Part shown: positions 1 to 64,000 of the stretch, in pieces
How the letters are laid out: every line of letters begins with the position of its first letter
Numbering within the stretch: the first letter of the stretch is position 1
Virus record (IMG/VR): IMGVR_UViG_3300034061_005520
Location: 62,001 to 126,000 of that record
Origin: a virus
DNA length: 64,000 nucleotides
Direction: 5' to 3' (one strand)
Translations under genes and position numbers: made by a program
The notes under the pieces: generated by a model
What the model was told of the DNA's origin: nothing
Seen by the model: the letters and a program-made list of their open reading frames with translations, nothing else
The model's database searches: none

Positions 1-3000
1 CATAGCTTGTTTAGCCATATCAGCAATAGTATTGATTTCCGGAGATGATGATGTTGATGGATTTGTAAGATCAATCATAGCGGAGTCGTTCTGCGCTTCT
101 TTCCACTTTTCATATTCTTTTTCGTAGTCTGTAGACGGCTGTTTTACACCCTTATACAGTGGGGCTTCTCCGGCATCGGCGCGCTGTTTATCAATTATGC
201 GCTCGGCTTCTTTAGTTGATACATCTTTACCAGTCATTGTCTTGGGAACATTCACAGGATCTTGCTGAAGAGGAGATAGTGCTATTTCAGCCGCGGTATC
301 CACAGCCATATTAGCACCAGCCTCGACTAATGGATTTTGAATTGCTCTTTTGGTAATCTTAGTAGCATTTGCTGCATATCCAACGAAAGGAATAGCAGCG
401 GCTGCATTTAAACCCGCGTCGATACCAAAGTCCATGCGATTTTTAGGATCTTTAGACATAGCAGCTCTTCCTGATGATATGGCTGCATTTGCAAGATCCG
501 CAAATTCTCCTATTCCTGGTATAAAGCCGCCTAGCTCCAATGCGCCCTGTAGCACATCTAAACCCAAGCTTCTTGTTTCTACTTCTGTTTTTTGGTCTTT
601 TGCTTCTGAGAGTGCTTCTTTTGGTTTGTTTTCTTCTACTCTGATATTATTGTTTTCGAGCGGCTTTATTTGATCTGGCTTTGGGGGAACTGGAGATATC
701 TTCATTTCTGAAGGCTGTTTTTGTGGTTCCTTTTTTAAAGCATCAGACATTTCTTTACAACAGCAGCACAGCCTTTCGTCTAGTATTGCTCTTATATCCA
801 TCAATACGTCTAATGCGCTATCTCCGGACATGCCATAATCATCAGCAGACTCGCCGCTCTCTGAGCTATACCCAGCACCAAGAGCCGAAAACGCACCCAT
901 AAGAGTAAATATTAATCCCAGTCCGGGAATCGCCTTAGCAGCTTTTCTACTAAAGCCTCTTCCGCCGCCACGAGGAGACCTTGAACTTCTACCACTATCG
1001 GTATCAGCATCTGGAGTTTTTGTTTTGCTGTCTGTGTCAGAATCAGGCGTATCCTTGCTTTTATCTGCTTCTGCTGGTGTCTTCTCTTTATTTTTGTTTC
1101 TTCTGTCCTCTCTTCTATCTCTAAACCGATTTACTTCATTTACCGCAAATAGTCCACCAACCCCAGCGCCTAGTGCTACTACCAAGGCATTAAATATACT
1201 ACCAACTACAGCTCCAGCATCTTTATTCGATTCATCTGGAGGTTGAGATTTTCCTTTTGATCTACCTGTTGACAAGGGTTTTTGTGGTGCTGGTTGTGCT
1301 TCTACGGGTGGTCTTGGTACTTCAGAGTCAGTCTTTGCTGTTTCTAGTATTTTCGCTAACTTTGTCTCTAGGCCAGCAAATAATGATTCGATATCCATTC
1401 TTAATTCTTCAGCGGCTAAAAGAGCATTATCTGCTAGTGCTTGTGCTGCTTGTGCTTGAACTTCTGTGGCCTGTCTATATGCTTCTATATATTGTTCTTG
1501 TACTGGATCCTTGCCTTCTTCGGCCATCTTTAAACTCTGATCAACGGTCATTGGATTGCCTTTAGCATCAACGCCTATCACGGACTGAAGTATTTGTTGT
1601 CCTTGTGGATTGGCCTCTATCATAGAACGTGCTAGTTTCGCTTCCATTTGTTTGGCAATATTTTCCGGTATCACAGACTTAATATTGTCTAGTCCAGCAA
1701 AAGCGTCTTGTCTGAATTGCAGACTTCCTAGTTCCCGTCCTGACGCTTTTCCGCTTATGGTCTTTGTGTAAGCACCCATTTGGCGAGTAAAATCGGCAAG
1801 CTCTCCAGAGTCTGATGTTAATAGTCTGCGAGCCAAGCCCCTAGCATTGTCCCCTAGTTGTTGTCTATCCTGTATAGCATTTAAGGCATTACTTGCTGCC
1901 TCGCTATTATTTGCTAGTTCTTCTAGGGCTTTATTGCCATTATTGATAGCTCTCGTATGTTTGGCTAATGCTTCTTGATCTTTTTTAATTTGACTATTAA
2001 TAGCCTCTCTGTTTTCACCGGGCATACCAATTTTCTTTTTATTTTCATCTATACGGGCTTGTATTATATTTTTCTGTTCAATACTATTTTTCATAGAATT
2101 ATTAATAGCATTTGGATCTGTGGATCCACCCGGAATTAAACCAGAAGTTAAGCTTTTAACCCTAGTATTGAAGGGATCATTTAGCTGCTCTAGTGTTGGG
2201 GACTGACCCAAAGCTCTTGCTAAATCAAGCTCCGCATTAATTCTAATATCTGCTACCTTTCTATTCCACTCATCGCTTTTATCTAGATTAGAATTATATT
2301 GATCTAATAAATTAATAGATGCCTGAAGAGTGTCATTATAAGCCTTTTGAATCGCCTGCCCGGTCTTTAGTGCCTCTTCTGTAAGTTTTGTTGCGTCCTG
2401 TACAAACGACATATCTTCTGCAAGATCGGCTAAGCCAACGTTACCTTGTCTATTCTGGATTTTTTCCTGTAGCTTTTCTCTCAGCTGGGTCTTCACTTGT
2501 TCGCTCATCTCAATTCCAGCAGCATCAAAAGACTTTTCTAGTTTTTCCATAATAGAATCAACATCACCATCCTTTGCACCCTTGAGAGCTTTTGGTAATT
2601 CGTCTTGTAAAATTTTAGCAGTTATAATATTATTTTTTAGCGTATCTCCTGCATCGCCTCCGCCTGCAATAGAAGCTGTTTGATTAGCGATTTGTTCAAC
2701 TTCAGCCATTGAGTATGCGCTAATATTTCCTAAGGCATTTTCATTGGATCTATCCACGCTTCTAATCTTAGCATCGCCCGTAAGACTATTGGCTCTCATA
2801 ACAGCATCTGCTTCAAATTTTTCTAATTCTTGACTATATCTGAGCAGGCCTCCTTGGGCTCTTTTATATATGTCTATAAGATTGTCTGTCGCTGTTGCTA
2901 GTTCTCTAGATGCTCTAGCTAATACTTGTTGTTTTAATGCTAGTTCGCTATCAACTGCTAGTTGTTCCTTGCCTATATTCAGCGCTTCCTTTTTACCTTC

Positions 3001-6000
3001 TTCTGTGCTGAGCTGTTTTCTGATATCCTCTGGTGTTTTACCTTGTTTGGCTGCGTAGTCTATGTACTTATCCATAAAGATATCTTCTTCGCTTAATCCA
3101 GACTCGGCAAGTTGCTGATATGTTTGGCTGGCTCTAGCAAGTTGAGTATTTCTTTGATCTATAGAGTCTTTATTTTCTTCGTTGTATTGCTCTTGCGTCT
3201 GATCTTTTCTTTTTTCTGGTAATTTGACTAATGAGTCTAAAAAGCTATTTATGCTTTCTGTACTTGTTTGGGATAATGCAACATCTCCTAGTTTTTCGGC
3301 TGCCTGAAGCTGATTCCCTATCTGTGTAACCAGAGACCTACCAGCTTCTCCTTCTACGCTTTGGCCAGTCAAAGCTCCTGTCACACCAGTAAAATCAAAA
3401 GCCCTAGACATACGCACCAGCTCGGACCCTCCAGTAAAATTAGCCTGTGCTCTCAAAGAATTAGCAACAGATACTTCTTTTTGAAAACTAGACTGAGCAT
3501 TAGAGAAGTTTACATCGGTGGCTGCCGCATCTAATTTTTTAAATGCTACACTGAGGTCGGAAGAGGTTTTGTCTAAAGCCTTCAGTGTATTCTCTAGTTT
3601 TTTATTATTTATAGCATTAAAAGCTCCTTCTATTCCTTTTACAATAGCTACGGTAACTCCTCCTATTAGAGCTCCTACTGGCCCGGCTATTTGACCGCCC
3701 AATAAAGCTCCGCTAGCCAATCCCTGACCAGCACCCTGTATTCCTCCTACTACACCAGCAGCTGCCACGCTGTCTCTCATCCCAAAAGACTCTATAAGTT
3801 TTGGTAATTGATCGCCAGCGACGGCTAGTCCTCCGCCAAAAGCCACCAATGAACCGCCAACCGATTGGAATTTTTTATCAAGACTCTCTCCAATTTTACC
3901 CATAGTTTTACCAAAAATTCCTAAGCTTTTGCCAAATAATTTAGAATTTATATCAGATGCAGAACTAAGGGCTTTTCCTATTCCGGAACTAGCAAATCTA
4001 GAAACAGCATCTGGGGCTATCTCAGCAAGTTTTCCAAATTTTTGACCAGACTCGCTCTGCATAAATCTTTGTTGACGATATTGTTTATTATTCTTACTAG
4101 ATACCTCTTCCCTTAGAACGTCTGAGGTTAGTCCATTCTCTTTGGCGATATCGTCAAAAGCTATAGCAGCATTCTCTGCGCTGGTTCTGGTTTTGTTGAG
4201 CATATCTGACAGGACGGTATCTTTTTCTACAATCGTATCGAAAGAATCCGCACCCTTTTTCAGAGAACCCACAAGTCTGGCCGCTGCTTTATCTATCTCT
4301 TCAGCATTTCTTGAAGGATCCATCTCTTTTAATTTTGCGGCAAATTCTTCTTTAGCCGCATCGAGTTGCTCTTTATCTGTTGATCCTTTGAGGCTACTGC
4401 TTTGACTGAGTGCGCTGTATCTAAAGCCAATTTGTTGATTTTTAAGATTTTCAGCCAAGTCTTTTTCCCGACTCACAACCTTTGCTGCTAATGTTGAGCG
4501 GAAAGCATCTGCTGTTTGTCCGGATTGTTTAGCTCTATATGCAAAATATTCTTTTTGTTCTTCTTTGCGTTTTTTAACCTCGTCTTTCGCTGTGCTTGTA
4601 CTGGACGGGGATGGGCCGGATGGGGATGGACCGGATGCTGGAGTCTCGGAAGCAGGTGCAGTTTCACCTGTGGGCTTAGCTGTATCTATTCCTACTCTAG
4701 TATTAGTGGCCTCCACCAAGGATGATCCACCCCGACTCTTTTGAAGTTCATCTAGACGATCAAAAATTTTCTTAAGACTTTGTGCTCTGTCTTCATTACC
4801 AGATGCTCTCTTTTCTATGGATAATTTTCTAATACCTGCGGCCACATCCACAATAGCTTCACTTGCACTCTTTGTTCCAAGAGCTTGATTGGCTATCGCG
4901 TCTTTAATAGTATTAATTAGTTCTTTTCCACCACTATTATTTTCTTTCGCACTCACTTCTACAAGAATAGATTTTAAGATTTTTTCTGATACTCCAGCTA
5001 CTTCTCCTCCAACCTCAAATCTTTGGACTCCTACTGGACCACCCTTGTTATATCCCTTAATCTTATCAGCCTTGTTCATTCTATTTAATTTACTATAACC
5101 AATTTGTTGTGCGGCCTTTTTATTGATAACAAATTCACCAGGAGTTAATAGTGCTGGTACAGTATCTTCTACAGAACCACCTGTTGCAAAGGGCTTTCTA
5201 GCATTATCATATTTTGGATTAAACTTAGCGTCTGGAGCACCCATTAATTGTCTAGCAAGATCTAGTTGTGAGGAGCTTGCTTGTGGTGTTGTGGTTCCGC
5301 TTAATAATACCTGTCTTAATTGATTGCTGTTGATTAATAAATCTTTTTTAGATGCTTTTCTCTTAAGCTCTAGAGCTAGGTAGTCCTTAAACTCTTGTTC
5401 TGTAAAAGCATTAGTATTAGCATACTTAACTAGGGCATCAAACTCACTATCTTTTAATCCTGTACCCTTTTGAAGACCATATACTTGTCCACCAAGAGCA
5501 AATTGTGAGCGACCAAATCTTTGTCTAGCCTCTAAACGACCCCTATCAAACTGACCATCTGCTACTTTACGATTTGCTGTTGCTTTTGAAGCTCTATTAG
5601 TAACATCTGTCATAACACCAGAACTAACACCTAGTAAACCAGCCAGTTGTTCATTTAGTCCACCGGGGAAGTCTATAGCCTTAGCCATTGGGTCATAACC
5701 ACCACCAGCAACGCCAAGAGCTTTCTCGAAAATTGAACCAGCAATATCTTCTATGTCCTTTGAGGCAACAGATCTTACAAACTTACGATCCAAATTAGGT
5801 ATGCTGCCAGAAGCTTTAGATATTTGCTCCCCAACTTCTCTGACCATTTTTTCAATACCTGCCCTAATTTTAGCTTGAACTCTCTTAGCAACATTAGGTG
5901 GTAATGCGCCGGTTTCTAGTGTAGCAGGAACGCCTCTCACAGACAGACCTGATTTGTCATCAGAAGCTCCGGGGGTTTTGATCTCTTGCTCTGATCTATC

Positions 6001-9000
6001 TCCAGTAATACCAACTACTGCTAATGATCTAGAAGCAGCAACAGTGCTATCTCTAGCGGCTTTATTTTTTGATATTATACCAGCATCAACTAGCTGCTGT
6101 AAGAATGAATCTTTTTTAGCTCTGTCTGATTGCTCAAGAGATTTTTTACCCAGCAGTTCGTAGTCGTATGGTATGCCAGCCTTTTGTGCAAGTGATATAA
6201 GCTTGGCCCTACCTAATTGTTCTAGTGCTTCTGCTTCTCCACCGACTGCGAATCTCTGTACTAGACCACCTAGAGCTTTTCTTACTCTATTTACTCTTGG
6301 GCCTTTGGTTCTCATAGCTTCAAGAGCTGGCTCTTTTGAACCACCAGAGGTAAATACCATGTTTTGTACTGGTATCCCAAACATTTCTTGAATATGTTCG
6401 GCTAGTCCTTCTACTCTTTTTGATTTAGAAATGATAGATAGATTACTGGGTTCGATTACCCCCTGCTTGATAAGATCTTGTAGTTGTTTACCAAACTGTG
6501 TTAGTCGTGCTTGTTTGGCGTCTTTTAATCTAGCTTTTGGGTCTCTAAAGTATTTTTGTAAAACTTCATCTTTAGCGGATGCTGTTTTGGCACTAGCATA
6601 TGCGGCATCTCCAACTGTTCTTTGTAAAGTTCTATCAAAATCAACCGCACCACCACCCTCTTTGATAATCTTGTCTAGTGGTGATCCTGGGCTTATTCCC
6701 GGTCTTGGGAGCATAGAGCCCTTAGCATTTGGTAGATCGTCTATTAGCGGGAAACCGCCGTTGGCGAGTTTTTGAATTATACCACCAGCAGCTTTGGGTC
6801 TATATGTCGCATCTAGTTCTTTTCTTAACTCTTGAGCTTCTAGAAGCTTAATTGATCCTAATGATATAGAGTCTTGCTTTTCTTTTTGAGCTTCTTTAAA
6901 TTGTGATAAAACAGATTCTGGAGATTGTTCAAGTTTATATCTTAATAGCTTACTATATAGCTCGGCGTCGGAAGTTGATTCATTTTTAAGTTTAACTTCA
7001 TATAAATTATCATCACCTATTAGATCAATAGGAGCATTACTTTCATTGGAGGATGATGTGCCTAATCCAAGATATTTGGAGGCTCCTAGTTTTTTCTTAA
7101 GTAGTTCTTCTGCCAGTGGTCCTATTCGTGCGTCATAGCTTTTTTGTTTACGAAGTAGTGTATCTTTTGTATTTAATAGCGGCTCTAATTCCTTTATCCC
7201 GCTAGCAAAATCTGCAACGCTCAAGTATTTAGATATTTTTTCTCTCTCGATGGAGGAACCTTGGCTGCTAATATAATCATCGTCTTCTATGTTTACGTTT
7301 TTGTTTTGATATTCAGAAATAGTCTTTTTGCCATATCCCCTTTTGCCAGTTCCCTTTAAGTTCTGTATGCTAACAGCACCACCGTTAGCATACCTATTCA
7401 TCTTGTGAAGACTGCTGGCCCCTAGCGTTTCGACCGCCTTCTTCCGTATAACGAACTCACCCGGTTCCAACATGGCCGGAACAGTATCTCCGTTACCAGA
7501 GCCAGGAACCAGTCCACCCCTAGCAAATTTTCTAACAATTCCTCCACTATTTAGTCCTGTTCCAGTAGACGGTCTCGACTTAATAGTATCATCAAGTTTA
7601 AGTACAGAAGCATTTAATTTATTGGTTGAGTCTGTTAATATTTTTAAAGCTGATGTATTTTCTCTTATAGCATCACTAGCTCTAGCTGTTGTATCGTCTC
7701 TCTCCTTATCTTTGGCTCCACTAAGACTTTCTCCAATATTGCTGCCAACACCACGAGCACCACCACCCTTAGAAATACCGCCCATAAAGCCGCTACCAAA
7801 CTGTCTAATAGCGGAAACGCCCTTTACTGCACCCATAATAGCAAGTATGGGTAGGATAGGTTTGAAAGCACTAGCTAAACTAATTAAACCACTGGCAAGC
7901 CCGGTTACAATTTTGAACAAAGCCTGGAATGACTGACTCTTACCAACATCTCTAATCAGTGCTAAAAATTGTTCTCTAACCTTTGCTAATTGATTGGCTA
8001 AAGATTTTTGTGCGGTAACCTGGGCGTCGTATAAGCTACCCTGTCCCTTTTGCGCTACTGCCAATGCGTCCTGTGCTGTTTTAAATTGTTGAATAAGTGG
8101 AATAACCTTGCCGATCTGACGGAATCCACCAAGCTCTTCAACTATGGACGAGAATCTTAGGTCTCTAGGATCCAATTGGCTTAATGCGGCGCTTAGTCTT
8201 TTCACTGCCTCATACGGGCCGACGAATTTACCTTCTAGATCAGTTAGCTCGACCCCGTATTCCTTAAGCTGATCAATAGTTTTAGCTCTTTGAATACGTG
8301 TAAAAATTGTTCTCAAACCAGTAGCAATGGTTTCTGCGCTTTCACGAGTAGTTTGTCGAATACTTGTAAATACTGCTATAAACTCGTTCAGAGCGTCCGT
8401 TCCTTCGCTAACTCCTCTACTAGAAGCGGCGAACACACCACCGGTACGCTGAATAGCAGCAATAATATCTTTAGACTCAACAGCGAAAGCTGCTGCCACA
8501 GCATTGATCGAGCCTAGCGCTTTTTCTAGGTCTCCGGCTTCGAGACCGAACTGGCGAATAGCGGCAATAGCACCTTCTGTTGTATCTGTAAGATTGTCGA
8601 AAGATGGAGCTAGTTCGGTTTTTGCCAAGGCTGCTAGTGCTACTCTGGTCTCGTCAGCACTCAAGCCAGCTTGTGCTAAGGTAGAAGCTACGGACATTAA
8701 GCTTTTACTGCTAACACCAAGAGTTGTGGATAAGTTGGATATTTCTTTTTCTAGACTCTTAAGACCAATTTCACCCCTACCTGTTACCTGTTGTAGTTTC
8801 ACTAGTTCTTTGTCGAATTCTACGAAAGCCTGAAACCCACTATTAACAGCATTGATTAATGCAAAGACACCGCTAGTAACAACGCTAAATGCGGCAAATC
8901 TTCGAATAGCAAGAGCTGATTGTTTTCCGAACTCTTCCATCTCTGTTGTAGCAACTTTGATATTTTTTGCTGTTTGACCAACGGATGTGGAGGTTTTAGA

Positions 9001-9294
9001 AAAAGCATTATCTGTTTTACTAGTAGTAGATTGTACAGAAGAAAGGGAGGACGATAGGTTTCTAAGAGCCGAGTCTAAAGCTGTAGTATTGTTCCTTGCT
9101 TGAATTAATGATGCGTTCATAGCATCTAGTCTATTTGTGACATTATCAATAGATCTTGCTGCTTGGGGACTAACATTAACTTTTACGTCCGCAGAAACTG
9201 TTTGAAATTCTCTACGGATCTGGGCAACTACTGTCTTTAGGTTACTTGGTGCTTGTAGATTGATCTGTGCTGTTAGATTAAAAGCTTGGGCCAT
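1..9294 (-). CDS. Tail tape measure protein, partial (C-terminus off the left edge)
   Basis: The frame is open from the ATG at 9294 to the window edge, at least 3098 codons. It follows two chaperone-like genes, the usual place for a tape measure, whose role is to set tail length and pass into the host at infection. The N-terminal third is Ala/Gln/Ser-rich helix. Residues about 600-620 and 1375-1395 carry the phage tape measure signature VPAMLEPGEFVIRKKA / VPALLTPGEFVINKKA, with Gly-Gly repeats nearby. Between them sit two enzyme-like stretches: about 715-775 looks like a PD-(D/E)XK fold (AEELL, then PIDLIGDDNLYEVK) and about 880-990 like a HAD fold (VDFDRTL, then LSIISKS). A Gly/Ala-rich hydrophobic stretch lies near 1840-1890. 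Four consecutive cysteines (residues 2843-2846) lie near the visible end. The family call is strong; the embedded enzyme calls are inference from motifs. Confidence 0.93.
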   Translation of the reverse strand, partial: MAQAFNLTAQINLQAPSNLKTVVAQIRREFQTVSADVKVNVSPQAARSIDNVTNRLDAMNASLIQARNNTTALDSALRNLSSSLSSVQSTTSKTDNAFSKTSTSVGQTAKNIKVATTEMEEFGKQSALAIRRFAAFSVVTSGVFALINAVNSGFQAFVEFDKELVKLQQVTGRGEIGLKSLEKEISNLSTTLGVSSKSLMSVASTLAQAGLSADETRVALAALAKTELAPSFDNLTDTTEGAIAAIRQFGLEAGDLEKALGSINAVAAAFAVESKDIIAAIQRTGGVFAASSRGVSEGTDALNEFIAVFTSIRQTTRESAETIATGLRTIFTRIQRAKTIDQLKEYGVELTDLEGKFVGPYEAVKRLSAALSQLDPRDLRFSSIVEELGGFRQIGKVIPLIQQFKTAQDALAVAQKGQGSLYDAQVTAQKSLANQLAKVREQFLALIRDVGKSQSFQALFKIVTGLASGLISLASAFKPILPILAIMGAVKGVSAIRQFGSGFMGGISKGGGARGVGSNIGESLSGAKDKERDDTTARASDAIRENTSALKILTDSTNKLNASVLKLDDTIKSRPSTGTGLNSGGIVRKFARGGLVPGSGNGDTVPAMLEPGEFVIRKKAVETLGASSLHKMNRYANGGAVSIQNLKGTGKRGYGKKTISEYQNKNVNIEDDDYISSQGSSIEREKISKYLSVADFASGIKELEPLLNTKDTLLRKQKSYDARIGPLAEELLKKKLGASKYLGLGTSSSNESNAPIDLIGDDNLYEVKLKNESTSDAELYSKLLRYKLEQSPESVLSQFKEAQKEKQDSISLGSIKLLEAQELRKELDATYRPKAAGGIIQKLANGGFPLIDDLPNAKGSMLPRPGISPGSPLDKIIKEGGGAVDFDRTLQRTVGDAAYASAKTASAKDEVLQKYFRDPKARLKDAKQARLTQFGKQLQDLIKQGVIEPSNLSIISKSKRVEGLAEHIQEMFGIPVQNMVFTSGGSKEPALEAMRTKGPRVNRVRKALGGLVQRFAVGGEAEALEQLGRAKLISLAQKAGIPYDYELLGKKSLEQSDRAKKDSFLQQLVDAGIISKNKAARDSTVAASRSLAVVGITGDRSEQEIKTPGASDDKSGLSVRGVPATLETGALPPNVAKRVQAKIRAGIEKMVREVGEQISKASGSIPNLDRKFVRSVASKDIEDIAGSIFEKALGVAGGGYDPMAKAIDFPGGLNEQLAGLLGVSSGVMTDVTNRASKATANRKVADGQFDRGRLEARQRFGRSQFALGGQVYGLQKGTGLKDSEFDALVKYANTNAFTEQEFKDYLALELKRKASKKDLLINSNQLRQVLLSGTTTPQASSSQLDLARQLMGAPDAKFNPKYDNARKPFATGGSVEDTVPALLTPGEFVINKKAAQQIGYSKLNRMNKADKIKGYNKGGPVGVQRFEVGGEVAGVSEKILKSILVEVSAKENNSGGKELINTIKDAIANQALGTKSASEAIVDVAAGIRKLSIEKRASGNEDRAQSLKKIFDRLDELQKSRGGSSLVEATNTRVGIDTAKPTGETAPASETPASGPSPSGPSPSSTSTAKDEVKKRKEEQKEYFAYRAKQSGQTADAFRSTLAAKVVSREKDLAENLKNQQIGFRYSALSQSSSLKGSTDKEQLDAAKEEFAAKLKEMDPSRNAEEIDKAAARLVGSLKKGADSFDTIVEKDTVLSDMLNKTRTSAENAAIAFDDIAKENGLTSDVLREEVSSKNNKQYRQQRFMQSESGQKFGKLAEIAPDAVSRFASSGIGKALSSASDINSKLFGKSLGIFGKTMGKIGESLDKKFQSVGGSLVAFGGGLAVAGDQLPKLIESFGMRDSVAAAGVVGGIQGAGQGLASGALLGGQIAGPVGALIGGVTVAIVKGIEGAFNAINNKKLENTLKALDKTSSDLSVAFKKLDAAATDVNFSNAQSSFQKEVSVANSLRAQANFTGGSELVRMSRAFDFTGVTGALTGQSVEGEAGRSLVTQIGNQLQAAEKLGDVALSQTSTESINSFLDSLVKLPEKRKDQTQEQYNEENKDSIDQRNTQLARASQTYQQLAESGLSEEDIFMDKYIDYAAKQGKTPEDIRKQLSTEEGKKEALNIGKEQLAVDSELALKQQVLARASRELATATDNLIDIYKRAQGGLLRYSQELEKFEADAVMRANSLTGDAKIRSVDRSNENALGNISAYSMAEVEQIANQTASIAGGGDAGDTLKNNIITAKILQDELPKALKGAKDGDVDSIMEKLEKSFDAAGIEMSEQVKTQLREKLQEKIQNRQGNVGLADLAEDMSFVQDATKLTEEALKTGQAIQKAYNDTLQASINLLDQYNSNLDKSDEWNRKVADIRINAELDLARALGQSPTLEQLNDPFNTRVKSLTSGLIPGGSTDPNAINNSMKNSIEQKNIIQARIDENKKKIGMPGENREAINSQIKKDQEALAKHTRAINNGNKALEELANNSEAASNALNAIQDRQQLGDNARGLARRLLTSDSGELADFTRQMGAYTKTISGKASGRELGSLQFRQDAFAGLDNIKSVIPENIAKQMEAKLARSMIEANPQGQQILQSVIGVDAKGNPMTVDQSLKMAEEGKDPVQEQYIEAYRQATEVQAQAAQALADNALLAAEELRMDIESLFAGLETKLAKILETAKTDSEVPRPPVEAQPAPQKPLSTGRSKGKSQPPDESNKDAGAVVGSIFNALVVALGAGVGGLFAVNEVNRFRDRREDRRNKNKEKTPAEADKSKDTPDSDTDSKTKTPDADTDSGRSSRSPRGGGRGFSRKAAKAIPGLGLIFTLMGAFSALGAGYSSESGESADDYGMSGDSALDVLMDIRAILDERLCCCCKEMSDALKKEPQKQPSEMKISPVPPKPDQIKPLENNNIRVEENKPKEALSEAKDQKTEVETRSLGLDVLQGALELGGFIPGIGEFADLANAAISSGRAAMSKDPKNRMDFGIDAGLNAAAAIPFVGYAANATKITKRAIQNPLVEAGANMAVDTAAEIALSPLQQDPVNVPKTMTGKDVSTKEAERIIDKQRADAGEAPLYKGVKQPSTDYEKEYEKWKEAQNDSAMIDLTNPSTSSSPEINTIADMAKQAM

Positions 9295-9321
9295 AATAAT
9301 TTATTCCTATATAAACAGCAA

Positions 9322-9351
9322 TTCCCCAGTAAGATCTTGTCTTATGGGGAA
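9322..9351 (-). promoter_or_regulatory. Intercistronic stem-loop before the tape measure gene
   Basis: TTCCCC pairs with GGGGAA and TAAGA with TCTTA around a short loop. It sits in the 88-base gap between the chaperone-like gene and the tape measure start. There is no following U-run, so it is more likely a processing or translation-tuning hairpin than a terminator. Confidence 0.5.
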
Positions 9352-9382
9352 AATGCCGCATGTCAATAAATCCACACAATCT

Positions 9383-10279
9383 TTATGAAGCTGTGGGGGT
9401 TGGGGTGGTATCGACTGTTTCCTGTTTAGTCTCATCTTTAGCTGGTTCCTTAATCTCTTCTGGTTTTTGTGTAACAACTTCTGGTTCCGGATTAATGGGG
9501 TTGCCACTATCATCCAAAAATGGTTTAAATTCTAGTACATAATCTCCAGTATCACTAACAGGATTTCCATCCTTGTCTACAAACTCACCCTTTTCATTAA
9601 TAAATCTGCCGTTCTCGTCAATCAAACGACCTTCTTGGTCTACCAACTTACCTTCTTTATTAATTAGTCGTAGCTTATCATCAACAAACTTATACTGTTT
9701 CAAAAACTTATTTTCCGGAAGCTTTTCTTCGTAATTGTTTTCCAAACCATATAGCATACCGGCCAAGTTCTGTGCGGCTAGTATTGCCACTGGGTCGGAA
9801 GCCTTATTTAAATACTCGTCATAGCTATTAAAATATGGCTTCTTATTATCATTATACACCGTACAAGCAGAAACTAGATAGTTAAATCTAGCATTATCAG
9901 CCTGACCTTCTGCGGTATGGGTATCGAGATTGGTTTTGACCGCAATTAGGTCTCTTAGGTCTTCTCGATCCTTTTTCATGTCTAGGGCTATTTTCTTGGC
10001 TTCTTGTAGTGGGATGCCACCCTTTGCTAGCTTTCTTTCACTCTCCAGAATCTTGGATTGGAGAGCACTAAATTCAAACTGCTTCTTATCGTCCCACAGA
10101 CCCTGCTCAACAAGAAGATCATCTAGCTTTGCTCTAACTACTGCCTTAGCCTTAAGAGCATCGCTAAAAGCCGTATTATAGACTTTTGTAGCTTCCCTTT
10201 GATCAGCCAAAGAAGGCGACCTTACTAAAAATGTGACTTCCTTATTGTCGATACTGCCTGTAAATGTTCTTGTCTTCAT
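9383..10279 (-). CDS. Tail assembly chaperone-like protein with heptapeptide repeats
   Basis: 298 residues, directly upstream of the tape measure gene, where tail assembly chaperones (gpG/gpT type) are encoded. The N-terminal 20 residues look like a beta structure, followed by a helical, charged body. Residues 205-239 are five perfect 7-residue repeats: LINKEGK, LVDQEGR, LIDENGR, FINEKGE, FVDKDGN. The C-terminus is acidic and Pro/Thr-rich. The role is inferred from position and composition only. A second frame (9307-9513) overlaps its end, but reaching it needs a +1 shift and I see no clear slippery site. Its start overlaps the stop of the upstream gene by one base. Confidence 0.6.
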   Translation of the reverse strand: MKTRTFTGSIDNKEVTFLVRSPSLADQREATKVYNTAFSDALKAKAVVRAKLDDLLVEQGLWDDKKQFEFSALQSKILESERKLAKGGIPLQEAKKIALDMKKDREDLRDLIAVKTNLDTHTAEGQADNARFNYLVSACTVYNDNKKPYFNSYDEYLNKASDPVAILAAQNLAGMLYGLENNYEEKLPENKFLKQYKFVDDKLRLINKEGKLVDQEGRLIDENGRFINEKGEFVDKDGNPVSDTGDYVLEFKPFLDDSGNPINPEPEVVTQKPEEIKEPAKDETKQETVDTTPTPTAS

Positions 10280-10572
10280 TATTGTCCTCTTTCTGATCTA
10301 TTGTTAAAACGATAGTTATAGTGATAGTGGTCTTTGCGAGACTTTATCTGCTCTAGATCTTTTATAGCAGATCGGAGCTGATTGTTCCCATTATTCAAAA
10401 TTCTGTATCTTACATCTTCCCATTTTAATCTAAAGTTATGTTCGGATTCTGTCAAGTCTTCATCATCTTTATCAAATCCCCATAAATAACCAAAAGCTTC
10501 TTCGAACTGAAATAGGGCTCCGATCATTGTGGTTTGAAACCGTTTAGAAAGCATGTCTTGTTGATCATCCAT
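10279..10572 (-). CDS. Small protein of the tail chaperone region
   Basis: 97 residues, rich in Asp, Asn and Arg, with a central FQFEEAFGYLWGFDKDD segment and a polar C-terminal tail. It has no motif I recognise. Its start is five bases after the stop of the upstream gene and its stop touches the next start, so it is translationally coupled within the tail operon. A role in tail assembly is suggested by position only. Confidence 0.6.
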   Translation of the reverse strand: MDDQQDMLSKRFQTTMIGALFQFEEAFGYLWGFDKDDEDLTESEHNFRLKWEDVRYRILNNGNNQLRSAIKDLEQIKSRKDHYHYNYRFNNRSERGQ

Positions 10573-10577
10573 TTTAA

Positions 10578-11627
10578 TTATCCTTTCCTAGAGTCTACCA
10601 ATTGCTGATTTTGCATCATCTGTAGACTTCGTTGAACATCCGGTAAGTCTGACTCTTTTATTTCCTTTCCAGGAACCAACATCCGACTTCTTTCTTTTAT
10701 TATATGCATACCAGTATTATCGTTCAAGTTATATATACTATGGGCCTCTTCCTTAGACGAAGCCATTATATAGACCTCATTAGCCTTACTAAGATTTTTA
10801 TCCTCTAATAGTTTTTCAGTTCTATTTTTACTTCTTATTTTTTCACCCTCTCTTCTCTGATGAATCATCCACCCATCAAACATATCGTCATCATCAAATA
10901 CGGAGTCCACAGGACACTCTGGATGTTCATAAGCACTATCATACATTTTGGTTAAAACAACCAGCGTTCTTTGTTCGTCTGTCCAGTCTATTGTAGCCTT
11001 ATCAAAAATATTGTGTTTATTAGCGGACCAATAGTTTTTCCACAAATCATTTCTAGCTATTTTTCGGAAGGTTCCTATGTCCACCGTATACTCTGCTAAA
11101 ATATTAGATATCTCATTAAGTTTATTATAGTCTGTATTTTTAGTTGACTTAAATATTCTAGTATTATTTAAATTATAGATACTGTGAATAAGTATATATT
11201 GGTTCTTGAGTAATTCAGCATACCCGTGGGGTGTGAGAGAGTCTAAGGAATGTCTCACGTTATACATCCTGTTGTAATTTTTTTTGAGACTAGCTAGTGT
11301 TTTGCGCACTTGCTTTTGCTTGGGTGGATTAAGAAAGTTTTGATATAACTCAACCTTATTATCTTCTATTTGAGTTTCTATCTTCTTAAGCTGATCGTCT
11401 CCACCATAATTCCACAAGCCAGCATCCACAAGATAATCAACAATATTATCCTCGTATATCCAATCATTAAACTTTTGCTGCTCATAGCACTCGGAAGCAT
11501 AGAGTTCCGACTTATACTTTAGCTCCATGTTTGGATAAACAAGCTTATATCTTCTCTCCTGAAAAGAAAAGATATAGAATCCAGATAAAATTCTGGATAA
11601 GTACAGATTTACTGCTTGCTTGTCCAT
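10578..11627 (-). CDS. Uncharacterised tail-region protein
   Basis: 349 residues, soluble, rich in Tyr, Asn, Lys and Asp, without signal peptide or membrane segment. It lies between the tail tube gene and the chaperone-like genes. An acidic stretch (VFDDDDMFDGW) lies near residue 240 and a charged helical segment follows. I do not recognise the family. It could be a second chaperone or an accessory tail protein; the call rests on position. Confidence 0.6.
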   Translation of the reverse strand: MDKQAVNLYLSRILSGFYIFSFQERRYKLVYPNMELKYKSELYASECYEQQKFNDWIYEDNIVDYLVDAGLWNYGGDDQLKKIETQIEDNKVELYQNFLNPPKQKQVRKTLASLKKNYNRMYNVRHSLDSLTPHGYAELLKNQYILIHSIYNLNNTRIFKSTKNTDYNKLNEISNILAEYTVDIGTFRKIARNDLWKNYWSANKHNIFDKATIDWTDEQRTLVVLTKMYDSAYEHPECPVDSVFDDDDMFDGWMIHQRREGEKIRSKNRTEKLLEDKNLSKANEVYIMASSKEEAHSIYNLNDNTGMHIIKERSRMLVPGKEIKESDLPDVQRSLQMMQNQQLVDSRKG

Positions 11628-11679
11628 AAAGTGTCCACGATCCAGTTCTCAATATCAACAATACTTATTTATTAACTAA

Positions 11680-12954
11680 TTAAGCTCTGCCTGGAAACTT
11701 AACTTCACCAGCCTTAATTTCAACTGGCACCGAACGATTTACCGATTGACCACCAGGGGCACTGGTTGTTGTTGGTGCTGATGTTGTTGTTGGTGCTGTT
11801 GTTGTTGTTGTTGGTAAGGTATAGCTAATGGGAGGGTTTGATGGGGAGTTCGCATGCCAAACAACGAAATCGTTGAAGGTTTGATAACTATATGTTACAG
11901 TAACATTACCACCACCAGTATCACCACCAGTATAGTTAACAGATGTTAACTTATTTTTGGTGCCAAGATAAATGTTTGTACCTTCGCATGTCTTGAGATA
12001 AATCTTATTATCTCTTAGATTGAAGCGTGGAGTACAAGCACCTTCGCTTCCTGTAGCGACAGAGGGTGTGCCATTAATACTAGTTGCTGTATAGTAGCCG
12101 TCTTCTGTGGCATTGATACCGTCGCCAGTTGTTGCTAATACCGAGAACTCCGATGTTACGGAAACTGGGAATGTAACATAGCGATGATAAGGAGCAAAAG
12201 AACCAAGCTCTTGAATAGCTTCACGACCAAGATCCACACTTACTGTGATATTCTGGAAGTGAGTATTAAAGCCATCACCATCTGTTGCGCCCTCTTCATT
12301 TTTACCATGATTAATACTGGCAGTATCGTTGGTGATACCAGGAATTTCTGTTGGAAATAGACACGCACTCATATCTAGATGCTGTCTACGATTAACGCCA
12401 GAATTAGCTGCAGGAACATCATTATTTCCTGTAAACTTGCCAGAATTTACAACAGCCCCATCACTCCAAACCTTGTCGTTGCCGACTAGAGTTACGTCTT
12501 CTGTAAAGTTGCCATCAACAGGGAAGGTATAACTAACACTGGATACGTACATGCCTGTGCATGTTACAAGACCCTTGGCAAGAGTAGCACCTGTGGCAGA
12601 TAACTCCGTATCTGGGTAGATCGATAGTCTCATATCTGTTCTAGCATTTTGACGGCCAGCTAAGTCTGCGGAGGTGGCTACAAGGTTGGTGCCAAGAGAG
12701 GAACCAGTTTCTGTGGCTAACACATAAATTAATGGATAGCCATCTAGAACTTTATTGAGGGTTACTTCGATCTGTGGGATGCCTTCGATGTTCTGGTAGA
12801 TAGCAAGCTGACCCATCTCGAATACTTGCTCTAGGTTGAAGTTTGTGGTAATACCAACGGTTTGTAGACCGTGAATCGCTGCTTCTGTGTCATCAGCACC
12901 TGTTGTGCCTAGTGTTACCTGTTGGATTGCGTAGTAAATACGTTTATTTGACAT
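11680..12954 (-). CDS. Tail tube (major tail) protein
   Basis: 424 residues. The N-terminus (MSNKRIYYAIQQVTLG) followed by statements of a beta-rich fold (GIPQIEVTLNKVLDG, GMYVSSVSYTFPVDGNFTEDVTLVG) is typical of phage tail tube proteins, which polymerise around the tape measure. The length and the place upstream of chaperone and tape measure genes agree. Near the C-terminus (about residues 378-395) there is a short Thr/Pro/Ala linker of the same kind as in the two display proteins, then a short tail ending VKFPGRA. No sheath gene is adjacent, which favours a non-contractile tail. Confidence 0.75.
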   Translation of the reverse strand: MSNKRIYYAIQQVTLGTTGADDTEAAIHGLQTVGITTNFNLEQVFEMGQLAIYQNIEGIPQIEVTLNKVLDGYPLIYVLATETGSSLGTNLVATSADLAGRQNARTDMRLSIYPDTELSATGATLAKGLVTCTGMYVSSVSYTFPVDGNFTEDVTLVGNDKVWSDGAVVNSGKFTGNNDVPAANSGVNRRQHLDMSACLFPTEIPGITNDTASINHGKNEEGATDGDGFNTHFQNITVSVDLGREAIQELGSFAPYHRYVTFPVSVTSEFSVLATTGDGINATEDGYYTATSINGTPSVATGSEGACTPRFNLRDNKIYLKTCEGTNIYLGTKNKLTSVNYTGGDTGGGNVTVTYSYQTFNDFVVWHANSPSNPPISYTLPTTTTTAPTTTSAPTTTSAPGGQSVNRSVPVEIKAGEVKFPGRA

Positions 12955-13044
12955 GTTTTAATCTCCGGTCTTTATTATTAAAGATTTTACGCCATTATGG
13001 ATTAATAGTACGATACAACACTATTATACACAAAATCTCAAGAT

Positions 13045-13989
13045 TTATGTATAAATTATTTCTGCTGTCATTCTAACAGCGGCTCTGTGCATGTTCGGAT
13101 CTATGGATTCTACCTCAAAAACGCTAATATTCTTAAGCCAGCATTTCTTCCAAGGGTATTGGCCAATTATATCAGGATACATTAAGGGCGTAGCCTTTAA
13201 AGAACCATTATACTCTAAGGGATATTTATTGTTGGCTGTTAGAGCATTAGTATCAAATAGCCAAATCATTAGATCTTGCTGTAATCTTAAAATATCCACA
13301 ATTTTATTTCTGTCGTTTTTATTATCGGCCAATATATGAAAAGCAAAATCTTGCTCCAGAACCAATCCACCACTACCTATTTCGTGGGGTCTAGAGCGCG
13401 ATCTTGGCAAAGACTCAACGACTATAGCAGGAAGTTGAATAACGTGATTCTTTCCAATTTTCCAACTACCATTAGATAGTCTATCTATATTTTTTGTGGT
13501 TGTTGGCCCATTATATTGAATTAAGTTAAACCAATCACTATCATTAGCCCTATATGTCTGAACATATCTATAGCTATAGTTACATCTAACATTAGATGAT
13601 GCAGATATCGGGGTGTTGAAAATAATACGACCAAGTGGATAGTTAATTGTATAGTCTGTATTCGGCACCACGCTACCATTTACTGTCACATTAAGATTGG
13701 ATATAGGACTCCTATTGCAATAAGTTATATTTTCCCATACCCAGTCTTTTCTTTGTGCTTCCCAAACAGTTCTAGCAGTATAAGCCTTATCATCTGCTAC
13801 TATAAGTTTATCGTATGAGTCATTTTGAAGAGTATTTTCATTAATAGTTACGTCAAACCATCCTCCTATGCTAAGAAATGCCCAGTCCAAGAAAAGCTTT
13901 AGATTAGCCTCTATGCTATTTAATAAAAGGTCTTCTGTGATATTCTTCACATTTTTAAATACTGGGCTTGGCTGACATATATTATTCAT
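13045..13989 (-). CDS. Neck or tail-completion protein
   Basis: 314 residues from the ATG at 13989 (MNNICQPSPVF), which overlaps the stop of the upstream gene as ATGA; a longer reading to 14034 is possible but less likely. Soluble and beta-rich, with Asn/Tyr/Trp-rich strands and a segment LPRSRSRPHEIGSGG near residue 205. It sits between head-closure and tail tube genes, the slot of tail terminator or connector proteins. The exact family was not recognised. Confidence 0.6.
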   Translation of the reverse strand: MNNICQPSPVFKNVKNITEDLLLNSIEANLKLFLDWAFLSIGGWFDVTINENTLQNDSYDKLIVADDKAYTARTVWEAQRKDWVWENITYCNRSPISNLNVTVNGSVVPNTDYTINYPLGRIIFNTPISASSNVRCNYSYRYVQTYRANDSDWFNLIQYNGPTTTKNIDRLSNGSWKIGKNHVIQLPAIVVESLPRSRSRPHEIGSGGLVLEQDFAFHILADNKNDRNKIVDILRLQQDLMIWLFDTNALTANNKYPLEYNGSLKATPLMYPDIIGQYPWKKCWLKNISVFEVESIDPNMHRAAVRMTAEIIYT

Positions 13990-14627
13990 TGTGAGAGGGC
14001 CTTTTCTAAAAGTTTTTGTACGTCGGGCTTGCAAGCCTCTATTGCTCTAGTTATCCAGTTATCATTGATAGTTCCTGAGTATTCTGGTGGTACTCCCCAA
14101 CCCTGACCATCCGAAGCTTTCATGATAGCTCCTCCTGTTCTAGATCTACTATGAGGACCTATAAACACTTCATAGTTGTCTACTAGAGTGGTCGTACCTT
14201 CTAATAATAGCCACTCTAGCCAAGGTATAGTAGCCCCAACAGCACTTCTTTCAATACTAGCTAAATTTAAACTTAATACATCAGAAAAATTAGCTCTAAT
14301 CATTTTGATAGTAAAACTACTTTTAATTCTATTGTTCATTATTTGAGGTGGTTTATATTCTACAATAGTGTTATTTATCCAAGCATTAATTAAATCTTCC
14401 ACTCTCATTGCTGCGTCTGGTATTCCAAGCTCTAGTCTAAGTTGCCCATTAACAAGTGAATTATATTCTGGTTGAACTAAAATACTTTCTTTAATTATAG
14501 AGAATATATTACTTTGTACATATTTACTTGCTTTATTCATAAAGGCGGACGCCTCAGGTAATAAAGCATTAAGGATACCATTTCCTATTTCTGAATTATT
14601 CTCTATGAGTTTTAAAGATAGCTTCAT
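13986..14627 (-). CDS. Minor virion / neck protein
   Basis: 213 residues. The segment VDNYEVFIGPHSRSRTGGAIM followed by WGVPPEYSGTINDNWITRAIE resembles conserved phage neck or tail-completion proteins seen next to connector genes. The helical N-terminus (about 1-100) is followed by a mixed fold. Its start touches the stop of the display-protein gene and its stop overlaps the next start. Function is inferred from position. Confidence 0.6.
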   Translation of the reverse strand: MKLSLKLIENNSEIGNGILNALLPEASAFMNKASKYVQSNIFSIIKESILVQPEYNSLVNGQLRLELGIPDAAMRVEDLINAWINNTIVEYKPPQIMNNRIKSSFTIKMIRANFSDVLSLNLASIERSAVGATIPWLEWLLLEGTTTLVDNYEVFIGPHSRSRTGGAIMKASDGQGWGVPPEYSGTINDNWITRAIEACKPDVQKLLEKALSQ

Positions 14628-16060
14628 TATACTGTCGGTAAATAGTAAGCCGCCTTATACCATTCGTCTTCGGAAGGAATCCAGTAGTTTGCGTCTGGAT
14701 TTTTAGCAAAAGACACACCAGAGTTGGCTCCGTTTAAAGTATAAACTCCGCTTTCTGTGGTTAGACTGCTTTGTGGTCCGGATACCATGCCGTTGTGTAG
14801 CCAGTTTACGAATCTAGCAGCTCTAAACCAAGTAATATAGTTTACTGGCTTGTTACCCATATTAGCTTTTACTGTATAGTCGGAATTAATGCCTCCTCGT
14901 ATATTCGATGCCATAGTAGAAACATAAGCACTATAGCTATCCGCACCCTCTATGCTTAATAAGAATTGAGCATATTGACTGTTCGTTATAGGATATCTAG
15001 AAATACAATAACTGTAAGAAACAGATCCATACCCTGTAGAATTAGCAGGATTGTTTTGTTCAAGCACAGGTACAAATTCAATTAGAGTATTTCCTTCTGG
15101 AATAGGATATTTGGAACAAACCCTAAACCCGTAGTTTATAGCGCCGCTGTTTGGTGCTGCGAACTTTCTTGATATAGACGATAGATCAGAAGCTATGCTT
15201 GTATTATAGCTACCTCCTAGTATGCCTCTGTTTGTACTTTGTATGATACTATCATTCCATTCCCATGTATTTCCTGATTGATCCTGGGTTCCAAAATAGC
15301 TGCTGGAACCATTTGTTCCTACACTAGTAATATTACCAATAGCTCCATTCCAGGTAGCATTACTTCCATAATTAGCAAAATTACCAGTGTTACCAGCGGA
15401 GCCGTTTCCTATGCCGTTAGCGGAAACCCTTGTTGGAGCAGAGTTGCTTCGTGTCGCATACATTGCATACGGAGGAACAGTTGTGGTTGGCGCTACCGTG
15501 GTGGTTGGAACGCCCGTGGTTGTTGGACCACCGGTTGTGGTTGGACCGCTTGTTGTTGGCTCACCCGTGGTGGTTGGGCCGCTGGTTGTTGGAACGCCCG
15601 TGGTGGTAGGCGCTGTTGTGGTTGGCGCTGTTGTGGTTGGCGCTGTTGTGGTTGGCGCTGGCGCTGTTGTGGTTGGCGCTGTTGTGGTTGGCGCTGTTGT
15701 GGTTGGCGCTGGCGCTGTTGTGGTTGGCGCTGTTGTGGTTGGCGCTGTTGTGGTTGGCGCTGGCGCTGTTGTGGTTGGCGCTGTTGTGGTTGGCGCTGGT
15801 GTTGTAGCGGAGCCATTATCTATAATTATCTCTGTAAGAACCCACGGGAGCATTTCGCTCTTACTATCAATAAGATATGTATTGCCATCAAGAAGACTAG
15901 GTAGAGAATTGAACAAGCTGGAGGAGGAGAAAGAGACATATCCTGTACCACTTTCATTAATACTAAAAATAGTGTTAAAGTTAGGTTTAATATCGCTAGT
16001 GGCTAGAACTAGGGAAGAACCATTATATGTTAACATTGTTAATTTTTTAGTAATATTCAT
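14627..16060 (-). CDS. Virion display protein: Thr/Pro linker plus FGE/C-type-lectin-like domain in permuted order
   Basis: 477 residues. Residues 1-80 form a small module (SGTGYVSFSSSSLFNSL) shared with the protein at 28579-30009. Residues about 84-196 are a repeated APTTT linker. The remainder resembles the formylglycine-generating-enzyme/sulfatase-modifying (C-type-lectin-like) fold, but the halves are swapped. The usual C-terminal half (ATRSNSAPT, GNTWEWND, GGSYN, YGFRVCS; about 197-318) comes first. The usual N-terminal half (YCISRYPITNSQYAQFL, PVNYITWFRAARFVNWL, YWIPSEDEWYKAAYY; about 350-475) comes last. FGE-like domains in phages often bind host surfaces rather than catalyse, so a host-recognition or display role is likely. 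No retroelement for diversification is seen nearby. Confidence 0.75.
   Translation of the reverse strand: MNITKKLTMLTYNGSSLVLATSDIKPNFNTIFSINESGTGYVSFSSSSLFNSLPSLLDGNTYLIDSKSEMLPWVLTEIIIDNGSATTPAPTTTAPTTTAPAPTTTAPTTTAPTTTAPAPTTTAPTTTAPTTTAPAPTTTAPTTTAPTTTAPTTTGVPTTSGPTTTGEPTTSGPTTTGGPTTTGVPTTTVAPTTTVPPYAMYATRSNSAPTRVSANGIGNGSAGNTGNFANYGSNATWNGAIGNITSVGTNGSSSYFGTQDQSGNTWEWNDSIIQSTNRGILGGSYNTSIASDLSSISRKFAAPNSGAINYGFRVCSKYPIPEGNTLIEFVPVLEQNNPANSTGYGSVSYSYCISRYPITNSQYAQFLLSIEGADSYSAYVSTMASNIRGGINSDYTVKANMGNKPVNYITWFRAARFVNWLHNGMVSGPQSSLTTESGVYTLNGANSGVSFAKNPDANYWIPSEDEWYKAAYYLPTV
15478..15812 (-). repeat. Tandem repeat encoding the APTTT linker
   Basis: A 15-base unit (on the plus strand GGCGCTGTTGTGGTT) is repeated many times, with 6-base GGCGCT insertions between groups of three and degenerate copies at the left end. 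Near-identical copies point to recent expansion or homogenisation. Confidence 0.9.
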
Positions 16061-16065
16061 AATTT

Positions 16066-16569
16066 TTACTTTCTAATTTTTTTCCATGTGCAAATAATAT
16101 AATTTTGATCGCCTAGTCCACCAGGATTTGGCTCAGAGTCTAAAATAAAGGTCGGAGAGTCTGGATTCATATTGGGTATTGTCATCTCTTGTGCTTGTAA
16201 AATACGACTAGTATAACTTTTATGACATATAGTTTGAATATAGCCTTGAGGGTTTTCTATGTTTACTGGTTTAATAACCCAAGATTTATAATCCCATAAA
16301 ACTGCTAGATATACTGATTCTGTTTTAGCATTACCATACAGTCCAACGCCTCTGCAATGAGGACATATTTGACCTTGATCAAATGGTATTGGTCCTCCAG
16401 TTTTGTATATATTAGCAGATTTTTTAAGAGCTGAATCATATAAGCAGTTAGAACATTGCTCAAGGTCTTTTACGCCATAAGTAAGCAAACACTCCGTTGC
16501 TAATCCAGAGGAATCTAGAAAAGCATCCATTTGCTGGTTAAATAGTTTTTTATATAGTGGATAGTCCAT
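16066..16569 (-). CDS. Zinc-ribbon head-tail connector protein
   Basis: 167 residues. Two Cys pairs (CSNC near residue 39 and CPHCRGVG near residue 69) could bind one zinc ion. The surrounding LAVLWDYKSWV and IQTICHKSYTSRILQAQEM segments fit a small beta-barrel head-closure protein as found in siphovirus necks. Ends six bases before the display-protein start. Function is inferred from position and the Cys pattern. Confidence 0.55.
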   Translation of the reverse strand: MDYPLYKKLFNQQMDAFLDSSGLATECLLTYGVKDLEQCSNCLYDSALKKSANIYKTGGPIPFDQGQICPHCRGVGLYGNAKTESVYLAVLWDYKSWVIKPVNIENPQGYIQTICHKSYTSRILQAQEMTIPNMNPDSPTFILDSEPNPGGLGDQNYIICTWKKIRK

Positions 16570-16584
16570 ATGTTTTATACTCTA

Positions 16585-17109
16585 TTAACCATAAAAATCA
16601 TTGTTAGTTCTATCTCGGATGGGGCCTCTAAGCAAGTATCTTGGATCAAACTTATTACCAACGAACGGACCAAGAACAGCACGAACAGCTGTTGCATTCT
16701 TAACGTCCCAATGACTAGTCAGTTCCTCATACAAGCCGCATGCTCCATGATCTATAATTGCAGACCAGCCAGACAGCGTACCAGAAAATCCAATAGAAGC
16801 AGGGCCAAGAGCCGTTCTAATTCCTTCTATTGCAGCCTTGGTTCTAAATGTTCCTTGGTCTATAATACAAGCGGCCTTAAGGCAAACAATGCTGATAAAG
16901 GTGTCATCGTTATCAGCAGAAGGATCTGGGGTTATAGAGACACTATTAACATCGACTTGATAAAAATGGTCTAGATTAACGTCAAACTGAACATATTTAG
17001 CCGCAACAGCTAAAACCTGCTGTATTCTACTGTCCGTGAAATCATATGGTTCGTCTAAGTCGTTAATTAGAGTGCGTACGATAATAGTTAGTTCGTTTTG
17101 CCAGCTCAT
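16585..17109 (-). CDS. Head-tail connector (neck) protein
   Basis: 174 residues. The N-terminus (MSWQNELTIIVRTLINDLDEPYDFTDSRIQQVLAVAAKYVQ) is the helical pattern typical of phage gp6-like connector proteins that attach to the portal. The C-terminal half is Gly/Asp-rich. It is the first gene after the capsid gene and its terminator, the expected place. Confidence 0.65.
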   Translation of the reverse strand: MSWQNELTIIVRTLINDLDEPYDFTDSRIQQVLAVAAKYVQFDVNLDHFYQVDVNSVSITPDPSADNDDTFISIVCLKAACIIDQGTFRTKAAIEGIRTALGPASIGFSGTLSGWSAIIDHGACGLYEELTSHWDVKNATAVRAVLGPFVGNKFDPRYLLRGPIRDRTNNDFYG

Positions 17110-17184
17110 AATAAACCTTTTGTTTTTAATGTTTTAGAAGATATCTGTATAATACACCTATATCTGTTTAGTATGTAGTAAAAC

Positions 17185-17217
17185 AAAAAAAGGCCAGCCC
17201 GAAGGCCAGCCTTTTCT
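17185..17217 (-). terminator. Rho-independent terminator after the capsid gene
   Basis: On the minus strand GGCTGGCC pairs with GGCTGGCC (two G-U pairs) around a UUCG tetraloop, followed by seven U. It lies 24 bases after the capsid stop, so it can lower transcription of the neck genes relative to the capsid gene. Confidence 0.9.
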
Positions 17218-17240
17218 TTGTTTGGTTATCGCAAACGATC

Positions 17241-18245
17241 TTAGAGAGCGCCGAGGATGACTCTGCGGTTGTCGAGAACAGCAAAGCCTTGCTCTGCCCA
17301 GCCGTAGAAGCCTGCTCTCTTCTGACGATGTAGTGTATCGTCTTCGAAGATTTGAACTTCTGAGCGAACTGGCATAATGAAGCTGTCTCTCTTGCGAAGA
17401 TCAAGACCAACAACAAGCTCAGCCTTGCCACTTGGTAGTGTGCCATTGAGCACATTACTGTAGAATAGCTGATATTGCTGACCTTCGCCGAGTTCGTCGA
17501 GATCATGGAGGTTAATACCGAATACACGGTTAACCGAACCATCAGCAGCGAGATAGATCTCACGACGAGTAACTTCGTCGATCTGATCGATGCCCCAACT
17601 GCGAATGTCTTCCATAGCCTCTGGTGAAACATAGAGGTCGGTTAGCATGCCACGGTTGTTGCTGGCACTGTTACCACCGCCGTTACGTCTCATAACTGTC
17701 TTCATCAAGCTTACTAGTCTCTTTGTAAAAAGACCAGTACTGGCATCGGTGTCATAAACAACGATGTTGCGATCAACGCCAGCAGCCAAAAGGGTGTGCC
17801 AGCCATCATCGTTCATCTTCTTGACGAATTGGGCTTCGAGAACTTCCATAGCACGACCAACAACGTCCCAACGGGCATCGCGGGCATACTTTAGAAGATA
17901 ATCGATACTAGCGCCAATGTCATAGGTTGGAACCATGACGTAATCGCCTTCAACGTGACGCTGTGGAATATAACCATGGTTTGGGATGGTATAGGCCACA
18001 AAGTCCTTTTCGGTGCCTGGGGCAACGAAGTCTAGTGGGAATTCAGGAGTAGCACCCTGCTGGAGCACGATTGGCTCATAGATGCCGTCTAGAATATCGC
18101 CACTCAAAACGCCTTGACGAAGAGGAAGCTCAAGTGCCTTAGCAAATTCTGCATTAGCGGCAAGAGCCTGCTCTTTCTGAACTGAGCCAGAGCGAACAAG
18201 AAGATCTGTTAACTCTGGTGTTGCTTCGAATCTTTTATTAGCCAT
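17241..18245 (-). CDS. Major capsid protein (HK97 fold)
   Basis: 334 residues from the ATG at 18245 (MANKRFEATPEL), chosen because AAGGGAG lies just upstream; an in-frame ATG at 18263 overlaps the previous stop. Helical N-terminus, then segments such as DFVAPGTEKDFVAYTIP, VPTYDIGASIDYLLKYARDARWDVVGRAMEV (long backbone helix, about 110-145) and a C-terminal beta region (QVFEDDTLHRQKRAGFYGWAEQGFAVLDNRRVI). Position after the decoration gene and before a strong terminator supports the capsid call. Codon use is more even than in the neighbours, as expected for a highly expressed gene. Confidence 0.85.
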   Translation of the reverse strand: MANKRFEATPELTDLLVRSGSVQKEQALAANAEFAKALELPLRQGVLSGDILDGIYEPIVLQQGATPEFPLDFVAPGTEKDFVAYTIPNHGYIPQRHVEGDYVMVPTYDIGASIDYLLKYARDARWDVVGRAMEVLEAQFVKKMNDDGWHTLLAAGVDRNIVVYDTDASTGLFTKRLVSLMKTVMRRNGGGNSASNNRGMLTDLYVSPEAMEDIRSWGIDQIDEVTRREIYLAADGSVNRVFGINLHDLDELGEGQQYQLFYSNVLNGTLPSGKAELVVGLDLRKRDSFIMPVRSEVQIFEDDTLHRQKRAGFYGWAEQGFAVLDNRRVILGAL

Positions 18246-18259
18246 ATTTTTCTCCCTTA

Positions 18260-18715
18260 TCATGTAATATTGATGTCTACTTTAACGTAACCGTCAGCAT
18301 CTTTGCCGCTAAGAAAACGACCGACCTTAACGCTGTTTGTTGCAACTGTTGTAAGCTTACCAACATTGTCATAGTAAGCATCAGCACCAGCAGCTGGGGT
18401 AACGCCAGTAGCAACCATGTTAGTTGTTACCTGTCCCTGACGGAGAAGTGTTACCTTGCTACCTAGCTGTACTTCGTCTTTGTGCCAATTGATGTGCTGT
18501 CTTGTAAGATCAAGATTAACAACATCATTTAGTAAAAGACCAGCTGGCTTAGTGCCTGTGTTAGCAGTTGGATAAGCAACGACAGCACCAGCATCATCCA
18601 TGCTGACCCCATTGCCACTTGTTACGTGTACAACGATACCGCCTCTTTCAGCAACTGTGTTGCAGAAGAAGGAGATGTCTGTGTATGACTCGATACGATC
18701 TGGTTTTAACGCCAT
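18260..18715 (-). CDS. Head decoration or capsid-stabilising protein
   Basis: 151 residues from the ATG at 18715, preceded by AAGGGAG; a GTG at 18721 is also in frame. Small, beta-rich and Gly/Val/Thr-rich, with LLNDVVNLDLTRQHINWHKDEVQLGSKVTLLRQG, a pattern typical of decoration/DUF2190-like proteins encoded before the capsid gene. Its stop overlaps an in-frame ATG of the capsid gene. Confidence 0.65.
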   Translation of the reverse strand: MALKPDRIESYTDISFFCNTVAERGGIVVHVTSGNGVSMDDAGAVVAYPTANTGTKPAGLLLNDVVNLDLTRQHINWHKDEVQLGSKVTLLRQGQVTTNMVATGVTPAAGADAYYDNVGKLTTVATNSVKVGRFLSGKDADGYVKVDINIT

Positions 18716-18717
18716 GT

Positions 18718-19344
18718 TCACTCTCCCTTATTAAGTTTTTTACCTAGTCTATTATAAACAAAATCAACTAAAGCTGCTCTTGTGCTTTCGATTTCTGTGG
18801 AGGCGTTACCACCAACACTTAGATCGATTTCTTGCTCAACTTCGACGTTCTCTAGTACAGAAGCATCTACTTCCTGGGAAGCTTCTTCTTTTTCTTCCTC
18901 TTTCTCTTCTACAACAGGCTTCTTCTCCTCTTTTGCTTTTTTAGCAGCTAGGAGGCTTGTCATAGCTTCGAACGAGGCATCGTCTAGAGAATCAAATTTT
19001 TCTACTGTGGCTTCGGCTACTTCGGCCTCGATGCCATTATCTACGAGAGCGGCCATTCTCTTCATCTTCTTTTCTTTCTTGACCATCTCTTCGTCCTTCT
19101 TCTTATAAGCAGCGATAACTTCTGATGCTGCTTCTAGTTCAGCCTTAAGATTGGCTACTTCTGCTTGGGCTGTTTCTAGAGCCGAAATGGTCTCTCTGGC
19201 TTCAGCAAGTTGTGTTTCGAGTTCTGTTGTTTTTTCTTGTAGGCTTGTAACGGAAGCCTGTGCTTCTGAGCAGTCATTCATAGCTACTACCTCTGTTTCA
19301 GTTGTGGTAACTTCGTTTGTGATAACTTCGGTCTGTTCACTCAT
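18718..19344 (-). CDS. Scaffold protein from internal in-frame start
   Basis: An ATG at 19344, in frame with the protease gene, is preceded at six bases by AAAGGAG, one of the strongest ribosome sites in the window. The product (208 residues, MSEQTEV...) is almost entirely coiled coil and charged tail. Nested protease/scaffold genes of this design are known in lambda (C/Nu3). Expression of the short form is inferred. Confidence 0.6.
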   Translation of the reverse strand: MSEQTEVITNEVTTTETEVVAMNDCSEAQASVTSLQEKTTELETQLAEARETISALETAQAEVANLKAELEAASEVIAAYKKKDEEMVKKEKKMKRMAALVDNGIEAEVAEATVEKFDSLDDASFEAMTSLLAAKKAKEEKKPVVEEKEEEKEEASQEVDASVLENVEVEQEIDLSVGGNASTEIESTRAALVDFVYNRLGKKLNKGE

Positions 19345-20187
19345 ATTCGTCTCCTTTAAATTAGCTTGATTAGAAAATACACCTATTGTTTCGGAAATCG
19401 TCTTTTTTTCTAAATTAATTATTTCAGAACTTTGGGACGGCTCTAGATTTTTCATATTATCTTTCGTAAAAATAACACTTTCTGGGTTTGCTGGTCTATT
19501 TACAAAACCTTTACCAGAGAATGTTATTTCTCGTAAAACTCTACCAATTTTATAATTTTCGTGCTCGCCGTCACCACCGTATGCTCTAAGATATTTAGTC
19601 AAATAGGAGGTATCTTCTCCTCTTGATAATACTCTAAATTCTCCGCTTGTCTTGTTTAGTAAGCCATAATCAAACCCCTTAAAATAACATTCCATACTAA
19701 CATACTTCTCGCCAGACTCTATTTCAGAAATCAGCTTATATGCTCTGTCTCTTAGTGCAGGGTCAGAAAAACCGGTATAGATCACAGAGCCTGTTAAAAT
19801 ATGGTATTTTTGTGGTAAATTTTCTGTTGGTGTGTTATTATCAATTAGGATACCATCATCGGTCATTGGCCAGTTTTCTGTTATATGTCCAATGATACTA
19901 TGCTCATCGTGTTCTAGGTTTGTTGGTTTGTGGGATGGTGTGTTTCTTGCGATCCAAATTTCTTGAGCATCAAAAATATCGTCATTTTTGTTCCAAGATG
20001 ATGTTACTAAAATTGATTGAACATAATAAAGGTCTTTATCTTCTAATGAGGCAATGGACTTCATTTCCTTCATTTTTTGTGAAAGAGAAGGGTCTGATGG
20101 TTGTGCAAGAGATGCGTAGGTTATTGAGGCTTGTGATTGGATTAGCTCGTCTATTCCATCAAGTTTTTCATGTTTAAATATTTGCAT
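18718..20187 (-). CDS. Prohead protease fused to scaffold
   Basis: 489 residues. The N-terminal part (about 1-265) resembles prohead maturation proteases: DEHSIIGHIT near residue 95, KYVSMECYFKGFDYG near 165, REITFSGKGFVNRPANPES near 220. The C-terminal part (about 283-489) is a long coiled coil (TSLQEKTTELETQLAEARE) with Lys/Glu-rich tail, as in scaffolds. An internal start with its own ribosome site at 19344 would give the scaffold alone. The gene sits between portal and decoration genes. Which residues form the active site was not settled. Confidence 0.75.
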   Translation of the reverse strand: MQIFKHEKLDGIDELIQSQASITYASLAQPSDPSLSQKMKEMKSIASLEDKDLYYVQSILVTSSWNKNDDIFDAQEIWIARNTPSHKPTNLEHDEHSIIGHITENWPMTDDGILIDNNTPTENLPQKYHILTGSVIYTGFSDPALRDRAYKLISEIESGEKYVSMECYFKGFDYGLLNKTSGEFRVLSRGEDTSYLTKYLRAYGGDGEHENYKIGRVLREITFSGKGFVNRPANPESVIFTKDNMKNLEPSQSSEIINLEKKTISETIGVFSNQANLKETNMSEQTEVITNEVTTTETEVVAMNDCSEAQASVTSLQEKTTELETQLAEARETISALETAQAEVANLKAELEAASEVIAAYKKKDEEMVKKEKKMKRMAALVDNGIEAEVAEATVEKFDSLDDASFEAMTSLLAAKKAKEEKKPVVEEKEEEKEEASQEVDASVLENVEVEQEIDLSVGGNASTEIESTRAALVDFVYNRLGKKLNKGE

Positions 20188-20201
20188 TATGCCTCCAAGT
20201 A

Positions 20202-22427
20202 TTATTTATGACCCGATAGATCAGAATACACCAGACTATAAAAATAGGCCTTCGTATGTTTTTGTTCTTCGGCGGTGAGTTGTTTTTTGAGATCTTTACT
20301 TGCTTCAATATTCCAGCTCTGGTATTCGGCAAATTTGGTCGATACATCAATACTATTGATAGTATTGAGCTTCGCCATTAGTATGTCTTCGTTAATAGCA
20401 ACGAATGGCTCAAGCGAAAACAATATTTTTGTTTTAGTATTTTCTGCCTCAGAATATTCTGTGCTAGATAAACTTCTCATATTTTTCTTGTTATAGAAAT
20501 CTAGTAAGACGGGATTAAGAATACTGGCTATTTTTTCTTGAGTGTCTAAAGCCCATAGCTGTAAAGACGCTCCTGTTCTTGGGCTAAAGTCTTTAGTTTT
20601 TCTTTTTTCTTTATCTTTTGTATTTTTGGGCCTACCTTGTCCTGGTTGTCCTGGGTTTGACTGCTGCTCTGGTAGTGCTGGAGTTTTCATATCCAGTAAG
20701 CTTTTTTCACCCTTCTTCTTTGGCTTAAGCTCTAGGTCTACTTGACTAGGAGTCGCAAGACCATTTTGTAGAGCAATCTTCTTAAGACTTTCTTCTGTTT
20801 GTGGATCATGCCAAGGACCAGATTTCGGAACCATTCTTTCGTTCTCTCTGTCTTTGTTTTCTCTGTTGAGTCTGCTCTTTTCCATTTCTGGATCAAATCC
20901 AAACATCTTCTGTAGCATTTCATCACTAACAAGATTACGATCAGCTAGCTGTACTAGTAATGCCTTCTCCGCGTCTTCATTACTTAAATCCATCTTGTCA
21001 AACTCTATTTTTGCTGGATACTTAAAACCCATGGCTTTTTGAACCATGGCAATTTCATGCTTCCAGAACGACATTAACACCTTACGACCATACTCTAGTC
21101 TTTGTGTCAGGGTCTTTAACGAAATGAAATTATTAGTGGTTCCAGCGGCGCCATAAGTACCCGTTAGTGTTGGAGGAATACCTAGACCAGCATAAATACT
21201 ATTAAGATGTGGAGTATATTTACCTTCACCTAAAAATTGATGTACATTAGTGTTAGATTGTAGTAGTTCAATGTCTGGACCCCAAACAATATCCATCGTG
21301 CCACCACCAACGTTATTCTGTAGAATATCTCCAAGCTTTGATGCTGCGGCTGCTGTCGGAGCAATTTTATGTTCTAAACTACCTAATTTAAAAATACGAA
21401 TATTATTGATTGCACCATCGAGAGCAGCAAGGTCTGCTAGCTTTAGCTTTTCAACAACATTAATATCATCAAGAATAGCATAAATCATAGGATATGCCCA
21501 AACCTGCCAATCGTCTTTCTTATAGTGAAATACGAGAGTTTTGTCTGGATCTAAAACATAGCCTTTTTTAGTTTTTGCTGCCTCTATAAGCTGAGGTGGA
21601 AGTTGATCAACTATTGCTTTTTCTTCTGGACCTTTGGGGCTATTTATCATTTTTCTAAGCATTGCTGGCATATTAATTGCATATGTTTTATTGCTTACAA
21701 ATGAAGATAAAGAACCGCCCACCACATCTACATATGTAGGATCTATGAAAGTATACTTCCAAGGAATTTCTCTCTTCTCAACTTTAATTTCCTCAGAATT
21801 TACTATCAGGTCAGGACTAGCAATCGATCTATATAGATTATCTGCTACCTTAACGCTGACTTTGGCTGTTTGTCTATTAATAACAATATTACCAGCTTTA
21901 TAAAGATTATTAAGAAATCTTTCTGATCTGTCCTCACCCTTTACTTTCTCGAACCAGTTTCTATAAAATTTTTCTATTCTTTTATTTGGATGAACCAGCC
22001 TAATGCCTTGACAAGCAAAATCACCCATAAGATCAATAACGTTTTTTACTAGGCCAACTCGACTATAAACATCGTTAGCTGCCATAAAGATTTGTTTAAT
22101 CTCTCTTGGCACTGCTTCGTCTGGTCGGAAAAAGTCGTAATCTGCTCTGGTTAGTCCTGGTCTTCCAGAAGTGTTGGGTAGAAGTCCAGAAAAGTCTCTG
22201 TATCTACTGTTATTTGCCTTTGCGTGTTGAAAACCACCAAACTCATCTAAAGATTTCGACGCTTCTGATAATGCAACTTTTTTGCCTTCTATATCACCGT
22301 CATTCCATGTAACATAGGCTTCTTGGTTAGCATTGGCCGCATTTTGTACGGCATCACTCTTTGGGTATTTTTTTGGCATAATAGTATTAGATAGTATTGT
22401 AATATGTTTATATCTTATGATACACAC
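20202..22427 (-). CDS. Portal protein
   Basis: 741 residues, or 725 if translation starts at the ATG at 22379 (MPKKYPKSDA). Portal-like features are the AANDVYSRVGLVKNVIDLMGDFA helix near residue 120, the WKYTFIDPTYVDVVGG strand, VFHYKKDDWQVWAYPMIYAIL near 300 and LNSIYAGLGIPPTLTGTYGAAGTTNNFISLKTLTQRLEYGRK near 415, followed by a stem/crown part. Lies immediately after the large terminase and before the prohead protease, the classic order. The C-terminal 100 residues are charged and may be a specific extension. Confidence 0.82.
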   Translation of the reverse strand: MCIIRYKHITILSNTIMPKKYPKSDAVQNAANANQEAYVTWNDGDIEGKKVALSEASKSLDEFGGFQHAKANNSRYRDFSGLLPNTSGRPGLTRADYDFFRPDEAVPREIKQIFMAANDVYSRVGLVKNVIDLMGDFACQGIRLVHPNKRIEKFYRNWFEKVKGEDRSERFLNNLYKAGNIVINRQTAKVSVKVADNLYRSIASPDLIVNSEEIKVEKREIPWKYTFIDPTYVDVVGGSLSSFVSNKTYAINMPAMLRKMINSPKGPEEKAIVDQLPPQLIEAAKTKKGYVLDPDKTLVFHYKKDDWQVWAYPMIYAILDDINVVEKLKLADLAALDGAINNIRIFKLGSLEHKIAPTAAAASKLGDILQNNVGGGTMDIVWGPDIELLQSNTNVHQFLGEGKYTPHLNSIYAGLGIPPTLTGTYGAAGTTNNFISLKTLTQRLEYGRKVLMSFWKHEIAMVQKAMGFKYPAKIEFDKMDLSNEDAEKALLVQLADRNLVSDEMLQKMFGFDPEMEKSRLNRENKDRENERMVPKSGPWHDPQTEESLKKIALQNGLATPSQVDLELKPKKKGEKSLLDMKTPALPEQQSNPGQPGQGRPKNTKDKEKRKTKDFSPRTGASLQLWALDTQEKIASILNPVLLDFYNKKNMRSLSSTEYSEAENTKTKILFSLEPFVAINEDILMAKLNTINSIDVSTKFAEYQSWNIEASKDLKKQLTAEEQKHTKAYFYSLVYSDLSGHK

Positions 22428-22429
22428 AT

Positions 22430-24463
22430 TTAGCGATAAATACCTTTATAAATATCGTTATTTGCGGATTCTCGGAACCAACTTGGCCCTTTATACATAT
22501 CTCCCGAAGCAGAATTGGGAGACTGTCTTAGGTTGGACCCGATTATATCATAATTGACTGGCTGTAATTCTCTAAAAACTTTTCTAGCTAACATATTAGC
22601 TATTAGCAAAGCGCTATATCGGTCTTTTCTTAGTTTGCCCTTTTTTCCATTGGGTAGTTTAATATCGGGCGTATCCCACCTGTCTCGCGCATTGGGGCCT
22701 GTGCTAGTCTGTGTCATTACAATAGTTGTTAGTTCGTTTTTTAATTCTTCTATCTCTAAAATGCACTCACTCTCGGAGTCATATAGATTTTCGAAGCTTG
22801 CCTCCAGAATGTCTTTATTTTCTTTATCTAGAGCTAATGCTAAACTGAGTTGGTCAAACCTTGGAAATAATAAAACCTTGTCTTCTAAGTCTTTACGCAA
22901 TCCATGGTTAGATTGAGCTGTCCAGTCTGCTCTAGCGAACTGTATCATATGCAGAATGTGTAATCCTGATTGTGTGTCGCTATCTTTGGGTTTGTCTTCA
23001 ACAATTGGCCACATTAGATGTTCCCCATCCTCTAGTTTGGAGGGGTCGTGTAGAGCTTCCTCTACAGCAACACCACCACCCTGTGCGTCTATTCCTATTG
23101 CGTTGGTTGGAAACACCTTCATTAAATTTCTAATTTTTCTTGCACAAAATCCATAGAAGTCATGCTCATTGACCAGACCTGTTTTTTGACGATCTTTAAA
23201 ATTATTTCTATTGGTTGTCCAACAATAGACTATTCTAGAATGATCTTTATGTAGTTCTAAAACCACTATACTAAAATTATCTTTTTCTGAGGCTGGGTCG
23301 ATACCATAAACATACTGCAAGTCGGGATTGCCTTTGGTAGAAACATCAAATAGCACCGGATTGCCATTTACCATAACTGGGTTAGCTTCGTTAGTAACAC
23401 AGCTTTCTATAAGGCTTCGCTTAAAAAATCCGTCACTATCAGCAGTAAAACATGCTGCATATTCCATGTTATATATGCCACTATGGATTGTTGCTTTGGC
23501 TCTGGAGATTTGTTTATCGTCCATGAAGCCCTTGGGAATAAGTTCGTATGGCATTCGTACTATAGAGTAGTCTTTCCAATTAAAGCTATCCGGAACTTCA
23601 CCCTTAAATATTTCTTCTAGTTTTCTTTGGTCTCCCTGGCTCTGAATAATATCCTTGTATCTTCTCCAATATTGGGCAAAATGCTTGAAGCTATAGTCTG
23701 CGGTTCCAGCTATGATAGCCTGATTGCCCTTTTTTATTTGTATTTCTTCTAGTTGCTGATTCCATAGACCTGCTTCTGTCATTGCTTTTTTCTTGGCTTC
23801 TTCTTTTACATTCTGTATTGGGTTGGCACTAACTGCCGCGAAGCCTGAAACTACGGTTTCGTAGATGTCTGGTGATATAGAAGCAAATTCGTCCGCTATA
23901 ATAATGTGTGCTCTAAGACCTCTAATTTTTGACCCGTCGCCCATTGGCACCGCTATTGTCCAGCTTTCGCCAAGTCTCATTGTGCATCTATCAACGTCTC
24001 GCCTTGGCCCATCATCATTGCCATTAAAAATGCTTCGTAATATCGCACTGTTTCGCCAAATAGTTTCCATGTATTCGAATACTAGTTTGCTCTGACGAAA
24101 AGCCGCGCCGACAACAACGATTTTGGTGCCAGGATTAAGTATACATCTTAATGTACAATACAGAGCCATCAAGAACGACTTACCAAAACCACGACTAGCA
24201 ACAAACATAGGAAATGGGCGTGTCCAAAACTCTTCTAGTATAGCTATTTGTATAGGATGAAGCTCTATATCAAATAGTATTTTACAGGTAAATCCGAAGT
24301 TTCTAGGCTGCCTAAGAATACGCATTAGATGCAAATCAGGATTTTCTATATCCTCTTTGCTTCTGTGAATCATAAGATTCTGGTCTATGGATAGGAGAGA
24401 TAGATCTCCTAATTCTAGCCAAGCATCATCAAATGCTGTCTTTTGGTGGCGCGTGTTTTTCAT
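22430..24463 (-). CDS. Terminase large subunit
   Basis: 677 residues. ATPase: Walker A FVASRGFGKSF near residue 90, Walker B HIIIADEFASI near 190, with a coupling region after it. Nuclease: YGIDPASEKDNFSIVVLE near 400 and AIGIDAQGGGVAVEEAL near 465 supply acidic residues of an RNase H fold, and a late RKDRYSALLIANMLAR segment near 630. Together with the portal it packages DNA. Its start overlaps the ERCC4-type nuclease gene by 35 bases. Confidence 0.93.
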   Translation of the reverse strand: MKNTRHQKTAFDDAWLELGDLSLLSIDQNLMIHRSKEDIENPDLHLMRILRQPRNFGFTCKILFDIELHPIQIAILEEFWTRPFPMFVASRGFGKSFLMALYCTLRCILNPGTKIVVVGAAFRQSKLVFEYMETIWRNSAILRSIFNGNDDGPRRDVDRCTMRLGESWTIAVPMGDGSKIRGLRAHIIIADEFASISPDIYETVVSGFAAVSANPIQNVKEEAKKKAMTEAGLWNQQLEEIQIKKGNQAIIAGTADYSFKHFAQYWRRYKDIIQSQGDQRKLEEIFKGEVPDSFNWKDYSIVRMPYELIPKGFMDDKQISRAKATIHSGIYNMEYAACFTADSDGFFKRSLIESCVTNEANPVMVNGNPVLFDVSTKGNPDLQYVYGIDPASEKDNFSIVVLELHKDHSRIVYCWTTNRNNFKDRQKTGLVNEHDFYGFCARKIRNLMKVFPTNAIGIDAQGGGVAVEEALHDPSKLEDGEHLMWPIVEDKPKDSDTQSGLHILHMIQFARADWTAQSNHGLRKDLEDKVLLFPRFDQLSLALALDKENKDILEASFENLYDSESECILEIEELKNELTTIVMTQTSTGPNARDRWDTPDIKLPNGKKGKLRKDRYSALLIANMLARKVFRELQPVNYDIIGSNLRQSPNSASGDMYKGPSWFRESANNDIYKGIYR

Positions 24464-24902
24464 ATACTCTTTTCATAATAGATACGGCCATTTTTTCTGC
24501 GTTCTCGGGTCCGCCGCAAAATAGTATATGTATGCCGTAGTTTAGTTGTATTAGGGTGATGTATTTTAAAATATAATTAGCAGAAATCTTTAAATTGTCC
24601 CAAAGCTTCTTGGGAATATCCGAACCAACAGGAAAAGAGTAGATATCTTCTAGATCAAATTCAAAGAGCATAAATGGATATCTCATTTTACTCATGCGTT
24701 CAAGAACATCTTTGAATCTCTTCTCAGATATATTATTAGCTATTTCTGACACGCTTCTTTTTCGTTCTATGCAAAGAATATCTTCTAGGCCTTCTATACT
24801 ATAGTCACCAGTATCGAGCTTCTTTTTGGCCGTGGCATGAAGCTCAAACTCCCACGGAAGTTGTTCTCTGGTGTCTATAATAACAGTAAAGTCATCAATC
24901 AT
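24429..24902 (-). CDS. ERCC4/XPF-type nuclease
   Basis: 157 residues. The core IIDTREQLPWEF near residue 8, TGDYSIEG near 31 and CIERKRSVSEI near 44 match the XPF/MUS81 active-site pattern GDxnERKx3D, with Glu and Lys in place. This fold cuts branched or flapped DNA. Placed between a conserved Cys protein and the terminase, it may trim branched DNA before packaging, like resolvases in other phages; that role is inference. Start overlaps the previous stop as ATGA. Confidence 0.82.
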   Translation of the reverse strand: MIDDFTVIIDTREQLPWEFELHATAKKKLDTGDYSIEGLEDILCIERKRSVSEIANNISEKRFKDVLERMSKMRYPFMLFEFDLEDIYSFPVGSDIPKKLWDNLKISANYILKYITLIQLNYGIHILFCGGPENAEKMAVSIMKRVYEKHAPPKDSI

Positions 24903-25501
24903 TCTTTATCCAGATCTTCATCGTTTTCTGGTACTGGTTGATTAGCCAAAAGCTTGCGAGACTTCTTAATGGCTCTACCGACCATTAACTTACCAATCAT
25001 ATCCACGAATGGTAAGCCTCTTCTGTTGGCCTCTTCTCTTAGCCATCCAACTACAGTATCAATATTCTGTTCGCACCAGTCGTTGCCTTGAGTATTCATC
25101 TCGATAGCATGCCGACGGCAAGAGCAACTATCGCTCATAACTATGCCAAGACTCTTGATCATTTTACTTAAAACCGTACCGGGACCATTCGGGTCTTCTT
25201 CCATAGTTTTAGGAAACAATGCTCTTAAATATTTAGCTGGCTCAGAACCTAATAGTAGCTTTAGACCATCTTCGATCTGTTGCTGAGTCCAATCGCCAAT
25301 CTGTTCGTATGTTTCGCCAGAAATTAATGTGATAATATTTGGAACACCTTCTATGCGAGCCTGGATCACCTTGTTGTGTGGAGTATCCATGTAGGTAACC
25401 TTAAGCTCAGAAAGAACAATATCTGCTGGCTGGGTTACTTTTCCGCTCTGGTCAGAATAAGGGGGTGGTGTGATAACAATCGGTGGATCATATGTAATCA
25501 T
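24899..25501 (-). CDS. Conserved Cys-containing protein of the packaging operon
   Basis: 200 residues. The middle carries SDSCSCRRHAIEMNTQGNDWCEQNIDTVVGWLREEANRRGLPF: three Cys and one His that could bind zinc, in a pattern I have seen in uncharacterised phage proteins but cannot name. The N-terminus is Pro-rich (VITPPPYSD). Starts and ends overlap its neighbours by four bases, so it belongs to the same translational unit. Function unknown. Confidence 0.6.
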   Translation of the reverse strand: MITYDPPIVITPPPYSDQSGKVTQPADIVLSELKVTYMDTPHNKVIQARIEGVPNIITLISGETYEQIGDWTQQQIEDGLKLLLGSEPAKYLRALFPKTMEEDPNGPGTVLSKMIKSLGIVMSDSCSCRRHAIEMNTQGNDWCEQNIDTVVGWLREEANRRGLPFVDMIGKLMVGRAIKKSRKLLANQPVPENDEDLDKE

Positions 25502-25767
25502 TTTTCTTTTCCTTTGTTTAAAATGAGTTTACTAAAAAACTGACTATAGCTATCCTCTAAACCTTTGATACCGTCATGGTGATATCTACATAATGTTATA
25601 CCGTTATTAAGATGAAACCTTAACCCCGGAAAATCCGACCACCTATAAATGTGGTGCGCATTTAGTTTTATATTAGCTGAGCACCCCGGCCATTGGCAAG
25701 TAAATTTGTCTCTTTTATAGACCGCTTTTCTCCACTTCTTATATTCTGGATCTTGGTAATTACGCAT
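25498..25767 (-). CDS. HNH endonuclease
   Basis: 89 residues from the ATG at 25767; a GTG at 25788 is also possible. The pattern CQWPGCSANIKLNAHHIYRWSDFP, then NNGITLCRYHHDGI, gives the zinc Cys pair, the HH catalytic pair, Asn and the final HxxH-like group of HNH nucleases. Short HNH genes beside terminase genes often take part in DNA packaging or end formation; here that is inferred from position. Confidence 0.85.
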   Translation of the reverse strand: MRNYQDPEYKKWRKAVYKRDKFTCQWPGCSANIKLNAHHIYRWSDFPGLRFHLNNGITLCRYHHDGIKGLEDSYSQFFSKLILNKGKEK

Positions 25768-26575
25768 TATGTTTTTTAACAGACTCACAGTTGAGGATGG
25801 GGCTGTCTACCATTCCGTCGGCAAAAGAATGGTATTCATATAGTTTGTTTTTGGCCTTGTCGGTTGCCATACTAAGAATTTCTAGTTCTCGTCCTTCTTT
25901 TTCTCTTATGTCTTCGTCTTCTAGCATACGAATTAATCCTACCCAGCTACTTTTACCATCTTCTATTCTTTTAATTCTTTGCTCTCTAGTTGCTTTAAGA
26001 TCCTTGCTAATTTTTTGTTGCTCGTTTAGTAATTTGGTATATTCGTTAGTATAACTAGCTATACTATTGCGAGCAAAGTTAAGCTGGGTTTCGAGATTAG
26101 CTAATTTTGGAATATCTCTATCATCTTCTGGTCTTTCGTATTCTTTATCAACTAACTTTTGGAGCTTCTCGGTTTCGGTGATGTGTCGTTTGCGCTCTTT
26201 CATAGAGCGATTGATAAGAATATCTATGGTTATAAATTGTTTTATTTGAAGTTCTTCTGCTGGTAAAACGTCTTCCCTAAATTGTTTAACTAAATTAATC
26301 CATACGTCTTCAAAATACTTTAATTCGCCACTGTCCTCATCAAACTGACGCTCGATCTCTGTCCAGAAGTTTTTGCTTCGTAGCTTTCTTCTGAGTAGTT
26401 CGTGGTCATTCTTTTCTTCGGATGGTATATATAGTTTTTGCTCATCTATATATCTTTGAATAGGAGATGTGCTTCGATTAAGATGCTCAGCTATTTGCTC
26501 AACACTTAATGTTTGAATATTATCCTCTATAAATTTTTCCTCGTCCAGACCTAATTGTCCACGTTTTTTAGCCAT
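25760..26575 (-). CDS. HTH and coiled-coil protein, possible small terminase
   Basis: 271 residues. Residues 12-45 (EEKFIEDNIQTLSVEQIAEHLNRSTSPIQRYI) form a helix-turn-helix. The rest is mostly charged helix, likely coiled coil. It lies three genes upstream of the large terminase, so a small terminase role is possible, but a regulator is equally compatible. The N-terminal HTH resembles that of the protein at 27428-27658 (ELQFIRDNLNSLADKDLANKL), suggesting a shared origin. Overlaps the sigma-like gene by eight bases. Confidence 0.6.
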   Translation of the reverse strand: MAKKRGQLGLDEEKFIEDNIQTLSVEQIAEHLNRSTSPIQRYIDEQKLYIPSEEKNDHELLRRKLRSKNFWTEIERQFDEDSGELKYFEDVWINLVKQFREDVLPAEELQIKQFITIDILINRSMKERKRHITETEKLQKLVDKEYERPEDDRDIPKLANLETQLNFARNSIASYTNEYTKLLNEQQKISKDLKATREQRIKRIEDGKSSWVGLIRMLEDEDIREKEGRELEILSMATDKAKNKLYEYHSFADGMVDSPILNCESVKKHNA

Positions 26576-27221
26576 AACTATTTCCTAAAATTTCTCGTAT
26601 TTTATTGGTTAATTTTAACATATCGCTTTTATTAACCTTGGATCCACCGCGAAACTTCAAATATATTTCTCTTTCTTCTCCGCCCAGTTCACGATCTAAT
26701 ATGTCCAAAATCTCTTTATTTGCCACACTATCTCCTAGGGTTCCCTTAGAGTGAGTTTGATGAATTAAAGAAAAGTCTTCTACTCCTGTTAGATACATAA
26801 GGTTCTTTTTAGCATCGTTTCTTTTACTCCAACTAGCGTATAGATCACAATCCGCTTTGTTATTATATTTAGAGCACTGACTAACGCTAACCTTACAGTG
26901 AGCATCATACAGAGGGCATGTTAAGCAGGGTTTATTGGGGCGTTGGTAATTATCTCTCTTATAGTTAAAAAGACGATTCCTAACGTGGGTCCATAAGAAG
27001 TTTTCTAGTGGTCGTACACCATCATAATTTTTAACACCCTCCAAAGCAAATATGGTTATTTGCTGTTTCATATCCTCGTGCTCATGATAGCCGAACTTAA
27101 ACTTATAGGCCAATTTTTTGCTAATAACTTCAATAACTTCTAATAGTTCACTTTCAGATACTTTGACCTTCTTGCGCGCTTTGGTCTTTTTCTTTTTGGT
27201 CTGGTTGGGTTTCTTCTTCAT
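26568..27221 (-). CDS. Sigma-70-like factor with Cys-rich insert
   Basis: 217 residues. After a Lys-rich tail (1-25), residues 30-92 read like sigma region 2: DMKQQITIFALEGVKNYDGVRPLENFLWTHVRNRLFNYKRDNYQRP. Then comes a Cys-rich insert (CLTCPLYDAHC ... CSKYNNKADC), six Cys possibly binding zinc. A region-4-like end (DRELGGEEREIYLKFRGGSKVNKSDMLKLTNKIREIL) follows. It may direct RNA polymerase to late promoters. Start overlaps the preceding small gene by 68 bases. Confidence 0.68.
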   Translation of the reverse strand: MKKKPNQTKKKKTKARKKVKVSESELLEVIEVISKKLAYKFKFGYHEHEDMKQQITIFALEGVKNYDGVRPLENFLWTHVRNRLFNYKRDNYQRPNKPCLTCPLYDAHCKVSVSQCSKYNNKADCDLYASWSKRNDAKKNLMYLTGVEDFSLIHQTHSKGTLGDSVANKEILDILDRELGGEEREIYLKFRGGSKVNKSDMLKLTNKIREILGNSYG

Positions 27222-27351
27222 TATTTTCTTGTAGTAATTGTGCTATGCTCTTTTCTGGATCTTTAATTTTAAGCTCTTTAGCTACTTCTGCTTCTAATGA
27301 GGCGCTAGCTTTGGTGTCTAGAACGGAAGGAATAAATTGGTAATTATCCAT
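27154..27351 (-). CDS. Small acidic protein at the head of the leftward operon
   Basis: 65 residues from the ATG at 27351, which follows GAGG at five bases; an upstream in-frame start at 27378 is possible. Gln/Glu-rich with no recognised motif. First gene after the divergent promoter region and overlaps the sigma-like gene by 68 bases, so one of the two starts may be misplaced. Confidence 0.5.
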   Translation of the reverse strand: MDNYQFIPSVLDTKASASLEAEVAKELKIKDPEKSIAQLLQENNEEETQPDQKEKDQSAQEGQSI

Positions 27352-27388
27352 GGTGGCCTCTTGCGAAAAAATGGTCAAGCTATACTAT

Positions 27389-27416
27389 ATAGTAGTTGAT
27401 ACACAAATTTTGTCAA
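27389..27416 (-). promoter_or_regulatory. Putative leftward promoter of the virion operon
   Basis: On the minus strand TTGACA, 16 bases, TACTAT. It overlaps the ribosome-site region of the rightward gene at 27428, so the two directions may compete. Confidence 0.5.
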
Positions 27417-27427
27417 AAGGAGAGTAT

Positions 27428-27658
27428 ATGGCTACATATAAAAAGTGGACAGACGCTGAACTGCAGTTCATTCGAGATAATCTTAATAGTTTAGCGGATA
27501 AGGACTTGGCCAATAAGCTTAGTGGTATGACCGGAGAAAATATTAGTCAAGCTATGGTTAGAAGGCAAAGACGAAAGCTGGGCGTTAATAAGCCTAGGGG
27601 TCGTCCTCGCAAGGTTGTGGCGATTTCGGCTAATGATCAAAGTAGTACTGTGGGCTAA
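27428..27658 (+). CDS. Small HTH protein with AT-hook-like tail
   Basis: 76 residues from the ATG at 27428, preceded by AAAAGGAG; an in-frame ATG further upstream lacks a ribosome site. Residues 5-30 (TDAELQFIRDNLNSLADKDLANKLSG) make a helix-turn-helix, then a basic KPRGRPRK motif close to an AT-hook. Likely a DNA-binding regulator at the divergent promoter region. It resembles the N-terminus of the protein at 25760-26575. Ends in a strong terminator. Confidence 0.75.
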   Translation: MATYKKWTDAELQFIRDNLNSLADKDLANKLSGMTGENISQAMVRRQRRKLGVNKPRGRPRKVVAISANDQSSTVG

Positions 27659-27672
27659 ATATCACAAAGAAA

Positions 27673-27705
27673 AGGGGCCTGGCAAAAAGCTGGGCCTCTT
27701 TTTTT
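27673..27705 (+). terminator. Rho-independent terminator
   Basis: An 11-bp stem (AGGGGCCTGGC with GCTGGGCCTCT, three G-U pairs) with an AAAAA loop and a T-run. It ends the HTH gene transcript. Confidence 0.88.
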
Positions 27706-27724
27706 ATAACTATAGGGAGAGAGA

Positions 27725-28036
27725 ATGATGAAAAATATTATTTTAGGATTAGTTTTGATGTTGTGTGTTTTTGGTGAGAGGGGATTTGCTAATGAAGTAA
27801 GCTTTTATAATTATGGTTATGCTCCAGCATCTCCGGTAGTTGTAAATGTTCCACAGGTTCAAACAACGTGGGTTCCTATATCAACAGTTGTTAGTCAGCC
27901 AGTTGTTTATTATACAACTTATGTGTGGACCAATCCTGTGGTTGTTAATCCGTCGTGGGGCTTGGTGGAAAAGCATAGATGTTTTATGTGGCCACCTAGA
28001 TATTATTATGCGCCTTATCAGGCATATAAATACTAA
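27725..28036 (+). CDS. Small secreted Tyr/Pro/Val-rich protein
   Basis: 103 residues. Residues 1-22 form a signal peptide (MMKNIILGLVLMLCVFGERGFA) with a plausible cleavage after FANE. The mature part repeats aromatic and Val/Pro segments (VVVNVPQVQTTWVPISTVV, VVYYTTYVW, PPRYYYAPYQAY). No catalytic motif. It could be an envelope or surface protein made during infection or carried from the host. Flanked by terminators on both sides, so it is an independent unit. Confidence 0.7.
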   Translation: MMKNIILGLVLMLCVFGERGFANEVSFYNYGYAPASPVVVNVPQVQTTWVPISTVVSQPVVYYTTYVWTNPVVVNPSWGLVEKHRCFMWPPRYYYAPYQAYKY

Positions 28037-28055
28037 TCGGTTAAGTTCAAAAATT

Positions 28056-28079
28056 AGCAGGCTTCGGCCTGCTTTTTTT
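28056..28079 (+). terminator. Rho-independent terminator
   Basis: AGCAGGC, TTCG loop, GCCTGCT, then a seven-base T-run, following the secreted protein gene. Confidence 0.93.
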
Positions 28080-28132
28080 ATTGACTTTTGAAATTTTCTA
28101 ATAAAAGAGTTAGGATAATAGTATAAATTATA

Positions 28133-28582
28133 TTAACCTATATCAAAACCAATAGAAAACCTATTACATTTTGACCAAACACAATGCCACTGTGGAATAT
28201 CAAAAATTCTAATATTAAAACCAGTTTCATCTTTATCTATTATAATATTATCTTTTTCCACGTCATACCAATTCATACCACTATCACCACTTTCTGACCA
28301 CGATATATATATTCTTTTGCCAGATTTTGGACCGTTAGTATGCCACCCCATGCCGCCGTGTGGTGGATAAAATATGAGATTTTTGCATCTATACCCTAAA
28401 AATTCCATGTGCTCTTCTAAAAATATTTTTTGAAAATAGCCGGTTTTGTTTTCATAATCCAACAAGTCTAATGGTCTATCGAATAGTTTATCAAAATTAA
28501 AATCTGTCGTATTAACATAATTTGTGCGATTAATATTATTTAATAGATGTTTGATGCTTATATTATCTAATTTAAAATTCAT
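28133..28582 (-). CDS. 2OG-Fe(II)-oxygenase-like (double-stranded beta helix) protein
   Basis: 149 residues. PPHGGMGWHTNGPKSGKRIYISWSES and FNIRIFDIPQWHCVWSKCNRFSIGFDIG resemble proteins in marine phages annotated as 2OG-Fe(II) oxygenases: a first His (WHTN), a second His (WHCVW) and the following NRFSIGF arginine/serine pair. Asn replaces the usual Asp of the HxD pair, so activity is uncertain. Overlaps the display-protein stop by four bases and faces the secreted protein gene. Confidence 0.5.
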   Translation of the reverse strand: MNFKLDNISIKHLLNNINRTNYVNTTDFNFDKLFDRPLDLLDYENKTGYFQKIFLEEHMEFLGYRCKNLIFYPPHGGMGWHTNGPKSGKRIYISWSESGDSGMNWYDVEKDNIIIDKDETGFNIRIFDIPQWHCVWSKCNRFSIGFDIG

Positions 28583-30009
28583 TGTATATTAGCTGAAAAA
28601 GATTGTACTCTCGCTCCCCATTCGTTTAAGATATACAATCTGATTATATCATTAGTAGCCACAGAAAATGTTGTAGATCTAGACAGTGTGGCTCCGGTTG
28701 GGAAGGATGGATCCCAAGCCAATGTGTTGTTTTTCGTGACCTGTATTATATCACACCCAAAATCACCACAACCACTGCGTACTGTCATTGTCAGACTTAA
28801 TATTCCGGCAGTAAGAGATGTGAACATTAAATATGTGCCATTATTTTCAACTAATCCATTCCATATTAATGGACTAGAAGATGTTCCAGAACCCGCAGAT
28901 GTATTAAATACCCCAGTTGAAGCTTTTTGTAATAAAGCTGAAGGAGAAGGAGTAGTAGTCGGGGCGATTGTGGTTGTAGTTGTCGGGACAGCCGTGGTCG
29001 TGGTTGGCACTACCGTTGTTGTGGTTGGTGCTACTGTTGTGGTTGGCACTACCGTTGTTGTGGTTGGCACTACCGTTGTTGTGGTTGGTGCTACTGTTGT
29101 GGTTGGCACTACCGTGGTAGTTGTTGTGGGAGTAACCGTGGTCGTGGTTGGCGCTACTGTGGTCGTGGTTGTGGGAGCAACCGTTGTTGTGGTTGGCGCT
29201 ACTGTGGTCGTGGTTGTGGGAGCAACCGTTGTTGTGGTTGGCACTACCGTGGTAGTTGTTGTGGGAGTAACCGTGGTCGTGGTTGGCGCTACTGTGGTCG
29301 TGGTTGTGGGAGCAACCGTTGTTGTGGTTGGCGCTACTGTGGTCGTGGTTGTGGGAGCAACCGTTGTTGTGGTTGGCGCTACTGTGGTCGTGGTTGTGGG
29401 AGCAACCGTTGTTGTGGTTGGCGCTACTGTGGTAGTTGAGAACGGTCCGCTAGTTGTAGTGGACAATCCCGTGCAGTCGGTAAAAGCTTGGTCGTTATCA
29501 AATATGGTAATGGGGAATCCAATTTTATCTATTCTTTTGGTTATAATAAGCTCAGAGTTATTATTTAAAGATGATAAGCTATTGAATATTGTGGTGGGTC
29601 TATAGGACGTATATCCAGAACCAGAAGGATTAACAGCATAAATGGTATCTATATGAGATTTACATTCATTAGAAATAGAGTCTAGAGACACATTAGGGCC
29701 ATTATATGCTAGAATATTTAATTGTTGAGCAGTAGAATAGATCAGAGTGGGGTTTGTGGGTTGTAGAGATGGTGGTATATCTATGGAAACGGGCTGTTGT
29801 GAGACGATGATATAGGACACATTAGACTTTAGAGTGGATAGTGAATTAAATAAAGATGCTGGATTGTATGATATGTATCCCGATCCACTATTGTTTGTGG
29901 CATAAATGGCCGATATATGCTGTGAACTACCGAAAATTGAGCTTGCGGGAGTGTCCTGAAATGTCCATTCTACTATGGTGATTCTTTTATTTAAAATTAT
30001 TTGAGTCAT
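28579..30009 (-). CDS. Second Thr/Pro-repeat display protein
   Basis: 476 residues. Residues about 1-70 and 90-165 are two copies of the SGSGYxSYxPxxxFNSL module also found at the start of the protein at 14627-16060. A long repeated PTTTTVA linker (about 185-355) is followed by a compact C-terminal beta domain (SALLQKASTGVFN to QSFSANIQ) with a Cys pair in RSGCGDFGCDII. This resembles mucin-like stalks carrying a binding head, probably a tail-fibre or capsid appendage. No membrane segment. Confidence 0.65.
   Translation of the reverse strand: MTQIILNKRITIVEWTFQDTPASSIFGSSQHISAIYATNNSGSGYISYNPASLFNSLSTLKSNVSYIIVSQQPVSIDIPPSLQPTNPTLIYSTAQQLNILAYNGPNVSLDSISNECKSHIDTIYAVNPSGSGYTSYRPTTIFNSLSSLNNNSELIITKRIDKIGFPITIFDNDQAFTDCTGLSTTTSGPFSTTTVAPTTTTVAPTTTTTVAPTTTTVAPTTTTTVAPTTTTVAPTTTTTVAPTTTTVTPTTTTTVVPTTTTVAPTTTTTVAPTTTTVAPTTTTTVAPTTTTVTPTTTTTVVPTTTVAPTTTTVVPTTTTVVPTTTVAPTTTTVVPTTTTAVPTTTTTIAPTTTPSPSALLQKASTGVFNTSAGSGTSSSPLIWNGLVENNGTYLMFTSLTAGILSLTMTVRSGCGDFGCDIIQVTKNNTLAWDPSFPTGATLSRSTTFSVATNDIIRLYILNEWGARVQSFSANIQ
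28968..29440 (-). repeat. Tandem repeat encoding the PTTTTVA linker
   Basis: A 45-base unit (15 residues) recurs nearly exactly at the right side, mixed with shorter variants at the left. Identity between copies suggests ongoing recombination. Confidence 0.9.
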
Positions 30010-30139
30010 TTTGGTGTCCTATTATTAATGTAGCACATGTTATGATTTACACCGCATCGGGGTGTTGACTTTACAAAATTTTCTGATAGGCTGGCAACTA
30101 GTGGCAAAAATGTTCACAAAGTTTCGAAAGGACTCGACT

Positions 30140-31384
30140 ATGAAGAAGACTACTCTAGGGATAGAGAATCTAGAAAATAGGTCTCTTTTAACTCCTGTGG
30201 TGGCAATTATAGATAGCGGCATAGATATTAATCATGAAGGTTTAAAAGATAGTTTGTGGAAAAATCCTGGGGAAATAGTGGCTAATAATATTGATGATGA
30301 TAACAATGGATATGTGGATGATATCTATGGGTGGAATTTTAGCGGAAATAATAATGTGGTGCAGGATGGGTACGGTCATGGTACTCATGTGGGTGGGATA
30401 GTATCTAGTTATGGGGCGGTTAAAATAATGGTGTTGAAATTTCAGGATGATAGGGGATTGGGTTTTACGGGCGATGCTATAAGGTCTATTGATTATGTGG
30501 TGATGATGAAAAGGGATTTTGGGGTGGATGTGGTGGCTATAAATAATAGTTGGGGTGGAACTACTGGTTATTCGAGCGCGTTAGATGGCGCTATAACTAG
30601 AGCGGGCGAACAGAATATAGTTTTTGTTGCAGCTGCTGGGAATAGTGGATCAGATAATGATCTTGTTCCTAGATATCCTAGTTCTTACCCTCAGTCTAAT
30701 ATTATAGCTGTTGCGGCTTGTGGGTCAGATAATGTAACCTTGGCGGGGTTTTCTAATTATGGAAAAAATAGTGTAGATGTTGCGGCTCGTGGAACAGCAA
30801 TATATTCAACACTACCTGGTAATAGATATGGATATTTGAGTGGAACTAGTATGGCTGCTCCTCAAGTTAGTGGAACAATAGCAGCATTGTGCAGAAAATA
30901 TGGGCCTATGAGAGTGGAGGATATTAGAGCGAAAATTTTTAGTACTGTTGATACTAGTGTGGGATTGATGGATAAAGTGAGTAGTGGGGGATCTTTAAAT
31001 GCTGGTCGGGCCTTGGGGGATGAGAGTTTTAAAGTGGTGGCTCCTTCTTTGCCAGTAGTTGTTAAAAGCTGGAATGAGAGAGTGGTGGGGCGAGTTGATA
31101 TAATGAATATTAATAGAGTGAGAGGGTGGACTTTAGATTCTGATAGGATTCATGATAGGGTTAGGGTCAAAGTATTAATTAATAATGTGGTGGTGAGCGT
31201 GGCGGATGCTAATAGATATAGAAACGATCTGAGGCGTTGGGGCGATGGTAGCCATGGATTCGACTTTAGATTAAATCGCAGAATGTTCGCTAGAGGATGG
31301 AATGAGGTCAAGGTGGTGGCTGAGAATAAAGATACGGGGGAGCTTAAGGTTATAGGTTTCAAGAGAATTAGGAGAATAATATAA
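30140..31384 (+). CDS. Subtilisin-family serine protease with planctomycete-like N-terminal and C-terminal signatures
   Basis: 414 residues from the ATG at 30140, preceded by AAAGGA. The S8 triad is complete: AIIDSGIDINHEG (Asp), YGHGTHVGGI (His) and GTSMAAPQVSG (Ser), with oxyanion AAGNSGSD. The N-terminus is KKTTLGIENLENRSLLTP, like the LExRxLLS motif frequent at the start of planctomycete secreted proteins. The C-terminal part (about 310-414) has VRGWTLDSDRIHDRVRVKVLIN and HGFDFRL, a pattern common as an extra domain in such proteins. No clear prodomain, so it may be active directly or need another activator. Possible roles are host-envelope digestion at exit or entry; unproven. Confidence 0.8.
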   Translation: MKKTTLGIENLENRSLLTPVVAIIDSGIDINHEGLKDSLWKNPGEIVANNIDDDNNGYVDDIYGWNFSGNNNVVQDGYGHGTHVGGIVSSYGAVKIMVLKFQDDRGLGFTGDAIRSIDYVVMMKRDFGVDVVAINNSWGGTTGYSSALDGAITRAGEQNIVFVAAAGNSGSDNDLVPRYPSSYPQSNIIAVAACGSDNVTLAGFSNYGKNSVDVAARGTAIYSTLPGNRYGYLSGTSMAAPQVSGTIAALCRKYGPMRVEDIRAKIFSTVDTSVGLMDKVSSGGSLNAGRALGDESFKVVAPSLPVVVKSWNERVVGRVDIMNINRVRGWTLDSDRIHDRVRVKVLINNVVVSVADANRYRNDLRRWGDGSHGFDFRLNRRMFARGWNEVKVVAENKDTGELKVIGFKRIRRII

Positions 31385-31494
31385 TGGCTATTAAACTGGC
31401 CAATTTAGTATAGGGGTGCCTACTATTTTTGGACCTCCGGCGACTTTAGGCCGCCCAAATTGTGTACCTTATCTAAATTGAAAAAACCTCCCTT

Positions 31495-31585
31495 GCCCTA
31501 AAGCCTTATGAGGCAAGAGTTTAGGGCGAGTATGGCCCGCAAAATTTGTCCTAAGTACTTATGTAGCAAGGATTTACGTTAAATA
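31495..31585. repeat. Intergenic 38-bp dyad element, copy 1
   Basis: Box 1 (GTTTAG variant) and box 2 (TAAGTACTTA, 31552-31561) flank TTTAGGGCGAGTATGGCCCG. Box centres are 38 bp apart. It follows the subtilase gene in a region without a gene (31385-31647), which also holds a partial copy-like stretch near 31430-31465. Confidence 0.75.
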
Positions 31586-31647
31586 AATATCTTTCAAGTA
31601 TACGTTGGGATATGTCGATATTGTATATATAAGAAAGAGAGGCTATA

Positions 31648-31824
31648 ATGTACGATATGATTTTGGCTATCACGTTCATGGGATTTGGGGTTGGATACGA
31701 GGGATATAGTGATGGGAAATATTATCTTGGGACGTATACTCCTACTAAGGAATATGGGTGGGTTGTAGAGAATGGGGAAATTCATTTAGATTCTATTCTA
31801 GAAAAAACAAATGTTCAGTATTGA
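31648..31824 (+). CDS. Small hypothetical protein
   Basis: 58 residues (MYDMILAITFMGFGVGYEGYSDG...), preceded by AAGAAAGAGAGG. Moderately hydrophobic N-terminus, no known motif. Followed directly by a promoter for the next gene. Confidence 0.5.
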   Translation: MYDMILAITFMGFGVGYEGYSDGKYYLGTYTPTKEYGWVVENGEIHLDSILEKTNVQY

Positions 31825-31849
31825 CCACAAATAGCCGATACTGTATAAT
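31821..31849 (+). promoter_or_regulatory. Promoter, YCGATA type
   Basis: TTGACC, 17 bases containing CCGATA, TATAAT. Drives the gene at 31881. Confidence 0.75.
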
Positions 31850-31880
31850 AGATACAACACAAGAGAAGAAGGAAAGAACA

Positions 31881-32033
31881 ATGGAAAACGATCTGCTGTA
31901 TATGGCTCGCTCGCTGGGTTTCGAAGGAGAATCGCGGGAGGATCTGAATAGACTGTGCGATGAGCATAAGGTATCGGACGATATGCGAGAGAAGATGGTT
32001 AAGGAATACGAAGAAGGATATTTTGATTGGTGA
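31881..32033 (+). CDS. Small hypothetical protein
   Basis: 50 residues (MENDLLYMARSLGFEGESR...), start preceded by AAGAAGGAAAG. Acidic and helical; no recognised family. Confidence 0.55.
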   Translation: MENDLLYMARSLGFEGESREDLNRLCDEHKVSDDMREKMVKEYEEGYFDW

Positions 32034-32047
32034 ATATCGGTACAGTA

Positions 32048-32075
32048 TTGATTCCTAAAGATTTTGTGGTATAAT
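32048..32075 (+). promoter_or_regulatory. Promoter
   Basis: TTGATT, 16 bases, TATAAT, with CCGATA just after the -10. Confidence 0.7.
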
Positions 32076-32104
32076 ACCGATATAAGAAGTAAAGGAGAAA
32101 AGAG

Positions 32105-32191
32105 ATGAGTTGCCCTGACCCACTGTATGATTATGCTGATTGGCTCGAAGAAGACGAAAGGGAATACGATGAACCCGAATCAGACGAGTAG
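32105..32191 (+). CDS. Very short acidic protein
   Basis: 28 residues (MSCPDPLYDYADWLEEDER...). AAAGGAG lies nine bases upstream. The MSxPDPxYD start matches the protein at 35643, suggesting a shared family. A +1 overlapping frame (32169-32246) may be translated from its end. Low certainty because of its length. Confidence 0.5.
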   Translation: MSCPDPLYDYADWLEEDEREYDEPESDE

Positions 32192-32246
32192 CGAATTGGC
32201 TATGATTGTTGCTATTCTTAAGGATATGAATAGTAAACGTAAGTAG
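32169..32246 (+). CDS. Possible overlapping micropeptide
   Basis: 25 residues (MNPNQTSSELAMIVAIL...) starting inside the previous gene in another frame. Coupling could supply translation. Length and lack of a ribosome site make it doubtful. Confidence 0.3.
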   Translation: MNPNQTSSELAMIVAILKDMNSKRK

Positions 32247-32320
32247 TTGCTACGTAAGCACTTAGGGCGAGCCGGCCCCGCAAAATTTGACGTAAGTGCT
32301 TATCCCGTAACGAGTTATAT
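32238..32320. repeat. Intergenic 38-bp dyad element, copy 2
   Basis: TAAGCACTTA (32255-32264) and TAAGTGCTTA (32293-32302) flank GGGCGAGCCGGCCCCGC; centres 38 bp apart. Followed by TTGACT/TATAAT at 32348. Confidence 0.88.
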
Positions 32321-32347
32321 CTAATCTAAAAAAACATTTGTATAGTA

Positions 32348-32375
32348 TTGACTTTTAAAGAATCTTTGGTATAAT
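32348..32375 (+). promoter_or_regulatory. Promoter
   Basis: TTGACT, 16 bases, TATAAT, with TCGATA directly after the -10. Drives the gene at 32413. Confidence 0.78.
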
Positions 32376-32412
32376 GTCGATATAAGAAGTAAGAAAGAAA
32401 GAGAGAAAGAAG

Positions 32413-32559
32413 ATGATGAATAAGACTATGAAGAATGCAAGTAAGAGAATTAAGAATCTTCAGATTCGTGAAAAGGCATATGCTATGCCGATTGTGAATA
32501 AAGATATGATGATGAATGATGAAAGCGTAAAGAAGTTTTTTGAGAGTATGAAAAACTAA
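32413..32559 (+). CDS. Small basic protein
   Basis: 48 residues (MMNKTMKNASKRIKNLQIREKAYAMP...), Lys/Asn/Met-rich and helical. Preceded by GAGAGAAAGAAG. No recognised family. Confidence 0.5.
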   Translation: MMNKTMKNASKRIKNLQIREKAYAMPIVNKDMMMNDESVKKFFESMKN

Positions 32560-32562
32560 CGC

Positions 32563-32592
32563 TTGACAACAAACTATCCGATAAGGTATAAT
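32563..32592 (+). promoter_or_regulatory. Promoter, YCGATA type
   Basis: TTGACA, 18 bases containing CCGATA, TATAAT. The gene start at 32599 lies only seven bases after the -10, so the transcript may be leaderless. Confidence 0.78.
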
Positions 32593-32598
32593 GTGATC

Positions 32599-32748
32599 AT
32601 GGGAAACAAGAAACATATCTGGTGGACAACCGCTAATCGGATTGGTGATCGCTTTGTGCTGTATGTGAATGGGGAAATTATGGGTAATTACCTCACTCTT
32701 GACGAATGTTGGAATCTTTATCAGGCTATCTCAAAGGAAACAAAATGA
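32599..32748 (+). CDS. Small hypothetical protein
   Basis: 49 residues (MGNKKHIWWTTANRIGDRFVLYVNGEIMG...), beta-rich. The start chosen follows the -10 box closely; an upstream start at 32563 would lie inside the promoter. Overlaps the next start as ATGA. Confidence 0.55.
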   Translation: MGNKKHIWWTTANRIGDRFVLYVNGEIMGNYLTLDECWNLYQAISKETK

Positions 32749-32942
32749 GCGTTTATTCTTTTGCTTGGTTGGTTGAGGCTATGCGTACTCGTCGTGAAAT
32801 CATTCTGGTAAGCCATGATTGCAAGCCTGTAAAGGGTTTGGTGAATGGTATTCGGCCGGAAGATGGTAGCGGAAAGAATTGGCTTGTGACCATTTGTTCA
32901 GTAGGCCAACCATCTAAGGAAGTGTTTGTTCAGGCGTCGTAA
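32745..32942 (+). CDS. Small hypothetical protein
   Basis: 65 residues (MSVYSFAWLVEAMRTRREIILVSHDCKPVKG...), start preceded by AAAGGAAAC. Compact beta-sheet pattern, no recognised family. Coupled to the preceding gene. Confidence 0.55.
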   Translation: MSVYSFAWLVEAMRTRREIILVSHDCKPVKGLVNGIRPEDGSGKNWLVTICSVGQPSKEVFVQAS

Positions 32943-33021
32943 GGCGTTGTGAACAAAGGACTTACGGCGAGCCGGCGCCGCGAAATTCGCCCTAAGTATA
33001 TGCTACATATAGACTTACAAC
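32941..33021. repeat. Intergenic 38-bp dyad element, copy 3
   Basis: AAAGGACTTA (32955-32964) and TAAGTATATG (32993-33002) flank CGGCGAGCCGGCGCCGC. Centres 38 bp apart. The box-adjacent position is C against C here where most copies have G against G. Confidence 0.85.
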
Positions 33022-33059
33022 GCAAAATAAAAAATCTGAAAAAATTCATGTGGCTAGGC

Positions 33060-33088
33060 TTGACAAGCCGATATTAGTAGTGTAGAAT
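33060..33088 (+). promoter_or_regulatory. Promoter, YCGATA type
   Basis: TTGACA, 17 bases containing CCGATA, TAGAAT. Confidence 0.78.
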
Positions 33089-33118
33089 CGTGGTATGAGA
33101 AAGAAAGAGGAAAAGAAG

Positions 33119-33310
33119 ATGACTTTGGAAGTTTATCAGAATGGTTCGGCTGTTGGTTTCGTTCGTGCTAAGAATACGCTCGAAGCGTATAAGATTGTGA
33201 GAGAGTTCTTTCCGGATTGCTCTAATGTTCGCACTGGACATTTGCCGATCTCTGATGTAAGATGCGTAAAGGTGAACGATAACGTCTATACTTGGAACCT
33301 TACCAAATGA
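33119..33310 (+). CDS. Small hypothetical protein
   Basis: 63 residues from the ATG at 33119, preceded by AAAGAGGAAAAG; an in-frame start at 33095 would be leaderless. Beta-rich (LEVYQNGSAVGFVRAKNTLEAYKIV). The stop overlaps the next start as ATGA. Confidence 0.55.
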   Translation: MTLEVYQNGSAVGFVRAKNTLEAYKIVREFFPDCSNVRTGHLPISDVRCVKVNDNVYTWNLTK

Positions 33311-33513
33311 GTCCTGAACTAATCGCTATGGCTTGCCTGTTTGTGGTGGGTATTATTATCATGGGATTGGTTTGTGCTGTGCTTGCTATTGGGGATACCC
33401 TGTGTAAAAGAATGGCCGAAAAAGAATTGAATGATGCGGGGTTTGGGACTGATGGATTTATCAGTACAGATGAGGATGGTGTTCGGTGGCTCGTAGGATA
33501 TAAAAAGGATTAA
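33307..33513 (+). CDS. Small membrane protein
   Basis: 68 residues. Residues 6-28 (IAMACLFVVGIIIMGLVCAVLAI) form one membrane helix; the rest is a soluble acidic tail. Coupled to the upstream gene by ATGA. Function unknown. Confidence 0.6.
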   Translation: MSPELIAMACLFVVGIIIMGLVCAVLAIGDTLCKRMAEKELNDAGFGTDGFISTDEDGVRWLVGYKKD

Positions 33514-33528
33514 AGAAAGGAACACGGG

Positions 33529-33639
33529 ATGTTCGATAATATAGATATAGATTGGACGTGGATGCTTGTGGGATTTGTTGTTGGTATTGGTAGTGCTTGG
33601 TTTGTTTCTGATTTGGTTTTTCCTATAAGGAAGAAATAA
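33529..33639 (+). CDS. Very small membrane protein
   Basis: 36 residues (MFDNIDIDWTWMLVGFVVGIGSAWFV...), with AAAGGAACACGGG upstream. One hydrophobic segment. Stop overlaps the next start as TAATG. Confidence 0.5.
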   Translation: MFDNIDIDWTWMLVGFVVGIGSAWFVSDLVFPIRKK

Positions 33640-33716
33640 TGAATCTTTACGATAAGGTAGTGCTTTCTGTATCCTTTGCTTTCGGTTGTGTGGTTGCTTG
33701 GGTGATTAACTCTTAA
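33639..33716 (+). CDS. Very small membrane protein
   Basis: 25 residues (MNLYDKVVLSVSFAFGCVVAWVINS), one hydrophobic segment, started at TAATG directly at the previous stop. Confidence 0.42.
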   Translation: MNLYDKVVLSVSFAFGCVVAWVINS

Positions 33717-33800
33717 CCTAAGTGGTTGACACATAAGGACTTAGGGCGAGCCGGCGCCGCCCCGCTTGCCGTAAGTTGTTTGATACCAACGCTTTACGAG
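33717..33800. repeat. Intergenic 38-bp dyad element, copy 4
   Basis: TAAGGACTTA (33734-33743) and TAAGTTGTTT (33772-33781) flank GGGCGAGCCGGCGCCGCC. Centres 38 bp apart. As RNA, ACTTAGGGCGAGC pairs with GCTTGCCGTAAGT with one G against G mismatch and one wobble. Confidence 0.9.
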
Positions 33801-33861
33801 CAATTTCTCACGATACCATGTGTCCACTGTAGCACCTAAAGAAAACGGTTAGACGCAACAG

Positions 33862-33890
33862 CCGGCCAGATAAGGACTTAGGGAAAATCG
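33862..33890. repeat. Truncated dyad element, copy 5
   Basis: AGCCGGCCAGATAAGGACTTAGGG retains one box (TAAGGACTTA) and the core fringe but no second box. Confidence 0.5.
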
Positions 33891-33912
33891 GATAATTTTC
33901 TAAACATTGCGT

Positions 33913-33941
33913 TTGACTTTTGACGATCTCTTAGGTATAAT
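33913..33941 (+). promoter_or_regulatory. Promoter
   Basis: TTGACT, 17 bases with ACGATC, TATAAT. Confidence 0.75.
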
Positions 33942-33967
33942 TCAGCATAAGAAAGAGAGAGTGAAAG

Positions 33968-34156
33968 ATGGAAAAGTTGACTGTGAGTGAAGAAATCGTT
34001 GTGGCTGCTCTGCTGAAAACCAGTGAGCAGAATATGGCTTCTCTGGTGGAAAGCGGAGTAAGTGAGAATCTGACCAAGATGCTCATTGAGGATCTGCAAA
34101 CCATTCGCGTGATTCGTCGCAAGTTGGGTTTGGATGCCTACAATTATTCAAAGTAG
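33968..34156 (+). CDS. Small helical protein
   Basis: 62 residues (MEKLTVSEEIVVAALLKTSEQNM...), predicted helical bundle with a basic C-terminal part (RVIRRKLGLD). Preceded by AAGAAAGAGAGAG. No recognised family. Confidence 0.55.
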   Translation: MEKLTVSEEIVVAALLKTSEQNMASLVESGVSENLTKMLIEDLQTIRVIRRKLGLDAYNYSK

Positions 34157-34159
34157 GGT

Positions 34160-34189
34160 TTGACACTCACCAAAGAGTTTTGCTAGAAT
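34160..34189 (+). promoter_or_regulatory. Promoter
   Basis: TTGACA, 18 bases, TAGAAT. No YCGATA box. Confidence 0.7.
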
Positions 34190-34212
34190 CAAACCAACAC
34201 GAAAGGGAAAAC

Positions 34213-34554
34213 ATGAAACAGAAATTTGAGATTATCGAAAACGCTAAGAAACAGGCTCGTATGTGCTTTCTTGGGATTGCGATTCCCCACCAACCCTCTC
34301 TGGCGGATGGTGAGTATGGGCCGATCAAGAGTGAGAAGGTTTTGAAGTTCAACCGCAAGGCACTTCGCAACCTTGGCAAAGTGAAGAAAGAGAAGTCCGA
34401 TCCGCGATTTGTGGGTGGTGAGGATACCATGATCGTAAAGGCTGGAAAGCCGGGTTCGCAGGAACGCATTGAGGCTCTTGCCCACCAGTATGCTGCGATT
34501 CTCGCGTGTGGCGAGGAAGTTTCGCCCTTCGCGTTCAAAGGGGACGATGAATAA
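34213..34554 (+). CDS. Hypothetical basic protein
   Basis: 113 residues from the ATG at 34213, preceded by GAAAGGG. Lys/Arg-rich, soluble; segment LGIAIPHQPSLADGEYGP and QYAAILACGEEVSP. Not recognised. Confidence 0.6.
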   Translation: MKQKFEIIENAKKQARMCFLGIAIPHQPSLADGEYGPIKSEKVLKFNRKALRNLGKVKKEKSDPRFVGGEDTMIVKAGKPGSQERIEALAHQYAAILACGEEVSPFAFKGDDE

Positions 34555-34579
34555 TCGTTCACCACTGAACAAAAAACTG

Positions 34580-34667
34580 AACCTAAACCCTTGCTACTAA
34601 AAGACTTAGAGCGAGGCCGGCGGCGAAAATTTGCTCTAAGTGCTTATGTGATAACGACTTAGGAACA
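34580..34667. repeat. Intergenic 38-bp dyad element, copy 6
   Basis: AAAAGACTTA and TAAGTGCTTA (34637-34646) flank GAGCGAGGCCGGCGGCG. Centres 38 bp apart. Here ACTTAGAGC pairs with GCTCTAAGT without mismatch. Confidence 0.88.
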
Positions 34668-34693
34668 GAATAAAAATCTTCTAAAGATTATGC

Positions 34694-34722
34694 TTGACTC
34701 TTGCCGATCTATACTATATAAT
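34694..34722 (+). promoter_or_regulatory. Promoter, YCGATA type
   Basis: TTGACT, 17 bases containing CCGATC, TATAAT. Confidence 0.78.
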
Positions 34723-34738
34723 CGAGTGTAGGAGAAAG

Positions 34739-34888
34739 ATGATGAAAACGAAGAAGAAGCCAGTAAGTGGATTTCAGAAAACGGAACTCAGGATGAAGCA
34801 AGAGACTGGTCGTGCTTTGGCTCAAGTAAAGTTTCTGGAAAAACTGTATCGTGAAACGTTGGAAAGCAAGCAAAAGGAAAACAAGTAA
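34739..34888 (+). CDS. Small basic coiled protein
   Basis: 49 residues (MMKTKKKPVSGFQKTELRMKQ...), Lys-rich helix. Preceded by AGGAGAAAG. Stop overlaps the next start as TAATG. Confidence 0.5.
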   Translation: MMKTKKKPVSGFQKTELRMKQETGRALAQVKFLEKLYRETLESKQKENK

Positions 34889-35199
34889 TGAATCATTCCG
34901 AAGCGGTTAAGATGGTTCGTGGCAAGCGTAACGCTAACCGTCGCAAGGTTGGTAATAATACTTACGCTGAGATTCTGCATGATGGTAGCGTGGGTATTAT
35001 GCTGCACAGTACCTATGTGGTCAAGATTCACGAAGATGGTACTTATACACTCAATAGTGGTGGCTGGCAAACTCTGACCACTAAGGATCGTATCAACCAG
35101 TATAGCCCACGTTATGTTTATCAAAAGAATTTTGAATGGTTTGTGAAAATTAACGACAAATCCTATCCTTTTATGGATGGTATGGTTGTGGGAAATTGA
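34888..35199 (+). CDS. Hypothetical beta-rich protein
   Basis: 103 residues (MNHSEAVKMVRGKRNANRRKVGNNTYAEIL...). A basic N-terminal segment, then a beta pattern (VGIMLHSTYVVKIHEDGTYTLNSGGWQTLTT). Phage proteins of this pattern are known but unassigned. Coupled to the preceding gene. Confidence 0.6.
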   Translation: MNHSEAVKMVRGKRNANRRKVGNNTYAEILHDGSVGIMLHSTYVVKIHEDGTYTLNSGGWQTLTTKDRINQYSPRYVYQKNFEWFVKINDKSYPFMDGMVVGN

Positions 35200-35285
35200 C
35201 GTAAAGCCTTGTCCCTAAAGAACTTAGGGCGAGGCCGCGCCGCCCGCCGCGTCGTAAGTCCTTATGCTGCAACACTTTACATCGA
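35199..35285. repeat. Intergenic 38-bp dyad element, copy 7
   Basis: AAAGAACTTA (35217-35226) and TAAGTCCTTA (35255-35264) flank GGGCGAGGCCGCGCCGCC. Centres 38 bp apart. Followed by an A/T tract and the next promoter. Confidence 0.9.
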
Positions 35286-35317
35286 CAATTTTTTTTAGAT
35301 TTTTTATAGATACCCTA

Positions 35318-35345
35318 TTGACTTGGCCGATATACTCTGTATAAT
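35318..35345 (+). promoter_or_regulatory. Promoter, YCGATA type
   Basis: TTGACT, 16 bases containing CCGATA, TATAAT. Confidence 0.78.
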
Positions 35346-35382
35346 GGTAGTATCACAAGTGAAACCCCAAAGGAAGTCAAAA

Positions 35383-35580
35383 ATGTATTCTTTCGAAGAA
35401 ATCAACTCGATTCTGGATCAAATGGCCCAAGAGGGTACGATTGAGCCTATGGTCGAGCCGATTGACGATCCTAGCGTGGAAGTCAACTTTTGGGATTGGG
35501 CAGATGTTGTGGGTTGTGTGGATGATTTTGCTCCTGTCGAGATGATGGATGAAAACGGCGAAACGTGGATTGTGGAATAG
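35383..35580 (+). CDS. Acidic hypothetical protein
   Basis: 65 residues (MYSFEEINSILDQMAQEGT...), strongly acidic, start preceded by CAAAGGAAG. No known motif. Confidence 0.55.
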   Translation: MYSFEEINSILDQMAQEGTIEPMVEPIDDPSVEVNFWDWADVVGCVDDFAPVEMMDENGETWIVE

Positions 35581-35583
35581 GGC

Positions 35584-35612
35584 TTGACAGCCTAAAGTTT
35601 TTAGGATAGAAT
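35584..35612 (+). promoter_or_regulatory. Promoter
   Basis: TTGACA, 17 bases, TAGAAT, with CCGATA directly after the -10. Confidence 0.75.
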
Positions 35613-35642
35613 CCCGATAACACTAGTAAAGAGGAAAAAGAA

Positions 35643-35885
35643 ATGAGCCATCCTGACCCGTGCTATGATCCTGACAACTCTTACGAGGACGATATGAACT
35701 ACGACGATTACAATGATTTCAATTACGGTGAAGTTGACGCTGATGAACTGGAGAACAGTTGGGATGATTCGTATGATGATAGTATGGATGGGGATCATGA
35801 GAGTGGCCTATCTTCCGCTGGATGGGGAACCGATGAGGATTACGGATATTATGGTGATGATACCGAAATGAATGAAGATTACTAA
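35643..35885 (+). CDS. Highly acidic protein
   Basis: 80 residues, about a third Asp and Glu with repeated DD and Tyr (DDMNYDDYNDFNYGEVDADELE). Starts MSHPDPCYD, like the short protein at 32105. Strongly negative small phage proteins often mimic DNA; that is only a possibility here. Overlaps the next frame slightly. Confidence 0.6.
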   Translation: MSHPDPCYDPDNSYEDDMNYDDYNDFNYGEVDADELENSWDDSYDDSMDGDHESGLSSAGWGTDEDYGYYGDDTEMNEDY

Positions 35886-35907
35886 TTTACCTTTAAGGAA
35901 AAAAGAA

Positions 35908-36135
35908 ATGAAGTGCGTTGTAACCCATACTGATACTTTTGCTGGTGAGGCTAACTACGGCTGGGTCAAGCGTTGGGAGTTTGTACCCAAGTATGATTCT
36001 CAGCGTAGCATTATTCGCAAGGCCAAGGCTTTGGCTGGCTTTACGGGTGTGAAATCTGAAACCGAAGATTATGGCGATAGTTTCAAGATTAAGCCTCGCG
36101 GCTACAATCAAGTAATTTTCGTAGACTTCGAATAA
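35908..36135 (+). CDS. Hypothetical basic protein
   Basis: 75 residues from the ATG at 35908, preceded by AAGGAAAAAAG. MKCVVTHTDTFAGEANYGWVKRWEF and YNQVIFVDFE suggest a small alpha/beta fold found in other phage genomes without known function. Confidence 0.6.
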   Translation: MKCVVTHTDTFAGEANYGWVKRWEFVPKYDSQRSIIRKAKALAGFTGVKSETEDYGDSFKIKPRGYNQVIFVDFE

Positions 36136-36138
36136 AAC

Positions 36139-36230
36139 TCTCCGCAAACCCTTTGTGCATAAGCACTTAGGGCGAGCGGGGGCCGCCGGCCTCGTCGTAA
36201 CTCCTTACACAGCAACACTTTACGTCTAAA
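36139..36230. repeat. Intergenic 38-bp dyad element, copy 8
   Basis: TAAGCACTTA (36160-36169) and TAACTCCTTA (36198-36207) flank GGGCGAGCGGGGGCCGCC. Centres 38 bp apart. Followed by an A7T6 tract and a promoter. Confidence 0.9.
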
Positions 36231-36252
36231 AAAATTTTTTAAAGATTTCCTC

Positions 36253-36280
36253 TTGCATTTGCCGATCTATATGGTATGAT
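36253..36280 (+). promoter_or_regulatory. Promoter, YCGATA type
   Basis: TTGCAT, 16 bases containing CCGATC, TATGAT. Confidence 0.7.
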
Positions 36281-36305
36281 TACAGCAGACATGAAAGGAA
36301 CAATT

Positions 36306-36557
36306 ATGAGTTACAATGGCTACTCTAATTACCAGACTTGGAATGTTTGTCTGTGGATTGCTAATGATGAAGGTCTGAACGATTTTGCGGCCTCTTGCAA
36401 AGATTATGATGCTTTCAAGTCTGGCTTGCGTGAAATTGACGAAAATTCGTCTTTTGCATATGAGACACAGGATGGTGTGGCATGGAGTGATAGTGCCATA
36501 AACCTTGAGGAAATGCACGACTTTTGGGCCGAAAATTTTTCTAATGTTGAGGCTTGA
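36306..36557 (+). CDS. NYxTWNV-type conserved phage protein
   Basis: 83 residues starting MSYNGYSNYQTWNVCLWIANDEG, a signature of a small conserved phage family (I believe DUF7249) of unknown function. The acidic C-terminus is LEEMHDFWAENF. Start preceded by AAAGGAAC. Confidence 0.75.
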   Translation: MSYNGYSNYQTWNVCLWIANDEGLNDFAASCKDYDAFKSGLREIDENSSFAYETQDGVAWSDSAINLEEMHDFWAENFSNVEA

Positions 36558-36582
36558 CAACAGTCGATACATAGTGTAGACT
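36554..36582 (+). promoter_or_regulatory. Promoter, YCGATA type
   Basis: TTGACA, 17 bases containing TCGATA, TAGACT; it overlaps the end of the previous gene. Confidence 0.72.
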
Positions 36583-36624
36583 TGTGATATGTTGATTGAG
36601 GGTTTTCTAACTGAAAGGGTTTTT

Positions 36625-37029
36625 ATGAACGATGTTCTTCTGTTTGGTGGTATTCTGGCTGGTGTGACTGCTGTTATTGTGGCTGCTCTTGCCTATGCTG
36701 TTTATGGTGGTGTTCACGGTACGCTTGCATCTGCTAAGCCGGGTGAAATCTACAATTTCATCTACAAGCAGCCTTTGCAGGGCGAACCGGAGCGTTATCT
36801 TGCGAAGGTTGTGGAAGTTCACACTCTGGATGACTACTCTATTCGTAGGCTCAATGCTCGTAGTCGCTATCGTGCGAATGATCCCGAGTTTCAGCGTACT
36901 CGCCACCTTGTGACTTGCGAAATGCCCAATGGTACGGTTCGCAACTTCTATGCGGAACGTACTGAAAAGTGCCGTAGGCCGGTTGGGGCTCAGGCTCTGT
37001 TCGCTACGGGTCTGGCTCATCTTATCTAA
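36625..37029 (+). CDS. Membrane-anchored basic protein
   Basis: 134 residues from the ATG at 36625 (MNDVLLFGGILAGVTAVIVAALAYAVYGG), one membrane helix, then a basic soluble part ending CEMPNGTVRNFYAERTEKCRRP. The central RARYRANDPEFQRTRHLVTCE-like segment recurs in other phage proteins. A longer start at 36589 would be leaderless. The soluble part may face the cytoplasm. Confidence 0.62.
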   Translation: MNDVLLFGGILAGVTAVIVAALAYAVYGGVHGTLASAKPGEIYNFIYKQPLQGEPERYLAKVVEVHTLDDYSIRRLNARSRYRANDPEFQRTRHLVTCEMPNGTVRNFYAERTEKCRRPVGAQALFATGLAHLI

Positions 37030-37061
37030 ACTGTCTTCTTCGCCAATCGGTGAAACCCTCA

Positions 37062-37146
37062 CCCTAAGTTGTTGCTACGGCAGCACTTAGGGCCGAGGGG
37101 CGCCGCCCGGCTCGTCGTAACTCTTTATGCTGCAACACTTTACATC
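37062..37146. repeat. Intergenic 38-bp dyad element, copy 9
   Basis: GGCAGCACTTA and TAACTCTTTA (37118-37127) flank GGGCCGAGGGGCGCCGCC. Centres 38 bp apart. Outer arms (TAAGTTGTTGC, GCTGCAACACTTTA) pair as well, so the whole element can fold as an 80-base hairpin. Confidence 0.9.
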
Positions 37147-37172
37147 AAAAAATATTTTTTCAAGAAACCCTA

Positions 37173-37200
37173 TTGACAAACCGATAATAGATAGTAGAAT
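37173..37200 (+). promoter_or_regulatory. Promoter, YCGATA type
   Basis: TTGACA, 16 bases containing CCGATA, TAGAAT. Followed by 190 bases without a gene. Confidence 0.78.
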
Positions 37201-37206
37201 GATTGA

Positions 37207-37385
37207 AGAACAAGCAAACGCTTGTTGGTTGTGTCGGGCCGAGCAGCCGGTAAAAGCGGTAGTTGATGTCCTAGGAAACGTCTTCTACAATCGGTCCTAA
37301 CAATACAAACTTTCGTGGGTCCATGCTCAGGGACTAGATTGGGATAAGCCATTACGATAAACCTCTCGTTCAGCGAAGCAATCGC
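37207..37385 (+). ncRNA. Putative non-coding RNA 1
   Basis: Transcribed from the promoter at 37173 and containing no convincing gene. It begins with a hairpin CAAGC AAAC GCTTG. A CCGAGCAGCCGG segment and several GG/CC pairs follow. No known RNA family was recognised. Confidence 0.45.
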
Positions 37386-37390
37386 CGGGG

Positions 37391-37418
37391 TTGACAACGG
37401 GCTTATACGTTGTATAGT
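37391..37418 (+). promoter_or_regulatory. Promoter
   Basis: TTGACA, 16 bases, TATAGT; lies 190 bases after the previous promoter. Confidence 0.68.
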
Positions 37419-37424
37419 AATGCC

Positions 37425-37640
37425 AATCTATGGGGGATAGCGTCCTCACCACGACCAATACAATCGGATAGGCGGAGTAACTGAGGCGCTTCATCGTATA
37501 GGTGTCCCGGCCTGTCCGAATAATACAACCAGTAACCGTTGCCTCTGATAAACTGCCTGATATTAGGTACCCGAAAGCAGTGAAGCAGCGTGGGCGGTTT
37601 CCATCAATTTTTACCTTGCTCCAAGGGTTCAGAATATCGG
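37425..37640 (+). ncRNA. Putative non-coding RNA 2 or long leader
   Basis: No reliable gene between 37425 and 37700. A GTG-start frame in it has unusual composition and covers the next gene start, so it was rejected. The AATACAA string recurs here and in the preceding RNA. It may be a structured leader for the gene at 37704. Confidence 0.4.
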
Positions 37641-37703
37641 GGTATTGGTGGGTTATAGAATCGGATCGTAAAAGATTCGCTGGTTTTAATACAAGGAAAG
37701 CAG

Positions 37704-37841
37704 ATGAAGGTTTATGTTGTTTTTGATATGCCGGGAATTGATCCAGACTGTGAAGAAGCAGACGAGATTATCGAAGTTTTAGAAGATACTATTGACGAAC
37801 TAGGATACGAGTGGTATATTGATGATGCCACAGAGGATTAA
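37704..37841 (+). CDS. Small acidic protein
   Basis: 45 residues (MKVYVVFDMPGIDPDCEEADEIIEVLE...), start preceded by AAGGAAAG. Alpha/beta pattern, strongly acidic. First of a run of small coupled genes. Confidence 0.5.
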   Translation: MKVYVVFDMPGIDPDCEEADEIIEVLEDTIDELGYEWYIDDATED

Positions 37842-37844
37842 ATA

Positions 37845-38069
37845 ATGACCGTTAACGAACTTATTGAGCAGTTGAAGAACTATCCCGGCGATATGACAGT
37901 ATTGACTCTTGGGTATGAGGGTGGGTTTAATGACCTTAGCCTGAGAACTGAGGATATTGTATTCAATGTGAATGATGAAGATAAATGGTATTATGGCCCT
38001 CATGAGTGTGTTAAGTATACTGATAGTGATATTAGTATGAAATGTGTGATTGTTGGAAGGGGTAGGTAA
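37845..38069 (+). CDS. Conserved small phage protein
   Basis: 74 residues (MTVNELIEQLKNYPGDMTVLTLGYEGGFNDL...). The start and the GYEGGF turn recur in small phage proteins of unknown role. Coupled to the preceding gene. Confidence 0.6.
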   Translation: MTVNELIEQLKNYPGDMTVLTLGYEGGFNDLSLRTEDIVFNVNDEDKWYYGPHECVKYTDSDISMKCVIVGRGR

Positions 38070-38072
38070 ATA

Positions 38073-38339
38073 ATGGAGTGGCTTAGTTTTTTTGGTTATC
38101 GTCGCCCTATTAATGGCCAGAAGATTATTTATTATGGTGAGCCTATTGGGGTGTGGCGTGGAACATATAAGATAGACCGATCTGATCCATATTGTGAGCA
38201 TCTTATTTTTTGTGGCGAAGGAACTATTGGTGGTGTGGTAGATCGTATGGATGCTCCGTGGTGGATGCCAGACGAGGGACAAGACAAACCACAACCGCCT
38301 AAAAACCCATACCCGAAGGATTATCCATCTTATGACTGA
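38073..38339 (+). CDS. Hypothetical protein
   Basis: 88 residues (MEWLSFFGYRRPINGQKIIYYGEPIGVWRG...), Trp/Tyr/Pro-rich, with a Pro-rich C-terminus (QPPKNPYPKDYP). Begins four bases after the previous stop. Confidence 0.55.
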   Translation: MEWLSFFGYRRPINGQKIIYYGEPIGVWRGTYKIDRSDPYCEHLIFCGEGTIGGVVDRMDAPWWMPDEGQDKPQPPKNPYPKDYPSYD

Positions 38340-38505
38340 AGATAGAGAAAAAGCCATGATCTATATTCTGAGTTTTTTCAGAAATAGAATGGCCGCTGTG
38401 AATAAAAACAATGTAGATAAGACTAAAGAACTAATCGGTACTCATGAGATTTCACTACCTGAACTTGTTAATAAATATGTGGAGTTAGTTTATGAAAATT
38501 CTTAG
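38332..38505 (+). CDS. Small helical protein
   Basis: 57 residues from the ATG at 38332, which overlaps the previous stop. Helical (IYILSFFRNRMAAVNKNNVDKTKELIG). No known family. Confidence 0.5.
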   Translation: MTEDREKAMIYILSFFRNRMAAVNKNNVDKTKELIGTHEISLPELVNKYVELVYENS

Positions 38506-38620
38506 TGATATTTGTCAGTGTGGCGAGAACAACGATATGGCCTATAGGCTAGATGATCGTGGTGTGTGGTGGTATTGGTGTGGAACTTGTGGCTGGTGGC
38601 ACCTAAGTGATTGGAAATAA
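38492..38620 (+). CDS. Small zinc-ribbon protein
   Basis: 42 residues (MKILSDICQCGENND...WWYWCGTCGWWHLSDWK). Four Cys in two pairs indicate a zinc ribbon. Too short for the usual threshold, but the overlapped start and the Cys pattern support it. Confidence 0.55.
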   Translation: MKILSDICQCGENNDMAYRLDDRGVWWYWCGTCGWWHLSDWK

Positions 38621-38690
38621 AGGACTTACGAACAGGGCGGCGGGGCCGATTCGTTCTAAGTTGTTATTTCTCAACACTTTACGACTAAAA
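38604..38690. repeat. Intergenic 38-bp dyad element, copy 10
   Basis: AAAGGACTTA and TAAGTTGTTA (38657-38666) flank ACGAACAGGGCGGCGGGGCCG. Centres 38 bp apart; the core is more divergent than in other copies. Confidence 0.82.
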
Positions 38691-38710
38691 AATTTTTTCA
38701 AGTTTCTCTC

Positions 38711-38738
38711 TTGACTTAGCCGATAATAGATGTATATT
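38711..38738 (+). promoter_or_regulatory. Promoter, YCGATA type
   Basis: TTGACT, 16 bases containing CCGATA, TATATT. Followed by about 220 bases without a recognised gene. Confidence 0.7.
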
Positions 38739-38744
38739 TAACTC

Positions 38745-38955
38745 AAGACGATAGATGAGGGCCGCTGGCAGAATGATATCAAAGAAGCCGCGGTTAAATG
38801 CAAGGCCGAGTATGGCATAACCCAATCTATCTGTCTGACCTAATCCTACGGATTTGGGCTGAGTGGGTATAGTCAGCGAATATTGGGGTACCTTATAAGC
38901 GGTGGAAGTCTAAAACGCTACTGGACGTAGGCCAGTATAGGTATCTTTTTCTAAA
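38745..38955 (+). ncRNA. Putative non-coding RNA carrying a TAGTCAGCGA site
   Basis: A short frame (MRAAGRMISKK...) is possible, but no ribosome site is convincing. The stretch holds the conserved site at 38841 and then a GGACGTAGGCC-like hairpin before the next promoter. No known RNA family. Confidence 0.42.
38841..38882 (+). promoter_or_regulatory. TAGTCAGCGA site A
   Basis: TAATCCTACGGATTTGGG, then TATAGTCAGCGAAT. One of five related sites (38.8, 46.7, 48.0, 48.7, 49.7 kb). TATAGT could serve as a -10 with an unusual -35, possibly for the phage sigma-like factor. Confidence 0.6.
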
Positions 38956-38959
38956 GGTA

Positions 38960-38988
38960 TTGACAAGAGTTGGTCGATAAGGTATAGT
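38960..38988 (+). promoter_or_regulatory. Promoter, YCGATA type
   Basis: TTGACA, 17 bases containing TCGATA, TATAGT. The gene starts seven bases later, so it may be leaderless. Confidence 0.75.
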
Positions 38989-38994
38989 ATAAGT

Positions 38995-39408
38995 ATGAAA
39001 CCGAAACCACTACACGCCGAAGTCCGTTTCCATCTTGGACGAGGCCAGCATTATATGCACTGGCAAATCAAGATTATGCAGGGAAGAAGGAAGGTCGATG
39101 TTTATTATTATAATCCGGCCTACTATCAGTTGGAAATGATTGGTTGTAAGTTGGTGAATCAGCCTAATAAGGCTAAGAAGGTTCATGAGGCCGGTGTGCA
39201 TGATGTTAGTGGGTGGGTGAAATGTGAGGATGTTAGAATAAATAACGAGATTGGTGTTGACAATCTTGAAAAGGTATACTATAATCCGATTCGTGACCCA
39301 CACTGGCGACGAGAAAGCGATAGCAACGAGTTTATTTGGGACGATAGCGAATACGCTACTTTAATTACACAAGGCAAACAAGTTTACGTTTTGGAAGAAA
39401 GGATTTGA
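38995..39408 (+). CDS. Conserved hypothetical protein
   Basis: 137 residues (MKPKPLHAEVRFHLGRGQHYMHWQIKIMQ...). The pattern of a basic beta core, a Trp and an acidic C-terminal helix occurs in other phage proteins of unknown role. No catalytic motif. The next gene starts two bases after its stop. Confidence 0.62.
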   Translation: MKPKPLHAEVRFHLGRGQHYMHWQIKIMQGRRKVDVYYYNPAYYQLEMIGCKLVNQPNKAKKVHEAGVHDVSGWVKCEDVRINNEIGVDNLEKVYYNPIRDPHWRRESDSNEFIWDDSEYATLITQGKQVYVLEERI

Positions 39409-39409
39409 G

Positions 39410-39781
39410 ATGATTAAGTTGGAACTGACGGTTCGTGAGGCCATGAATCTTGCGACTAACTGCAATCTGGATATTTACGAGCGGATCGTGAACGCTTTTG
39501 AGGTTGCTCTCGGCGTGAATCAGTACCGAACGGTGACCATTACCGGTGGAATGACCACCGACAACCGGATCGCTTCCATCAAGGCTATTCGGCTTGCTAC
39601 CGGATGGGGCTTGAAGGAGTCGAAGGATTGGAGCGATGAACTGATGGGTGCGTATGATTACACCCTGTGTCGTTTTGTAAACGGCAAGGGTCGTAATAGC
39701 GTGACTCTGCCCACGCCAGCAGCGGCCGAGAAGTTGCTGCGTGATCTTGTGGCTTTGGGTTGTCAGGGTTTTCTCTCATAA
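39410..39781 (+). CDS. L7/L12-C-terminal-domain-like protein
   Basis: 123 residues. Residues 52-74 (RIASIKAIRLATGWGLKESKDW) and 103-120 (AAAEKLLRDLVALGCQG) match the ribosomal stalk protein L7/L12 C-terminal fold, in particular the IKAxRxxTGxGLKExK helix pair that binds translation factors. The N-terminal 50 residues are different. It could interfere with or recruit translation GTPases; that role is inference. Codon use is more GC-rich than in neighbours. Confidence 0.7.
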   Translation: MIKLELTVREAMNLATNCNLDIYERIVNAFEVALGVNQYRTVTITGGMTTDNRIASIKAIRLATGWGLKESKDWSDELMGAYDYTLCRFVNGKGRNSVTLPTPAAAEKLLRDLVALGCQGFLS

Positions 39782-39866
39782 CCTAAACCCCTACGCCGTA
39801 AGCACTTACGGTAAACGGGGCCGGCCCGGCTCGACGTAACTCGTTATGTACCAATGACTTAGAACA
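39780..39866. repeat. Intergenic 38-bp dyad element, copy 11
   Basis: TAAGCACTTA (39799-39808) and TAACTCGTTA (39837-39846) flank CGGTAAACGGGGCCGGCCCGGC. Centres 38 bp apart. Confidence 0.88.
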
Positions 39867-39904
39867 AATTTTTGGAAATCTCAAAAAATGATTCACGAAT
39901 GGGG

Positions 39905-39932
39905 TTGACAGTGCCGATAACTATTGTATACT
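39905..39932 (+). promoter_or_regulatory. Promoter, YCGATA type
   Basis: TTGACA, 16 bases containing CCGATA, TATACT. A second promoter starts 60 bases later, so a short leader or small RNA is made from here. Confidence 0.78.
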
Positions 39933-39993
39933 GATAGCATCACACGACAAGACGACAGCAGATGCCAAACAGCAGAAACCATCTGGCAGACTC

Positions 39994-40022
39994 TTGACAA
40001 GTGATGACTGATTAGGTAAAAT
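39994..40022 (+). promoter_or_regulatory. Promoter
   Basis: TTGACA, 17 bases, TAAAAT. No CCGATA box (CTGATT at the same place). Confidence 0.72.
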
Positions 40023-40064
40023 TGGTTTACTTGGTTCGATAACACTTTGGAAAAGGGTTTACAA

Positions 40065-40313
40065 ATGAAGAAGTTTAGTTTTGTTGTTGACGTTGTTGCC
40101 GATGAACTTGACCGTGAAGGTGTGGTTGACTCGATTCGTTCGTGCCTGAGTGATTCGCTTCCTGGCGATGTTCACGCGAATGTGAAGGCTGGGGAAATCA
40201 AGGCTTTTAGCGAGCAGGGCTACAAGGTGTGGCGTGCTAGGGTGACGGGCGTGACTGCCGAGCAGGCAGGAGATGCTCACAACGCGAAGGTGACTGCCGA
40301 GACTGTTGCCTGA
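40065..40313 (+). CDS. Hypothetical small protein
   Basis: 82 residues from the ATG at 40065 (MKKFSFVVDVVADELDREGVVDSIRSCLSDSL...), with AAAAGGG upstream. Alpha/beta pattern; unassigned. Followed closely by a tRNA transcription unit. Confidence 0.55.
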   Translation: MKKFSFVVDVVADELDREGVVDSIRSCLSDSLPGDVHANVKAGEIKAFSEQGYKVWRARVTGVTAEQAGDAHNAKVTAETVA

Positions 40314-40328
40314 GCCTAGCGTATATGC

Positions 40329-40334
40329 TATAAT
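40329..40334 (+). promoter_or_regulatory. Possible -10 box for tRNA-Arg
   Basis: TATAAT with CCGATA right after it. A weak TTGCCT lies upstream at 20 bases, so the -35 is not convincing. Confidence 0.45.
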
Positions 40335-40376
40335 AAGCCGATATGCCGCTGGTAATCTAGCGGCTATCGGTCTTTC

Positions 40377-40448
40377 GGCCCCATAGTTAAATGGATATAA
40401 CAGGACTCTTCTAAAGTCTAGTTAGAGGTTCGATTCCTCTTGGGGCTA
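40377..40448 (+). tRNA. tRNA-Arg (UCU)
   Basis: 72 bases. Acceptor GGCCCCA with TGGGGCT (one G-U pair), D-stem GTTA/TAAC, anticodon stem GGACT/AGTCT with loop CTTCTAA, T-arm AGAGG TTCGATT CCTCT. No encoded CCA. Reads AGA, which the phage uses often. Confidence 0.93.
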
Positions 40449-40501
40449 CTATGAAAAACGAAGCAGAAACTACTGAACAGTTTTTGAGTATGTGTGAACT
40501 G

Positions 40502-40588
40502 CTCCTAAACTCTTTGAGGATAAAGACTTAGGGCGAACCGGCGCGGCCCGGCTTGACGTAACTCCTTTAGCATCAACACCTTGCGTCA
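40502..40588. repeat. Intergenic 38-bp dyad element, copy 12
   Basis: TAAAGACTTA and TAACTCCTTT (40559-40568) flank GGGCGAACCGGCGCGGCCCGGC. Centres 38 bp apart. The TAG of the left box also stops a 26-residue frame after the tRNA. Confidence 0.88.
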
Positions 40589-40613
40589 AAAATAATTTCT
40601 TCAAGAAAATGCC

Positions 40614-40642
40614 TTGACAGTACCGATAACCTAGTGTAGAAT
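40614..40642 (+). promoter_or_regulatory. Promoter, YCGATA type
   Basis: TTGACA, 17 bases containing CCGATA, TAGAAT. Confidence 0.8.
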
Positions 40643-40664
40643 CATCAGACACGCTAGGAGAAGA

Positions 40665-41372
40665 ATGATGAAAACCGCAGACGGTAATGATAAGTTGGGT
40701 AAGGGTTGCATTGTGGTTTCGCGTCCGGTTGGCGATACCTGCCCGTCAGATTGCGATTATCTTGGAAACGGCTGTTATGCCGAAGGTACTGAACGGCAGT
40801 ACAAAAACGCCCGTGTCGCTGGTTTTGCTAACGTAGTCACGGAGAAAAACAAAATCCGTGCCATGATTCTTGACGCAAAAAAGCGTGAGAAATCTATCCG
40901 CTGGCATGAACGCGGCGATTGGTTTCTCAACGGTCAACTTGACACAGACTACGTTGATAATGTAACGTGGGCTTGCGAGAGTATTCTTGCTAGTGGCGAT
41001 AGTCTGCCCGATATGTGGTTCTATACTCATATCTACGATAGTCGGCTCGTGGCTCTGGAAAAGTATATGGCAGTCTATGCTAGTGTTCACGACGATAACG
41101 ATATGAATGAGGCTAAGAATCAAGGCTTCAAAATGTTTGCGTGGTGCGATAGCGATATGAAAATTGCCCCGAAGCGACCAAAGAACAAGGCTAAGGCCGA
41201 CGCTTGGCGGCAAGCGTTGCCCAAACTGGTCGTGCTGAACGGTGAGAAGTTTGTGACTTGTCCAGAAATTCGTCGCGGTCGTTCGGTTATCACTTGCACC
41301 GGCACGAAGGATAGTATAAGTTGTGATATGTGCGTCAAGGGTTTGGCTAACGTACTGTTTCCCGCTCACTAG
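40665..41372 (+). CDS. GP88-like conserved phage protein
   Basis: 235 residues. NDKLGKGCIVVSRPVGDTCPSDCDYLGNGCYAEG (about 8-41) is the signature of the phage GP88 family, with further Cys near the C-terminus (VTCTG ... CDMCVKG) that could bind metal. No enzymatic role is established for this family. The region is GC-richer than its neighbours, suggesting strong expression. The next gene begins nine bases later. Confidence 0.75.
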   Translation: MMKTADGNDKLGKGCIVVSRPVGDTCPSDCDYLGNGCYAEGTERQYKNARVAGFANVVTEKNKIRAMILDAKKREKSIRWHERGDWFLNGQLDTDYVDNVTWACESILASGDSLPDMWFYTHIYDSRLVALEKYMAVYASVHDDNDMNEAKNQGFKMFAWCDSDMKIAPKRPKNKAKADAWRQALPKLVVLNGEKFVTCPEIRRGRSVITCTGTKDSISCDMCVKGLANVLFPAH

Positions 41373-41380
41373 GAATAATC

Positions 41381-41974
41381 ATGGCTACTAAATTTAGTTA
41401 TGTTGGAAAGTATGAGAATAGTGGTAGCAGGAACTCTTTCTATAAACTGTCTGGAAAACCATATGGTTTCAAGAGTTTTCCTAATAAGAGTTTGGCCGAG
41501 TTTGCTCATGCTGTTCAAAGTCATTTAGCCCCATATCTTGCCCCAAAGGTTTACAGTTCGGTTTGCAAAATCCGTATTGCTAACTATTTTGTGGATGGTA
41601 TAGAGAATAACAAGATTAAATATCGAACCGAAATGGTTTTGAGTGATTGGGGTTACTTAACCGAAATTGCAAAGCCTTTTGTGTGTAGAAATAGTGAATG
41701 TGAGGGGTCTTGCATAGATTCTGGATGTTGCCCTAACTATTATGTTTTATCTGATTTGTTGGAAGAAATCAGCGACTACGGGGTGGAATACTCTGATTGC
41801 CATGAGGGTAATTTTGGATATGTTAGGCGTGGCAAATCTAGGATATTAGTTCCGATTGACTTTGGACGAGAAAGTATCGGATATACGGACGATGATATGT
41901 TTCCAGAAGTTTGCTATCAAGGCGTTGATGATGCTTATTGTGACTGCCCTAAATGCGAGGAATGTTATGTCTAA
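41381..41974 (+). CDS. Protein-kinase-like (HRD/DFG-type) protein
   Basis: 197 residues. EYSDCHEGNFGYVRRGKSRILVPIDFGRES (about 137-167) has the order D-x-H-x-x-N followed by DFG, the catalytic and metal-binding core of kinase-like folds. A Cys cluster (CRNSECEGSCIDSGCC) sits before it and a second one (CDCPKCEEC) at the end. No glycine-rich loop is obvious, so it may be an atypical or inactive kinase. Overlaps the next start by eight bases. Confidence 0.6.
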   Translation: MATKFSYVGKYENSGSRNSFYKLSGKPYGFKSFPNKSLAEFAHAVQSHLAPYLAPKVYSSVCKIRIANYFVDGIENNKIKYRTEMVLSDWGYLTEIAKPFVCRNSECEGSCIDSGCCPNYYVLSDLLEEISDYGVEYSDCHEGNFGYVRRGKSRILVPIDFGRESIGYTDDDMFPEVCYQGVDDAYCDCPKCEECYV

Positions 41975-42209
41975 ATATTATGTCAAATGTGGTACGCTAG
42001 AACTAATCTACTCAACAAGTAAAAATCCTCTTGAGGCAGCAGTAACTACTCTTGGTGAAAGCAATAAGTTCGATGTTCTAGATGAATACTTCTATATAGA
42101 TGAGCGTGGTTTTAGAGACTATGCGACAGCAGATAAAGAAACTCAGGTAATCAAATTGAATAAGGTGTGTAGAAAAGCGGGCTGGGAAATTAATAGAGAA
42201 GACGAGTAA
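41967..42209 (+). CDS. Hypothetical small protein
   Basis: 80 residues from the ATG at 41967 (MSKYYVKCGTLELIYSTSKNPLEAAVTTL...). Similar openings occur in small phage proteins of unknown role. Starts inside the previous gene. Confidence 0.6.
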   Translation: MSKYYVKCGTLELIYSTSKNPLEAAVTTLGESNKFDVLDEYFYIDERGFRDYATADKETQVIKLNKVCRKAGWEINREDE

Positions 42210-42213
42210 AACT

Positions 42214-42298
42214 AACCGCAAACCCTTTGGGCGTAAGCACTTAGGGCTAGCGGGGCGCCTCCGATTCTTCGTAACTCCTTATACTTCAACCACTTAGA
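42214..42298. repeat. Intergenic 38-bp dyad element, copy 13
   Basis: TAAGCACTTA (42234-42243) and TAACTCCTTA (42272-42281) flank GGGCTAGCGGGGCGCCTCC. Centres 38 bp apart. Confidence 0.88.
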
Positions 42299-42316
42299 AA
42301 AAATTAAAGAATGGGT

Positions 42317-42345
42317 GGACGGATACCGATAAGTATGATATGCTA
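42317..42345 (+). promoter_or_regulatory. Promoter, YCGATA type
   Basis: TGGACG, 17 bases containing CCGATA, TATGCT. Weaker boxes than the others. Confidence 0.55.
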
Positions 42346-42366
42346 ATCAGACGCAGAGGAGAAAGA

Positions 42367-42735
42367 ATGATCCAGTGGATAGGGGTGATAATTGCCCTGT
42401 TAGGTTTGGCCTATAATGGTGTAAAAGACTATCAAAAGGGTGATATAAAAATACCCAAACTACCAAAAAAAGAAGTATTGACAAAGGTGGTTTATCCGGT
42501 ACAATACTGCTTAATGGCTTACGACCCTAATGTTGACAAGGTTTTTTACTTACACGAAAATGGACAATGGCATGATTACGCTCCACAACAACGACGATAC
42601 CCGACCACGCCGCAAGTACGGCAAGATCAAAGTCAAGGCCAAGCAGCCTTGGGAGGCTCCTACGGGACACAAGGAGTATCGGGATACTACTATGGACAGC
42701 AGGCCCAAGCGACAGCGAACACGACGAGACATTGA
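42367..42735 (+). CDS. Small membrane-anchored protein
   Basis: 122 residues from the ATG at 42367, preceded by GAGGAGAAAG. Residues 4-20 (IGVIIALLGLAYNGVKD) form a membrane helix. The Gln/Gly/Tyr-rich C-terminal half overlaps the next gene in another frame and may be shaped by it. Function unknown. Confidence 0.55.
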   Translation: MIQWIGVIIALLGLAYNGVKDYQKGDIKIPKLPKKEVLTKVVYPVQYCLMAYDPNVDKVFYLHENGQWHDYAPQQRRYPTTPQVRQDQSQGQAALGGSYGTQGVSGYYYGQQAQATANTTRH

Positions 42736-42766
42736 CAGGGGTTGGCAGCAAGAGTATGATATGTAG
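42560..42766 (+). CDS. Overlapping basic protein
   Basis: 68 residues (MDNGMITLHNNDDTRPRRKYGKIKVKAKQPWEAPTG...DSRPKRQRTRRDIDRGWQQEYDM). The composition reads like a real basic phage protein, and most of it lies in a second frame of the preceding gene. No clear ribosome site; the start could also be the ATG at 42575. Confidence 0.5.
   Translation: MDNGMITLHNNDDTRPRRKYGKIKVKAKQPWEAPTGHKEYRDTTMDSRPKRQRTRRDIDRGWQQEYDM
42732..42760 (+). promoter_or_regulatory. Promoter for tRNA-Thr and tRNA-Gln
   Basis: TTGACA, 17 bases, TATGAT, ending 10 bases before tRNA-Thr. Lies inside the end of the overlapping basic gene. Confidence 0.68.
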
Positions 42767-42770
42767 GATT

Positions 42771-42843
42771 GCCGATGTAGCTTCAATGGCAGAGCAACGG
42801 TTTTGTAAACCGTGGGTTGTAGGTTCGACTCCTATCATCGGCT
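42771..42843 (+). tRNA. tRNA-Thr (UGU)
   Basis: 73 bases. Acceptor GCCGATG/CATCGGC, anticodon stem ACGGT/ACCGT with loop TTTGTAA, T-loop TTCGACT. No encoded CCA. Confidence 0.93.
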
Positions 42844-42844
42844 C

Positions 42845-42915
42845 TCCGGGGTAGTGTAACGGTAGCACCAGAGATTTTGGTTCTCTTTGTCTGGGTTCGA
42901 ATCCTAGCCCCGGAA
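42845..42915 (+). tRNA. tRNA-Gln (UUG)
   Basis: 71 bases. Acceptor TCCGGGG/CCCCGGA, anticodon stem AGAGA/TCTCT with loop TTTTGGT, T-loop TTCGAAT. One base after tRNA-Thr. Confidence 0.93.
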
Positions 42916-42933
42916 TTAATAAAGGAGATAATT

Positions 42934-43356
42934 ATGCTTGGAAGTAATGCGATATACTTGGCAAGAGAAATCGGCAGTTGGGGTCTCACCAAGATGGACG
43001 AGGCTCAAAGAATAGATACTATCAAAAAGAATGAAGTTACTATTCGTTCTTTTAATAATTCTATTAGCGATATGGGGATAATGATGTATGAGTTTATGAC
43101 TAATAACAGTAGATCTAACCTGTATGGTTATAAAATGAAATTTGCTGCTATAGAGAACATATCGGCCGAATTGCTTTCTTGTTTGACCTATAATAGTAAT
43201 GTAGCATTTGGTTCTTGCGAAAAAGACTATAATAGAATAGCAGATGACTTGACAGTTATGGCAAAGATTTTGGATTTTGAGATAGAGAATAATATGACAA
43301 GCACTGATATTCGTAGTAAGACTTATAAGATTATGCCAAGGGAAGTGGCGGTATAA
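42934..43356 (+). CDS. Hypothetical helical protein between tRNA genes
   Basis: 140 residues from the ATG at 42934, preceded by AAAGGAG. Helical, with Asn/Ser/Met-rich loops (FNNSISDMGIMMYEFMTNNSRSN). No recognised family. Confidence 0.6.
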   Translation: MLGSNAIYLAREIGSWGLTKMDEAQRIDTIKKNEVTIRSFNNSISDMGIMMYEFMTNNSRSNLYGYKMKFAAIENISAELLSCLTYNSNVAFGSCEKDYNRIADDLTVMAKILDFEIENNMTSTDIRSKTYKIMPREVAV

Positions 43357-43361
43357 TTTTT

Positions 43362-43433
43362 TGCCCGATAGCACAATGGTAGTGCGGCAAACTGTTAATT
43401 TGTAGGTTCTAGGTTCGAGTCCTAGTCGGGCAG
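43362..43433 (+). tRNA. tRNA-Asn (GUU)
   Basis: 72 bases. Acceptor TGCCCGA/TCGGGCA, anticodon loop CTGTTAA with stem GCAAA/TTTGT, T-stem CTAGG/CCTAG. Confidence 0.92.
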
Positions 43434-43436
43434 TTT

Positions 43437-43523
43437 GGAATCTTGGCCGAGTGGTTTAAGGCAGCGGTTTACTAAACCGCCGAGGGTTAAAATCCTCCGG
43501 GGGTTCGAATCCCTCAGATTCCG
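43437..43523 (+). tRNA. tRNA-Ser-like with anticodon ACU
   Basis: 87 bases with a long variable arm, typical of tRNA-Ser. Acceptor GGAATCT/AGATTCC, anticodon stem GCGGT/ACCGC, loop TTACTAA. The anticodon ACU would read AGU; adenine at position 34 is unusual, since GCU is standard. Confidence 0.85.
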
Positions 43524-43549
43524 TCGGAGGCTGACGCAGAGTTGCGGAC

Positions 43550-43620
43550 ATTGGCGTAGTTCAACGGTAGAATGACGGTCTCCAAAACCGTAGATGAAGG
43601 TTCGATTCCTTCCGCCTTTG
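43550..43620 (+). tRNA. tRNA-Trp (CCA), acceptor with two U-U mismatches
   Basis: 71 bases. Anticodon stem ACGGT/ACCGT with loop CTCCAAA, T-arm GAAGG TTCGATT CCTTC. Acceptor ATTGGCG against CGCCTTT pairs five of seven positions. May be functional, edited or degenerating. Confidence 0.75.
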
Positions 43621-43635
43621 CTTAAAGTTTTGCTC

Positions 43636-43664
43636 TTGACAGGCCGATAACAGTAGTGTAGACT
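43636..43664 (+). promoter_or_regulatory. Promoter, YCGATA type
   Basis: TTGACA, 17 bases containing CCGATA, TAGACT. Confidence 0.78.
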
Positions 43665-43686
43665 ATTGGAAAGAAAGGAAACCAAT

Positions 43687-43875
43687 ATGAAAACTGTTCG
43701 CTTCTACGATATGGTTATTGATTGTTTTGAGAATGGCGTTGAGACAACTCGACAACTTGAGAATGAATTGCGTCTACAACTGCCCCAAGATTTTGATCTG
43801 AACGATGCTTTTGATATGTTAAATCGGGAAACTGGGTGTGATGTGTGTTCTTTTAAGTATGAAAATATAGCCTAA
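43687..43875 (+). CDS. Small acidic protein
   Basis: 62 residues (MKTVRFYDMVIDCFENGVETTRQLENELRLQ...), start preceded by AAAGGAAAC. Helical, with two Cys near the end (GCDVCSF). No known family. Confidence 0.52.
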   Translation: MKTVRFYDMVIDCFENGVETTRQLENELRLQLPQDFDLNDAFDMLNRETGCDVCSFKYENIA

Positions 43876-43902
43876 AAAGATGGTTCAGTGGTTGGCCGAT
43901 TT

Positions 43903-43975
43903 GGAGGCGTAACTTAGTGGCTAAAGTAGCGGTCTTTTAAACCGAAAACCGTGGGTTCGAGTCCCACCGCCTCCA
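43903..43975 (+). tRNA. tRNA-Lys (UUU)
   Basis: 73 bases. Acceptor GGAGGCG/CGCCTCC, anticodon loop CTTTTAA, T-stem GTGGG/CCCAC. The outermost anticodon-stem pair is mismatched (G against A). Confidence 0.9.
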
Positions 43976-44033
43976 CTAGTATGGTGTATAACTAGAGTAG
44001 CAGATTACTAGTAAACTACTCTAGGAGATAATA

Positions 44034-44447
44034 ATGCACAGTAAAAGAAAAGGTAATATAGGGCAGTTCGGTGTTGGTTTAGCATTAACTAAACTGGGGT
44101 ACTCCGTATTCACAGAAGAAGGAGACATTTCTAAAATAGATATTATTGCCGAAAAAGATGGCAACCTAATAAAAATACAATCTAAGGCAATAACACCGGT
44201 GGATGGTTGTATTAAAATACCTCTAAAAAAGAGTGGCCCAAACTATCAGTTTTATTATGATGCTTCAATGTTTGACTACTTTGCCGCATACGATCTAGAG
44301 GATGGTAAGGTGTACCTAGTATCCTCAGATATACTGACAGAAAACAATACCTTGTTTAACCTAAGAAAAGAATTTCCAAAAAATAATCAAAAAGATAAAA
44401 TTAATCTTGCTTCTGATTACGAGATTGAAAAAATTCTTGGGTCTTGA
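44034..44447 (+). CDS. PD-(D/E)XK nuclease-like protein
   Basis: 137 residues. NIGQFGVGLALTKLGYSVF, then KIDIIAEKDGNLIKIQSKA, resembles the restriction-endonuclease-like fold of small intron-associated and resolvase-type nucleases: Gln replaces the first helix Glu, Asp in KIDII, and IQSK where the usual ExK stands. Q instead of E in the last motif is common in this family (QxK). Likely a DNA cleaving enzyme, free-standing. Start preceded by TAGGAGA. Confidence 0.62.
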   Translation: MHSKRKGNIGQFGVGLALTKLGYSVFTEEGDISKIDIIAEKDGNLIKIQSKAITPVDGCIKIPLKKSGPNYQFYYDASMFDYFAAYDLEDGKVYLVSSDILTENNTLFNLRKEFPKNNQKDKINLASDYEIEKILGS

Positions 44448-44472
44448 CAGTTTGACCGCTTTGGTGTAAGAT
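44444..44472 (+). promoter_or_regulatory. Promoter
   Basis: TTGACA, 17 bases, TAAGAT; CCGCTT in place of CCGATA. Overlaps the end of the previous gene. Confidence 0.65.
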
Positions 44473-44496
44473 AAGAATCTAGAAAGGAGTAAGCCT

Positions 44497-44685
44497 ATGC
44501 GTTATTATGACGAAGAAACAGATTATCCGTTTGATTACGAAAATATGATGAGCGGTGGGTTTGATGATCTTCTGGAGGAAGAAGATTACACCGACGATGA
44601 ACTGTATGAAGTTAACGACGAGAACGACGTTGACGAATGGGTTAACTCCTACAATAATGTAGAAGATGAAATTGTTGACGAGTAA
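44497..44685 (+). CDS. Strongly acidic small protein
   Basis: 62 residues, about 40% Asp/Glu with Tyr (MRYYDEETDYPFDYENMMSGG). Similar composition to the protein at 35643, but without the MSxPDP start. Start preceded by GAAAGGAG. Ends immediately before a tRNA-like element. Confidence 0.58.
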   Translation: MRYYDEETDYPFDYENMMSGGFDDLLEEEDYTDDELYEVNDENDVDEWVNSYNNVEDEIVDE

Positions 44686-44689
44686 TAAT

Positions 44690-44776
44690 GTGGATGCCTC
44701 TCGGTGGGACGAGACTCTTTTCTATAAATCCTTTCTTTCTTATCTCAAGTAGTACGTTCGAATCGTACCATCCACT
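44690..44776 (+). tRNA. tRNA-like element without an anticodon arm
   Basis: 87 bases. The acceptor GTGGATG/CATCCAC pairs perfectly, a D-like hairpin TCTCG/CGAGA encloses GTGGGA, and the T-arm GTACG TTCGAAT CGTAC is intact. Between 44715 and 44751 the sequence is a pyrimidine-rich run with no five-pair anticodon stem. It could be a pseudo-tRNA, an intron-bearing tRNA, or a tRNA mimic. Confidence 0.5.
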
Positions 44777-44779
44777 CTT

Positions 44780-45286
44780 ATGAATACGCTGAATCAGAAC
44801 GTAGACGATTTCAGGGTAATGGCAGACGGTAAGGTTATCCAAGGTGCTAGCCACACCTGTATGGTATTGAATCATAAGATTCGTAATAAGGCTATCATTA
44901 AGGCAATTTGCGATCTGCGTAGAATTAGCAATCAGTTTGATAGTATCGTTTGCTGCGGAACTAGCGGACTAATGGTTGTTCCGCAAATAGCAGAATTGCT
45001 AGATAAGCATATTGTTGTAATTAGAAAGCCAGAAACAAAATCATATAGTGGTTTTGCTATAGAGGGCGTGATTCCTTTTAGGTACGTTATTGTTGATGAT
45101 CTGGTTTGCTCTGGTTCTACTATAAAATTTATTAAGAATACTATCTACGAAGAATGCCCTAAATCTAGGTGTGTTGGCGTTTATTGTTATATGCCAGATG
45201 AGTGTGCGTACAACACCGAGAACGCTAAACTTTTTGAACGTGACTTTGGCACACTGTTCTTAAATCCAGGCCCGCCAAGAACTTAG
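44780..45286 (+). CDS. Phosphoribosyltransferase
   Basis: 168 residues. YVIVDDLVCSGSTIKFI (about 96-112) is the type I PRTase PRPP-binding loop: two acidic residues, then Ser-Gly-Ser-Thr. SIVCCGTSGLMVVPQIAELLDK lies before it as the first strand and loop. Role is probably salvage of a nucleobase for phage DNA. It begins four bases after the tRNA-like element. The stop TAG lies inside the following dyad element. Confidence 0.85.
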   Translation: MNTLNQNVDDFRVMADGKVIQGASHTCMVLNHKIRNKAIIKAICDLRRISNQFDSIVCCGTSGLMVVPQIAELLDKHIVVIRKPETKSYSGFAIEGVIPFRYVIVDDLVCSGSTIKFIKNTIYEECPKSRCVGVYCYMPDECAYNTENAKLFERDFGTLFLNPGPPRT

Positions 45287-45345
45287 GGCGAGGCGGGGCG
45301 GCCCCGCGTGACGTAACTCCTTACGTATCAACACCTTGCGACGAG
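45262..45345. repeat. Intergenic 38-bp dyad element, copy 14
   Basis: GAACTTA box and TAACTCCTTA (45314-45323) flank GGGCGAGGCGGGGCGGCCCCGC. Centres 38 bp apart. The TAG of its first box is the stop of the PRTase gene. Confidence 0.88.
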
Positions 45346-45369
45346 AAAATTTTTTCGCAAGATTTCCTA

Positions 45370-45397
45370 TTGACAAGCCGATAACATACTGTAGAAT
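45370..45397 (+). promoter_or_regulatory. Promoter, YCGATA type
   Basis: TTGACA, 16 bases containing CCGATA, TAGAAT. Confidence 0.8.
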
Positions 45398-45440
45398 AGG
45401 TGGAGTTGAACGAAGTACGATAACACGAAAGGTTAATGAG

Positions 45441-46391
45441 ATGGCTCATGCAGTTGAACAGATGATGTTTGTTGGTGCTACTCCGTGGCATGGTCTTGGC
45501 AATCAGTTGGATGAGGCTCCCACGATTAGCGAGGCAATTACCGCCGCTGGTCTGGACTGGGAGGTTGGTCTTAAGGATTTGTTTACGAGCGAAGGTACTC
45601 CGGTTCCGGCTCGTGCAACCTATCGCAAAACCGACAACTCTATCTTGGGTGTTGTTGGCCCGCGATATACTCCGCTGCAAAACAGCGATGCTTTCGATTG
45701 GTTTCAGCCGTTTCTTGATGCTAACGAGTGCCAACTTCATACTGCCGGATCGCTCCATAGCGGTCAAAAGGTGTGGGTTCTCGCTCAACTCAACCGCGAC
45801 AATAGCGAGATCGTGAAGGGTGATGAGGTTTCCAAGTTTATCCTTCTGTCTAACAGCCATGATGGTACAACTGCAATTCGCGTCGGCTACACCCCGATTC
45901 GTGTTGTGTGTGCTAACACGATGGCAATGGCCCATAGCAAGGGTAGCGGTTCGCAGTTGATTCGGATTCGACACACTCGCTCCAGCCAGAAGAATCTGGA
46001 ACAGGTTCGAGATATTATGGATAATATCAATGTCCAGTTCGAGGCTACTGCGGAACAGTTTCGGTTCCTCGCTAGCAAGAACTTTAATCAGGGTGATATT
46101 CGTCGATATGTTAAGTCGATGCTGGGCATCGAAGGTACGCCCGACGAAGATGTTAAGACTCGCACCAGAAATATCATGGACGAGATTCTTGCTCTGGTCG
46201 AAGGGCCGAAGCAATCAGCAACGGGTGTTAGGGGTACTTGGTGGGCTGCTTATAACGGCTACAATGAATACCTTAACTATAACAAGGGTCGCACGACCGA
46301 TAACCGGCTCGATTCGCTCTGGTTCGGTCAGAACGCGAACGATAACAGCAAGGCGTTAACGACTGCTCTGGAGTTTGCGAACGCTATCTAA
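45441..46391 (+). CDS. DUF932 family protein
   Basis: 316 residues from the ATG at 45441 (MAHAVEQMMFVGATPWHGLGNQLDEAPTI), preceded by GAAAGG. TPWHGLG and IRVVCANTMAMAHS are hallmarks of the DUF932 phage/plasmid protein family, whose function is unknown. The region is GC-rich and codon-biased like other likely highly expressed genes. Followed by a strong terminator. Confidence 0.85.
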   Translation: MAHAVEQMMFVGATPWHGLGNQLDEAPTISEAITAAGLDWEVGLKDLFTSEGTPVPARATYRKTDNSILGVVGPRYTPLQNSDAFDWFQPFLDANECQLHTAGSLHSGQKVWVLAQLNRDNSEIVKGDEVSKFILLSNSHDGTTAIRVGYTPIRVVCANTMAMAHSKGSGSQLIRIRHTRSSQKNLEQVRDIMDNINVQFEATAEQFRFLASKNFNQGDIRRYVKSMLGIEGTPDEDVKTRTRNIMDEILALVEGPKQSATGVRGTWWAAYNGYNEYLNYNKGRTTDNRLDSLWFGQNANDNSKALTTALEFANAI

Positions 46392-46416
46392 CTTTTCGTG
46401 TCACGATGAAAAGGGG

Positions 46417-46457
46417 AAGGGCCGTGGCTGGGAAACCGGCTGCGGCCTTTTCTTTTA
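46417..46457 (+). terminator. Rho-independent terminator
   Basis: AAGG-GCCGTGGCTGG pairs with CCGGCTGCGGCCTT around a GAAA loop with one bulged G, then TTTTCTTTT. Ends the DUF932 transcript. Confidence 0.88.
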
Positions 46458-46471
46458 ATTCATTGACCACT

Positions 46472-46560
46472 AGACGTAACTCTTTAATACGTAAGGACTT
46501 AGGGCAAGCCGGGCCCCGAAAATTAGTCGTAAGTTTAATGCTGGTAAGGGGTTACGGCAA
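46472..46560. repeat. Intergenic 38-bp dyad element, copy 15
   Basis: TAAGGACTTA (46492-46501) and TAAGTTTAAT (46530-46539) flank GGGCAAGCCGGGCCCCG. Centres 38 bp apart. Last copy in the window and the only one after a classic terminator. Confidence 0.85.
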
Positions 46561-46589
46561 ATTTTTTCAAAGAATCTCAACTTACGTCA

Positions 46590-46618
46590 TGGACAACTGC
46601 CCTAAGTGACGATACAAT
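46590..46618 (+). promoter_or_regulatory. Possible promoter
   Basis: TGGACA, 17 bases, TACAAT, with ACGATA overlapping the -10. Followed by about 110 bases of leader without a gene, then site B. Confidence 0.5.
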
Positions 46619-46725
46619 GGGGTGTAAGGCTAGTAATGGTAAGGGTTTAGGATAAGAAAGATTTAGAGTTATGTCTACTGGTATAATTCTAAGTCTATTT
46701 AAGTCCACCCCTTGATTGTCCAATG

Positions 46726-46768
46726 TAATCCTACGGATTTGGCGGTCGTGGCGATAGTCAGCGAATTT
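46726..46768 (+). promoter_or_regulatory. TAGTCAGCGA site B
   Basis: TAATCCTACGGATTTGGCGG, then GATAGTCAGCGAATTT. The gene at 46802 starts 34 bases later. Shares 25 or more bases with sites A and C. Confidence 0.7.
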
Positions 46769-46801
46769 CTAGGGGTCAATTAATTTAGCAGGAGAAAAGA
46801 A

Positions 46802-46993
46802 ATGGTGACTGTTACGGATAAAAATAGAGAAGATATTATTCGGGTCTATGCTTCTAACATCTTGGATCATATGGACTTTGATACTCTATATAGTTTTGCT
46901 TATGAACAGTTGGTGGAGAGTAAGAGTCTTATGGATAATGAGCCTTTGGAAAATGAGATTAAAGAATATTACCCTGAGATTCTGGAAGATTGA
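46802..46993 (+). CDS. Small acidic protein of a paralogous pair
   Basis: 63 residues (MVTVTDKNREDIIRVYASNILDHMDFDTL...NEPLENEIKEYYPEILED), preceded by GCAGGAGAAAAG. It resembles the protein at 48210 (LTNDELENEIARHDPQLLSD), so the two are probably related by duplication. Confidence 0.62.
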   Translation: MVTVTDKNREDIIRVYASNILDHMDFDTLYSFAYEQLVESKSLMDNEPLENEIKEYYPEILED

Positions 46994-47031
46994 TTGTGCA
47001 GGGTTGATGTAAATCCTTTATAGTCAAGGAC

Positions 47032-47059
47032 TTGCGGCAACCGATAACTGTGGTATACT
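47032..47059 (+). promoter_or_regulatory. Promoter, YCGATA type
   Basis: TTGCGG, 16 bases containing CCGATA, TATACT. About 240 bases of untranslated leader follow before the next gene at 47305; no structure was recognised in it. Confidence 0.65.
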
Positions 47060-47304
47060 TGTGTCTCTTGTCCGGTCAATCCTCTCAACCCATTAGGTGA
47101 TTTTATTACTATTATTATTCTTGTTAGTATGATTGTTGGTCTGGTTCACGGCAATATGGCTATGGCAAGGTAGCCAACAAGCTATCATAGTCTGGGTGGG
47201 TACTGGGTCAAGTAGAGATTTGTTAGTGTTTGTATAAGAGATATATAACATCCCCGGACCTGCATAATATTATAACACAGGTTCAATTTGTCAAGGGAGC
47301 AAGC

Positions 47305-47493
47305 ATGATTAAACCAATCGAAGCTATCTTGTATTTTTACGTTTGGATTAATGGTAGTTGGTCTGTGGAATTATCTAATAAAGTATACCATGAGCCAACA
47401 CATTGTCAAGTTACCGTTAATGATTTAATTACTAATGAGAATGTTTATGATCTAAATAAAACATTAGAGTCTGTCTTGATTAAGGAAGACTAG
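47305..47493 (+). CDS. Hypothetical small protein
   Basis: 62 residues from the ATG at 47305 (MIKPIEAILYFYVWINGSWSVELSNKVYHEPT...), preceded by CAAGGGAGC. Beta-rich. Starts a unit that continues into the peptidase-like gene. Confidence 0.55.
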   Translation: MIKPIEAILYFYVWINGSWSVELSNKVYHEPTHCQVTVNDLITNENVYDLNKTLESVLIKED

Positions 47494-47506
47494 GAAGGAC
47501 ATAATA

Positions 47507-48004
47507 ATGCAGGTACAAAAAATATGGTCTAAGGTTATTGTATTCACTATTTGTTGCTTGTCTATTTCTCCAAGCCTGTGCCATGCACAGGACTCTTGGT
47601 CTCTAAATAATAGAGTACTATCTTTTGCTAATAATAGTATTGGTAGAAGTATTAATAATGGTAATTGCTGGGTTTTTCCTAGGGACGCTTTGTTCTACGC
47701 TGGAGGTAGATTTCCGGGGCCTCGAGGAAGTTATAGAACTACAGTTTTTGGCAGAGTAGTGAGTCTTAATGAATTAAGGCCCGGTGACATTATCGCCTTT
47801 GAATCTGCTACATTCGCTAGTCGTGGCAGAATATACGCACGCACAGGAGCAAATCATTATGCAATAGTCGAGAGTGTTTATCGCGGACAGATAACCATGC
47901 TACATCAAAACTGGGCCGGAAAAAGATATGTTATTCGTGGTTATTGTAATCCTAGGGACTTAGTTTTTGGTAAAATTATTTACTATAGACCACAGTTAAA
48001 ATAG
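47507..48004 (+). CDS. Secreted CHAP/NlpC-P60-like hydrolase
   Basis: 165 residues. Residues 1-27 form a signal peptide (VIVFTICCLSISPSLCHA, cut before QDSW). The core NNGNCWVFPRDALFYAGGR (catalytic Cys near residue 53), LRPGDIIAFES and NHYAIVESVYRGQITMLHQN (His near 117) matches papain-like CHAP/NlpC-P60 peptidoglycan hydrolases. It could act as a signal-secreted lysin, a route known for some phages. Small membrane genes at 49902-50309 may be its partners. Confidence 0.75.
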   Translation: MQVQKIWSKVIVFTICCLSISPSLCHAQDSWSLNNRVLSFANNSIGRSINNGNCWVFPRDALFYAGGRFPGPRGSYRTTVFGRVVSLNELRPGDIIAFESATFASRGRIYARTGANHYAIVESVYRGQITMLHQNWAGKRYVIRGYCNPRDLVFGKIIYYRPQLK

Positions 48005-48022
48005 GTTAGAATATGTTATTCC

Positions 48023-48062
48023 TAATCCTACGGATTTGCGGTCTTGGCGATAGTCAGCGAGT
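48023..48062 (+). promoter_or_regulatory. TAGTCAGCGA site C
   Basis: TAATCCTACGGATTTGCGG, then GATAGTCAGCGAGTTT, 150 bases before the gene at 48210. A GGGGCCAAAGGCCAC hairpin-like stretch lies in between. Confidence 0.68.
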
Positions 48063-48209
48063 TTATAAGAACACTCTAAAAAGTTGATGGACAAACTGTT
48101 GACCTGTGGTAAAATGGGAAAGTCAACGGGGCCAAAGGCCACTCGTGAAAATGATGGGCCGATGGAATCATGGGCAAATGTATTTATTACTTTTACCATG
48201 AGGTGAGTT

Positions 48210-48440
48210 ATGTATAAGATTGATAGTTTTAATAGGAATTATGTTATAGAAAGATATGTTGATGATATTGTAGGGGGCATGCATTTTCTAGATATTAAAG
48301 CAAGACTAAAAGATTATTTGTTGGCTGAAAAATTGCAACTAACAAATGATGAACTAGAAAATGAAATAGCTAGACACGACCCACAACTCTTATCCGATAT
48401 TTATATCGAAGAAATAGTAGAGGAGGTGTCAAATGCCTAG
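48210..48440 (+). CDS. Small protein, paralogue of the 46802 product
   Basis: 76 residues (MYKIDSFNRNYVIERYVDDIVGGMHFLD...LTNDELENEIARHDPQLL), preceded by TGAGGTGAG. Shares the LENEI and PxLxD tail with the 63-residue protein at 46802. Confidence 0.62.
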   Translation: MYKIDSFNRNYVIERYVDDIVGGMHFLDIKARLKDYLLAEKLQLTNDELENEIARHDPQLLSDIYIEEIVEEVSNA

Positions 48441-48675
48441 ATTATTTAATAGGGTATTAACGTTTCATGTTGAAGGAGAAATCTATGATCGTGAAACAAA
48501 ACCCGAAGATATTATCAAAAATTATAATTGGACTTATAAAGATAACTCCGATGACAACCACTTCTTTATTTCTGCTCAACACAAAGATAATCGGGGCAGG
48601 ATAACTAAGATGACAAAGCTACCAAAGATTCATAGATGGAAAAAACCAGATACTGAATTCTTTTTAAATATGTGA
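48433..48675 (+). CDS. Hypothetical basic protein
   Basis: 80 residues (MPRLFNRVLTFHVEGEIYDRETKPEDII...), coupled to the preceding gene by an overlapping start and GAGGAGG. Basic C-terminal part. No known family. Followed by a terminator. Confidence 0.55.
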   Translation: MPRLFNRVLTFHVEGEIYDRETKPEDIIKNYNWTYKDNSDDNHFFISAQHKDNRGRITKMTKLPKIHRWKKPDTEFFLNM

Positions 48676-48685
48676 TAAAGAAGAA

Positions 48686-48713
48686 CTCCCCCGAACAAAC
48701 TCGGGGGTTTTTT
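48686..48713 (+). terminator. Rho-independent terminator
   Basis: CTCCCCCGA, ACAAAC loop, TCGGGGG, then TTTTTT. Confidence 0.92.
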
Positions 48714-48720
48714 GTTTCAG

Positions 48721-48765
48721 CTAATATAATAAGATTGGTTTTAGTGGTCGTAGTCAGCGGGTTTT
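48721..48765 (+). promoter_or_regulatory. TAGTCAGCGA site D
   Basis: A degenerate form: GATTGGTTTTAGTGGTCG, then TAGTCAGCGGG, with a second GTCAGCGAA string shortly after. It precedes the glycosyltransferase gene. Confidence 0.55.
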
Positions 48766-48812
48766 GGTGGTCAGCGAACTTGCCATGAATGATTTGTTGT
48801 TTATTATGGAAT

Positions 48813-49667
48813 ATGAGCAACAAACTTCTAACAATCGGCATGGCAACCTATGATGATTTTCATGGGGTTTATTTTAGCCTTCAAGCACTAAGAATGTACC
48901 ACCATATCTGTTCAACAGATCGGGTGGAATTTTTAGTTATAGATAATAATCCCGATGGTGCTCATGGCAAAGCAGTTCATGATCTTGTTAGAGGGTGGGT
49001 TGGTCATACAGCAAAATATATTCCTTATAAGAATAAAACCAGTACCGCTGTTAGAAATGAAATCTTTAGAAATGCAACTGGCAAGTATACCATCTCTATT
49101 GATTGTCACGTAATGATTAGGTCTGGCGGAATAGATAAATTATTAGAATATTTTAGCAATAATCCAGATTGTAAGGATATAGTCCAGGGACCTTTATGGT
49201 ATGATGATCTGAAAAATTTCTCCACAGAATTTTCTCCGGTGTGGAGAGATAATATGTATGGAACTTGGGATACTAATCAACAAGGCTATAATAGTGGCCA
49301 ACCTTTTGAAATTCCAATGATGGGCCTGGGATTATTCTCATGTGAAACCAAAAACTGGCTTGGATTTAATGAACACTTTAGAGGGTTCGGTGGAGAAGAA
49401 GGATATATTCATGAGAAGTTTAGGAGAGCCGGAGGCAAGGCTATATGTATACCACAACTTAAGTGGGTTCATAGATTTGGCAGACCAGACGGGGTTAAGT
49501 ATCCACTCTTAACAGAGCACAGAGTTTTTAATTATTTTGTTGGGTGGTTAGAAATTACCAAAGACCCAAATCATGAAATGGTTAAATCTGCTTATGATCA
49601 CTTTAAGGATAAGATCCCGGGCAGAATAGACGAACTATTAGAGGAAGCAAAAAAGTTGAGCCTATAA
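48813..49667 (+). CDS. Family 2 glycosyltransferase
   Basis: 284 residues from the ATG at 48813 (MSNKLLTIGMATYDDFHGVYFSLQALRMYHHICS). GT-A features: FLVIDNNPDGAHGK near residue 45 and KYTISIDCHVMIRSGGIDKLLEYF (D-x-H in place of DxD) near 98. FRGFGGEEGYIHEKFRRAGGKAICIPQLKWVHRFGR near 195 gives the acceptor-side ED-like motif (GGEEGY). Could glycosylate the Thr-rich linkers of the display proteins or host surface sugars; inference. Confidence 0.85.
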   Translation: MSNKLLTIGMATYDDFHGVYFSLQALRMYHHICSTDRVEFLVIDNNPDGAHGKAVHDLVRGWVGHTAKYIPYKNKTSTAVRNEIFRNATGKYTISIDCHVMIRSGGIDKLLEYFSNNPDCKDIVQGPLWYDDLKNFSTEFSPVWRDNMYGTWDTNQQGYNSGQPFEIPMMGLGLFSCETKNWLGFNEHFRGFGGEEGYIHEKFRRAGGKAICIPQLKWVHRFGRPDGVKYPLLTEHRVFNYFVGWLEITKDPNHEMVKSAYDHFKDKIPGRIDELLEEAKKLSL

Positions 49668-49680
49668 AAATTGTCTCACC

Positions 49681-49726
49681 TTAACCCCCAGATTCGGTTT
49701 TTAGTGTTATAGTCAGCGAGTTTTTT
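49681..49726 (+). promoter_or_regulatory. TAGTCAGCGA site E
   Basis: CAGATTCGGTTTTTAGTGT, then TATAGTCAGCGAG, 15 bases before AAGGAATAAG and the next gene. Best -10 likeness (TATAGT) besides site A. Confidence 0.6.
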
Positions 49727-49740
49727 ACAAGGAATAAGTT

Positions 49741-49899
49741 ATGGCAAAGAAAAAAGCAGTTAAGAAAGTTTGTGCAAAGAAATGTAAGAGGGTTTGTACA
49801 AAGAAGACTAATGTAATAGATAGTCCAGAACCAGTTGTATCTTTTGAATCATCAACACCCAAGACTCTTCTACAAAGAATATATGATTTCTTTTTTTAA
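49741..49899 (+). CDS. Small Lys/Cys-rich protein
   Basis: 52 residues (MAKKKAVKKVCAKKCKRVCTKK...). Three Cys and a strongly basic N-terminus, then a Pro-rich part and an aromatic end (IYDFFF). Preceded by AAGGAATAAG. May bind nucleic acid. Confidence 0.5.
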   Translation: MAKKKAVKKVCAKKCKRVCTKKTNVIDSPEPVVSFESSTPKTLLQRIYDFFF

Positions 49900-49901
49900 T
49901 T

Positions 49902-50060
49902 ATGATAAATATAATTGGTCAAATCCCCTCTATAGTTAAACGCCCACTCTGCCCCACATTTGTGCATGATGATCCCACAAGAATAATCATATCAATTTTG
50001 GGAATAGTAATAGCATCCATAGTCCTATACAACATACTCAAATGTTTCAACAACTCATGA
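49902..50060 (+). CDS. Small membrane protein
   Basis: 52 residues with one membrane helix (RIIISILGIVIASIVLYNIL). Starts three bases after the previous gene; stop overlaps the next start as ATGA. Member of a three-gene membrane cluster near the CHAP-like hydrolase and a candidate holin. Confidence 0.5.
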   Translation: MINIIGQIPSIVKRPLCPTFVHDDPTRIIISILGIVIASIVLYNILKCFNNS

Positions 50061-50173
50061 CAACTCTACAAATATTGGCTATTTTATTTTGCGCTTTTAG
50101 TTGGCCACTTATAGTTTTCACCACATACTATTTTCACTCTGCTAAAATAAAAGACCCCACATCTCATAAGTAG
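50057..50173 (+). CDS. Small membrane protein
   Basis: 38 residues with one hydrophobic segment (LQILAILFCAFSWPLIVFTTYYF). Translationally coupled to the previous gene. Candidate holin component. Confidence 0.45.
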   Translation: MTTLQILAILFCAFSWPLIVFTTYYFHSAKIKDPTSHK

Positions 50174-50180
50174 CATTTTT

Positions 50181-50309
50181 ATGGACATGGAAAAAATTGA
50201 AGAAATTAGTACCAAAACATATAGAAGCATAGTTTTTGTAGGAGCAAGTACCTTGTTTCTTATGATTGCTGTGAGACTTTTTGTTTTTTCTTTATTCTAC
50301 ACCCCATAA
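50181..50309 (+). CDS. Small membrane protein
   Basis: 42 residues with one hydrophobic segment (SIVFVGASTLFLMIAVRLFVFSLFY). Third of the cluster; no ribosome site is clear. Confidence 0.42.
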   Translation: MDMEKIEEISTKTYRSIVFVGASTLFLMIAVRLFVFSLFYTP

Positions 50310-50487
50310 AACCTATCACTTTTTCACTTTGCATTTCCCACGTTAAGGGTAATGTTGGCTTTTATAGCGTTTTTCTTATCTATATTTCATAAAAATGAAC
50401 GCATTTTAACTTATTGCTTTTGCCGGTAATCTAATACGGTGAAGAAAAGGGCTAAAGTCAAAGATTACGAATGGTCGATACTCTCTA

Positions 50488-50516
50488 TTGACAACCCTAT
50501 GGATAGGTTGTATACT
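50488..50516 (+). promoter_or_regulatory. Promoter
   Basis: TTGACA, 17 bases, TATACT. GGTCGATA lies upstream instead of in the spacer. About 40 bases before the gene at 50559, and 180 bases after the previous gene with nothing else recognised. Confidence 0.75.
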
Positions 50517-50558
50517 GGTATGGATGGTAAGAGGAGGTTTTAGGTATTTGTCGGGAAA

Positions 50559-50747
50559 ATGATGTATAAACAGATTCTACTAACCGATAAGGAACTGGAA
50601 CTTTTAGCCTCCATAATTCAGTCTTATATTGATGGAAAAAAGACCAATCCCGGCTTTCAAATCAATAATGCTCATATTCTATTACGTCATATAAGTGGTA
50701 AACAACCCACAGAAAACATTAATCAAATAACCTTTTATGGCAAATGA
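50559..50747 (+). CDS. Small hypothetical protein
   Basis: 62 residues (MMYKQILLTDKELELLASIIQSYIDGKKTNP...), helical. Its 3' end lies close to the end of the convergent HNH gene. No known family. Confidence 0.5.
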   Translation: MMYKQILLTDKELELLASIIQSYIDGKKTNPGFQINNAHILLRHISGKQPTENINQITFYGK

Positions 50748-50775
50748 GGATGAAATCCCACAGAAATCAAAATAA

Positions 50776-51399
50776 TTAGATATTGTTCGGGCCTGTGTCC
50801 CACAAATCTGATTTTTTGAGATTATCAATAGCCCATAAGGGCTGTAAATTGGAGTAATGAAAACATTCCTTAACTTGCTCAGGATCAGAAAGATCGAACG
50901 AAGATATGGGGCGAATGTGGTCAATGTGCCAACCATTTAATGACCAATTATCCCAATTCATGCCCTCACTGAATTTGGTCTCAAGATACTGCATAAATTC
51001 TTCTTTTGAACACCCTAATAGTTCTATAGTAGATTTCTCTGTTCTAAGGTCTGATTTTTTGATAGATTGCCAAAGTCGTACTCTTAATAAATGACCTAAT
51101 TTATATTGAGTATTATTATGATAGTATTCTTTGTGAGATTTTCTTTTATTCTCTAAATAGTATTTTCTATTTTTTCCATTTCTGTATTTTTTCCCATATT
51201 CTTTTATTTTATCGGGATTGTTTTTACGAAATTTTGCAATACTTTGTTTATGTTGTTCTTTCCTTTTCGGGTCTTTTTCTCTTATTCTGAAATATAATTT
51301 ACGATATTTTTCTTGACAAGAATCACAACGCTTTTTAGCATTTCCAACATCTACCAACTTTTTGTCACAATCTAAGCAATTTTTTGTCGTTTTACTCAT
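50776..51399 (-). CDS. HNH homing-type endonuclease
   Basis: 207 residues from the ATG at 51399 (MSKTTKNCLDCDKKLVDVG), preceded by AAGGAGAAA. An N-terminal Cys ribbon (CLDC ... CDSC) and a basic helical linker lead to GWHIDHIRPISSFDL, then YSNLQPLWAIDNLKKSD, an HNH core. It is the only clear minus-strand gene in this arm, sits in a gap between units, and has a compact module structure, so it is probably mobile. Upstream of it a divergent promoter starts the next rightward unit. Confidence 0.85.
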   Translation of the reverse strand: MSKTTKNCLDCDKKLVDVGNAKKRCDSCQEKYRKLYFRIREKDPKRKEQHKQSIAKFRKNNPDKIKEYGKKYRNGKNRKYYLENKRKSHKEYYHNNTQYKLGHLLRVRLWQSIKKSDLRTEKSTIELLGCSKEEFMQYLETKFSEGMNWDNWSLNGWHIDHIRPISSFDLSDPEQVKECFHYSNLQPLWAIDNLKKSDLWDTGPNNI

Positions 51400-51409
51400 G
51401 ATTTTCTCC

Positions 51410-51437
51410 TTGACTGTCGATAGCCTTATGGTACAAT
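51410..51437 (+). promoter_or_regulatory. Promoter, YCGATA type
   Basis: TTGACT, 16 bases containing TCGATA, TACAAT, divergent from the HNH gene. Confidence 0.75.
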
Positions 51438-51472
51438 ACACCGAAACCCACAAATTCAACCATAACCCACAA

Positions 51473-51712
51473 ATGAACAAAGAATCAAATTCCGACAGTT
51501 TCCACAAATATGCTCTTAGTGTTGCGGACTATATTGATGCTGAATATGGCGACTCAGAGTTTGAGGGGCTAAATGAAGATGAAAAGCAAACCATTTATAA
51601 TATGATGGTGGCCCATTATCATTATGATGGTTGTGTGAGTAATGTGGCTAATGAGATTGTTCATTATCTTAGAATTAGTAGGTCTTATAATAAGGAGAAT
51701 GTTAATGACTAG
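51473..51712 (+). CDS. Acidic hypothetical protein
   Basis: 79 residues from the ATG at 51473 (MNKESNSDSFHKYALSVADYIDAEYGD...). A longer in-frame reading would start inside the promoter. Helical and acidic. Stop overlaps the next start. Confidence 0.55.
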   Translation: MNKESNSDSFHKYALSVADYIDAEYGDSEFEGLNEDEKQTIYNMMVAHYHYDGCVSNVANEIVHYLRISRSYNKENVND

Positions 51713-51875
51713 TTATGGCGTGATTGAGCAGAATGGTAAGTTTGTGGTGACTAAAAATGGTCAACCTATCAATCTTCCTAGTAGCAGCGGATCGTCTATT
51801 GTTACGGTCTTTGATACTAAGAGTGATGCTGAGAGGTATTTGGGTATTTTGAAAAATTTGACCAAATCAAAGTGA
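51705..51875 (+). CDS. Small beta-rich protein
   Basis: 56 residues (MTSYGVIEQNGKFVVTKNGQPINLPSSSG...), preceded by AAGGAGAAT. Coupled to both neighbours. Confidence 0.52.
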   Translation: MTSYGVIEQNGKFVVTKNGQPINLPSSSGSSIVTVFDTKSDAERYLGILKNLTKSK

Positions 51876-52090
51876 TGAAAAAATTTACCTACTCTAGCGA
51901 CTATCTAAACTTTCATATCATTCAAGATATGTTTGGGGGATTTACTGATAATTTAACCAAGTATGAGTTTGGACTTATATTTGGGCCAACAAAGAATGTT
52001 GTTAATCCTCCTATGACTAGGGAGGAACTAAAGGGGTTAGCCGATTTTATTTATACCATCCTAGACAATGACAAAAATCAGAGTAATTGA
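51875..52090 (+). CDS. Hypothetical small protein
   Basis: 71 residues (MKKFTYSSDYLNFHIIQDMFGGFTDN...), coupled to the preceding gene by a TGATG overlap. Not recognised. Confidence 0.52.
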   Translation: MKKFTYSSDYLNFHIIQDMFGGFTDNLTKYEFGLIFGPTKNVVNPPMTREELKGLADFIYTILDNDKNQSN

Positions 52091-52256
52091 ACTAGAGTAT
52101 GATCTGATAGAAATTCACTACAACCCTATTCTCAAGAATAATCCCTATTTAGTTAGAATTTTTAGTTATAACAGCCATGATCCACAAGAAATTAGAGTGG
52201 ATAAATCTAAGATAGACAATCTGTATAAGTTTCTTAAAGAAAACAAATATTTATAG
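52068..52256 (+). CDS. Hypothetical small protein
   Basis: 62 residues (MTKIRVIELEYDLIEIHYNPILKNN...), alternating strand pattern. It starts inside the previous gene. Not recognised. Confidence 0.5.
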   Translation: MTKIRVIELEYDLIEIHYNPILKNNPYLVRIFSYNSHDPQEIRVDKSKIDNLYKFLKENKYL

Positions 52257-52269
52257 TTGAAGAATAACA

Positions 52270-52383
52270 ATGATTAGTAGAGAGGCAATTATCTGGACTT
52301 TAGGAGCATGGTGTGGTGGTAGTCTTGTGGGACTAATTATGTCGATTGCTTTTAGTATTATCATCTCAAGGATGGAACGATGA
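52270..52383 (+). CDS. Very small membrane protein
   Basis: 37 residues (MISREAIIWTLGAWCGGSLVGLIMSIAF...), one membrane helix. Preceded by GAAGAATAAC. Confidence 0.42.
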   Translation: MISREAIIWTLGAWCGGSLVGLIMSIAFSIIISRMER

Positions 52384-52399
52384 TTTTGGAGAATAAATA

Positions 52400-52489
52400 A
52401 TGGCTGGACTTGTATTGTTTGGTATACTAGGATACATGGCTTGTATACGAATTTATGATTGGTGGAATGGATATGGGGATTTATTTTAA
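52400..52489 (+). CDS. Very small hydrophobic peptide
   Basis: 29 residues (MAGLVLFGILGYMACIRIYDWWNG...). GGAGAATAAATA upstream is the same leader used by the following gene. Confidence 0.4.
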   Translation: MAGLVLFGILGYMACIRIYDWWNGYGDLF

Positions 52490-52509
52490 TAATTATTGGA
52501 GAATAAGTA

Positions 52510-52764
52510 ATGTCTTGGAATTATCGCGTAGTAAAAACTGTAACTAAAATTCCTCTTGGAGATACTGACACTACTTACTCTATTCATATTGTTTATAGTG
52601 ATGAAAGTGGAGATATTGTTAATATATCCGAACAGCCAGCATATCCTATCGCGGATGATGCTGAAAGTCTACGGTGGCGATTACAAAAAATGATGGAGTG
52701 TTGTAATAAACCAATTATTGATTACCATACTGGTGAAGAACTTGGGAAAAAAAATGAATATTAA
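52510..52764 (+). CDS. Conserved small phage protein
   Basis: 84 residues (MSWNYRVVKTVTKIPLGDTDTTYSIHIVYSDESGD...). The MSWNYRVV start and the YPI-D-LRWRLQKM tail match small conserved phage proteins of unknown function. Start preceded by GGAGAATAAG. Confidence 0.65.
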   Translation: MSWNYRVVKTVTKIPLGDTDTTYSIHIVYSDESGDIVNISEQPAYPIADDAESLRWRLQKMMECCNKPIIDYHTGEELGKKNEY

Positions 52765-52921
52765 TCTTGATAAGCATGAAATTGGCCTTATTCTTGATGC
52801 TCTTGAAAGTTATCAACTAGATATTGAACACGGCAACGAGAATGGCTATGAGTATGTTTGGACTGAAAACGAAGTACAAAATCTTATTGAACAATTAAAT
52901 AACACTTTGGAGAACAACTAA
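52754..52921 (+). CDS. Small helical protein
   Basis: 55 residues (MNINLDKHEIGLILDALESYQLDIEH...), helical and acidic. It starts in the end of the previous gene and its stop overlaps the next start. Confidence 0.52.
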   Translation: MNINLDKHEIGLILDALESYQLDIEHGNENGYEYVWTENEVQNLIEQLNNTLENN

Positions 52922-53151
52922 TGAGTCTTATTCAGTGTTTTAGTAATGTTATCGGGCATAAAGAGGCTCAAGAGATCGTTACTGATCTTAACCAGATGAA
53001 ATCAAGTTTGTCTGAGGACTTTTATATCAAATATGATAAAGATCAAGATTATTCTAAGGATGATAATTATTTGGTGATTGGTAATGTTACCAAGGAAGAT
53101 TGGAGTGAACTAAATCTGGATATGGACTTTATGGAAGCGGATATTATCTAA
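52921..53151 (+). CDS. Small acidic protein
   Basis: 76 residues (MSLIQCFSNVIGHKEAQEIVTDLNQM...). Starts at a TAATG junction with the preceding gene. Acidic C-terminus. Not recognised. Confidence 0.5.
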   Translation: MSLIQCFSNVIGHKEAQEIVTDLNQMKSSLSEDFYIKYDKDQDYSKDDNYLVIGNVTKEDWSELNLDMDFMEADII

Positions 53152-53162
53152 TTGGAATTATA

Positions 53163-53330
53163 ATGGATATTAGTACCGAACTAGATATTGTATATTCTTT
53201 TTTGAAAGATGCTAGACCTTATGGATTAGAGCCGGAAGTTGTTTTGTTCGCTCTAAAGTATTTACAAAAAAATCCAGACGCTAGTATTGAAATGGCTATG
53301 AGTCATGGTTTTTATGAGTGGGTCAAGTAA
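53163..53330 (+). CDS. Small helical protein
   Basis: 55 residues (MDISTELDIVYSFLKDARPYGLEPEVVLFALKYLQKN...). Pattern typical of small phage-coded helical bundles. No known family. Confidence 0.48.
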   Translation: MDISTELDIVYSFLKDARPYGLEPEVVLFALKYLQKNPDASIEMAMSHGFYEWVK

Positions 53331-53346
53331 AAACTAAAGGTGGCTC

Positions 53347-53375
53347 TTGACAAAAGCCGATAAGTGAGTTATGCT
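53347..53375 (+). promoter_or_regulatory. Promoter, YCGATA type
   Basis: TTGACA, 17 bases containing CCGATA, TATGCT. Confidence 0.72.
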
Positions 53376-53399
53376 AAATGCTCACAACGGAGAAACAAG

Positions 53400-53525
53400 A
53401 TGATTTACCTTTATCTGAATGAAACACAAAAGTTGGCCGAAATCGTAGCAGAACTTGTTAAGTTGAATATGGGGGTTGTGGCTGAACTTCATGGCAATAA
53501 GTGGCATATCGAAGTTACACAATGA
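53400..53525 (+). CDS. Very small protein before ASCH gene
   Basis: 41 residues (MIYLYLNETQKLAEIVAELVKLNM...), preceded by ACGGAGAAAC. Its stop overlaps the next start as ATGA, so it may act as a translational lead for it. Confidence 0.45.
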   Translation: MIYLYLNETQKLAEIVAELVKLNMGVVAELHGNKWHIEVTQ

Positions 53526-53920
53526 CTGGTTTAAATATTCAAGCCCCTTGGTCTAATCTTTTAATAAACGGCACCAAAACTGTCGAAACCCGCTCATATG
53601 CTTTACCAAAAAAGCATGAGGGAGTTGAATTAGCATTGATTGAAACGCCGGGAAAGAGGGGTAAGTTTAAGGCTCGGATTATAGGGACTATTACTTTTAG
53701 CCACAGTTTTCTTTATGTGTTTAAGCAAGATTGGGTTGATGATTATAGTAGGCACAAGGTAGAAGATAGCAATAAATTATATGGATGGAATTCAACTAAA
53801 CCTAAATACGGATGGGTAGTGAGCAATATTAAAAAGTTTAAGAAGCCTCTTGACATTTCTCAAAGACGAGGTATAGTGTTTACTAGCAACATCACTCTTT
53901 TGGAGACGAATCATGCCTAA
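53522..53920 (+). CDS. ASCH/PUA-like protein
   Basis: 132 residues from the ATG at 53522 (MTGLNIQAPWSNLLINGTKTVETRSYALP), which overlaps the previous stop. IQAPWSNLLINGTKTVETR is the ASCH signature, a PUA-like fold that binds RNA or modified nucleotides. Followed by ARIIGTITFS and a hydrophobic end. Role in RNA or modified-base handling is inference. Confidence 0.78.
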   Translation: MTGLNIQAPWSNLLINGTKTVETRSYALPKKHEGVELALIETPGKRGKFKARIIGTITFSHSFLYVFKQDWVDDYSRHKVEDSNKLYGWNSTKPKYGWVVSNIKKFKKPLDISQRRGIVFTSNITLLETNHA

Positions 53921-54182
53921 ATATCTGGTTACTATGAATTACGTTGAGGCTAAGAGTACCTCTTTTGTTATTGAGGCTGAAAACAAGGATGACGTTCACG
54001 ATGGTCTTGGAGAACTAGACTTTACTTTCTTTGAGAAGAATTGTCAGTGGACAACTACAGAATATGAGCCTCCTATTGTTGAAAGCGTTGAAGAAACTAA
54101 AAAGGGGCTTGGGTTTTGCGATGCTCCGAAAAATAAGAAGATTCAAAATAAATTTAACAAGATTATCAAGGAACTTACCTAA
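53913..54182 (+). CDS. Hypothetical protein
   Basis: 89 residues (MPKYLVTMNYVEAKSTSFVIEAENKDDVHDGLG...). Mixed alpha/beta with a basic C-terminal tail. Overlaps the ASCH gene by eight bases. Confidence 0.55.
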   Translation: MPKYLVTMNYVEAKSTSFVIEAENKDDVHDGLGELDFTFFEKNCQWTTTEYEPPIVESVEETKKGLGFCDAPKNKKIQNKFNKIIKELT

Positions 54183-54197
54183 ATAGGAGCAATAAAT

Positions 54198-54416
54198 ATG
54201 CGTACACAAACTGAAGTGAATTATACTGAAGCCGCTATGGAGTGTGCTAGATATATTTTTGATTGTGATAGTGAGCAAATTAGTTATCAAGAATTTATTC
54301 AGGATGGTAGCGATCCTAGAGATCATATCTTGTATCATGCTGCTGTTGTTTTAGGCCAAGCGGATGAATTTAAGACAGATATTGAGGAATATGAAAAGGA
54401 GATTGCTAATGGATAG
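54198..54416 (+). CDS. Small acidic protein
   Basis: 72 residues (MRTQTEVNYTEAAMECARYIFDCDSEQISYQ...). Acidic and helical. Overlaps the next gene by eight bases. Not recognised. Confidence 0.52.
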   Translation: MRTQTEVNYTEAAMECARYIFDCDSEQISYQEFIQDGSDPRDHILYHAAVVLGQADEFKTDIEEYEKEIANG

Positions 54417-54621
54417 GTTCGATCTAGAAAACAAGATTAATCAAACAGCACTTTTTGCGGATCATCTGCGGTCTGTGACAAATGCTGTGCTGGAAAATAA
54501 GATGAATAATGATAAACTCGCTAATGTTTTAGAGGGTTTGGCCGTTTTGATCGAACTTCATACCGATGATACCTTTGAGGCTTTTACCCAAGCACTTAAA
54601 CTTGATAACCATAAAGAATAA
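54409..54621 (+). CDS. Small helical protein
   Basis: 70 residues from the ATG at 54409 (MDRFDLENKINQTALFADHLRSVTNAV...), overlapping the previous stop. Long helices. Not recognised. Confidence 0.52.
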   Translation: MDRFDLENKINQTALFADHLRSVTNAVLENKMNNDKLANVLEGLAVLIELHTDDTFEAFTQALKLDNHKE

Positions 54622-54623
54622 TT

Positions 54624-54845
54624 ATGCCAATAGTTACGTTGAGATTTAACTTACCAGAAGAACAGAGCGAATTTGATACCGCTATTAATGCGGCGAAAGC
54701 CAAGAGTATGCTATGGTATTTTGCTCAACAACTTCGTTCTTGGCAGAAACATGGTAATGACTTTAAAGATGCTGATGATGCTCTTGATAAAATTCGTGAA
54801 GAATTCTATAGGTTGGTGAATGAACATGGGGTGGAACTGGAATAA
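54624..54845 (+). CDS. Conserved small phage protein
   Basis: 73 residues (MPIVTLRFNLPEEQSEFDTAINAAKAKSMLWYFAQQLRSWQKHG...). The FNLPEE-EF-A--A and WYFAQQLRSW-KHG pattern occurs widely in small phage proteins of unknown function. Confidence 0.65.
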   Translation: MPIVTLRFNLPEEQSEFDTAINAAKAKSMLWYFAQQLRSWQKHGNDFKDADDALDKIREEFYRLVNEHGVELE

Positions 54846-54846
54846 T

Positions 54847-55578
54847 ATGTTTAAATTAAGCAAAAGAAGTAGAATAAATTATTGGAGTTGCTCTAGTTTA
54901 GCAGACTGGATTAGGGGAACAGATAAACCATATGCACTAGCATGGGAAGGTTGGGACGAATGGCGTAAAGAGGCTCAAAATAAGCATCCTTATAGATATT
55001 GGGTGGCAGAAAAACTACTTGATCGTTTGCAGGATATAATTTATTTACCCTGTGATATTTACTATACCATAGAGGCTTACGTTCGCAATAGATTTATAGA
55101 CAAAACTCATTGTCTTAATACGGGATTAAAGCCGGGCAATTACTATGACTTAGACTATAGAATTATTCATGGTCTTTTTAATGAACTTGTTGATCTTGTA
55201 GAAATAGAATACGCCCATTTATTCAAGTGTTATAAGGAAAAGAAGTATAAATTTGTTCACGGTCGCTGCGTTGAGGCTGGGCTTGATTATTTAAAATGGG
55301 CTAGTGGTTTGACCTATAACAAAGATTATGGCTTTAGAAAGGGAGATAAGGGGTTTGGTGAGCCAACTGAACAGGCAGTCGCCGCTCGTAAAACAACAGA
55401 GTTATATAACTGGTGGAAAAACAGAGACAACAGACCAGACCCTTACGAAATTTTCTCTGAGGAAAAGCACGGCAAGAGTTATTATAAGAAAATTAGTAAA
55501 ATGCAAGACGATTACGAAAAAGAAGATACAAAGATGCTTATTGAACTTATTAAGATCAGAGGAAGTCTTTGGACATGA
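54847..55578 (+). CDS. Conserved phage protein
   Basis: 243 residues from the ATG at 54847 (MFKLSKRSRINYWSCSSLADWIRGTDKPYALAWEGWDEWRKEA). The opening and the ENKHPYRYWVAEKLLDRLQDIIYLP segment recur in other phage genomes, followed by a C-terminal basic helical region. Trp/Tyr-rich. No enzymatic motif. Function unknown. Confidence 0.68.
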   Translation: MFKLSKRSRINYWSCSSLADWIRGTDKPYALAWEGWDEWRKEAQNKHPYRYWVAEKLLDRLQDIIYLPCDIYYTIEAYVRNRFIDKTHCLNTGLKPGNYYDLDYRIIHGLFNELVDLVEIEYAHLFKCYKEKKYKFVHGRCVEAGLDYLKWASGLTYNKDYGFRKGDKGFGEPTEQAVAARKTTELYNWWKNRDNRPDPYEIFSEEKHGKSYYKKISKMQDDYEKEDTKMLIELIKIRGSLWT

Positions 55579-55793
55579 CATTTCAGCAGTTCAAAAACCA
55601 TATTGATAGTCAATACCGTTTAGGCATTAGAGAAGGTCAAAATATTATGAATTGCTTAAATAAAGTTTGGCCCGATAAATATAGAGAATTAACAGGCTCG
55701 CACCTTGACTGTTTTTATAATGATCGTAAAATACCAGATATTATGAACCATTTAGAGAAGAACTGGCATGAAATACTTCACAAGTCCCGATAG
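55575..55793 (+). CDS. Small hypothetical protein
   Basis: 72 residues from the ATG at 55575 (MTFQQFKNHIDSQYRLGIREGQNIMNC...), coupled as ATGA to the preceding gene. Helical. Not recognised. Confidence 0.55.
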   Translation: MTFQQFKNHIDSQYRLGIREGQNIMNCLNKVWPDKYRELTGSHLDCFYNDRKIPDIMNHLEKNWHEILHKSR

Positions 55794-55803
55794 GGGAAGT
55801 TTT

Positions 55804-56253
55804 ATGATGAACCATTATAAAAAGTCCCTAGATAAAGGCGATATTACTCAAGAGCAGTATGATTCAATGAAAGAGATGTTGTCGCATAAAGAAATGCCTC
55901 AAGATAATGATCTAGGTTGGGATTTGAGGGGGTGTGAGTGGATTGCTAATAAATGCAAGAATAGTAATACTTACAGTCAAAACCTATACGCTGCTTTGTG
56001 CAACAATAGATTTTTACAAAACAAAAAAGAATGGACTTGCTCTTGGAGATATGCTGGTGGTATTGTTGCTGATCTAAATGAAAAGGGAGACTATATTGAT
56101 TGGTATTGTAGTGGCATAGGACAACATAATGTAGAAGGTTATGCTGGTGAGGGTTTTGTTACAGATGAGATTAGGTTAGATCTACTAAAACTAGGCTGGA
56201 CTGTCGAACCATATAATTTTGACGATATGGAAATATTCGATGAAAACATATAA
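55804..56253 (+). CDS. Hypothetical Trp/Cys-rich protein
   Basis: 149 residues (MMNHYKKSLDKGDITQEQYDSMKEMLSH...). A beta-rich core (WTCSWRYAGGIVADLNEKGDYIDWYCSG) and LGWTVEPYNFDDMEIF at the end resemble conserved proteins of large phages. Function unknown. Confidence 0.6.
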   Translation: MMNHYKKSLDKGDITQEQYDSMKEMLSHKEMPQDNDLGWDLRGCEWIANKCKNSNTYSQNLYAALCNNRFLQNKKEWTCSWRYAGGIVADLNEKGDYIDWYCSGIGQHNVEGYAGEGFVTDEIRLDLLKLGWTVEPYNFDDMEIFDENI

Positions 56254-56518
56254 GATTGTTGAAAGAAAAGTTGAAGATGGAGTTTATTGTGACGTTTGTG
56301 GAAATCCTTGTTCCATAGAACAAATTGGTAATGAATATGCTACATTAGAAGCAATATGGGGCTATGGATCGAAATATGATGGCACAAAGTTTGATATTCA
56401 AATTTGCGAAAAATGCTTTGACGATACTCTTGACTGGATAAAGAAAAGGCGTAAACAAAATCTTGGCCCGTTCAACTATCCTTATAGTAAAGACCCCCTA
56501 GAGGGTGAAAGGTATTAA
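56240..56518 (+). CDS. Zinc-ribbon protein
   Basis: 92 residues from the ATG at 56240. CDVCGNPC and CEKCF provide a four-Cys zinc site, with a beta core between them. Starts inside the previous gene. Likely a nucleic-acid or protein-binding module. Confidence 0.62.
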   Translation: MKTYKIVERKVEDGVYCDVCGNPCSIEQIGNEYATLEAIWGYGSKYDGTKFDIQICEKCFDDTLDWIKKRRKQNLGPFNYPYSKDPLEGERY

Positions 56519-56524
56519 CCTAAA

Positions 56525-56935
56525 ATGATTAAACATTTCCCAATGACAAATACAAACAACATCACAGAATATTATTCTGTAAAAGATGGTGTTCCAGTGA
56601 ACTATGTTTGTACCACAGACTTTAGACGAAGTGATACTCCTGCGGATATTTTTTATAGAGAAACACCACATCCAGAATTTGGCAATAGATATTTTGGTTT
56701 TGGTTATGACCATGATAGAGAGAAATATGTAATATTTAATGCCGATAGCATAGAGGATTTAACTTTCGGTATGGTAGAAGATGATAATGGTGATCTACAA
56801 TATTCTCAATTTCGTCACGACTATAAGAGTTTCAAAAACGGCAATATGATTGATGGTGGTAGAGACTATATTCGATCAAGCATTAATGTTAAGATTTATG
56901 TGGTAAAAGATGGTACGATGGTAGAAAAGGAATAA
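56525..56935 (+). CDS. Hypothetical protein
   Basis: 136 residues (MIKHFPMTNTNNITEYYSVKDGVPVNYVCTTDFRRSDTPADIFYRETPHPEFGN...). Beta-rich and Tyr-rich, with a GDLQYSQFRHDY segment. Found singly between small genes; unassigned. Confidence 0.58.
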   Translation: MIKHFPMTNTNNITEYYSVKDGVPVNYVCTTDFRRSDTPADIFYRETPHPEFGNRYFGFGYDHDREKYVIFNADSIEDLTFGMVEDDNGDLQYSQFRHDYKSFKNGNMIDGGRDYIRSSINVKIYVVKDGTMVEKE

Positions 56936-56936
56936 T

Positions 56937-57056
56937 ATGAGTGAACAACTACCAGACAGCAAAATTCCTTGGTGGGATAATGAATATGAAGGAGTTTATA
57001 GCGACGATCCCAAAGATGGATACCCATACGATATGGGAACCAAGGTGCAAGAATAA
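56937..57056 (+). CDS. Very small acidic protein
   Basis: 39 residues (MSEQLPDSKIPWWDNEYEGVYSDDPKDG...), acidic and Tyr/Trp-rich. Starts one base after the previous stop. Confidence 0.45.
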   Translation: MSEQLPDSKIPWWDNEYEGVYSDDPKDGYPYDMGTKVQE

Positions 57057-57062
57057 TAATTT

Positions 57063-57245
57063 ATGGATACTAAAATAGCAATATCTCTCACCCAACAACA
57101 GATTTCTTGCGAAAAAATATGTCAACTAATTCAAATGCTAGTATCCAAAAACTCAAGCAATAAAAACCTATCATTACTTACCATAGAACTAAAAGAAGTA
57201 TTGGACGATACAAACCTAATACCAAAGATAGAACACAACCAATGA
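57063..57245 (+). CDS. Small helical protein
   Basis: 60 residues (MDTKIAISLTQQQISCEKICQLIQML...), helical. Overlaps the next start as ATGA. Not recognised. Confidence 0.5.
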   Translation: MDTKIAISLTQQQISCEKICQLIQMLVSKNSSNKNLSLLTIELKEVLDDTNLIPKIEHNQ

Positions 57246-57436
57246 AAGAAACACCCAACCCTCTGAAATATAGAATACTAGAAGAGAATATTGACATACA
57301 AGACTCCGCCATACAAACATATATTGATGGTCTTAAAGAGTTAATTTCTTATCAGTATCATGTTATTAAAGAGCAAAGAGCAGAAATTATAGCGATTAAG
57401 CATAAGGATGCGTGGAAAAGATATGACAAAAAATGA
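57242..57436 (+). CDS. Small helical protein
   Basis: 64 residues (MKETPNPLKYRILEENIDIQDSAIQTYIDG...), helical, basic end. Coupled to both neighbours. Confidence 0.5.
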   Translation: MKETPNPLKYRILEENIDIQDSAIQTYIDGLKELISYQYHVIKEQRAEIIAIKHKDAWKRYDKK

Positions 57437-57635
57437 TTATGATTTGCTTATTAGAATTTGTCAATATTCGTTGAGAAAAGGCTATGGCCTCGACCAAGAA
57501 CAAATATCTGACATTGACAGGATGCTGAACAAGTTGTATAATGAGCGTAACTCTAGGGAGAAACTGGATGCTTTGGTCAGAAATAAAAAAGTGGGCAAAA
57601 CAACAGGGGTACGAAACCCTCAAGGAAAAGGGTGA
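57423..57635 (+). CDS. Small basic protein
   Basis: 70 residues from the ATG at 57423 (MTKNDYDLLIRICQYSLRKGYGLDQEQ...), Lys/Arg-rich tail. Overlaps the next gene by 68 bases in another frame. Confidence 0.52.
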   Translation: MTKNDYDLLIRICQYSLRKGYGLDQEQISDIDRMLNKLYNERNSREKLDALVRNKKVGKTTGVRNPQGKG

Positions 57636-57816
57636 CGAAGAAAAGGGAGAGCCTGTACAATATTACTGGTCAAAAGCAGATGATTCAAACCGTAGCGGAG
57701 TTGCAAAGAGCGTTAGCAAATTAGCCAAAGCAATTTATAATGACATGACAGATAATAAATGGTTGGATCATCAACAAACATATTTACTAAACATGGAAAT
57801 CAAAAATTATAAGTAA
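57568..57816 (+). CDS. Hypothetical protein
   Basis: 82 residues from the ATG at 57568 (MLWSEIKKWAKQQGYETLKEKGDEE...). The WSEIKKWAKQ opening and GVAKSVSKLAKAIYNDMTDNKWLDHQQTY match small conserved phage proteins. It overlaps the preceding gene, one of few out-of-frame overlaps here. Confidence 0.58.
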   Translation: MLWSEIKKWAKQQGYETLKEKGDEEKGEPVQYYWSKADDSNRSGVAKSVSKLAKAIYNDMTDNKWLDHQQTYLLNMEIKNYK

Positions 57817-57949
57817 TGTAAAACTAGTTAGCGTAACTCCAGATGCAGAAAACCATATAATCAATAGGCCAAAAAAAAATAAAATATTCTTACTATTTCT
57901 ATGGTAATTGGTGTATTAGATAATATAACCATTTATTATGGAGATAACT

Positions 57950-58552
57950 ATGAAAAACAAACCAGCACAAAATTTGATAGGTAAAACATTTGGCAGATTA
58001 ACAGTTACCGAATTTATGGGTTTTAAAGTATTTTGGAAGGATAGGAGGGAAAGTTATTGGAAAGTTAAATGTGTTTGTGGTCAAGAAAAAATATTGAGAA
58101 TAGGTTGCTTAAAAAGAACCAAGAGTTGCGGATGTTTGTTAGATGAGTTTAGAAAAAATATTCTTCCAGAAAAAACTGCACAAAGAAATACTAAGCCTTT
58201 AGGTGAAGCGGCAAAACACTGTTGCTATAAGGGCTATGTAAATCGAAGCCAAAACAAGAAAATAGATTTTGAATTTACAAAAGAAGAATTTTTAGAATTA
58301 ACACAAAAACAATGTTATTATTGTGGCAGATTGCCTAGAACAACAATAAAAACCAACATAGGAAAAAGAAAAAGAAATGGCTCTTTTACATATAATGGTT
58401 TAGATAGAATTGATTCTAGTAAAGGATATACAAAAAATAATACCGTAACTTGTTGTGAAATCTGCAATAAAGCAAAACGAGATATGAGCCAGGAACTATT
58501 TTTAGAATGGATAAATGACCTCATACAATATAGGACTAAATATGCAAAATAA
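57950..58552 (+). CDS. HNH endonuclease with N-terminal zinc motif
   Basis: 200 residues from the ATG at 57950, preceded by GGAGATAAC. The N-terminal LIGKTFGRLTVTEF and CVCGQEK...SCGCLLDEF segment is the zinc-binding AP2/HNH-associated module of phage homing endonucleases. The C-terminal half carries CYYCGRLP, then NGLDRIDSSKGYTKNNTVTCCEICNKAKRDMS, an HNH core. Likely a free-standing homing nuclease inserted between small genes and ThyX. Confidence 0.85.
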   Translation: MKNKPAQNLIGKTFGRLTVTEFMGFKVFWKDRRESYWKVKCVCGQEKILRIGCLKRTKSCGCLLDEFRKNILPEKTAQRNTKPLGEAAKHCCYKGYVNRSQNKKIDFEFTKEEFLELTQKQCYYCGRLPRTTIKTNIGKRKRNGSFTYNGLDRIDSSKGYTKNNTVTCCEICNKAKRDMSQELFLEWINDLIQYRTKYAK

Positions 58553-59168
58553 TGTTGAGTTGGTAGGATACTACGGTGATGATAAAATTATAAGTTGTTC
58601 TGCTTGGACTAGCACTTCTAGAGATTTATCAGAAGATAAAATCAATAGAATCCCCAAACTGTTAAAAATGTTAGCGGATGAAGGGCATCATACTCCTTTT
58701 GAAAAATCTTATCTACACTTTCTTGTAACCACAGATATAGCCTCTCATATACATATTATCAAACATCGTATCGGCGTTAGTGTCAACGGAGAATCTGCAA
58801 GATATAAAGAGATCAAAGAAGATAAATATTTAGTCCCTGAAGACTGGCCCGAACTATGGAAAGAACAATTAAAGCATTATACGGAAAATGGGTTGAGACT
58901 ATACCATGATTGTATTAAAGATTTAACAGATAATTATGGTGTTGATCGAAAAAGAGCCAAAGAATCTGCTCGATTTTTTAGAGGATATAATACACAAATT
59001 ACCGCTGATGTGAGTTTTAATTGGAGAAGTTTTTATCATTTTCAATCTTTAAGAAATAAAGACAACGCTCAACTAGAAATCAGAGAAATAGCACAACAAA
59101 TGTTAGAATTAGTGAAAAATATACCAGATAAGCCATTTAAATATACTATTGAAGCGTTTGGACTATAA
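58542..59168 (+). CDS. thyX: Flavin-dependent thymidylate synthase
   Basis: 208 residues from the ATG at 58542. GHHTPFEKSYLHFLVTTDIASHIHIIKHRIGVSVNGESARYKE has the ThyX motif (R/K)HR-x7-S with Ser/Arg/Tyr of the signature, here KHR. DVSFNWRSFYHFQSLR near 157 is the second flavin/dUMP-site. Provides dTMP from dUMP with FAD and methylene-tetrahydrofolate. Overlaps the HNH gene by eleven bases. Confidence 0.92.
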   Translation: MQNNVELVGYYGDDKIISCSAWTSTSRDLSEDKINRIPKLLKMLADEGHHTPFEKSYLHFLVTTDIASHIHIIKHRIGVSVNGESARYKEIKEDKYLVPEDWPELWKEQLKHYTENGLRLYHDCIKDLTDNYGVDRKRAKESARFFRGYNTQITADVSFNWRSFYHFQSLRNKDNAQLEIREIAQQMLELVKNIPDKPFKYTIEAFGL

Positions 59169-59169
59169 T

Positions 59170-59292
59170 ATGGTAAACTTTAGACTTAGTGAATATAGCG
59201 ACATATTGTTCGCTTTCCCGTTCATATTTATAGGAATATGCTGTATAATGTTTACTATTTTTGGAATTGTACTTAAAATAACGAAAGACTAG
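59170..59292 (+). CDS. Small membrane protein
   Basis: 40 residues, one membrane helix (ILFAFPFIFIGICCIMFTIFGIVL). Two bases after ThyX. Confidence 0.45.
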   Translation: MVNFRLSEYSDILFAFPFIFIGICCIMFTIFGIVLKITKD

Positions 59293-59294
59293 AT

Positions 59295-59453
59295 ATGTTA
59301 ATAAATCTTGTGCTATCTTTGTTCGCCATATATTTACTTGTTGGACTGGTAGTATTCTTTGGTGGATTATTCTTTTTAGTTTCTACGGCCTATTATATGC
59401 AGAAGGAAGATAAACTGAGACAAGAAAACTATAACAAGAAAGAAAAAATATAA
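59295..59453 (+). CDS. Small membrane protein
   Basis: 52 residues with one helix (LVLSLFAIYLLVGLVVFFGGLFFLVSTAYY) and a charged tail. Stop overlaps the next start as TAATG. Confidence 0.48.
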   Translation: MLINLVLSLFAIYLLVGLVVFFGGLFFLVSTAYYMQKEDKLRQENYNKKEKI

Positions 59454-59644
59454 TGTTAGAATTTTTAGTTACTGGTCAGGGATACGAAAAAAACGATAAG
59501 TATAAGCAAACTATTTTGCTGCATGAAACTTTTTTTACAACAACCGAACTAGAAGCACAACTGGCTTTTCAGCAATATTTTGAACCCACCCATAAAGTTA
59601 TGAGAATTTATTCTGCGATAGACGTTACCGAAAACAGAGCATAA
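59453..59644 (+). CDS. Small hypothetical protein
   Basis: 63 residues (MLEFLVTGQGYEKNDKYKQTILLHETFF...), beta-rich. Coupled to the preceding gene. Not recognised. Confidence 0.52.
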   Translation: MLEFLVTGQGYEKNDKYKQTILLHETFFTTTELEAQLAFQQYFEPTHKVMRIYSAIDVTENRA

Positions 59645-59646
59645 GT

Positions 59647-60270
59647 ATGGATACTAAACTAAATTTTATCACCAAATGCACCAGAGAACTTTTAGCCAAT
59701 GGATTTTCTGTGTTGATACATAGAAAAAAGGAATTAGATGGTTATGGAGGATGGTTTGGTGCAGAAGATGGTGAGAGGGAATTGGTTGTTGCTTTAGACC
59801 ATGATATGGGTTTTGAAGTATTCTTGCATGAATATTGTCACTACTTACAGTGGAAAAATAATCGTGACCTATGGGATAGGTCGTTATTAACATATGACAC
59901 TTTATTTGAATGGATAGATAAGCCAGAGTCTAATTATACGGATGAGGAATTAAACCAAAGTCTTCATGATATTCTAGAATTAGAACATGATTGTGAGAAC
60001 AAGGCACTAAGATTGCTGCACAATAACCCTATAGAAGATGTAAGTGTTGATAAGTATATTCGTGCAGTTAACGCATATCTGCTTCATTATCACATTAATC
60101 GCTCTTTACGCAAAAGACCAAAGAATCCCATCTATTCTGATAGGGTTCTCAGTCATATGCCTAATACATTTCATATGAATCTTGCCTATTATCTAGATTC
60201 TAATAATATCACAGAGCCTATGAGAGCAGCACTTCTGCAAGAATACGAAGAAACTCAAGAATCGCGTTGA
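59647..60270 (+). CDS. Zinc metallopeptidase-like protein
   Basis: 207 residues. FEVFLHEYCHYLQW (about 56-69) is HExxH, with a candidate third ligand in LELEHDCENKAL near 113. No signal peptide, so the target is inside the cell. The downstream region is helical. It ends where a promoter for the UvdE gene starts. Confidence 0.72.
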   Translation: MDTKLNFITKCTRELLANGFSVLIHRKKELDGYGGWFGAEDGERELVVALDHDMGFEVFLHEYCHYLQWKNNRDLWDRSLLTYDTLFEWIDKPESNYTDEELNQSLHDILELEHDCENKALRLLHNNPIEDVSVDKYIRAVNAYLLHYHINRSLRKRPKNPIYSDRVLSHMPNTFHMNLAYYLDSNNITEPMRAALLQEYEETQESR

Positions 60271-60294
60271 CAGATGCCGATAGCGTAGTATACT
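60267..60294 (+). promoter_or_regulatory. Promoter, YCGATA type
   Basis: TTGACA, 16 bases containing CCGATA, TATACT. Overlaps the previous stop codon. Confidence 0.8.
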
Positions 60295-60315
60295 GATGCT
60301 ATCTTAGGAGAATCT

Positions 60316-61230
60316 ATGGCTTACGGTCTGTGCTGCATATCTTTAAAACTTAAGGAACAGGGTCATGGATTTAAAACAATGACCTACAAGCGTTTCGCTT
60401 CACTTCCAAGAGTGGAAGCGTTGAGTATCCTTGGTGATCGTATCCACAATAATATGGTTGTAACCAATGAAACAATCCAGTTTTGCGGTGATAATGGCTA
60501 CTCTTATAGAGTTAGTAGTGATCTATTTCCTCTTATCACTTTTGATGAGGCTAATATTTCTCTAGAAGATTTGCCTAATTATGACGATATTCAAGATGAA
60601 ATGGACAATATAGAACAAACCATTAAAGATAAGGGTGTTCGCATATCTTGTCACCCATCAGAGTTTAATGTTCTTGCATCCACCAATGAAAAAGCAGTAG
60701 AAAAAACTATTACAGAACTTAATTTCTATAGCAGTTTTCTCGACAGGATTGGCTGTAAAGCAAATTACTACAACCCAATGAATTTGCACGTTCATAATAA
60801 AAATGGAACGTATGATGAAATCATTGAACGATTTAAACGCAACTTTGATAAATTAGACGATAATTGCAAGGCAAGACTTGTTATTGAGAATGATGACAAA
60901 TTGAATTGTTGGAGTGTTCGTGAACTAATCACTCATTTTCATCCTAAAACCAATATCCCTATCACGTTCGACTATTTGCATCACAAATGCCATTCTGATA
61001 TGCTTAATGAAAATACAGCCATTATTGCGTGTCACGACACTTGGCATGGACACAAACCACTATTTCATTATAGTGAATCAAGAGAAGGTAATAATCCTAG
61101 AGCCCATGCAGATTATGCCTATAATAAGTTTGAAACCTATGGACTAGATTTTGATGTAGATATGGAACTAAAAGCAAAAGACTACGCTATAGAGAAGCAC
61201 GAAGAAATTTGTAAAGGAGTATTAACATGA
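60316..61230 (+). CDS. uvdE: UV-damage endonuclease
   Basis: 304 residues. The UvsE/UvdE TIM-barrel pattern is clear: GLCCISLKLK at the start, VRISCHPSEFNVLAS (about 108-122), NPMNLHVHNK (about 152-161), RLVIENDD (about 191-198), PITFDYLHHKCH (about 216-227) and ACHDTWHGHKPLFHYSESRE (about 238-257) supply the metal ligands His, Glu and Asp. It nicks 5' to UV photoproducts and other lesions, and its start follows TTAGGAGAATC. Confidence 0.93.
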   Translation: MAYGLCCISLKLKEQGHGFKTMTYKRFASLPRVEALSILGDRIHNNMVVTNETIQFCGDNGYSYRVSSDLFPLITFDEANISLEDLPNYDDIQDEMDNIEQTIKDKGVRISCHPSEFNVLASTNEKAVEKTITELNFYSSFLDRIGCKANYYNPMNLHVHNKNGTYDEIIERFKRNFDKLDDNCKARLVIENDDKLNCWSVRELITHFHPKTNIPITFDYLHHKCHSDMLNENTAIIACHDTWHGHKPLFHYSESREGNNPRAHADYAYNKFETYGLDFDVDMELKAKDYAIEKHEEICKGVLT

Positions 61231-61373
61231 GTGGATGGCTAATAGCACTAACTGGCTGCGTATATGCTTATGTTAGTATAGAGCAGTTTTGTAAAGGCAA
61301 TTATGGTCTTGGCATAGCGTATGCTGGCTACTCTTTTGCTAACTGCGGCCTATATATGCTTGCTACTAAATAG
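61227..61373 (+). CDS. Conserved small membrane protein
   Basis: 48 residues (MSGWLIALTGCVYAYVSIEQFCKGNYGLGIAYAGYSFANCGLYMLATK). Two hydrophobic stretches; the same pattern is common in phages without a function. Coupled as ATGA to uvdE. Confidence 0.65.
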   Translation: MSGWLIALTGCVYAYVSIEQFCKGNYGLGIAYAGYSFANCGLYMLATK

Positions 61374-61381
61374 GACATAAT

Positions 61382-61564
61382 ATGAAAGAGCCACAAAAAA
61401 TCAAACTAACAGACTCTCCACAAAGTAAGAGGGTAAATCTTGTCCCATTGTCATCTGCCGATAAGTTATATCCAGAGCCAGTGATAGACGATACTTATAG
61501 CAAAACATATCAAAGCACATTGGATAATACGGATAATGAAAATAATAAACAAGACAATACGTAA
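61382..61564 (+). CDS. Small polar protein
   Basis: 60 residues (MKEPQKIKLTDSPQSKRVNLVPLSSADK...), polar and probably disordered. Overlaps the next start by 29 bases. Confidence 0.48.
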   Translation: MKEPQKIKLTDSPQSKRVNLVPLSSADKLYPEPVIDDTYSKTYQSTLDNTDNENNKQDNT

Positions 61565-61994
61565 AGCATACGCTAATTGGAATCCAAGTCCTCTTATTAG
61601 GTGTTACCACTATGCCGCTGCTTTTCATGGTAACAAAATGATTTGTTTCACCAAAAACAATCCGATAAAAACTAATACCAGAGCCTATCGTATAGGTGAG
61701 CAGTTTAATCTTCCTAAATATATAGAATATCCATATGTACACGCTGAATCTCATCTTATTTCTAAACTTTTGGATCAATACAATACCATTCGTTCTGATT
61801 GGACATTATGTGTTCTTAGAATTAATCGAAAGGGACTAATACTTGGAAGTAAACCTTGCGAAAATTGTAATAAACTCTTAAGTGCTGTTGGATTGAAAGA
61901 TATTTATTATAGTACCGATGGCGGCAATTTTAGTGACAGTATTGGAAATTTGATTACAGTAGACGAGTTGACAATGCCGATGACTATGGTATAA
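61536..61994 (+). CDS. Cytidine-deaminase-like protein
   Basis: 152 residues. VHAESHLISKLL (about 68-79) and PCENCNKLLSAVGLKDIYYST (about 107-127) form the HxE and PCxxC zinc site of the deaminase fold; the proton-shuttling Glu is present. A substrate could be dCMP, cytidine or a nucleic acid. Together with ThyX and the phosphoribosyltransferase it fits nucleotide supply. No further family call is safe. Confidence 0.78.
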   Translation: MKIINKTIRKAYANWNPSPLIRCYHYAAAFHGNKMICFTKNNPIKTNTRAYRIGEQFNLPKYIEYPYVHAESHLISKLLDQYNTIRSDWTLCVLRINRKGLILGSKPCENCNKLLSAVGLKDIYYSTDGGNFSDSIGNLITVDELTMPMTMV

Positions 61995-61995
61995 T
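61968..61995 (+). promoter_or_regulatory. Promoter, YCGATA type
   Basis: TTGACA, 16 bases containing CCGATG, TATAAT, overlapping the end of the deaminase gene. Confidence 0.8.
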
Positions 61996-62014
61996 CCGCT
62001 AAACGGAGGTTGCC

Positions 62015-62233
62015 ATGAACTGTATCTATTGTAAAAACTGCGTTGGTATTGATCGGTATGAGTTTTTAACTGAGACTGGACGCAAAATCATTTGCACAGA
62101 ATGTAGTGTTGAGCATCGTGCTGTTGGTTTTATGGATTGGGGACATAAAACAGCACCAAGTTTAGTTATGGTTCCAAGTAACGCCAAAGAAACTATTCGT
62201 ATTCTTCATAGAGCAAATCGGAGGGCTAGGTAA
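62015..62233 (+). CDS. Small zinc-ribbon protein
   Basis: 72 residues (MNCIYCKNCVGIDRYEFLTETGRKIICTECS...). Two Cys pairs give a zinc ribbon, then a basic tail (RILHRANRRAR). Preceded by ACGGAGG. Likely nucleic-acid binding. Confidence 0.65.
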   Translation: MNCIYCKNCVGIDRYEFLTETGRKIICTECSVEHRAVGFMDWGHKTAPSLVMVPSNAKETIRILHRANRRAR

Positions 62234-62481
62234 TGGATTTAGAGATTGAGAGTTTATTGTTTAAGCAGGTAGATAAGCCCAAAAACTATTTGATGATTAA
62301 AATTATTAATGTTTTTGAAAACCGCTATCGCATTAATATCTATGTTGAAATCGAAGAAAACAATTTAATTAAACGAAAGATTAAGCAAAGTTACTTTTGT
62401 CACTATAGCCCCGGTAAACTTACTATCATACCAGAACCGGATTATAAATCAGAAGAACAAAAAAGAAAACAAAGACTATGA
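62233..62481 (+). CDS. Hypothetical protein
   Basis: 82 residues (MDLEIESLLFKQVDKPKNYLMIKIINVFENRYRINIYVEIEEN...), beta-rich, with a basic end. Overlaps the neighbours. Not recognised. Confidence 0.55.
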   Translation: MDLEIESLLFKQVDKPKNYLMIKIINVFENRYRINIYVEIEENNLIKRKIKQSYFCHYSPGKLTIIPEPDYKSEEQKRKQRL

Positions 62482-62897
62482 ACAGCGAATTACAAAATCA
62501 GTTATACGAAAAATATCCACAACTTTTTGTCAATAAAAACAAGACTCCTATGGAAAGCCCTATGTGTTTTGGCATAGAGTGCGGAGAAGGTTGGTATGAC
62601 ATTCTATCTTCTCTTTGTTGGATGATTAACCAGCATGAAGGAAACATTGAAGCCAGAACAAAATATAATCCAGAATATGCTACTATTACTGAGTATTTTC
62701 CTGTAAAATTTGACCAAATTAAAGAAAAGTACGGTGGTCTTAGAGTTTATTTTAGTGGTGGGGATGAATATATAGAAGGTTTAGTGAGCATGGCAGAAGC
62801 AATGAGTTATAAGATTTGCGATATTTGTGGAAACAAAGGAGAGCCCAATAAAGAGGGTTGGATTTCAACTCGTTGTGAGGCTCATAGAAATTCTTAA
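62478..62897 (+). CDS. Conserved phage zinc protein
   Basis: 139 residues. GIECGEGWYDILSSLCWMI, KFDQIKEKYGGLRVYFSGGDEYIEGLVSMAEAMS and CDICGNKGEPNKEGWISTRCEAH match a conserved phage family whose C-terminal Cys/His group probably binds zinc. Function unknown. Confidence 0.72.
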   Translation: MNSELQNQLYEKYPQLFVNKNKTPMESPMCFGIECGEGWYDILSSLCWMINQHEGNIEARTKYNPEYATITEYFPVKFDQIKEKYGGLRVYFSGGDEYIEGLVSMAEAMSYKICDICGNKGEPNKEGWISTRCEAHRNS

Positions 62898-62907
62898 AGA
62901 CTATGGC

Positions 62908-62935
62908 TTGACAGTGCCGATTGGTATGTTATACT
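62908..62935 (+). promoter_or_regulatory. Promoter, YCGATA type
   Basis: TTGACA, 16 bases containing CCGATT, TATACT. Confidence 0.78.
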
Positions 62936-62973
62936 TAGAGCGTATCAGTTACTCAATCACAGGAGATCAGATT

Positions 62974-63387
62974 ATGGGTCTTGGTAAAGGTAAGAAGGCT
63001 TGTGACAAGTGCGGCACGGTTACTGGCCCCCGTGCATATATGTGCAAGAATTGTAATCATCCATTTGTTTTTAAGGCAAAAAGCAAGGAATCAAAAAATA
63101 CAAAGATTATTCGTGACTTTAATTGGAGAGAACTGATTAAGGGGGATAGGATCAAGGTTGCTGGCGGCCCATTCTATGTAAGCCGGGGTGAATTTATCCC
63201 AATGGGTTATCGCGGACGTTTTGTTGTGGAAAAGGTAGATGAAAATGGTATTCTCGCATGGGGTATTGACAAGCAGGCCGGTTTCTGTCATATTTGGATG
63301 AATGGGGATATTCAAAACAAGGAAACTGGAGTTTGGAAAACCAAACATAAAATGATGAAACTTAAGCCCCGAGAACAAGTCACATGA
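62974..63387 (+). CDS. Zinc-ribbon protein with SH3-like end
   Basis: 137 residues from the ATG at 62974, preceded by ACAGGAGATC. CDKCG and CKNCNHPF form a zinc ribbon; then a beta part (GDRIKVAGGPFYVSRGEFIPMGYRGRFVVEKVDENGILAWG) like an SH3-type barrel. A DNA- or RNA-binding role is possible. Confidence 0.65.
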   Translation: MGLGKGKKACDKCGTVTGPRAYMCKNCNHPFVFKAKSKESKNTKIIRDFNWRELIKGDRIKVAGGPFYVSRGEFIPMGYRGRFVVEKVDENGILAWGIDKQAGFCHIWMNGDIQNKETGVWKTKHKMMKLKPREQVT

Positions 63388-63665
63388 ATTTTACACAAGA
63401 ACAAAGGGATCAATTCAATAAACTAATAGACTATAGGGATGAAATTACCAATAGTATGTTTCATATTGAGCGTATCCTAAAGCATTATTTTCCAGAGGAA
63501 TTTGAAATAGCCTACCAGCATTATATTCCTCAAATAATGACCGCTCTTTATGAAGATAGTAAGTGGCTCCCAAGAGGAAACTATAATTTACAGCAAACCA
63601 TAGATAGACTGCTAGAGAAAATGGCTAATAATCAGGATTCATCAAGTATTAAAAGATTTATCTAG
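63384..63665 (+). CDS. Hypothetical helical protein
   Basis: 93 residues (MNFTQEQRDQFNKLIDYRDEITNSMFHIERIL...), helical, coupled as ATGA to the preceding gene. Not recognised. Confidence 0.55.
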   Translation: MNFTQEQRDQFNKLIDYRDEITNSMFHIERILKHYFPEEFEIAYQHYIPQIMTALYEDSKWLPRGNYNLQQTIDRLLEKMANNQDSSSIKRFI

Positions 63666-63681
63666 TTTTAGGGGTATTAAT

Positions 63682-64000
63682 ATGGAAACTTACAGCGTGT
63701 TAGATTTGGATGCTTATGCCGATAGTATTAGATCAGCAGCAGCATCCTCTTTGTGTGAAAACTATACAGAAAATCTGGACGACTTTATAACCATCAATCA
63801 AGTTAAGGATATTATCTCAAATCATATTGTTGGTATTGACGAGAACGATAGATATATAGTCGATGAAGATAGTTTTAATGACACATTTGAAGAGGTTAGC
63901 ATTTGGCTACACGAAGTTGGTTTAGCGAAACTTGCTGCGGCTGGAAAACTTGAGTGTGCATGGGATGATGAAAGTGGCGAAATGATTTTTTGGATGCCGC
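63682..64000 (+). CDS. Acidic hypothetical protein, partial
   Basis: At least 106 residues (METYSVLDLDAYADSIRSAAASSLCENYTENLDD...), acidic, preceded by TTTAGGGGTATTAAT. The frame runs off the right edge. Not recognised. Confidence 0.6.
   Translation, partial: METYSVLDLDAYADSIRSAAASSLCENYTENLDDFITINQVKDIISNHIVGIDENDRYIVDEDSFNDTFEEVSIWLHEVGLAKLAAAGKLECAWDDESGEMIFWMP

What the first reader, a model, noticed from the sequence alone, without database searches (positions are those of the whole stretch)
6320..7150. Nuclease-like and phosphatase-like domains inside the tape measure protein
Between the two GEFVI-KKA repeats of the giant tape measure are AEELL...PIDLIGDDNLYEVKLK (like PD-(D/E)XK) and AVDFDRTL...LSIISKS (like HAD motif I and II). 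Embedded enzyme domains flanked by recognisable repeats suggest modular insertion. If they enter the host with the tape measure, they could act as injected effectors.
Basis: inference. Interest (0 to 1): 0.72.

Follow-up and report, generated by a model that had tools for sequence, protein, structure and literature searches.

The report
Swappable enzyme cassettes inside phage tape-measure protein
The huge tail "tape measure" protein of this uncultured phage carries a nuclease-like and a phosphatase-like domain in a stretch that related phages swap for other enzyme modules, so the protein may also carry enzymes into the host, although delivery and activity are untested.

Summary
In the tape measure protein (TMP; window 1-9294, minus strand) a PD-(D/E)XK-like domain and a HAD-like domain lie between the two GEFVI-KKA repeats. 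Both recur, with conserved catalytic-type residues, in related TMPs from metagenomic phages, and both are under purifying selection (dN/dS 0.11-0.21). The HAD-like domain appears circularly permuted, with its motif IV (IDD) before motif I (DFDRT).

The region between the repeats is a hypervariable cassette zone. Against the nearest relative the gene is 91% identical in DNA up to the first repeat, has no detectable similarity for about 1.9 kb, then is 86% identical again. Across 56 non-redundant TMPs, 53 carry at least one of 14 module families there: two PD-(D/E)XK-like, HAD-like, ADP-ribosyltransferase-like, SNase, P-loop kinase plus HIGH-nucleotidyltransferase pairs, and HExxH proteins. Several of these rest on short motifs only.

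This works like the "polyvalent" virion proteins and the TMP-related effectors of contractile injection systems, here built into a working phage TMP. That the modules enter the cell and act there is inference. Foldseek gave no significant hit. No earlier description was found in the open-access papers searched.

The parts
1..9294 (-). Tape measure protein gene. It runs off the window start; the full ORF in the identical contig L005 is about 3634 aa
   Evidence: Pfam PhageMin_Tail 6.7e-22 at aa 183-377; PHROG tape measure 4.3e-28; near-identical contigs L005/L006
7375..7539 (-). First GGxVRKFA...DTVPAMLxPGEFVIRKKA repeat; left edge of the variable zone
   Evidence: DNA homology to L007 ends at aa ~633
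5506..7395 (-). Exchangeable cassette of about 1.9 kb with no DNA similarity to L007, flanked by 91% and 86% identical DNA
   Evidence: coverage profile over 55 relatives falls from 55 to 4-14 here
6760..7227 (-). Module nucA: PD-(D/E)XK-like domain; putative E729, D757, E766-x-K768
   Evidence: 13-TMP alignment with D and K-position columns conserved and E >= 90%; alpha-beta-beta-alpha-beta model, pLDDT 71; profile match to nucB
6286..6759 (-). Module hadA: HAD-like, probably circularly permuted; D852-D853 (motif IV type), D885/D887 (motif I), S956 (II), K987 (III)
   Evidence: 9-sequence alignment; hhalign to hadB prob 94%, E 1.7e-7; model strands at 12-13, 44-46, 114-118, 141-143
5482..6171 (-). 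Module vvg/nucB-prime: 'AVVG...IDFPGGL...TDVT' module; its C-terminal part is a degenerate member of the PD-(D/E)XK-like nucB family (K replaced by T)
   Evidence: alignment A6
5113..5139 (-). Second repeat, GEFVINKKA
3661..3840 (-). Glycine-rich GxxxG segment, candidate membrane-inserting part of the TMP, downstream of the cassettes
   Evidence: GxxxG segments of TMPs discussed in PMC10240207

Best explanation
The TMP of this phage lineage is a structural protein with a built-in, exchangeable effector cargo. A conserved N-terminal part (aa 1-480) and a conserved later part (about aa 2100-2620) do the tape-measure work. Between and after the GEFVI repeats lies a zone of enzyme-like modules, separated by GGxVQ(K/R)FAxGG linkers, that recombination swaps between phages. 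In the window the modules are a PD-(D/E)XK-like nuclease domain, a probably circularly permuted HAD phosphatase-like domain, and a degenerate second nuclease-like domain. Most likely mechanism (inferred): the TMP is threaded through the tail tube with these segments unfolded or staggered, is ejected ahead of the DNA, inserts in the host envelope, and exposes the modules to the cytoplasm. There they act in the first minutes, the nuclease on host or competitor nucleic acid and the HAD domain on a phosphorylated nucleotide or nucleic-acid end, as take-over or counter-defence activities. Shown here: embedding, conservation of catalytic-type residues, purifying selection, cassette exchange. Not shown: activity, delivery, target.
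For: Cassette swap between close relatives with sharp edges. N-terminal part 63-78% identical across diverse members while the variable zone is mostly about 20-30%. 53 of 56 TMPs carry at least one of 14 module families in differing combinations and order. Independent Pfam hits for conflict or toxin-type enzymes in the same zone of relatives: ADPrib_exo_Tox 4.5e-10, SNase 1e-6, ART-PolyVal 4.8e-4. Catalytic-type residues conserved. dN/dS 0.11-0.21. hadB matches cellular HADs above 60 column shuffles, and NCBIfam HAD models are its most frequent hits. hadA matches hadB. hadB is TMP-bound: 40 of 41 hits in IMG/VR lie in TMPs with this N-terminus. Published precedent: TMPs are ejected and inserted in the membrane, and TMP-related effectors with swappable C-terminal domains exist in contractile injection systems (PMC13277306); lambda TMP is labelled by an inner-membrane partner during injection (PMC13190303).
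Against: No proteomics or activity data. A folded 15-20 kDa domain in several TMP copies should not fit a tail lumen of about 4 nm, so the segments would have to be unfolded, staggered or placed outside the tube. No Foldseek hit is significant. hadA does not match cellular HADs directly. The window's nucB-prime has lost the lysine, so at least one module there is probably not catalytic. Host and targets are unknown (one search gives only four contigs in MAGs of four different groups).
Confidence: 0.6

Rival explanations
1. The modules are structural or regulatory relics: enzyme-derived domains kept as globular spacers, DNA-end binders or tail/neck interaction domains, with no catalysis in the host.
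For: In the window nucB-prime has lost its lysine, and hadA lacks the standard motif order. TMPs are known to tolerate variation, and folded enzymes are hard to fit into a tail tube.
Against: Catalytic-type residues are the most conserved columns in hadB and nucA; dN/dS is low; unrelated enzyme families (ART-like, SNase, HExxH, kinase plus NTase) converge on the same zone, which spacers would not explain.
Confidence: 0.2
2. The modules act in the producing cell or during tail assembly (TMP processing, packaging or exclusion of competing phages), not after injection.
For: HExxH peptidase-like modules could process the TMP; nuclease domains expressed late could act on competing DNA.
Against: Would not need fusion to the TMP. 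hadB was found as part of TMPs in 40 of 41 viral-contig hits, with no stand-alone gene among them.
Confidence: 0.12
3. The zone is an ordinary fast-evolving coiled-coil region, and the motif matches are coincidence.
For: Pfam and PHROG see nothing relevant in the window's own modules.
Against: Ordered motif sets are absent from shuffles (hadB, permuted hadA) or far rarer (nucA) and absent from the rest of the TMPs; alignments, models with strands, and profile matches.
Confidence: 0.04
4. The nuclease-like modules are mobile homing-type elements that drive their own insertion into TMP genes, with the other modules as passengers.
For: Nuclease-like modules are common in the zone (nucB in 51 of 56 TMPs), and the edges are repeats that could recombine.
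Against: They are translated in frame as part of the TMP, lack a stand-alone form in the material seen, and nucB is nearly universal rather than sporadic.
Confidence: 0.04

Closest known systems
Polyvalent proteins of phages and conjugative elements (Iyer et al. 2017, PMC5512222)
   Same: Giant multidomain virion or transfer proteins combining ART, peptidase, nuclease and other domains, proposed to be injected with the DNA; ART-PolyVal and ADPrib_exo_Tox matches occur in relatives here
   Different: The paper's main text does not mention tape measure proteins and emphasises head-packaged or T4SS-linked proteins; here the carrier is the TMP itself and the cargo zone is bounded by GEFVI repeats
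TMP-related effectors of contractile injection systems (Sle1, Tme; PMC13277306)
   Same: TMP-like carrier with an exchangeable functional domain, shown to be packaged and associated with membranes
   Different: Bacterial injection-system cargo with one C-terminal domain; here the TMP of a phage with several internal enzyme-like modules
Phage TMPs with embedded cell-wall hydrolases or C-terminal motifs
   Same: Enzymatic domain fused into a TMP (SPbeta-group TMPs annotated as lytic transglycosylase are distant relatives of the N-terminus; otherwise from general knowledge)
   Different: None of the module families found here is a wall hydrolase
PD-(D/E)XK nuclease superfamily and HAD phosphatase superfamily
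   Same: Signature residues and order; weak fold-search hits for nucA are mostly PD-(D/E)XK proteins where a function is named
   Different: No family-level match; hadA seems circularly permuted; nucB-prime in the window is degenerate

Membership tests
Phage tape measure protein | PhageMin_Tail / TMP profile and very long ORF downstream of tail genes | tested here: met
PD-(D/E)XK superfamily (nucA) | Helix with E, then D, then (E/D)xK, conserved across homologues | tested here: met
   (13 TMPs: D invariant, E >= 90%, (E/D)x(K/R) in all)
PD-(D/E)XK superfamily (nucA) | alpha-beta-beta-beta-alpha-beta core fold | tested here: inconclusive
   Model shows matching order (pLDDT 71, one of five models clearly best). 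No significant Foldseek match; among functionally named BFVD hits in the top 50 about 13 of 16 are nucleases, mostly of PD-(D/E)XK type, all with E > 0.1
PD-(D/E)XK superfamily (nucA) | Profile match to known PD-(D/E)XK families | tested here: not met
   No Pfam match and no PDB sequence match. An hhalign test against RecB and NOV_C families used some sequences in the wrong strand and is not informative
HAD superfamily (hadB, relatives) | Motifs DxDxT, S/T, K, DD in order | tested here: met
   D12, D14, T16, A76-R77, D128-D129 invariant, K116 >= 90%
HAD superfamily (hadB, relatives) | Profile similarity to cellular HADs | tested here: met
   hhalign score 30.5-33 against shuffled maximum 19.8, over a short stretch around motif I; full-length 136-column match to a five-sequence HAD set, probability 74%; HAD-IIIC and HAD-IA are the most frequent NCBIfam hits, all weak
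HAD superfamily (hadA, window) | Motifs I-III in order | tested here: met
HAD superfamily (hadA, window) | Motif IV acidic pair after motif III | tested here: not met
   Absent C-terminally; an invariant (I/V)DD lies before motif I, read as a circular permutation. Profile doubling gave no joined alignment, only a 4-column LIDD match, E 0.3
Polyvalent protein | Several unrelated enzymatic domains in one giant virion-encoded protein | tested here: met
   (by sequence; activities not tested)
Polyvalent protein | Injected into the host with DNA | not testable with these tools
   No experimental data on this phage

The most novel reading that the evidence does not exclude
A lineage of uncultured phages uses its tape measure protein as a polymorphic delivery vehicle: exchangeable, catalytically active enzyme modules (nucleases, phosphatases including a circularly permuted HAD, ADP-ribosyltransferases, kinase/nucleotidyltransferase pairs, peptidases) ride in the tail and enter the host cytoplasm ahead of the genome to disarm it.
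Probability: 0.45. Interest if true: 0.87.

Novelty: new variant of a known kind. Interest (0 to 1): 0.74.

Why it matters
If true, the protein that sets tail length and opens the way for DNA is also a carrier of swappable enzymes, which links phage tails to the effector logic of contractile injection systems. A 2023 survey flagged TMPs as possibly mosaic but could not confirm any genuine recent case (PMC10684548); the L005/L007 pair here is a clean case with sharp edges. It also points to a source of new nuclease, phosphatase and ADP-ribosyltransferase families that standard annotation misses, and makes a testable prediction about what a phage delivers before its first gene is expressed.

Tried and rejected
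Pfam, PHROG and PDB sequence searches with the window's own modules: no relevant match (profile searches of PDB). Joint nucA+hadA alignment A8 misaligned the two families and was not used. Foldseek of the hadA+vvg model: no meaningful hit, probably because it is multidomain and permuted. Doubled hadB profile as a permutation test: did not bridge the junction. First cellular-reference profiles were polluted by wrong-strand sequences and P-type ATPases; the HAD part was redone correctly, the nuclease part not. Host assignment: four contigs in MAGs of four groups, probably mis-binned. Considered and rejected: coiled coil only (strand content, motif statistics); wall hydrolase (no such family found).

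Full report
WHAT WAS CHECKED. The window is bases 62001-126000 of a 152,676-base virus record. The minus-strand ORF from 9294 down to the window start encodes a tape measure protein: PhageMin_Tail at aa 183-377, E 6.7e-22, and PHROG tape-measure families.

RELATIVES. The conserved N-terminal part retrieved 80 loci from IMG/VR at 59-100% identity, giving 56 non-redundant TMP ORFs. The phage lineage is essentially uncultured: the closest hits of this part in 50,697 phage records are SPbeta-like and other TMPs at 22-27% identity. The portal protein has no hit.

THE ZONE BETWEEN THE REPEATS IS A CASSETTE REGION. Coverage of the window TMP by its relatives is 55 of 55 up to about aa 500, drops to 4-14 between about aa 650 and 1350, and rises again to about 35 at the second repeat and at aa 2150-2550. 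The nearest different relative, L007, shows a clean exchange: 91% DNA identity over nucleotides 1-1906 of the gene, no detectable similarity until nucleotide 3798, then 86% identity. The replaced block in the window (about 7395-5506) holds nucA, hadA and most of the vvg/nucB-prime module; the block in L007 holds hadB and nucB. Module order also differs between relatives (hadA before vvg in the window, L046 and L066; after it in L036 and L042). Short GGxVQ(K/R)FAxGG stretches separate many modules.

NUCLEASE-LIKE MODULE (nucA). Thirteen TMPs share a domain with E, D and (E/D)x(K/R) columns; D is invariant. The predicted structure (pLDDT 71) has a helix, short strands at the D and ExK motifs, helices, and a further strand, the order expected of PD-(D/E)XK. 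No fold match is significant; most functionally named viral hits are nucleases, mostly of PD-(D/E)XK type, but all have E above 0.1. A second family, nucB, with the same residue pattern, is present in 51 of 56 TMPs; nucA and nucB profiles match with their motif columns in register, though weakly (probability 51%, E 1.6e-4). The window's nucB member reads TDVT instead of (D/E)xK, so it is probably not catalytic.

HAD-LIKE MODULES. hadB, in 24 of 56 TMPs, has all four HAD motifs in order and conserved, its most frequent NCBIfam hits are HAD models (weak, best 0.0047), and its profile matches a cellular HAD set above 60 column shuffles (a five-sequence set matched over 136 columns, probability 74%). 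The window carries hadA instead. hadA matches hadB over motifs I to II and the next strand (probability 94%, E 1.7e-7). It lacks motif IV at the C-terminal end; in 9 of 9 sequences an (L/M)(I/V)DD segment precedes motif I, and the model places a short strand there.

OTHER MODULES IN RELATIVES. In the same zone: ADP-ribosyltransferase-like domains (Pfam ADPrib_exo_Tox best 4.5e-10; ART-PolyVal 4.8e-4), SNase (1e-6, above Pfam's cut-off), P-loop kinase-like and HIGH-nucleotidyltransferase-like modules that are always neighbours (14 of 14 TMPs), and three HExxH families. The kinase, HExxH and most ART-like assignments rest on short motifs and should be treated as leads. The kinase/nucleotidyltransferase pair recalls NAD salvage enzymes and the ART-like modules would consume NAD; this is a guess from general knowledge.

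SELECTION AND SPECIFICITY. Pairwise dN/dS is 0.11-0.18 for hadA, 0.13-0.21 for hadB and 0.21 for nucA (simple counting method, dS above 1 in the hadA pairs, so approximate). All hadA hits examined lie in giant ORFs of TMP type, and 40 of 41 hadB hits lie in TMPs with the same N-terminus.

HOW IT PROBABLY WORKS. TMPs are ejected before the DNA and inserted in the envelope (literature as summarised in PMC13277306; lambda TMP is labelled by an inner-membrane partner during injection, PMC13190303). A TMP with enzyme modules could therefore expose them inside the host before any phage gene is expressed. The main physical difficulty is the tube lumen; that paper discusses a TMP domain that adapts its shape in the lumen and folds after ejection. 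A glycine-rich GxxxG segment downstream of the cassettes (about 3840-3661) could be the membrane-inserting part (compare PMC10240207).

NOVELTY. Nine searches of an open-access library found polyvalent proteins without mention of tape measures in the main text, TMP-derived effectors in bacterial injection systems, and a survey that suspected but could not confirm TMP mosaicism. No description of enzyme-cassette TMPs in phages was found; subscription papers and preprints were mostly not searchable, so this is not proof of novelty. I file it as a new variant of a known kind: it works like a polyvalent protein or a TMP-derived effector, in a carrier not described for it in what I could read.

Noticed in passing
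L201:6001-6429: A giant ORF (over 2,870 aa, cut at the locus edge) without the TMP N-terminus in the part held also carries a hadB-like HAD domain (DFDETL...LTAR...FVDD).
   Followed up: partly
14627-16060: Structural-gene ORF with an FGE-sulfatase domain and a long T/P/A-rich (TTTAP) repeat; a similar TTT-rich tail is in the ORF at 11680-12954.
   Followed up: partly
40377-43976: Seven tRNA genes (Arg, Thr, Gln, Asn, Ser, Trp, Lys) within about 3.6 kb.
   Followed up: no
L045:13082-14086: P-loop kinase-like and HIGH-nucleotidyltransferase-like modules are adjacent in all 14 TMPs that have them, like the two halves of an NAD-salvage enzyme.
   Followed up: partly
9383-10572: Two ORFs directly upstream of the TMP overlap by one base (10279); position and size suggest tail assembly chaperones, possibly with a frameshift.
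   Followed up: no

Follow-up and report, generated by a model that had tools for sequence, protein, structure and literature searches.

Enhancers of the NtrC type, which serve sigma54 promoters, are paired dyads located ~80-130 bp upstream of the start. For T4-type phages, Arbiol 2010 and Comeau 2014 reportedly described PeSL promoter-stem-loop cassettes; a paper citing them (PMC4503421) spells PeSL out as promoter early stem loops. In phage phi29, the sites bound by protein p4 have the form 5'-CTTTTT-15 bp-AAAATG-3' (PMC3100819), and in CRP-type class I activation the sites lie near -61.5 (PMC5957442). Among mycobacteriophages, the Cluster K ESAS comprises a 13-bp SAS at the translation start and 17-bp repeats with a variable spacer of mostly 4-13 bp (PMC3203893), and a Cluster O phage carries single short 17-bp palindromes, some of them within genes (PMC4351075).

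The window analysed here is a stretch of 64,000 nucleotides from virus record IMGVR_UViG_3300034061_005520. Between positions 31497 and 46558 it holds 14 copies of a module that align without gaps across 84 bp, each with two TAAGNNCTTA boxes exactly 38 bp apart (14/14 copies), confirming an earlier sequence-only reading that had counted 14 copies with this box spacing; the copy 5 that it had left unmeasured is only a fragment at ~33871 and no full module. The expected number of TAAGNNCTTA in the window is 2.2, the actual number 11, which no shuffle attained, and with a leave-one-out matrix every copy still ranks among the top 14 sites of the 152,676-bp record, on the + strand of which the matrix scan gave no 15th site scoring >0. 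The boxes and the GC-rich core described earlier hold up, but the basic unit is not the box: what is conserved is a 29-bp dyad, CSTAAGTNNTTG-N5-CAANNACTTASG, composed of two inverted half-sites CSTAARTNNTT at an 18-bp offset (1,153 counts at 18 bp; the runner-up, at 56 bp, has 112), and one module is a pair of dyads 53 bp apart with the GC-rich core between them. The statement that no copy occurs beyond 46.6 kb is right for pairs but not for lone dyads, two of which score above threshold there:

31497..31580, + strand: module 1; dyad centres 53 bp apart; only weak -35-like matches downstream
32238..32321, + strand: module 2; -35 at +88 (promoter 32348-32375)
32938..33021, + strand: module 3; -35 at +100 (33060-33088)
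33717..33800, + strand: module 4; promoter 33913-33941 more distant, beyond an insertion holding a lone dyad
33854..33882, + strand: lone dyad above threshold, downstream of module 4 and ahead of that module's promoter; the former copy 5 region
34582..34665, + strand: module 5; -35 at +90 (34694-34722)
35200..35283, + strand: module 6, starting immediately 3' of the stop of ORF 34888-35199; -35 at +96 (35318-35345), exceptional in being out of phase
36143..36226, + strand: module 7; -35 TTGCAT at ~+88, -10 TATGAT ending at 36280
37063..37146, + strand: module 8; -35 at +88 (37173-37200)
38602..38685, + strand: module 9; -35 at +87 (38711-38738)
39782..39865, + strand: module 10, starting immediately 3' of the stop of ORF 39410-39781; -35 at +101 (39905-39932)
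40504..40587, + strand: module 11; -35 at +88 (40614-40642)
42217..42300, + strand: module 12; weak -35 at +77 (42316-42344)
45259..45342, + strand: module 13, the TAG of its ACTTAG being the stop of ORF 44780-45286; -35 at +89 (45370-45397)
46475..46558, + strand: module 14; weak promoter at +93 (46590-46618)
46623..46651, + strand: lone weak dyad, above threshold
47008..47036, + strand: lone dyad above threshold, overlapping a weak -35 (TTGCGG ... TATACT), outside the interval of the earlier reading

Over long stretches the copies are ~60-77% alike, and the family spans phages with terminases just ~30% identical, which argues against recent duplication as their source. The coupled alignment columns are nearly all neighbouring bases, a pattern that resembles protein recognition.

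The modules are tied to promoters. Promoters matching at least 10/12 consensus positions lie within 140 bp downstream of 390/566 modules, compared with 63 in an upstream control stretch. Most module promoters are near consensus (11/12 matches), and A/T-rich DNA in the position of an UP element links the module to the -35 box. In the record, 33/37 near-consensus promoters are on the + strand at 90 to 140 kb; the module region accounts for 19 of these. Across 251 non-redundant module-promoter pairs, the -35 is most frequent at +78, +88/89, and +99/100, with a phasing strength R of 0.57, where 2,000 jitter trials gave at most 0.23. The pattern recurs in an independent lineage with 52-bp spacing: measured from the near dyad centre, its -35 boxes lie 43-44, 53-55, 63-66, and 75 bp away (n=32; R at 10.5 bp, 0.80). 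The two lineages independently have the near dyad at phased distances of 33, 44, 54, 65, and 75 bp from the -35, mostly ~44 bp ahead of it, i.e. near -80 from the expected start. A placement tied to helical phase with respect to the core promoter characterises upstream activator-binding sites; the modules show it, and we regard its presence in two lineages as the decisive observation. Together, the rigid internal spacing, the coupling of adjacent bases, and the helically phased promoter distance strongly support a role as a protein-binding site, one of those listed in the sequence-only reading.

The element is thus most likely a transcription-factor docking site and not an RNA structure or terminator, and its action at the level of double-stranded DNA is well supported. 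We favour, with some reserve, a model in which the module is an upstream activating site at sigma70-type promoters that is bound by a putative dimeric protein. In this model, a dimeric DNA-binding protein, encoded by phage or host, would recognise the 29-bp dyad; two dimers would occupy the paired dyads, 53 bp or ~five helical turns apart, across the GC-rich core and offer a surface to RNA polymerase sited downstream, with A/T-rich UP-position DNA joining the module to the -35 and the near dyad held to one helix face. The same site ahead of 14 small genes would make these a single regulon. We infer the binding protein, its dimeric state, and activation rather than repression; the module promoters are probably early, and looping between the two boxes is possible. 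Some observations fit this model less well. The near-consensus promoters might need no activator; ~30% of modules have no recognisable promoter inside 140 bp, and modules 4, 6, and 14 of the window either break the phasing or have no promoter close by; some lineages have inter-dyad spacings, 46 to 50 bp, that do not differ from 53 bp by whole turns; and the best DNA-binding-like protein, present in 8/8 full records compared, might equally be a small terminase. The window encodes the following candidate DNA-binding and sigma-factor proteins:

25760..26575, - strand: candidate DNA-binding protein, 271 aa; N-terminal HTH and long helices, weak HTH matches; occurs in 8/8 full records compared
26568..27221, - strand: sigma-70-like protein, 217 aa, adjoining the 271-aa HTH gene; candidate phage sigma factor
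27425..27658, + strand: candidate DNA-binding protein, 77 aa; HTH-like plus AT-hook RGRPRK

The 271-aa protein matches the D5-like regulator phrog_323 (E 2.8e-5). Its structural model (mean pLDDT 81) gave no significant match in Foldseek, where HK97 small terminase was among the weak matches, and the protein could be a small terminase instead of a DNA-binding regulator. The 217-aa protein matches Pfam Sigma70_r2 below the cut-off (E 2.5e-4) and phrog_1740 (E 0.0012), and the 77-aa protein was not found in two module-bearing genomes, G010 and G022. The apparent module specificity of a 137-aa L5 gp82-like protein (38995-39408) does not stand, the gene comparisons behind it being void: G019 and G025, taken there as genomes free of modules, carry 10 and 11 dyad pairs, respectively.

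The element is common to a large group of uncultured phages and not private to this record. The sequence-only reading had proposed a search of other phage genomes, and IMG/VR scans yielded >1,000 dyad pairs in phages of up to ~240 kb, with up to ~25 copies of the paired-dyad element per genome; the cultured phages scanned gave no convincing module match, and a literature search returned nothing usable on comparable elements in uncultured phages. A scan of 84,980 species genomes matched eight stretches: the small MAG contigs L135, L136, and L139, with real modules, are probably misbinned phage, and the other five look like chance matches. With no clear bacterial chromosome carrying the module among these genomes, we rejected a host regulon. 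The invariant spacing described earlier is constant within the window's genome but not in related phages, for inter-dyad spacing is locked within a genome and variable between lineages: it is 53 bp in 14/14, 15/15, and 13/13 pairs of three genomes and 50 bp in 10/10 and 11/11 pairs of G019 and G025, and related phages use 52, 50, 48, 46, 42, or 58 bp. The gapless matrix misses the shorter core of G019 and G025; the non-canonical spacings from the first variable-gap scan proved real and not due to chance. We tentatively entertain, as a bolder idea that may well not hold in full, a new family of phage transcription factors with its own enhancer code, in which paired dyads, an inter-dyad length specific to each lineage, and contact with host polymerase on one helix face would activate a host-takeover regulon, with sigma54-like elements in some lineages.

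Activation has one serious, if unlikely, competitor, in which the module is the operator through which a repressor or silencer of the phage would turn strong early promoters off, e.g. by two dimers that wrap or loop DNA and contact polymerase. Near-consensus promoters with an A/T-rich upstream stretch could indeed be strong unaided, paired dyads suit cooperative repressors, and a repressor that contacts polymerase or forms DNA loops is also compatible with the helical phasing. Classical operators, however, overlap the promoter, whereas most of these sites are 33 to 75 bp ahead of the -35, and coverage of the -35/-10 is very rare. The same applies to lone dyads, which are mainly upstream of the -35 and, among those with a promoter nearby, sit over the core promoter in ~4/36 cases, so that an activator fits better than an occluding repressor.

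We consider it very improbable that the module serves a sigma54 activator as its enhancer. In relatives, sigma54-like -24/-12 elements do occur between module and promoter; TGGCAY-N6-TGC is found in 106 cases at that gap and almost never at neighbouring gaps, and almost only at +50 to +125. Most modules nevertheless lack the element (present in 80/431 copies), so regulated units do not each have a -24/-12 promoter; more elements point back to the module than away from it, an activator-domain match exceeds the cut-off in only 1/32 records, and no exact match lies near the 14 window modules. Slimmer still is the chance of a PeSL-like cassette for recombination or shuffling that brings its promoter along, with regulation secondary: most junctions among the small, variable genes of this region do have a copy, and the first downstream genes belong to many families plus 126 singletons, but copies only ~60-77% alike over long stretches are a poor substrate for homologous recombination, and shuffling alone leaves the helical phasing and rigid internal spacing unexplained.

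Least credible of all is a structured RNA, be it a terminator, processing site, or RNA 3' end, a role that the sequence-only reading had also raised. In some copies the inverted repeats could form a long hairpin (z -2.9 for 33717-33800), and the core of lineage L336 is CCCC-TTCG-GGGG. A check for compensatory changes, as proposed at that time, however, revealed none in 408 copies, the paired columns varying independently; modules with left and right halves swapped have a slight folding advantage over real ones (z +6 for the whole module), and 2/4 copies tested fold no better than shuffles. Rfam matches in the window are tRNAs only. The terminator half of the suggested "terminator and operator" is not supported either, given that no U-tract directly follows the GC-rich stem (A/T-rich DNA starts ~35 bp past the core), that only two terminator-like calls, both weak, touch window modules, and that separate intrinsic terminators adjoin some modules in the distant relative G010. 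Helical phasing to a downstream promoter is likewise unexpected for an RNA element.

The module is a sequence signature of a probable early regulon in a widespread phage group for which we found no cultured member, and any gene behind it becomes a candidate host-takeover or anti-defence gene. The helical phasing was recovered solely from natural variation, an unusually clean instance of promoter geometry inferred from metagenomes, and it turns the search for the binding protein into a defined experiment.

Finally, we compare the module with the systems described above. With sigma54 enhancers it shares paired dyads at ~80-130 bp ahead of the start, but in nearly all copies the promoters are of sigma70 type. 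Cluster K and O elements are likewise inverted repeats, ~11-34 per genome and mostly in non-structural regions (PMC3203893, PMC4351075), but the module has a fixed dyad spacer and lies upstream of promoters to which it is tied, not at start codons. PeSL cassettes, as described in PMC4503421, are likewise repeated units between genes, each joining an inverted repeat to an early promoter, in a plastic region of small genes; the module shows the coupling to promoters, but half-swap folding lends no support to a functional stem-loop, and it differs in having a fixed two-dyad DNA architecture free of RNA constraint. Like a CRP class I site, the module would put a dimer site upstream of the -35, with near-dyad centres that would fall at ~-70, -80, and -90, but it combines two dyads around a GC core where CRP has a single site, and it has no CRP consensus. 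The p4 sites of phi29 resemble it in having a phage regulator, putative in the case of the module, two inverted-repeat sites per binding region, phage promoters, host polymerase, and A-tracts (PMC3100819). The modules differ from these in half-site sequence and hence consensus, in dyad geometry, and in pair spacing, and they reach 25 copies per genome, helically phased.

Fourteen copies of an 84-bp module align without gaps in the window, which forms bases 62001-126000 of a 152,676-bp IMG/VR virus record; the record, which encodes a portal and a large terminase, belongs to a tailed phage.

31497-46558, plus strand: 84-bp module, 14 copies

Each copy, when left out of matrix training, still falls among the record's top 14 places. 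The 38-bp spacing of the boxes described in the sequence-only reading is exact, and column statistics resolve each module into four half-sites CSTAARTNNTT, a forward and a reverse one on either side of the core, which form a pair of 29-bp dyads lying 53 bp apart centre to centre. The TAAGNNCTTA box is a by-product of those places where an inner half-site is by chance palindromic. The sequence of the GC core is not conserved, the core being AT-rich or a small hairpin in a few lineages, and it may serve as a rigid spacer.

A scan of IMG/VR for the inner part at seven gap lengths gave 170 matches with the spacing of the window versus 16 with all others, in at least 120 stretches. A matrix search recovered at least 558 copies (408 non-redundant), and shuffled sequence searched with the same matrix gave no match. 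Among the 32 records that reach at least 100 kb, 30 match the canonical module and 29 have a related terminase, in most cases at 70-80% identity, falling to about 30% for the most distant one. Scanning for dyads only, we found at least 2,613, with pairs at 53 bp (at least 814 in 191 loci), 50 bp (at least 136 in 41 loci) and 52 bp (at least 77 in 25 loci), and smaller groups at 41, 42, 46, 48, 51, 58 and 64 bp; some of the loci overlap or share a contig and thus do not count independent viruses, and all these IMG/VR counts are lower bounds. Within a genome the spacing is locked, at 53 bp in 14/14, 7/7, 8/8, 15/15 and 13/13 pairs and at 50 bp in two genomes (10/10 and 11/11); among related phage records, G019 and G025 carry the 50-bp form and G021 has mixed spacings. 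The cultured phages scanned yielded no convincing match to the element, and in the scan of species genomes real modules turned up solely in three small MAG contigs.

Promoters were predicted by consensus match, with a sigma70-type cut-off of at least 10/12 within 140 bp downstream, and such a promoter follows 390 of 566 non-redundant modules versus 63 in the upstream control. With the A in the module's first inner ACTTA as reference base, the -35 elements peak at +78, +88/89 and +99/100 with nearly empty intervals between. The 251 positions retained after removal of similar downstream sequences give R 0.57, a value to be compared with 2,000 jittered sets, none of which exceeded 0.23. The 52-bp lineage, analysed apart, has peaks 43-44, 53-55, 63-66 and 75 bp from the centre of the near dyad, the one closer to the promoter, and R 0.80. 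This phasing of predicted -35 elements is the signature of a putative protein whose contact with polymerase requires a fixed helix face. Of the window copies, eight show a recognisable -35 either at +77 or between +87 and +90, and another two show one at +100/101; three (4, 6 and 14) depart from this pattern, and for copy 1 there are weak matches only. Directly 3' of the module, the place expected for an UP element, the A/T fraction is raised, to about 0.7-0.9. Lone dyads with a promoter nearby lie mainly upstream of it, not over it.

Other sequence elements accompany these promoters. Between -35 and -10, 218 of 301 module promoters (those at 31821-45397 in the window and those of relatives) contain a CCGAT/CGATA motif, which is found too in module-free promoters and probably serves as a further signal for regulation or recognition. 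Just 3' of some modules in relatives, among them the loci L107, L061 and L097, is a second inverted repeat, CCTTACGNNATTGYAAGG, whose full pattern follows 17 of 431 modules and accompanies a shifted -35 at +93 and +104. Sigma54-like -24/-12 elements (TGGCAY-N6-TGC, single gap) lie between module and sigma70 promoter in relatives, on both strands, at 80 of 431 non-redundant copies; the related record G029 has 12 of them versus 15 modules.

G029:C1:28679-39174, both strands: sigma54-like elements
G012:C1:58903-62263 (another related record), both strands: sigma54-like elements

Altogether, we favour a model whereby the module is a putative activator site, in which the paired dyads would hold two dimers of a putative binding protein and the dimers would contact polymerase by helix-face alignment. 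Judged by site location alone, activation is favoured over repression, whose strongest case comes from the near-consensus match of the promoters. A structured RNA fares worse: in all four conceivable stems across 408 copies the observed pairing equals that expected from independent columns (inner stem, 0.666 versus 0.676), swapped left and right halves fold at -25.0 kcal/mol, lower than the real halves at -23.7 kcal/mol, the most strongly coupled columns are adjacent bases, the four window copies folded give differing structures, of which two do not surpass those of shuffled sequence, and in the related record G010 separate intrinsic terminators adjoin some modules on the side facing away from the promoter. 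Taking these observations together, we read the element as acting as DNA, and on sequence grounds the module itself is not the terminator.

A candidate for the binding protein is a product of 271 aa that carries an HTH at its N-terminus and is common to 8/8 full records compared; its gene adjoins a sigma-like gene. This protein may instead have a packaging role, given that its gene lies near the terminase and its predicted fold is weakly similar to the HK97 small terminase. The neighbouring gene may encode a phage sigma factor that serves a different set of genes. As to the host, a subtilisin-like protein begins with LENRSLL, an LExRxLL-like motif of the kind seen in planctomycete proteins and a possible hint of a planctomycete; comparison of this protein with NCBIfam did not confirm a planctomycete-type N-terminal domain.

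26568-27221: Sigma-70 region 2-like protein, adjoining the HTH gene, kept in 8/8 records
30062-31384: subtilisin-like protease, N-terminal LENRSLL motif

Further features lie near the modules, including an intergenic repeat family that extends to their right. The two stretches with no evident ORFs, in which Rfam gave no match, may be non-coding RNA genes.

38832-38881, 46717-46766: repeats ATCCTACGGATTTG ... GTCAGCGA, with similar ones near 48030, 48740 and 49690
37200-37700 (about 450 nt), 38740-38960 (about 200 nt): stretches without evident ORFs, after two module promoters
39410-39781: small protein that weakly matches the C-terminal domain of ribosomal L7/L12 (E 9.6e-5, narrowly missing the cut-off)
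40377-43976: seven tRNA genes, interspersed with putatively module-controlled genes

Host-like promoters cluster in the module part of the genome, from which we infer an 'early' timing of the module promoters. In the commonest class, the site lies near -80 from the expected transcription start, a position similar to that of class I CRP sites (PMC5957442). In having paired inverted repeats, the putative activator site is similar to the phi29 p4 system (PMC3100819).
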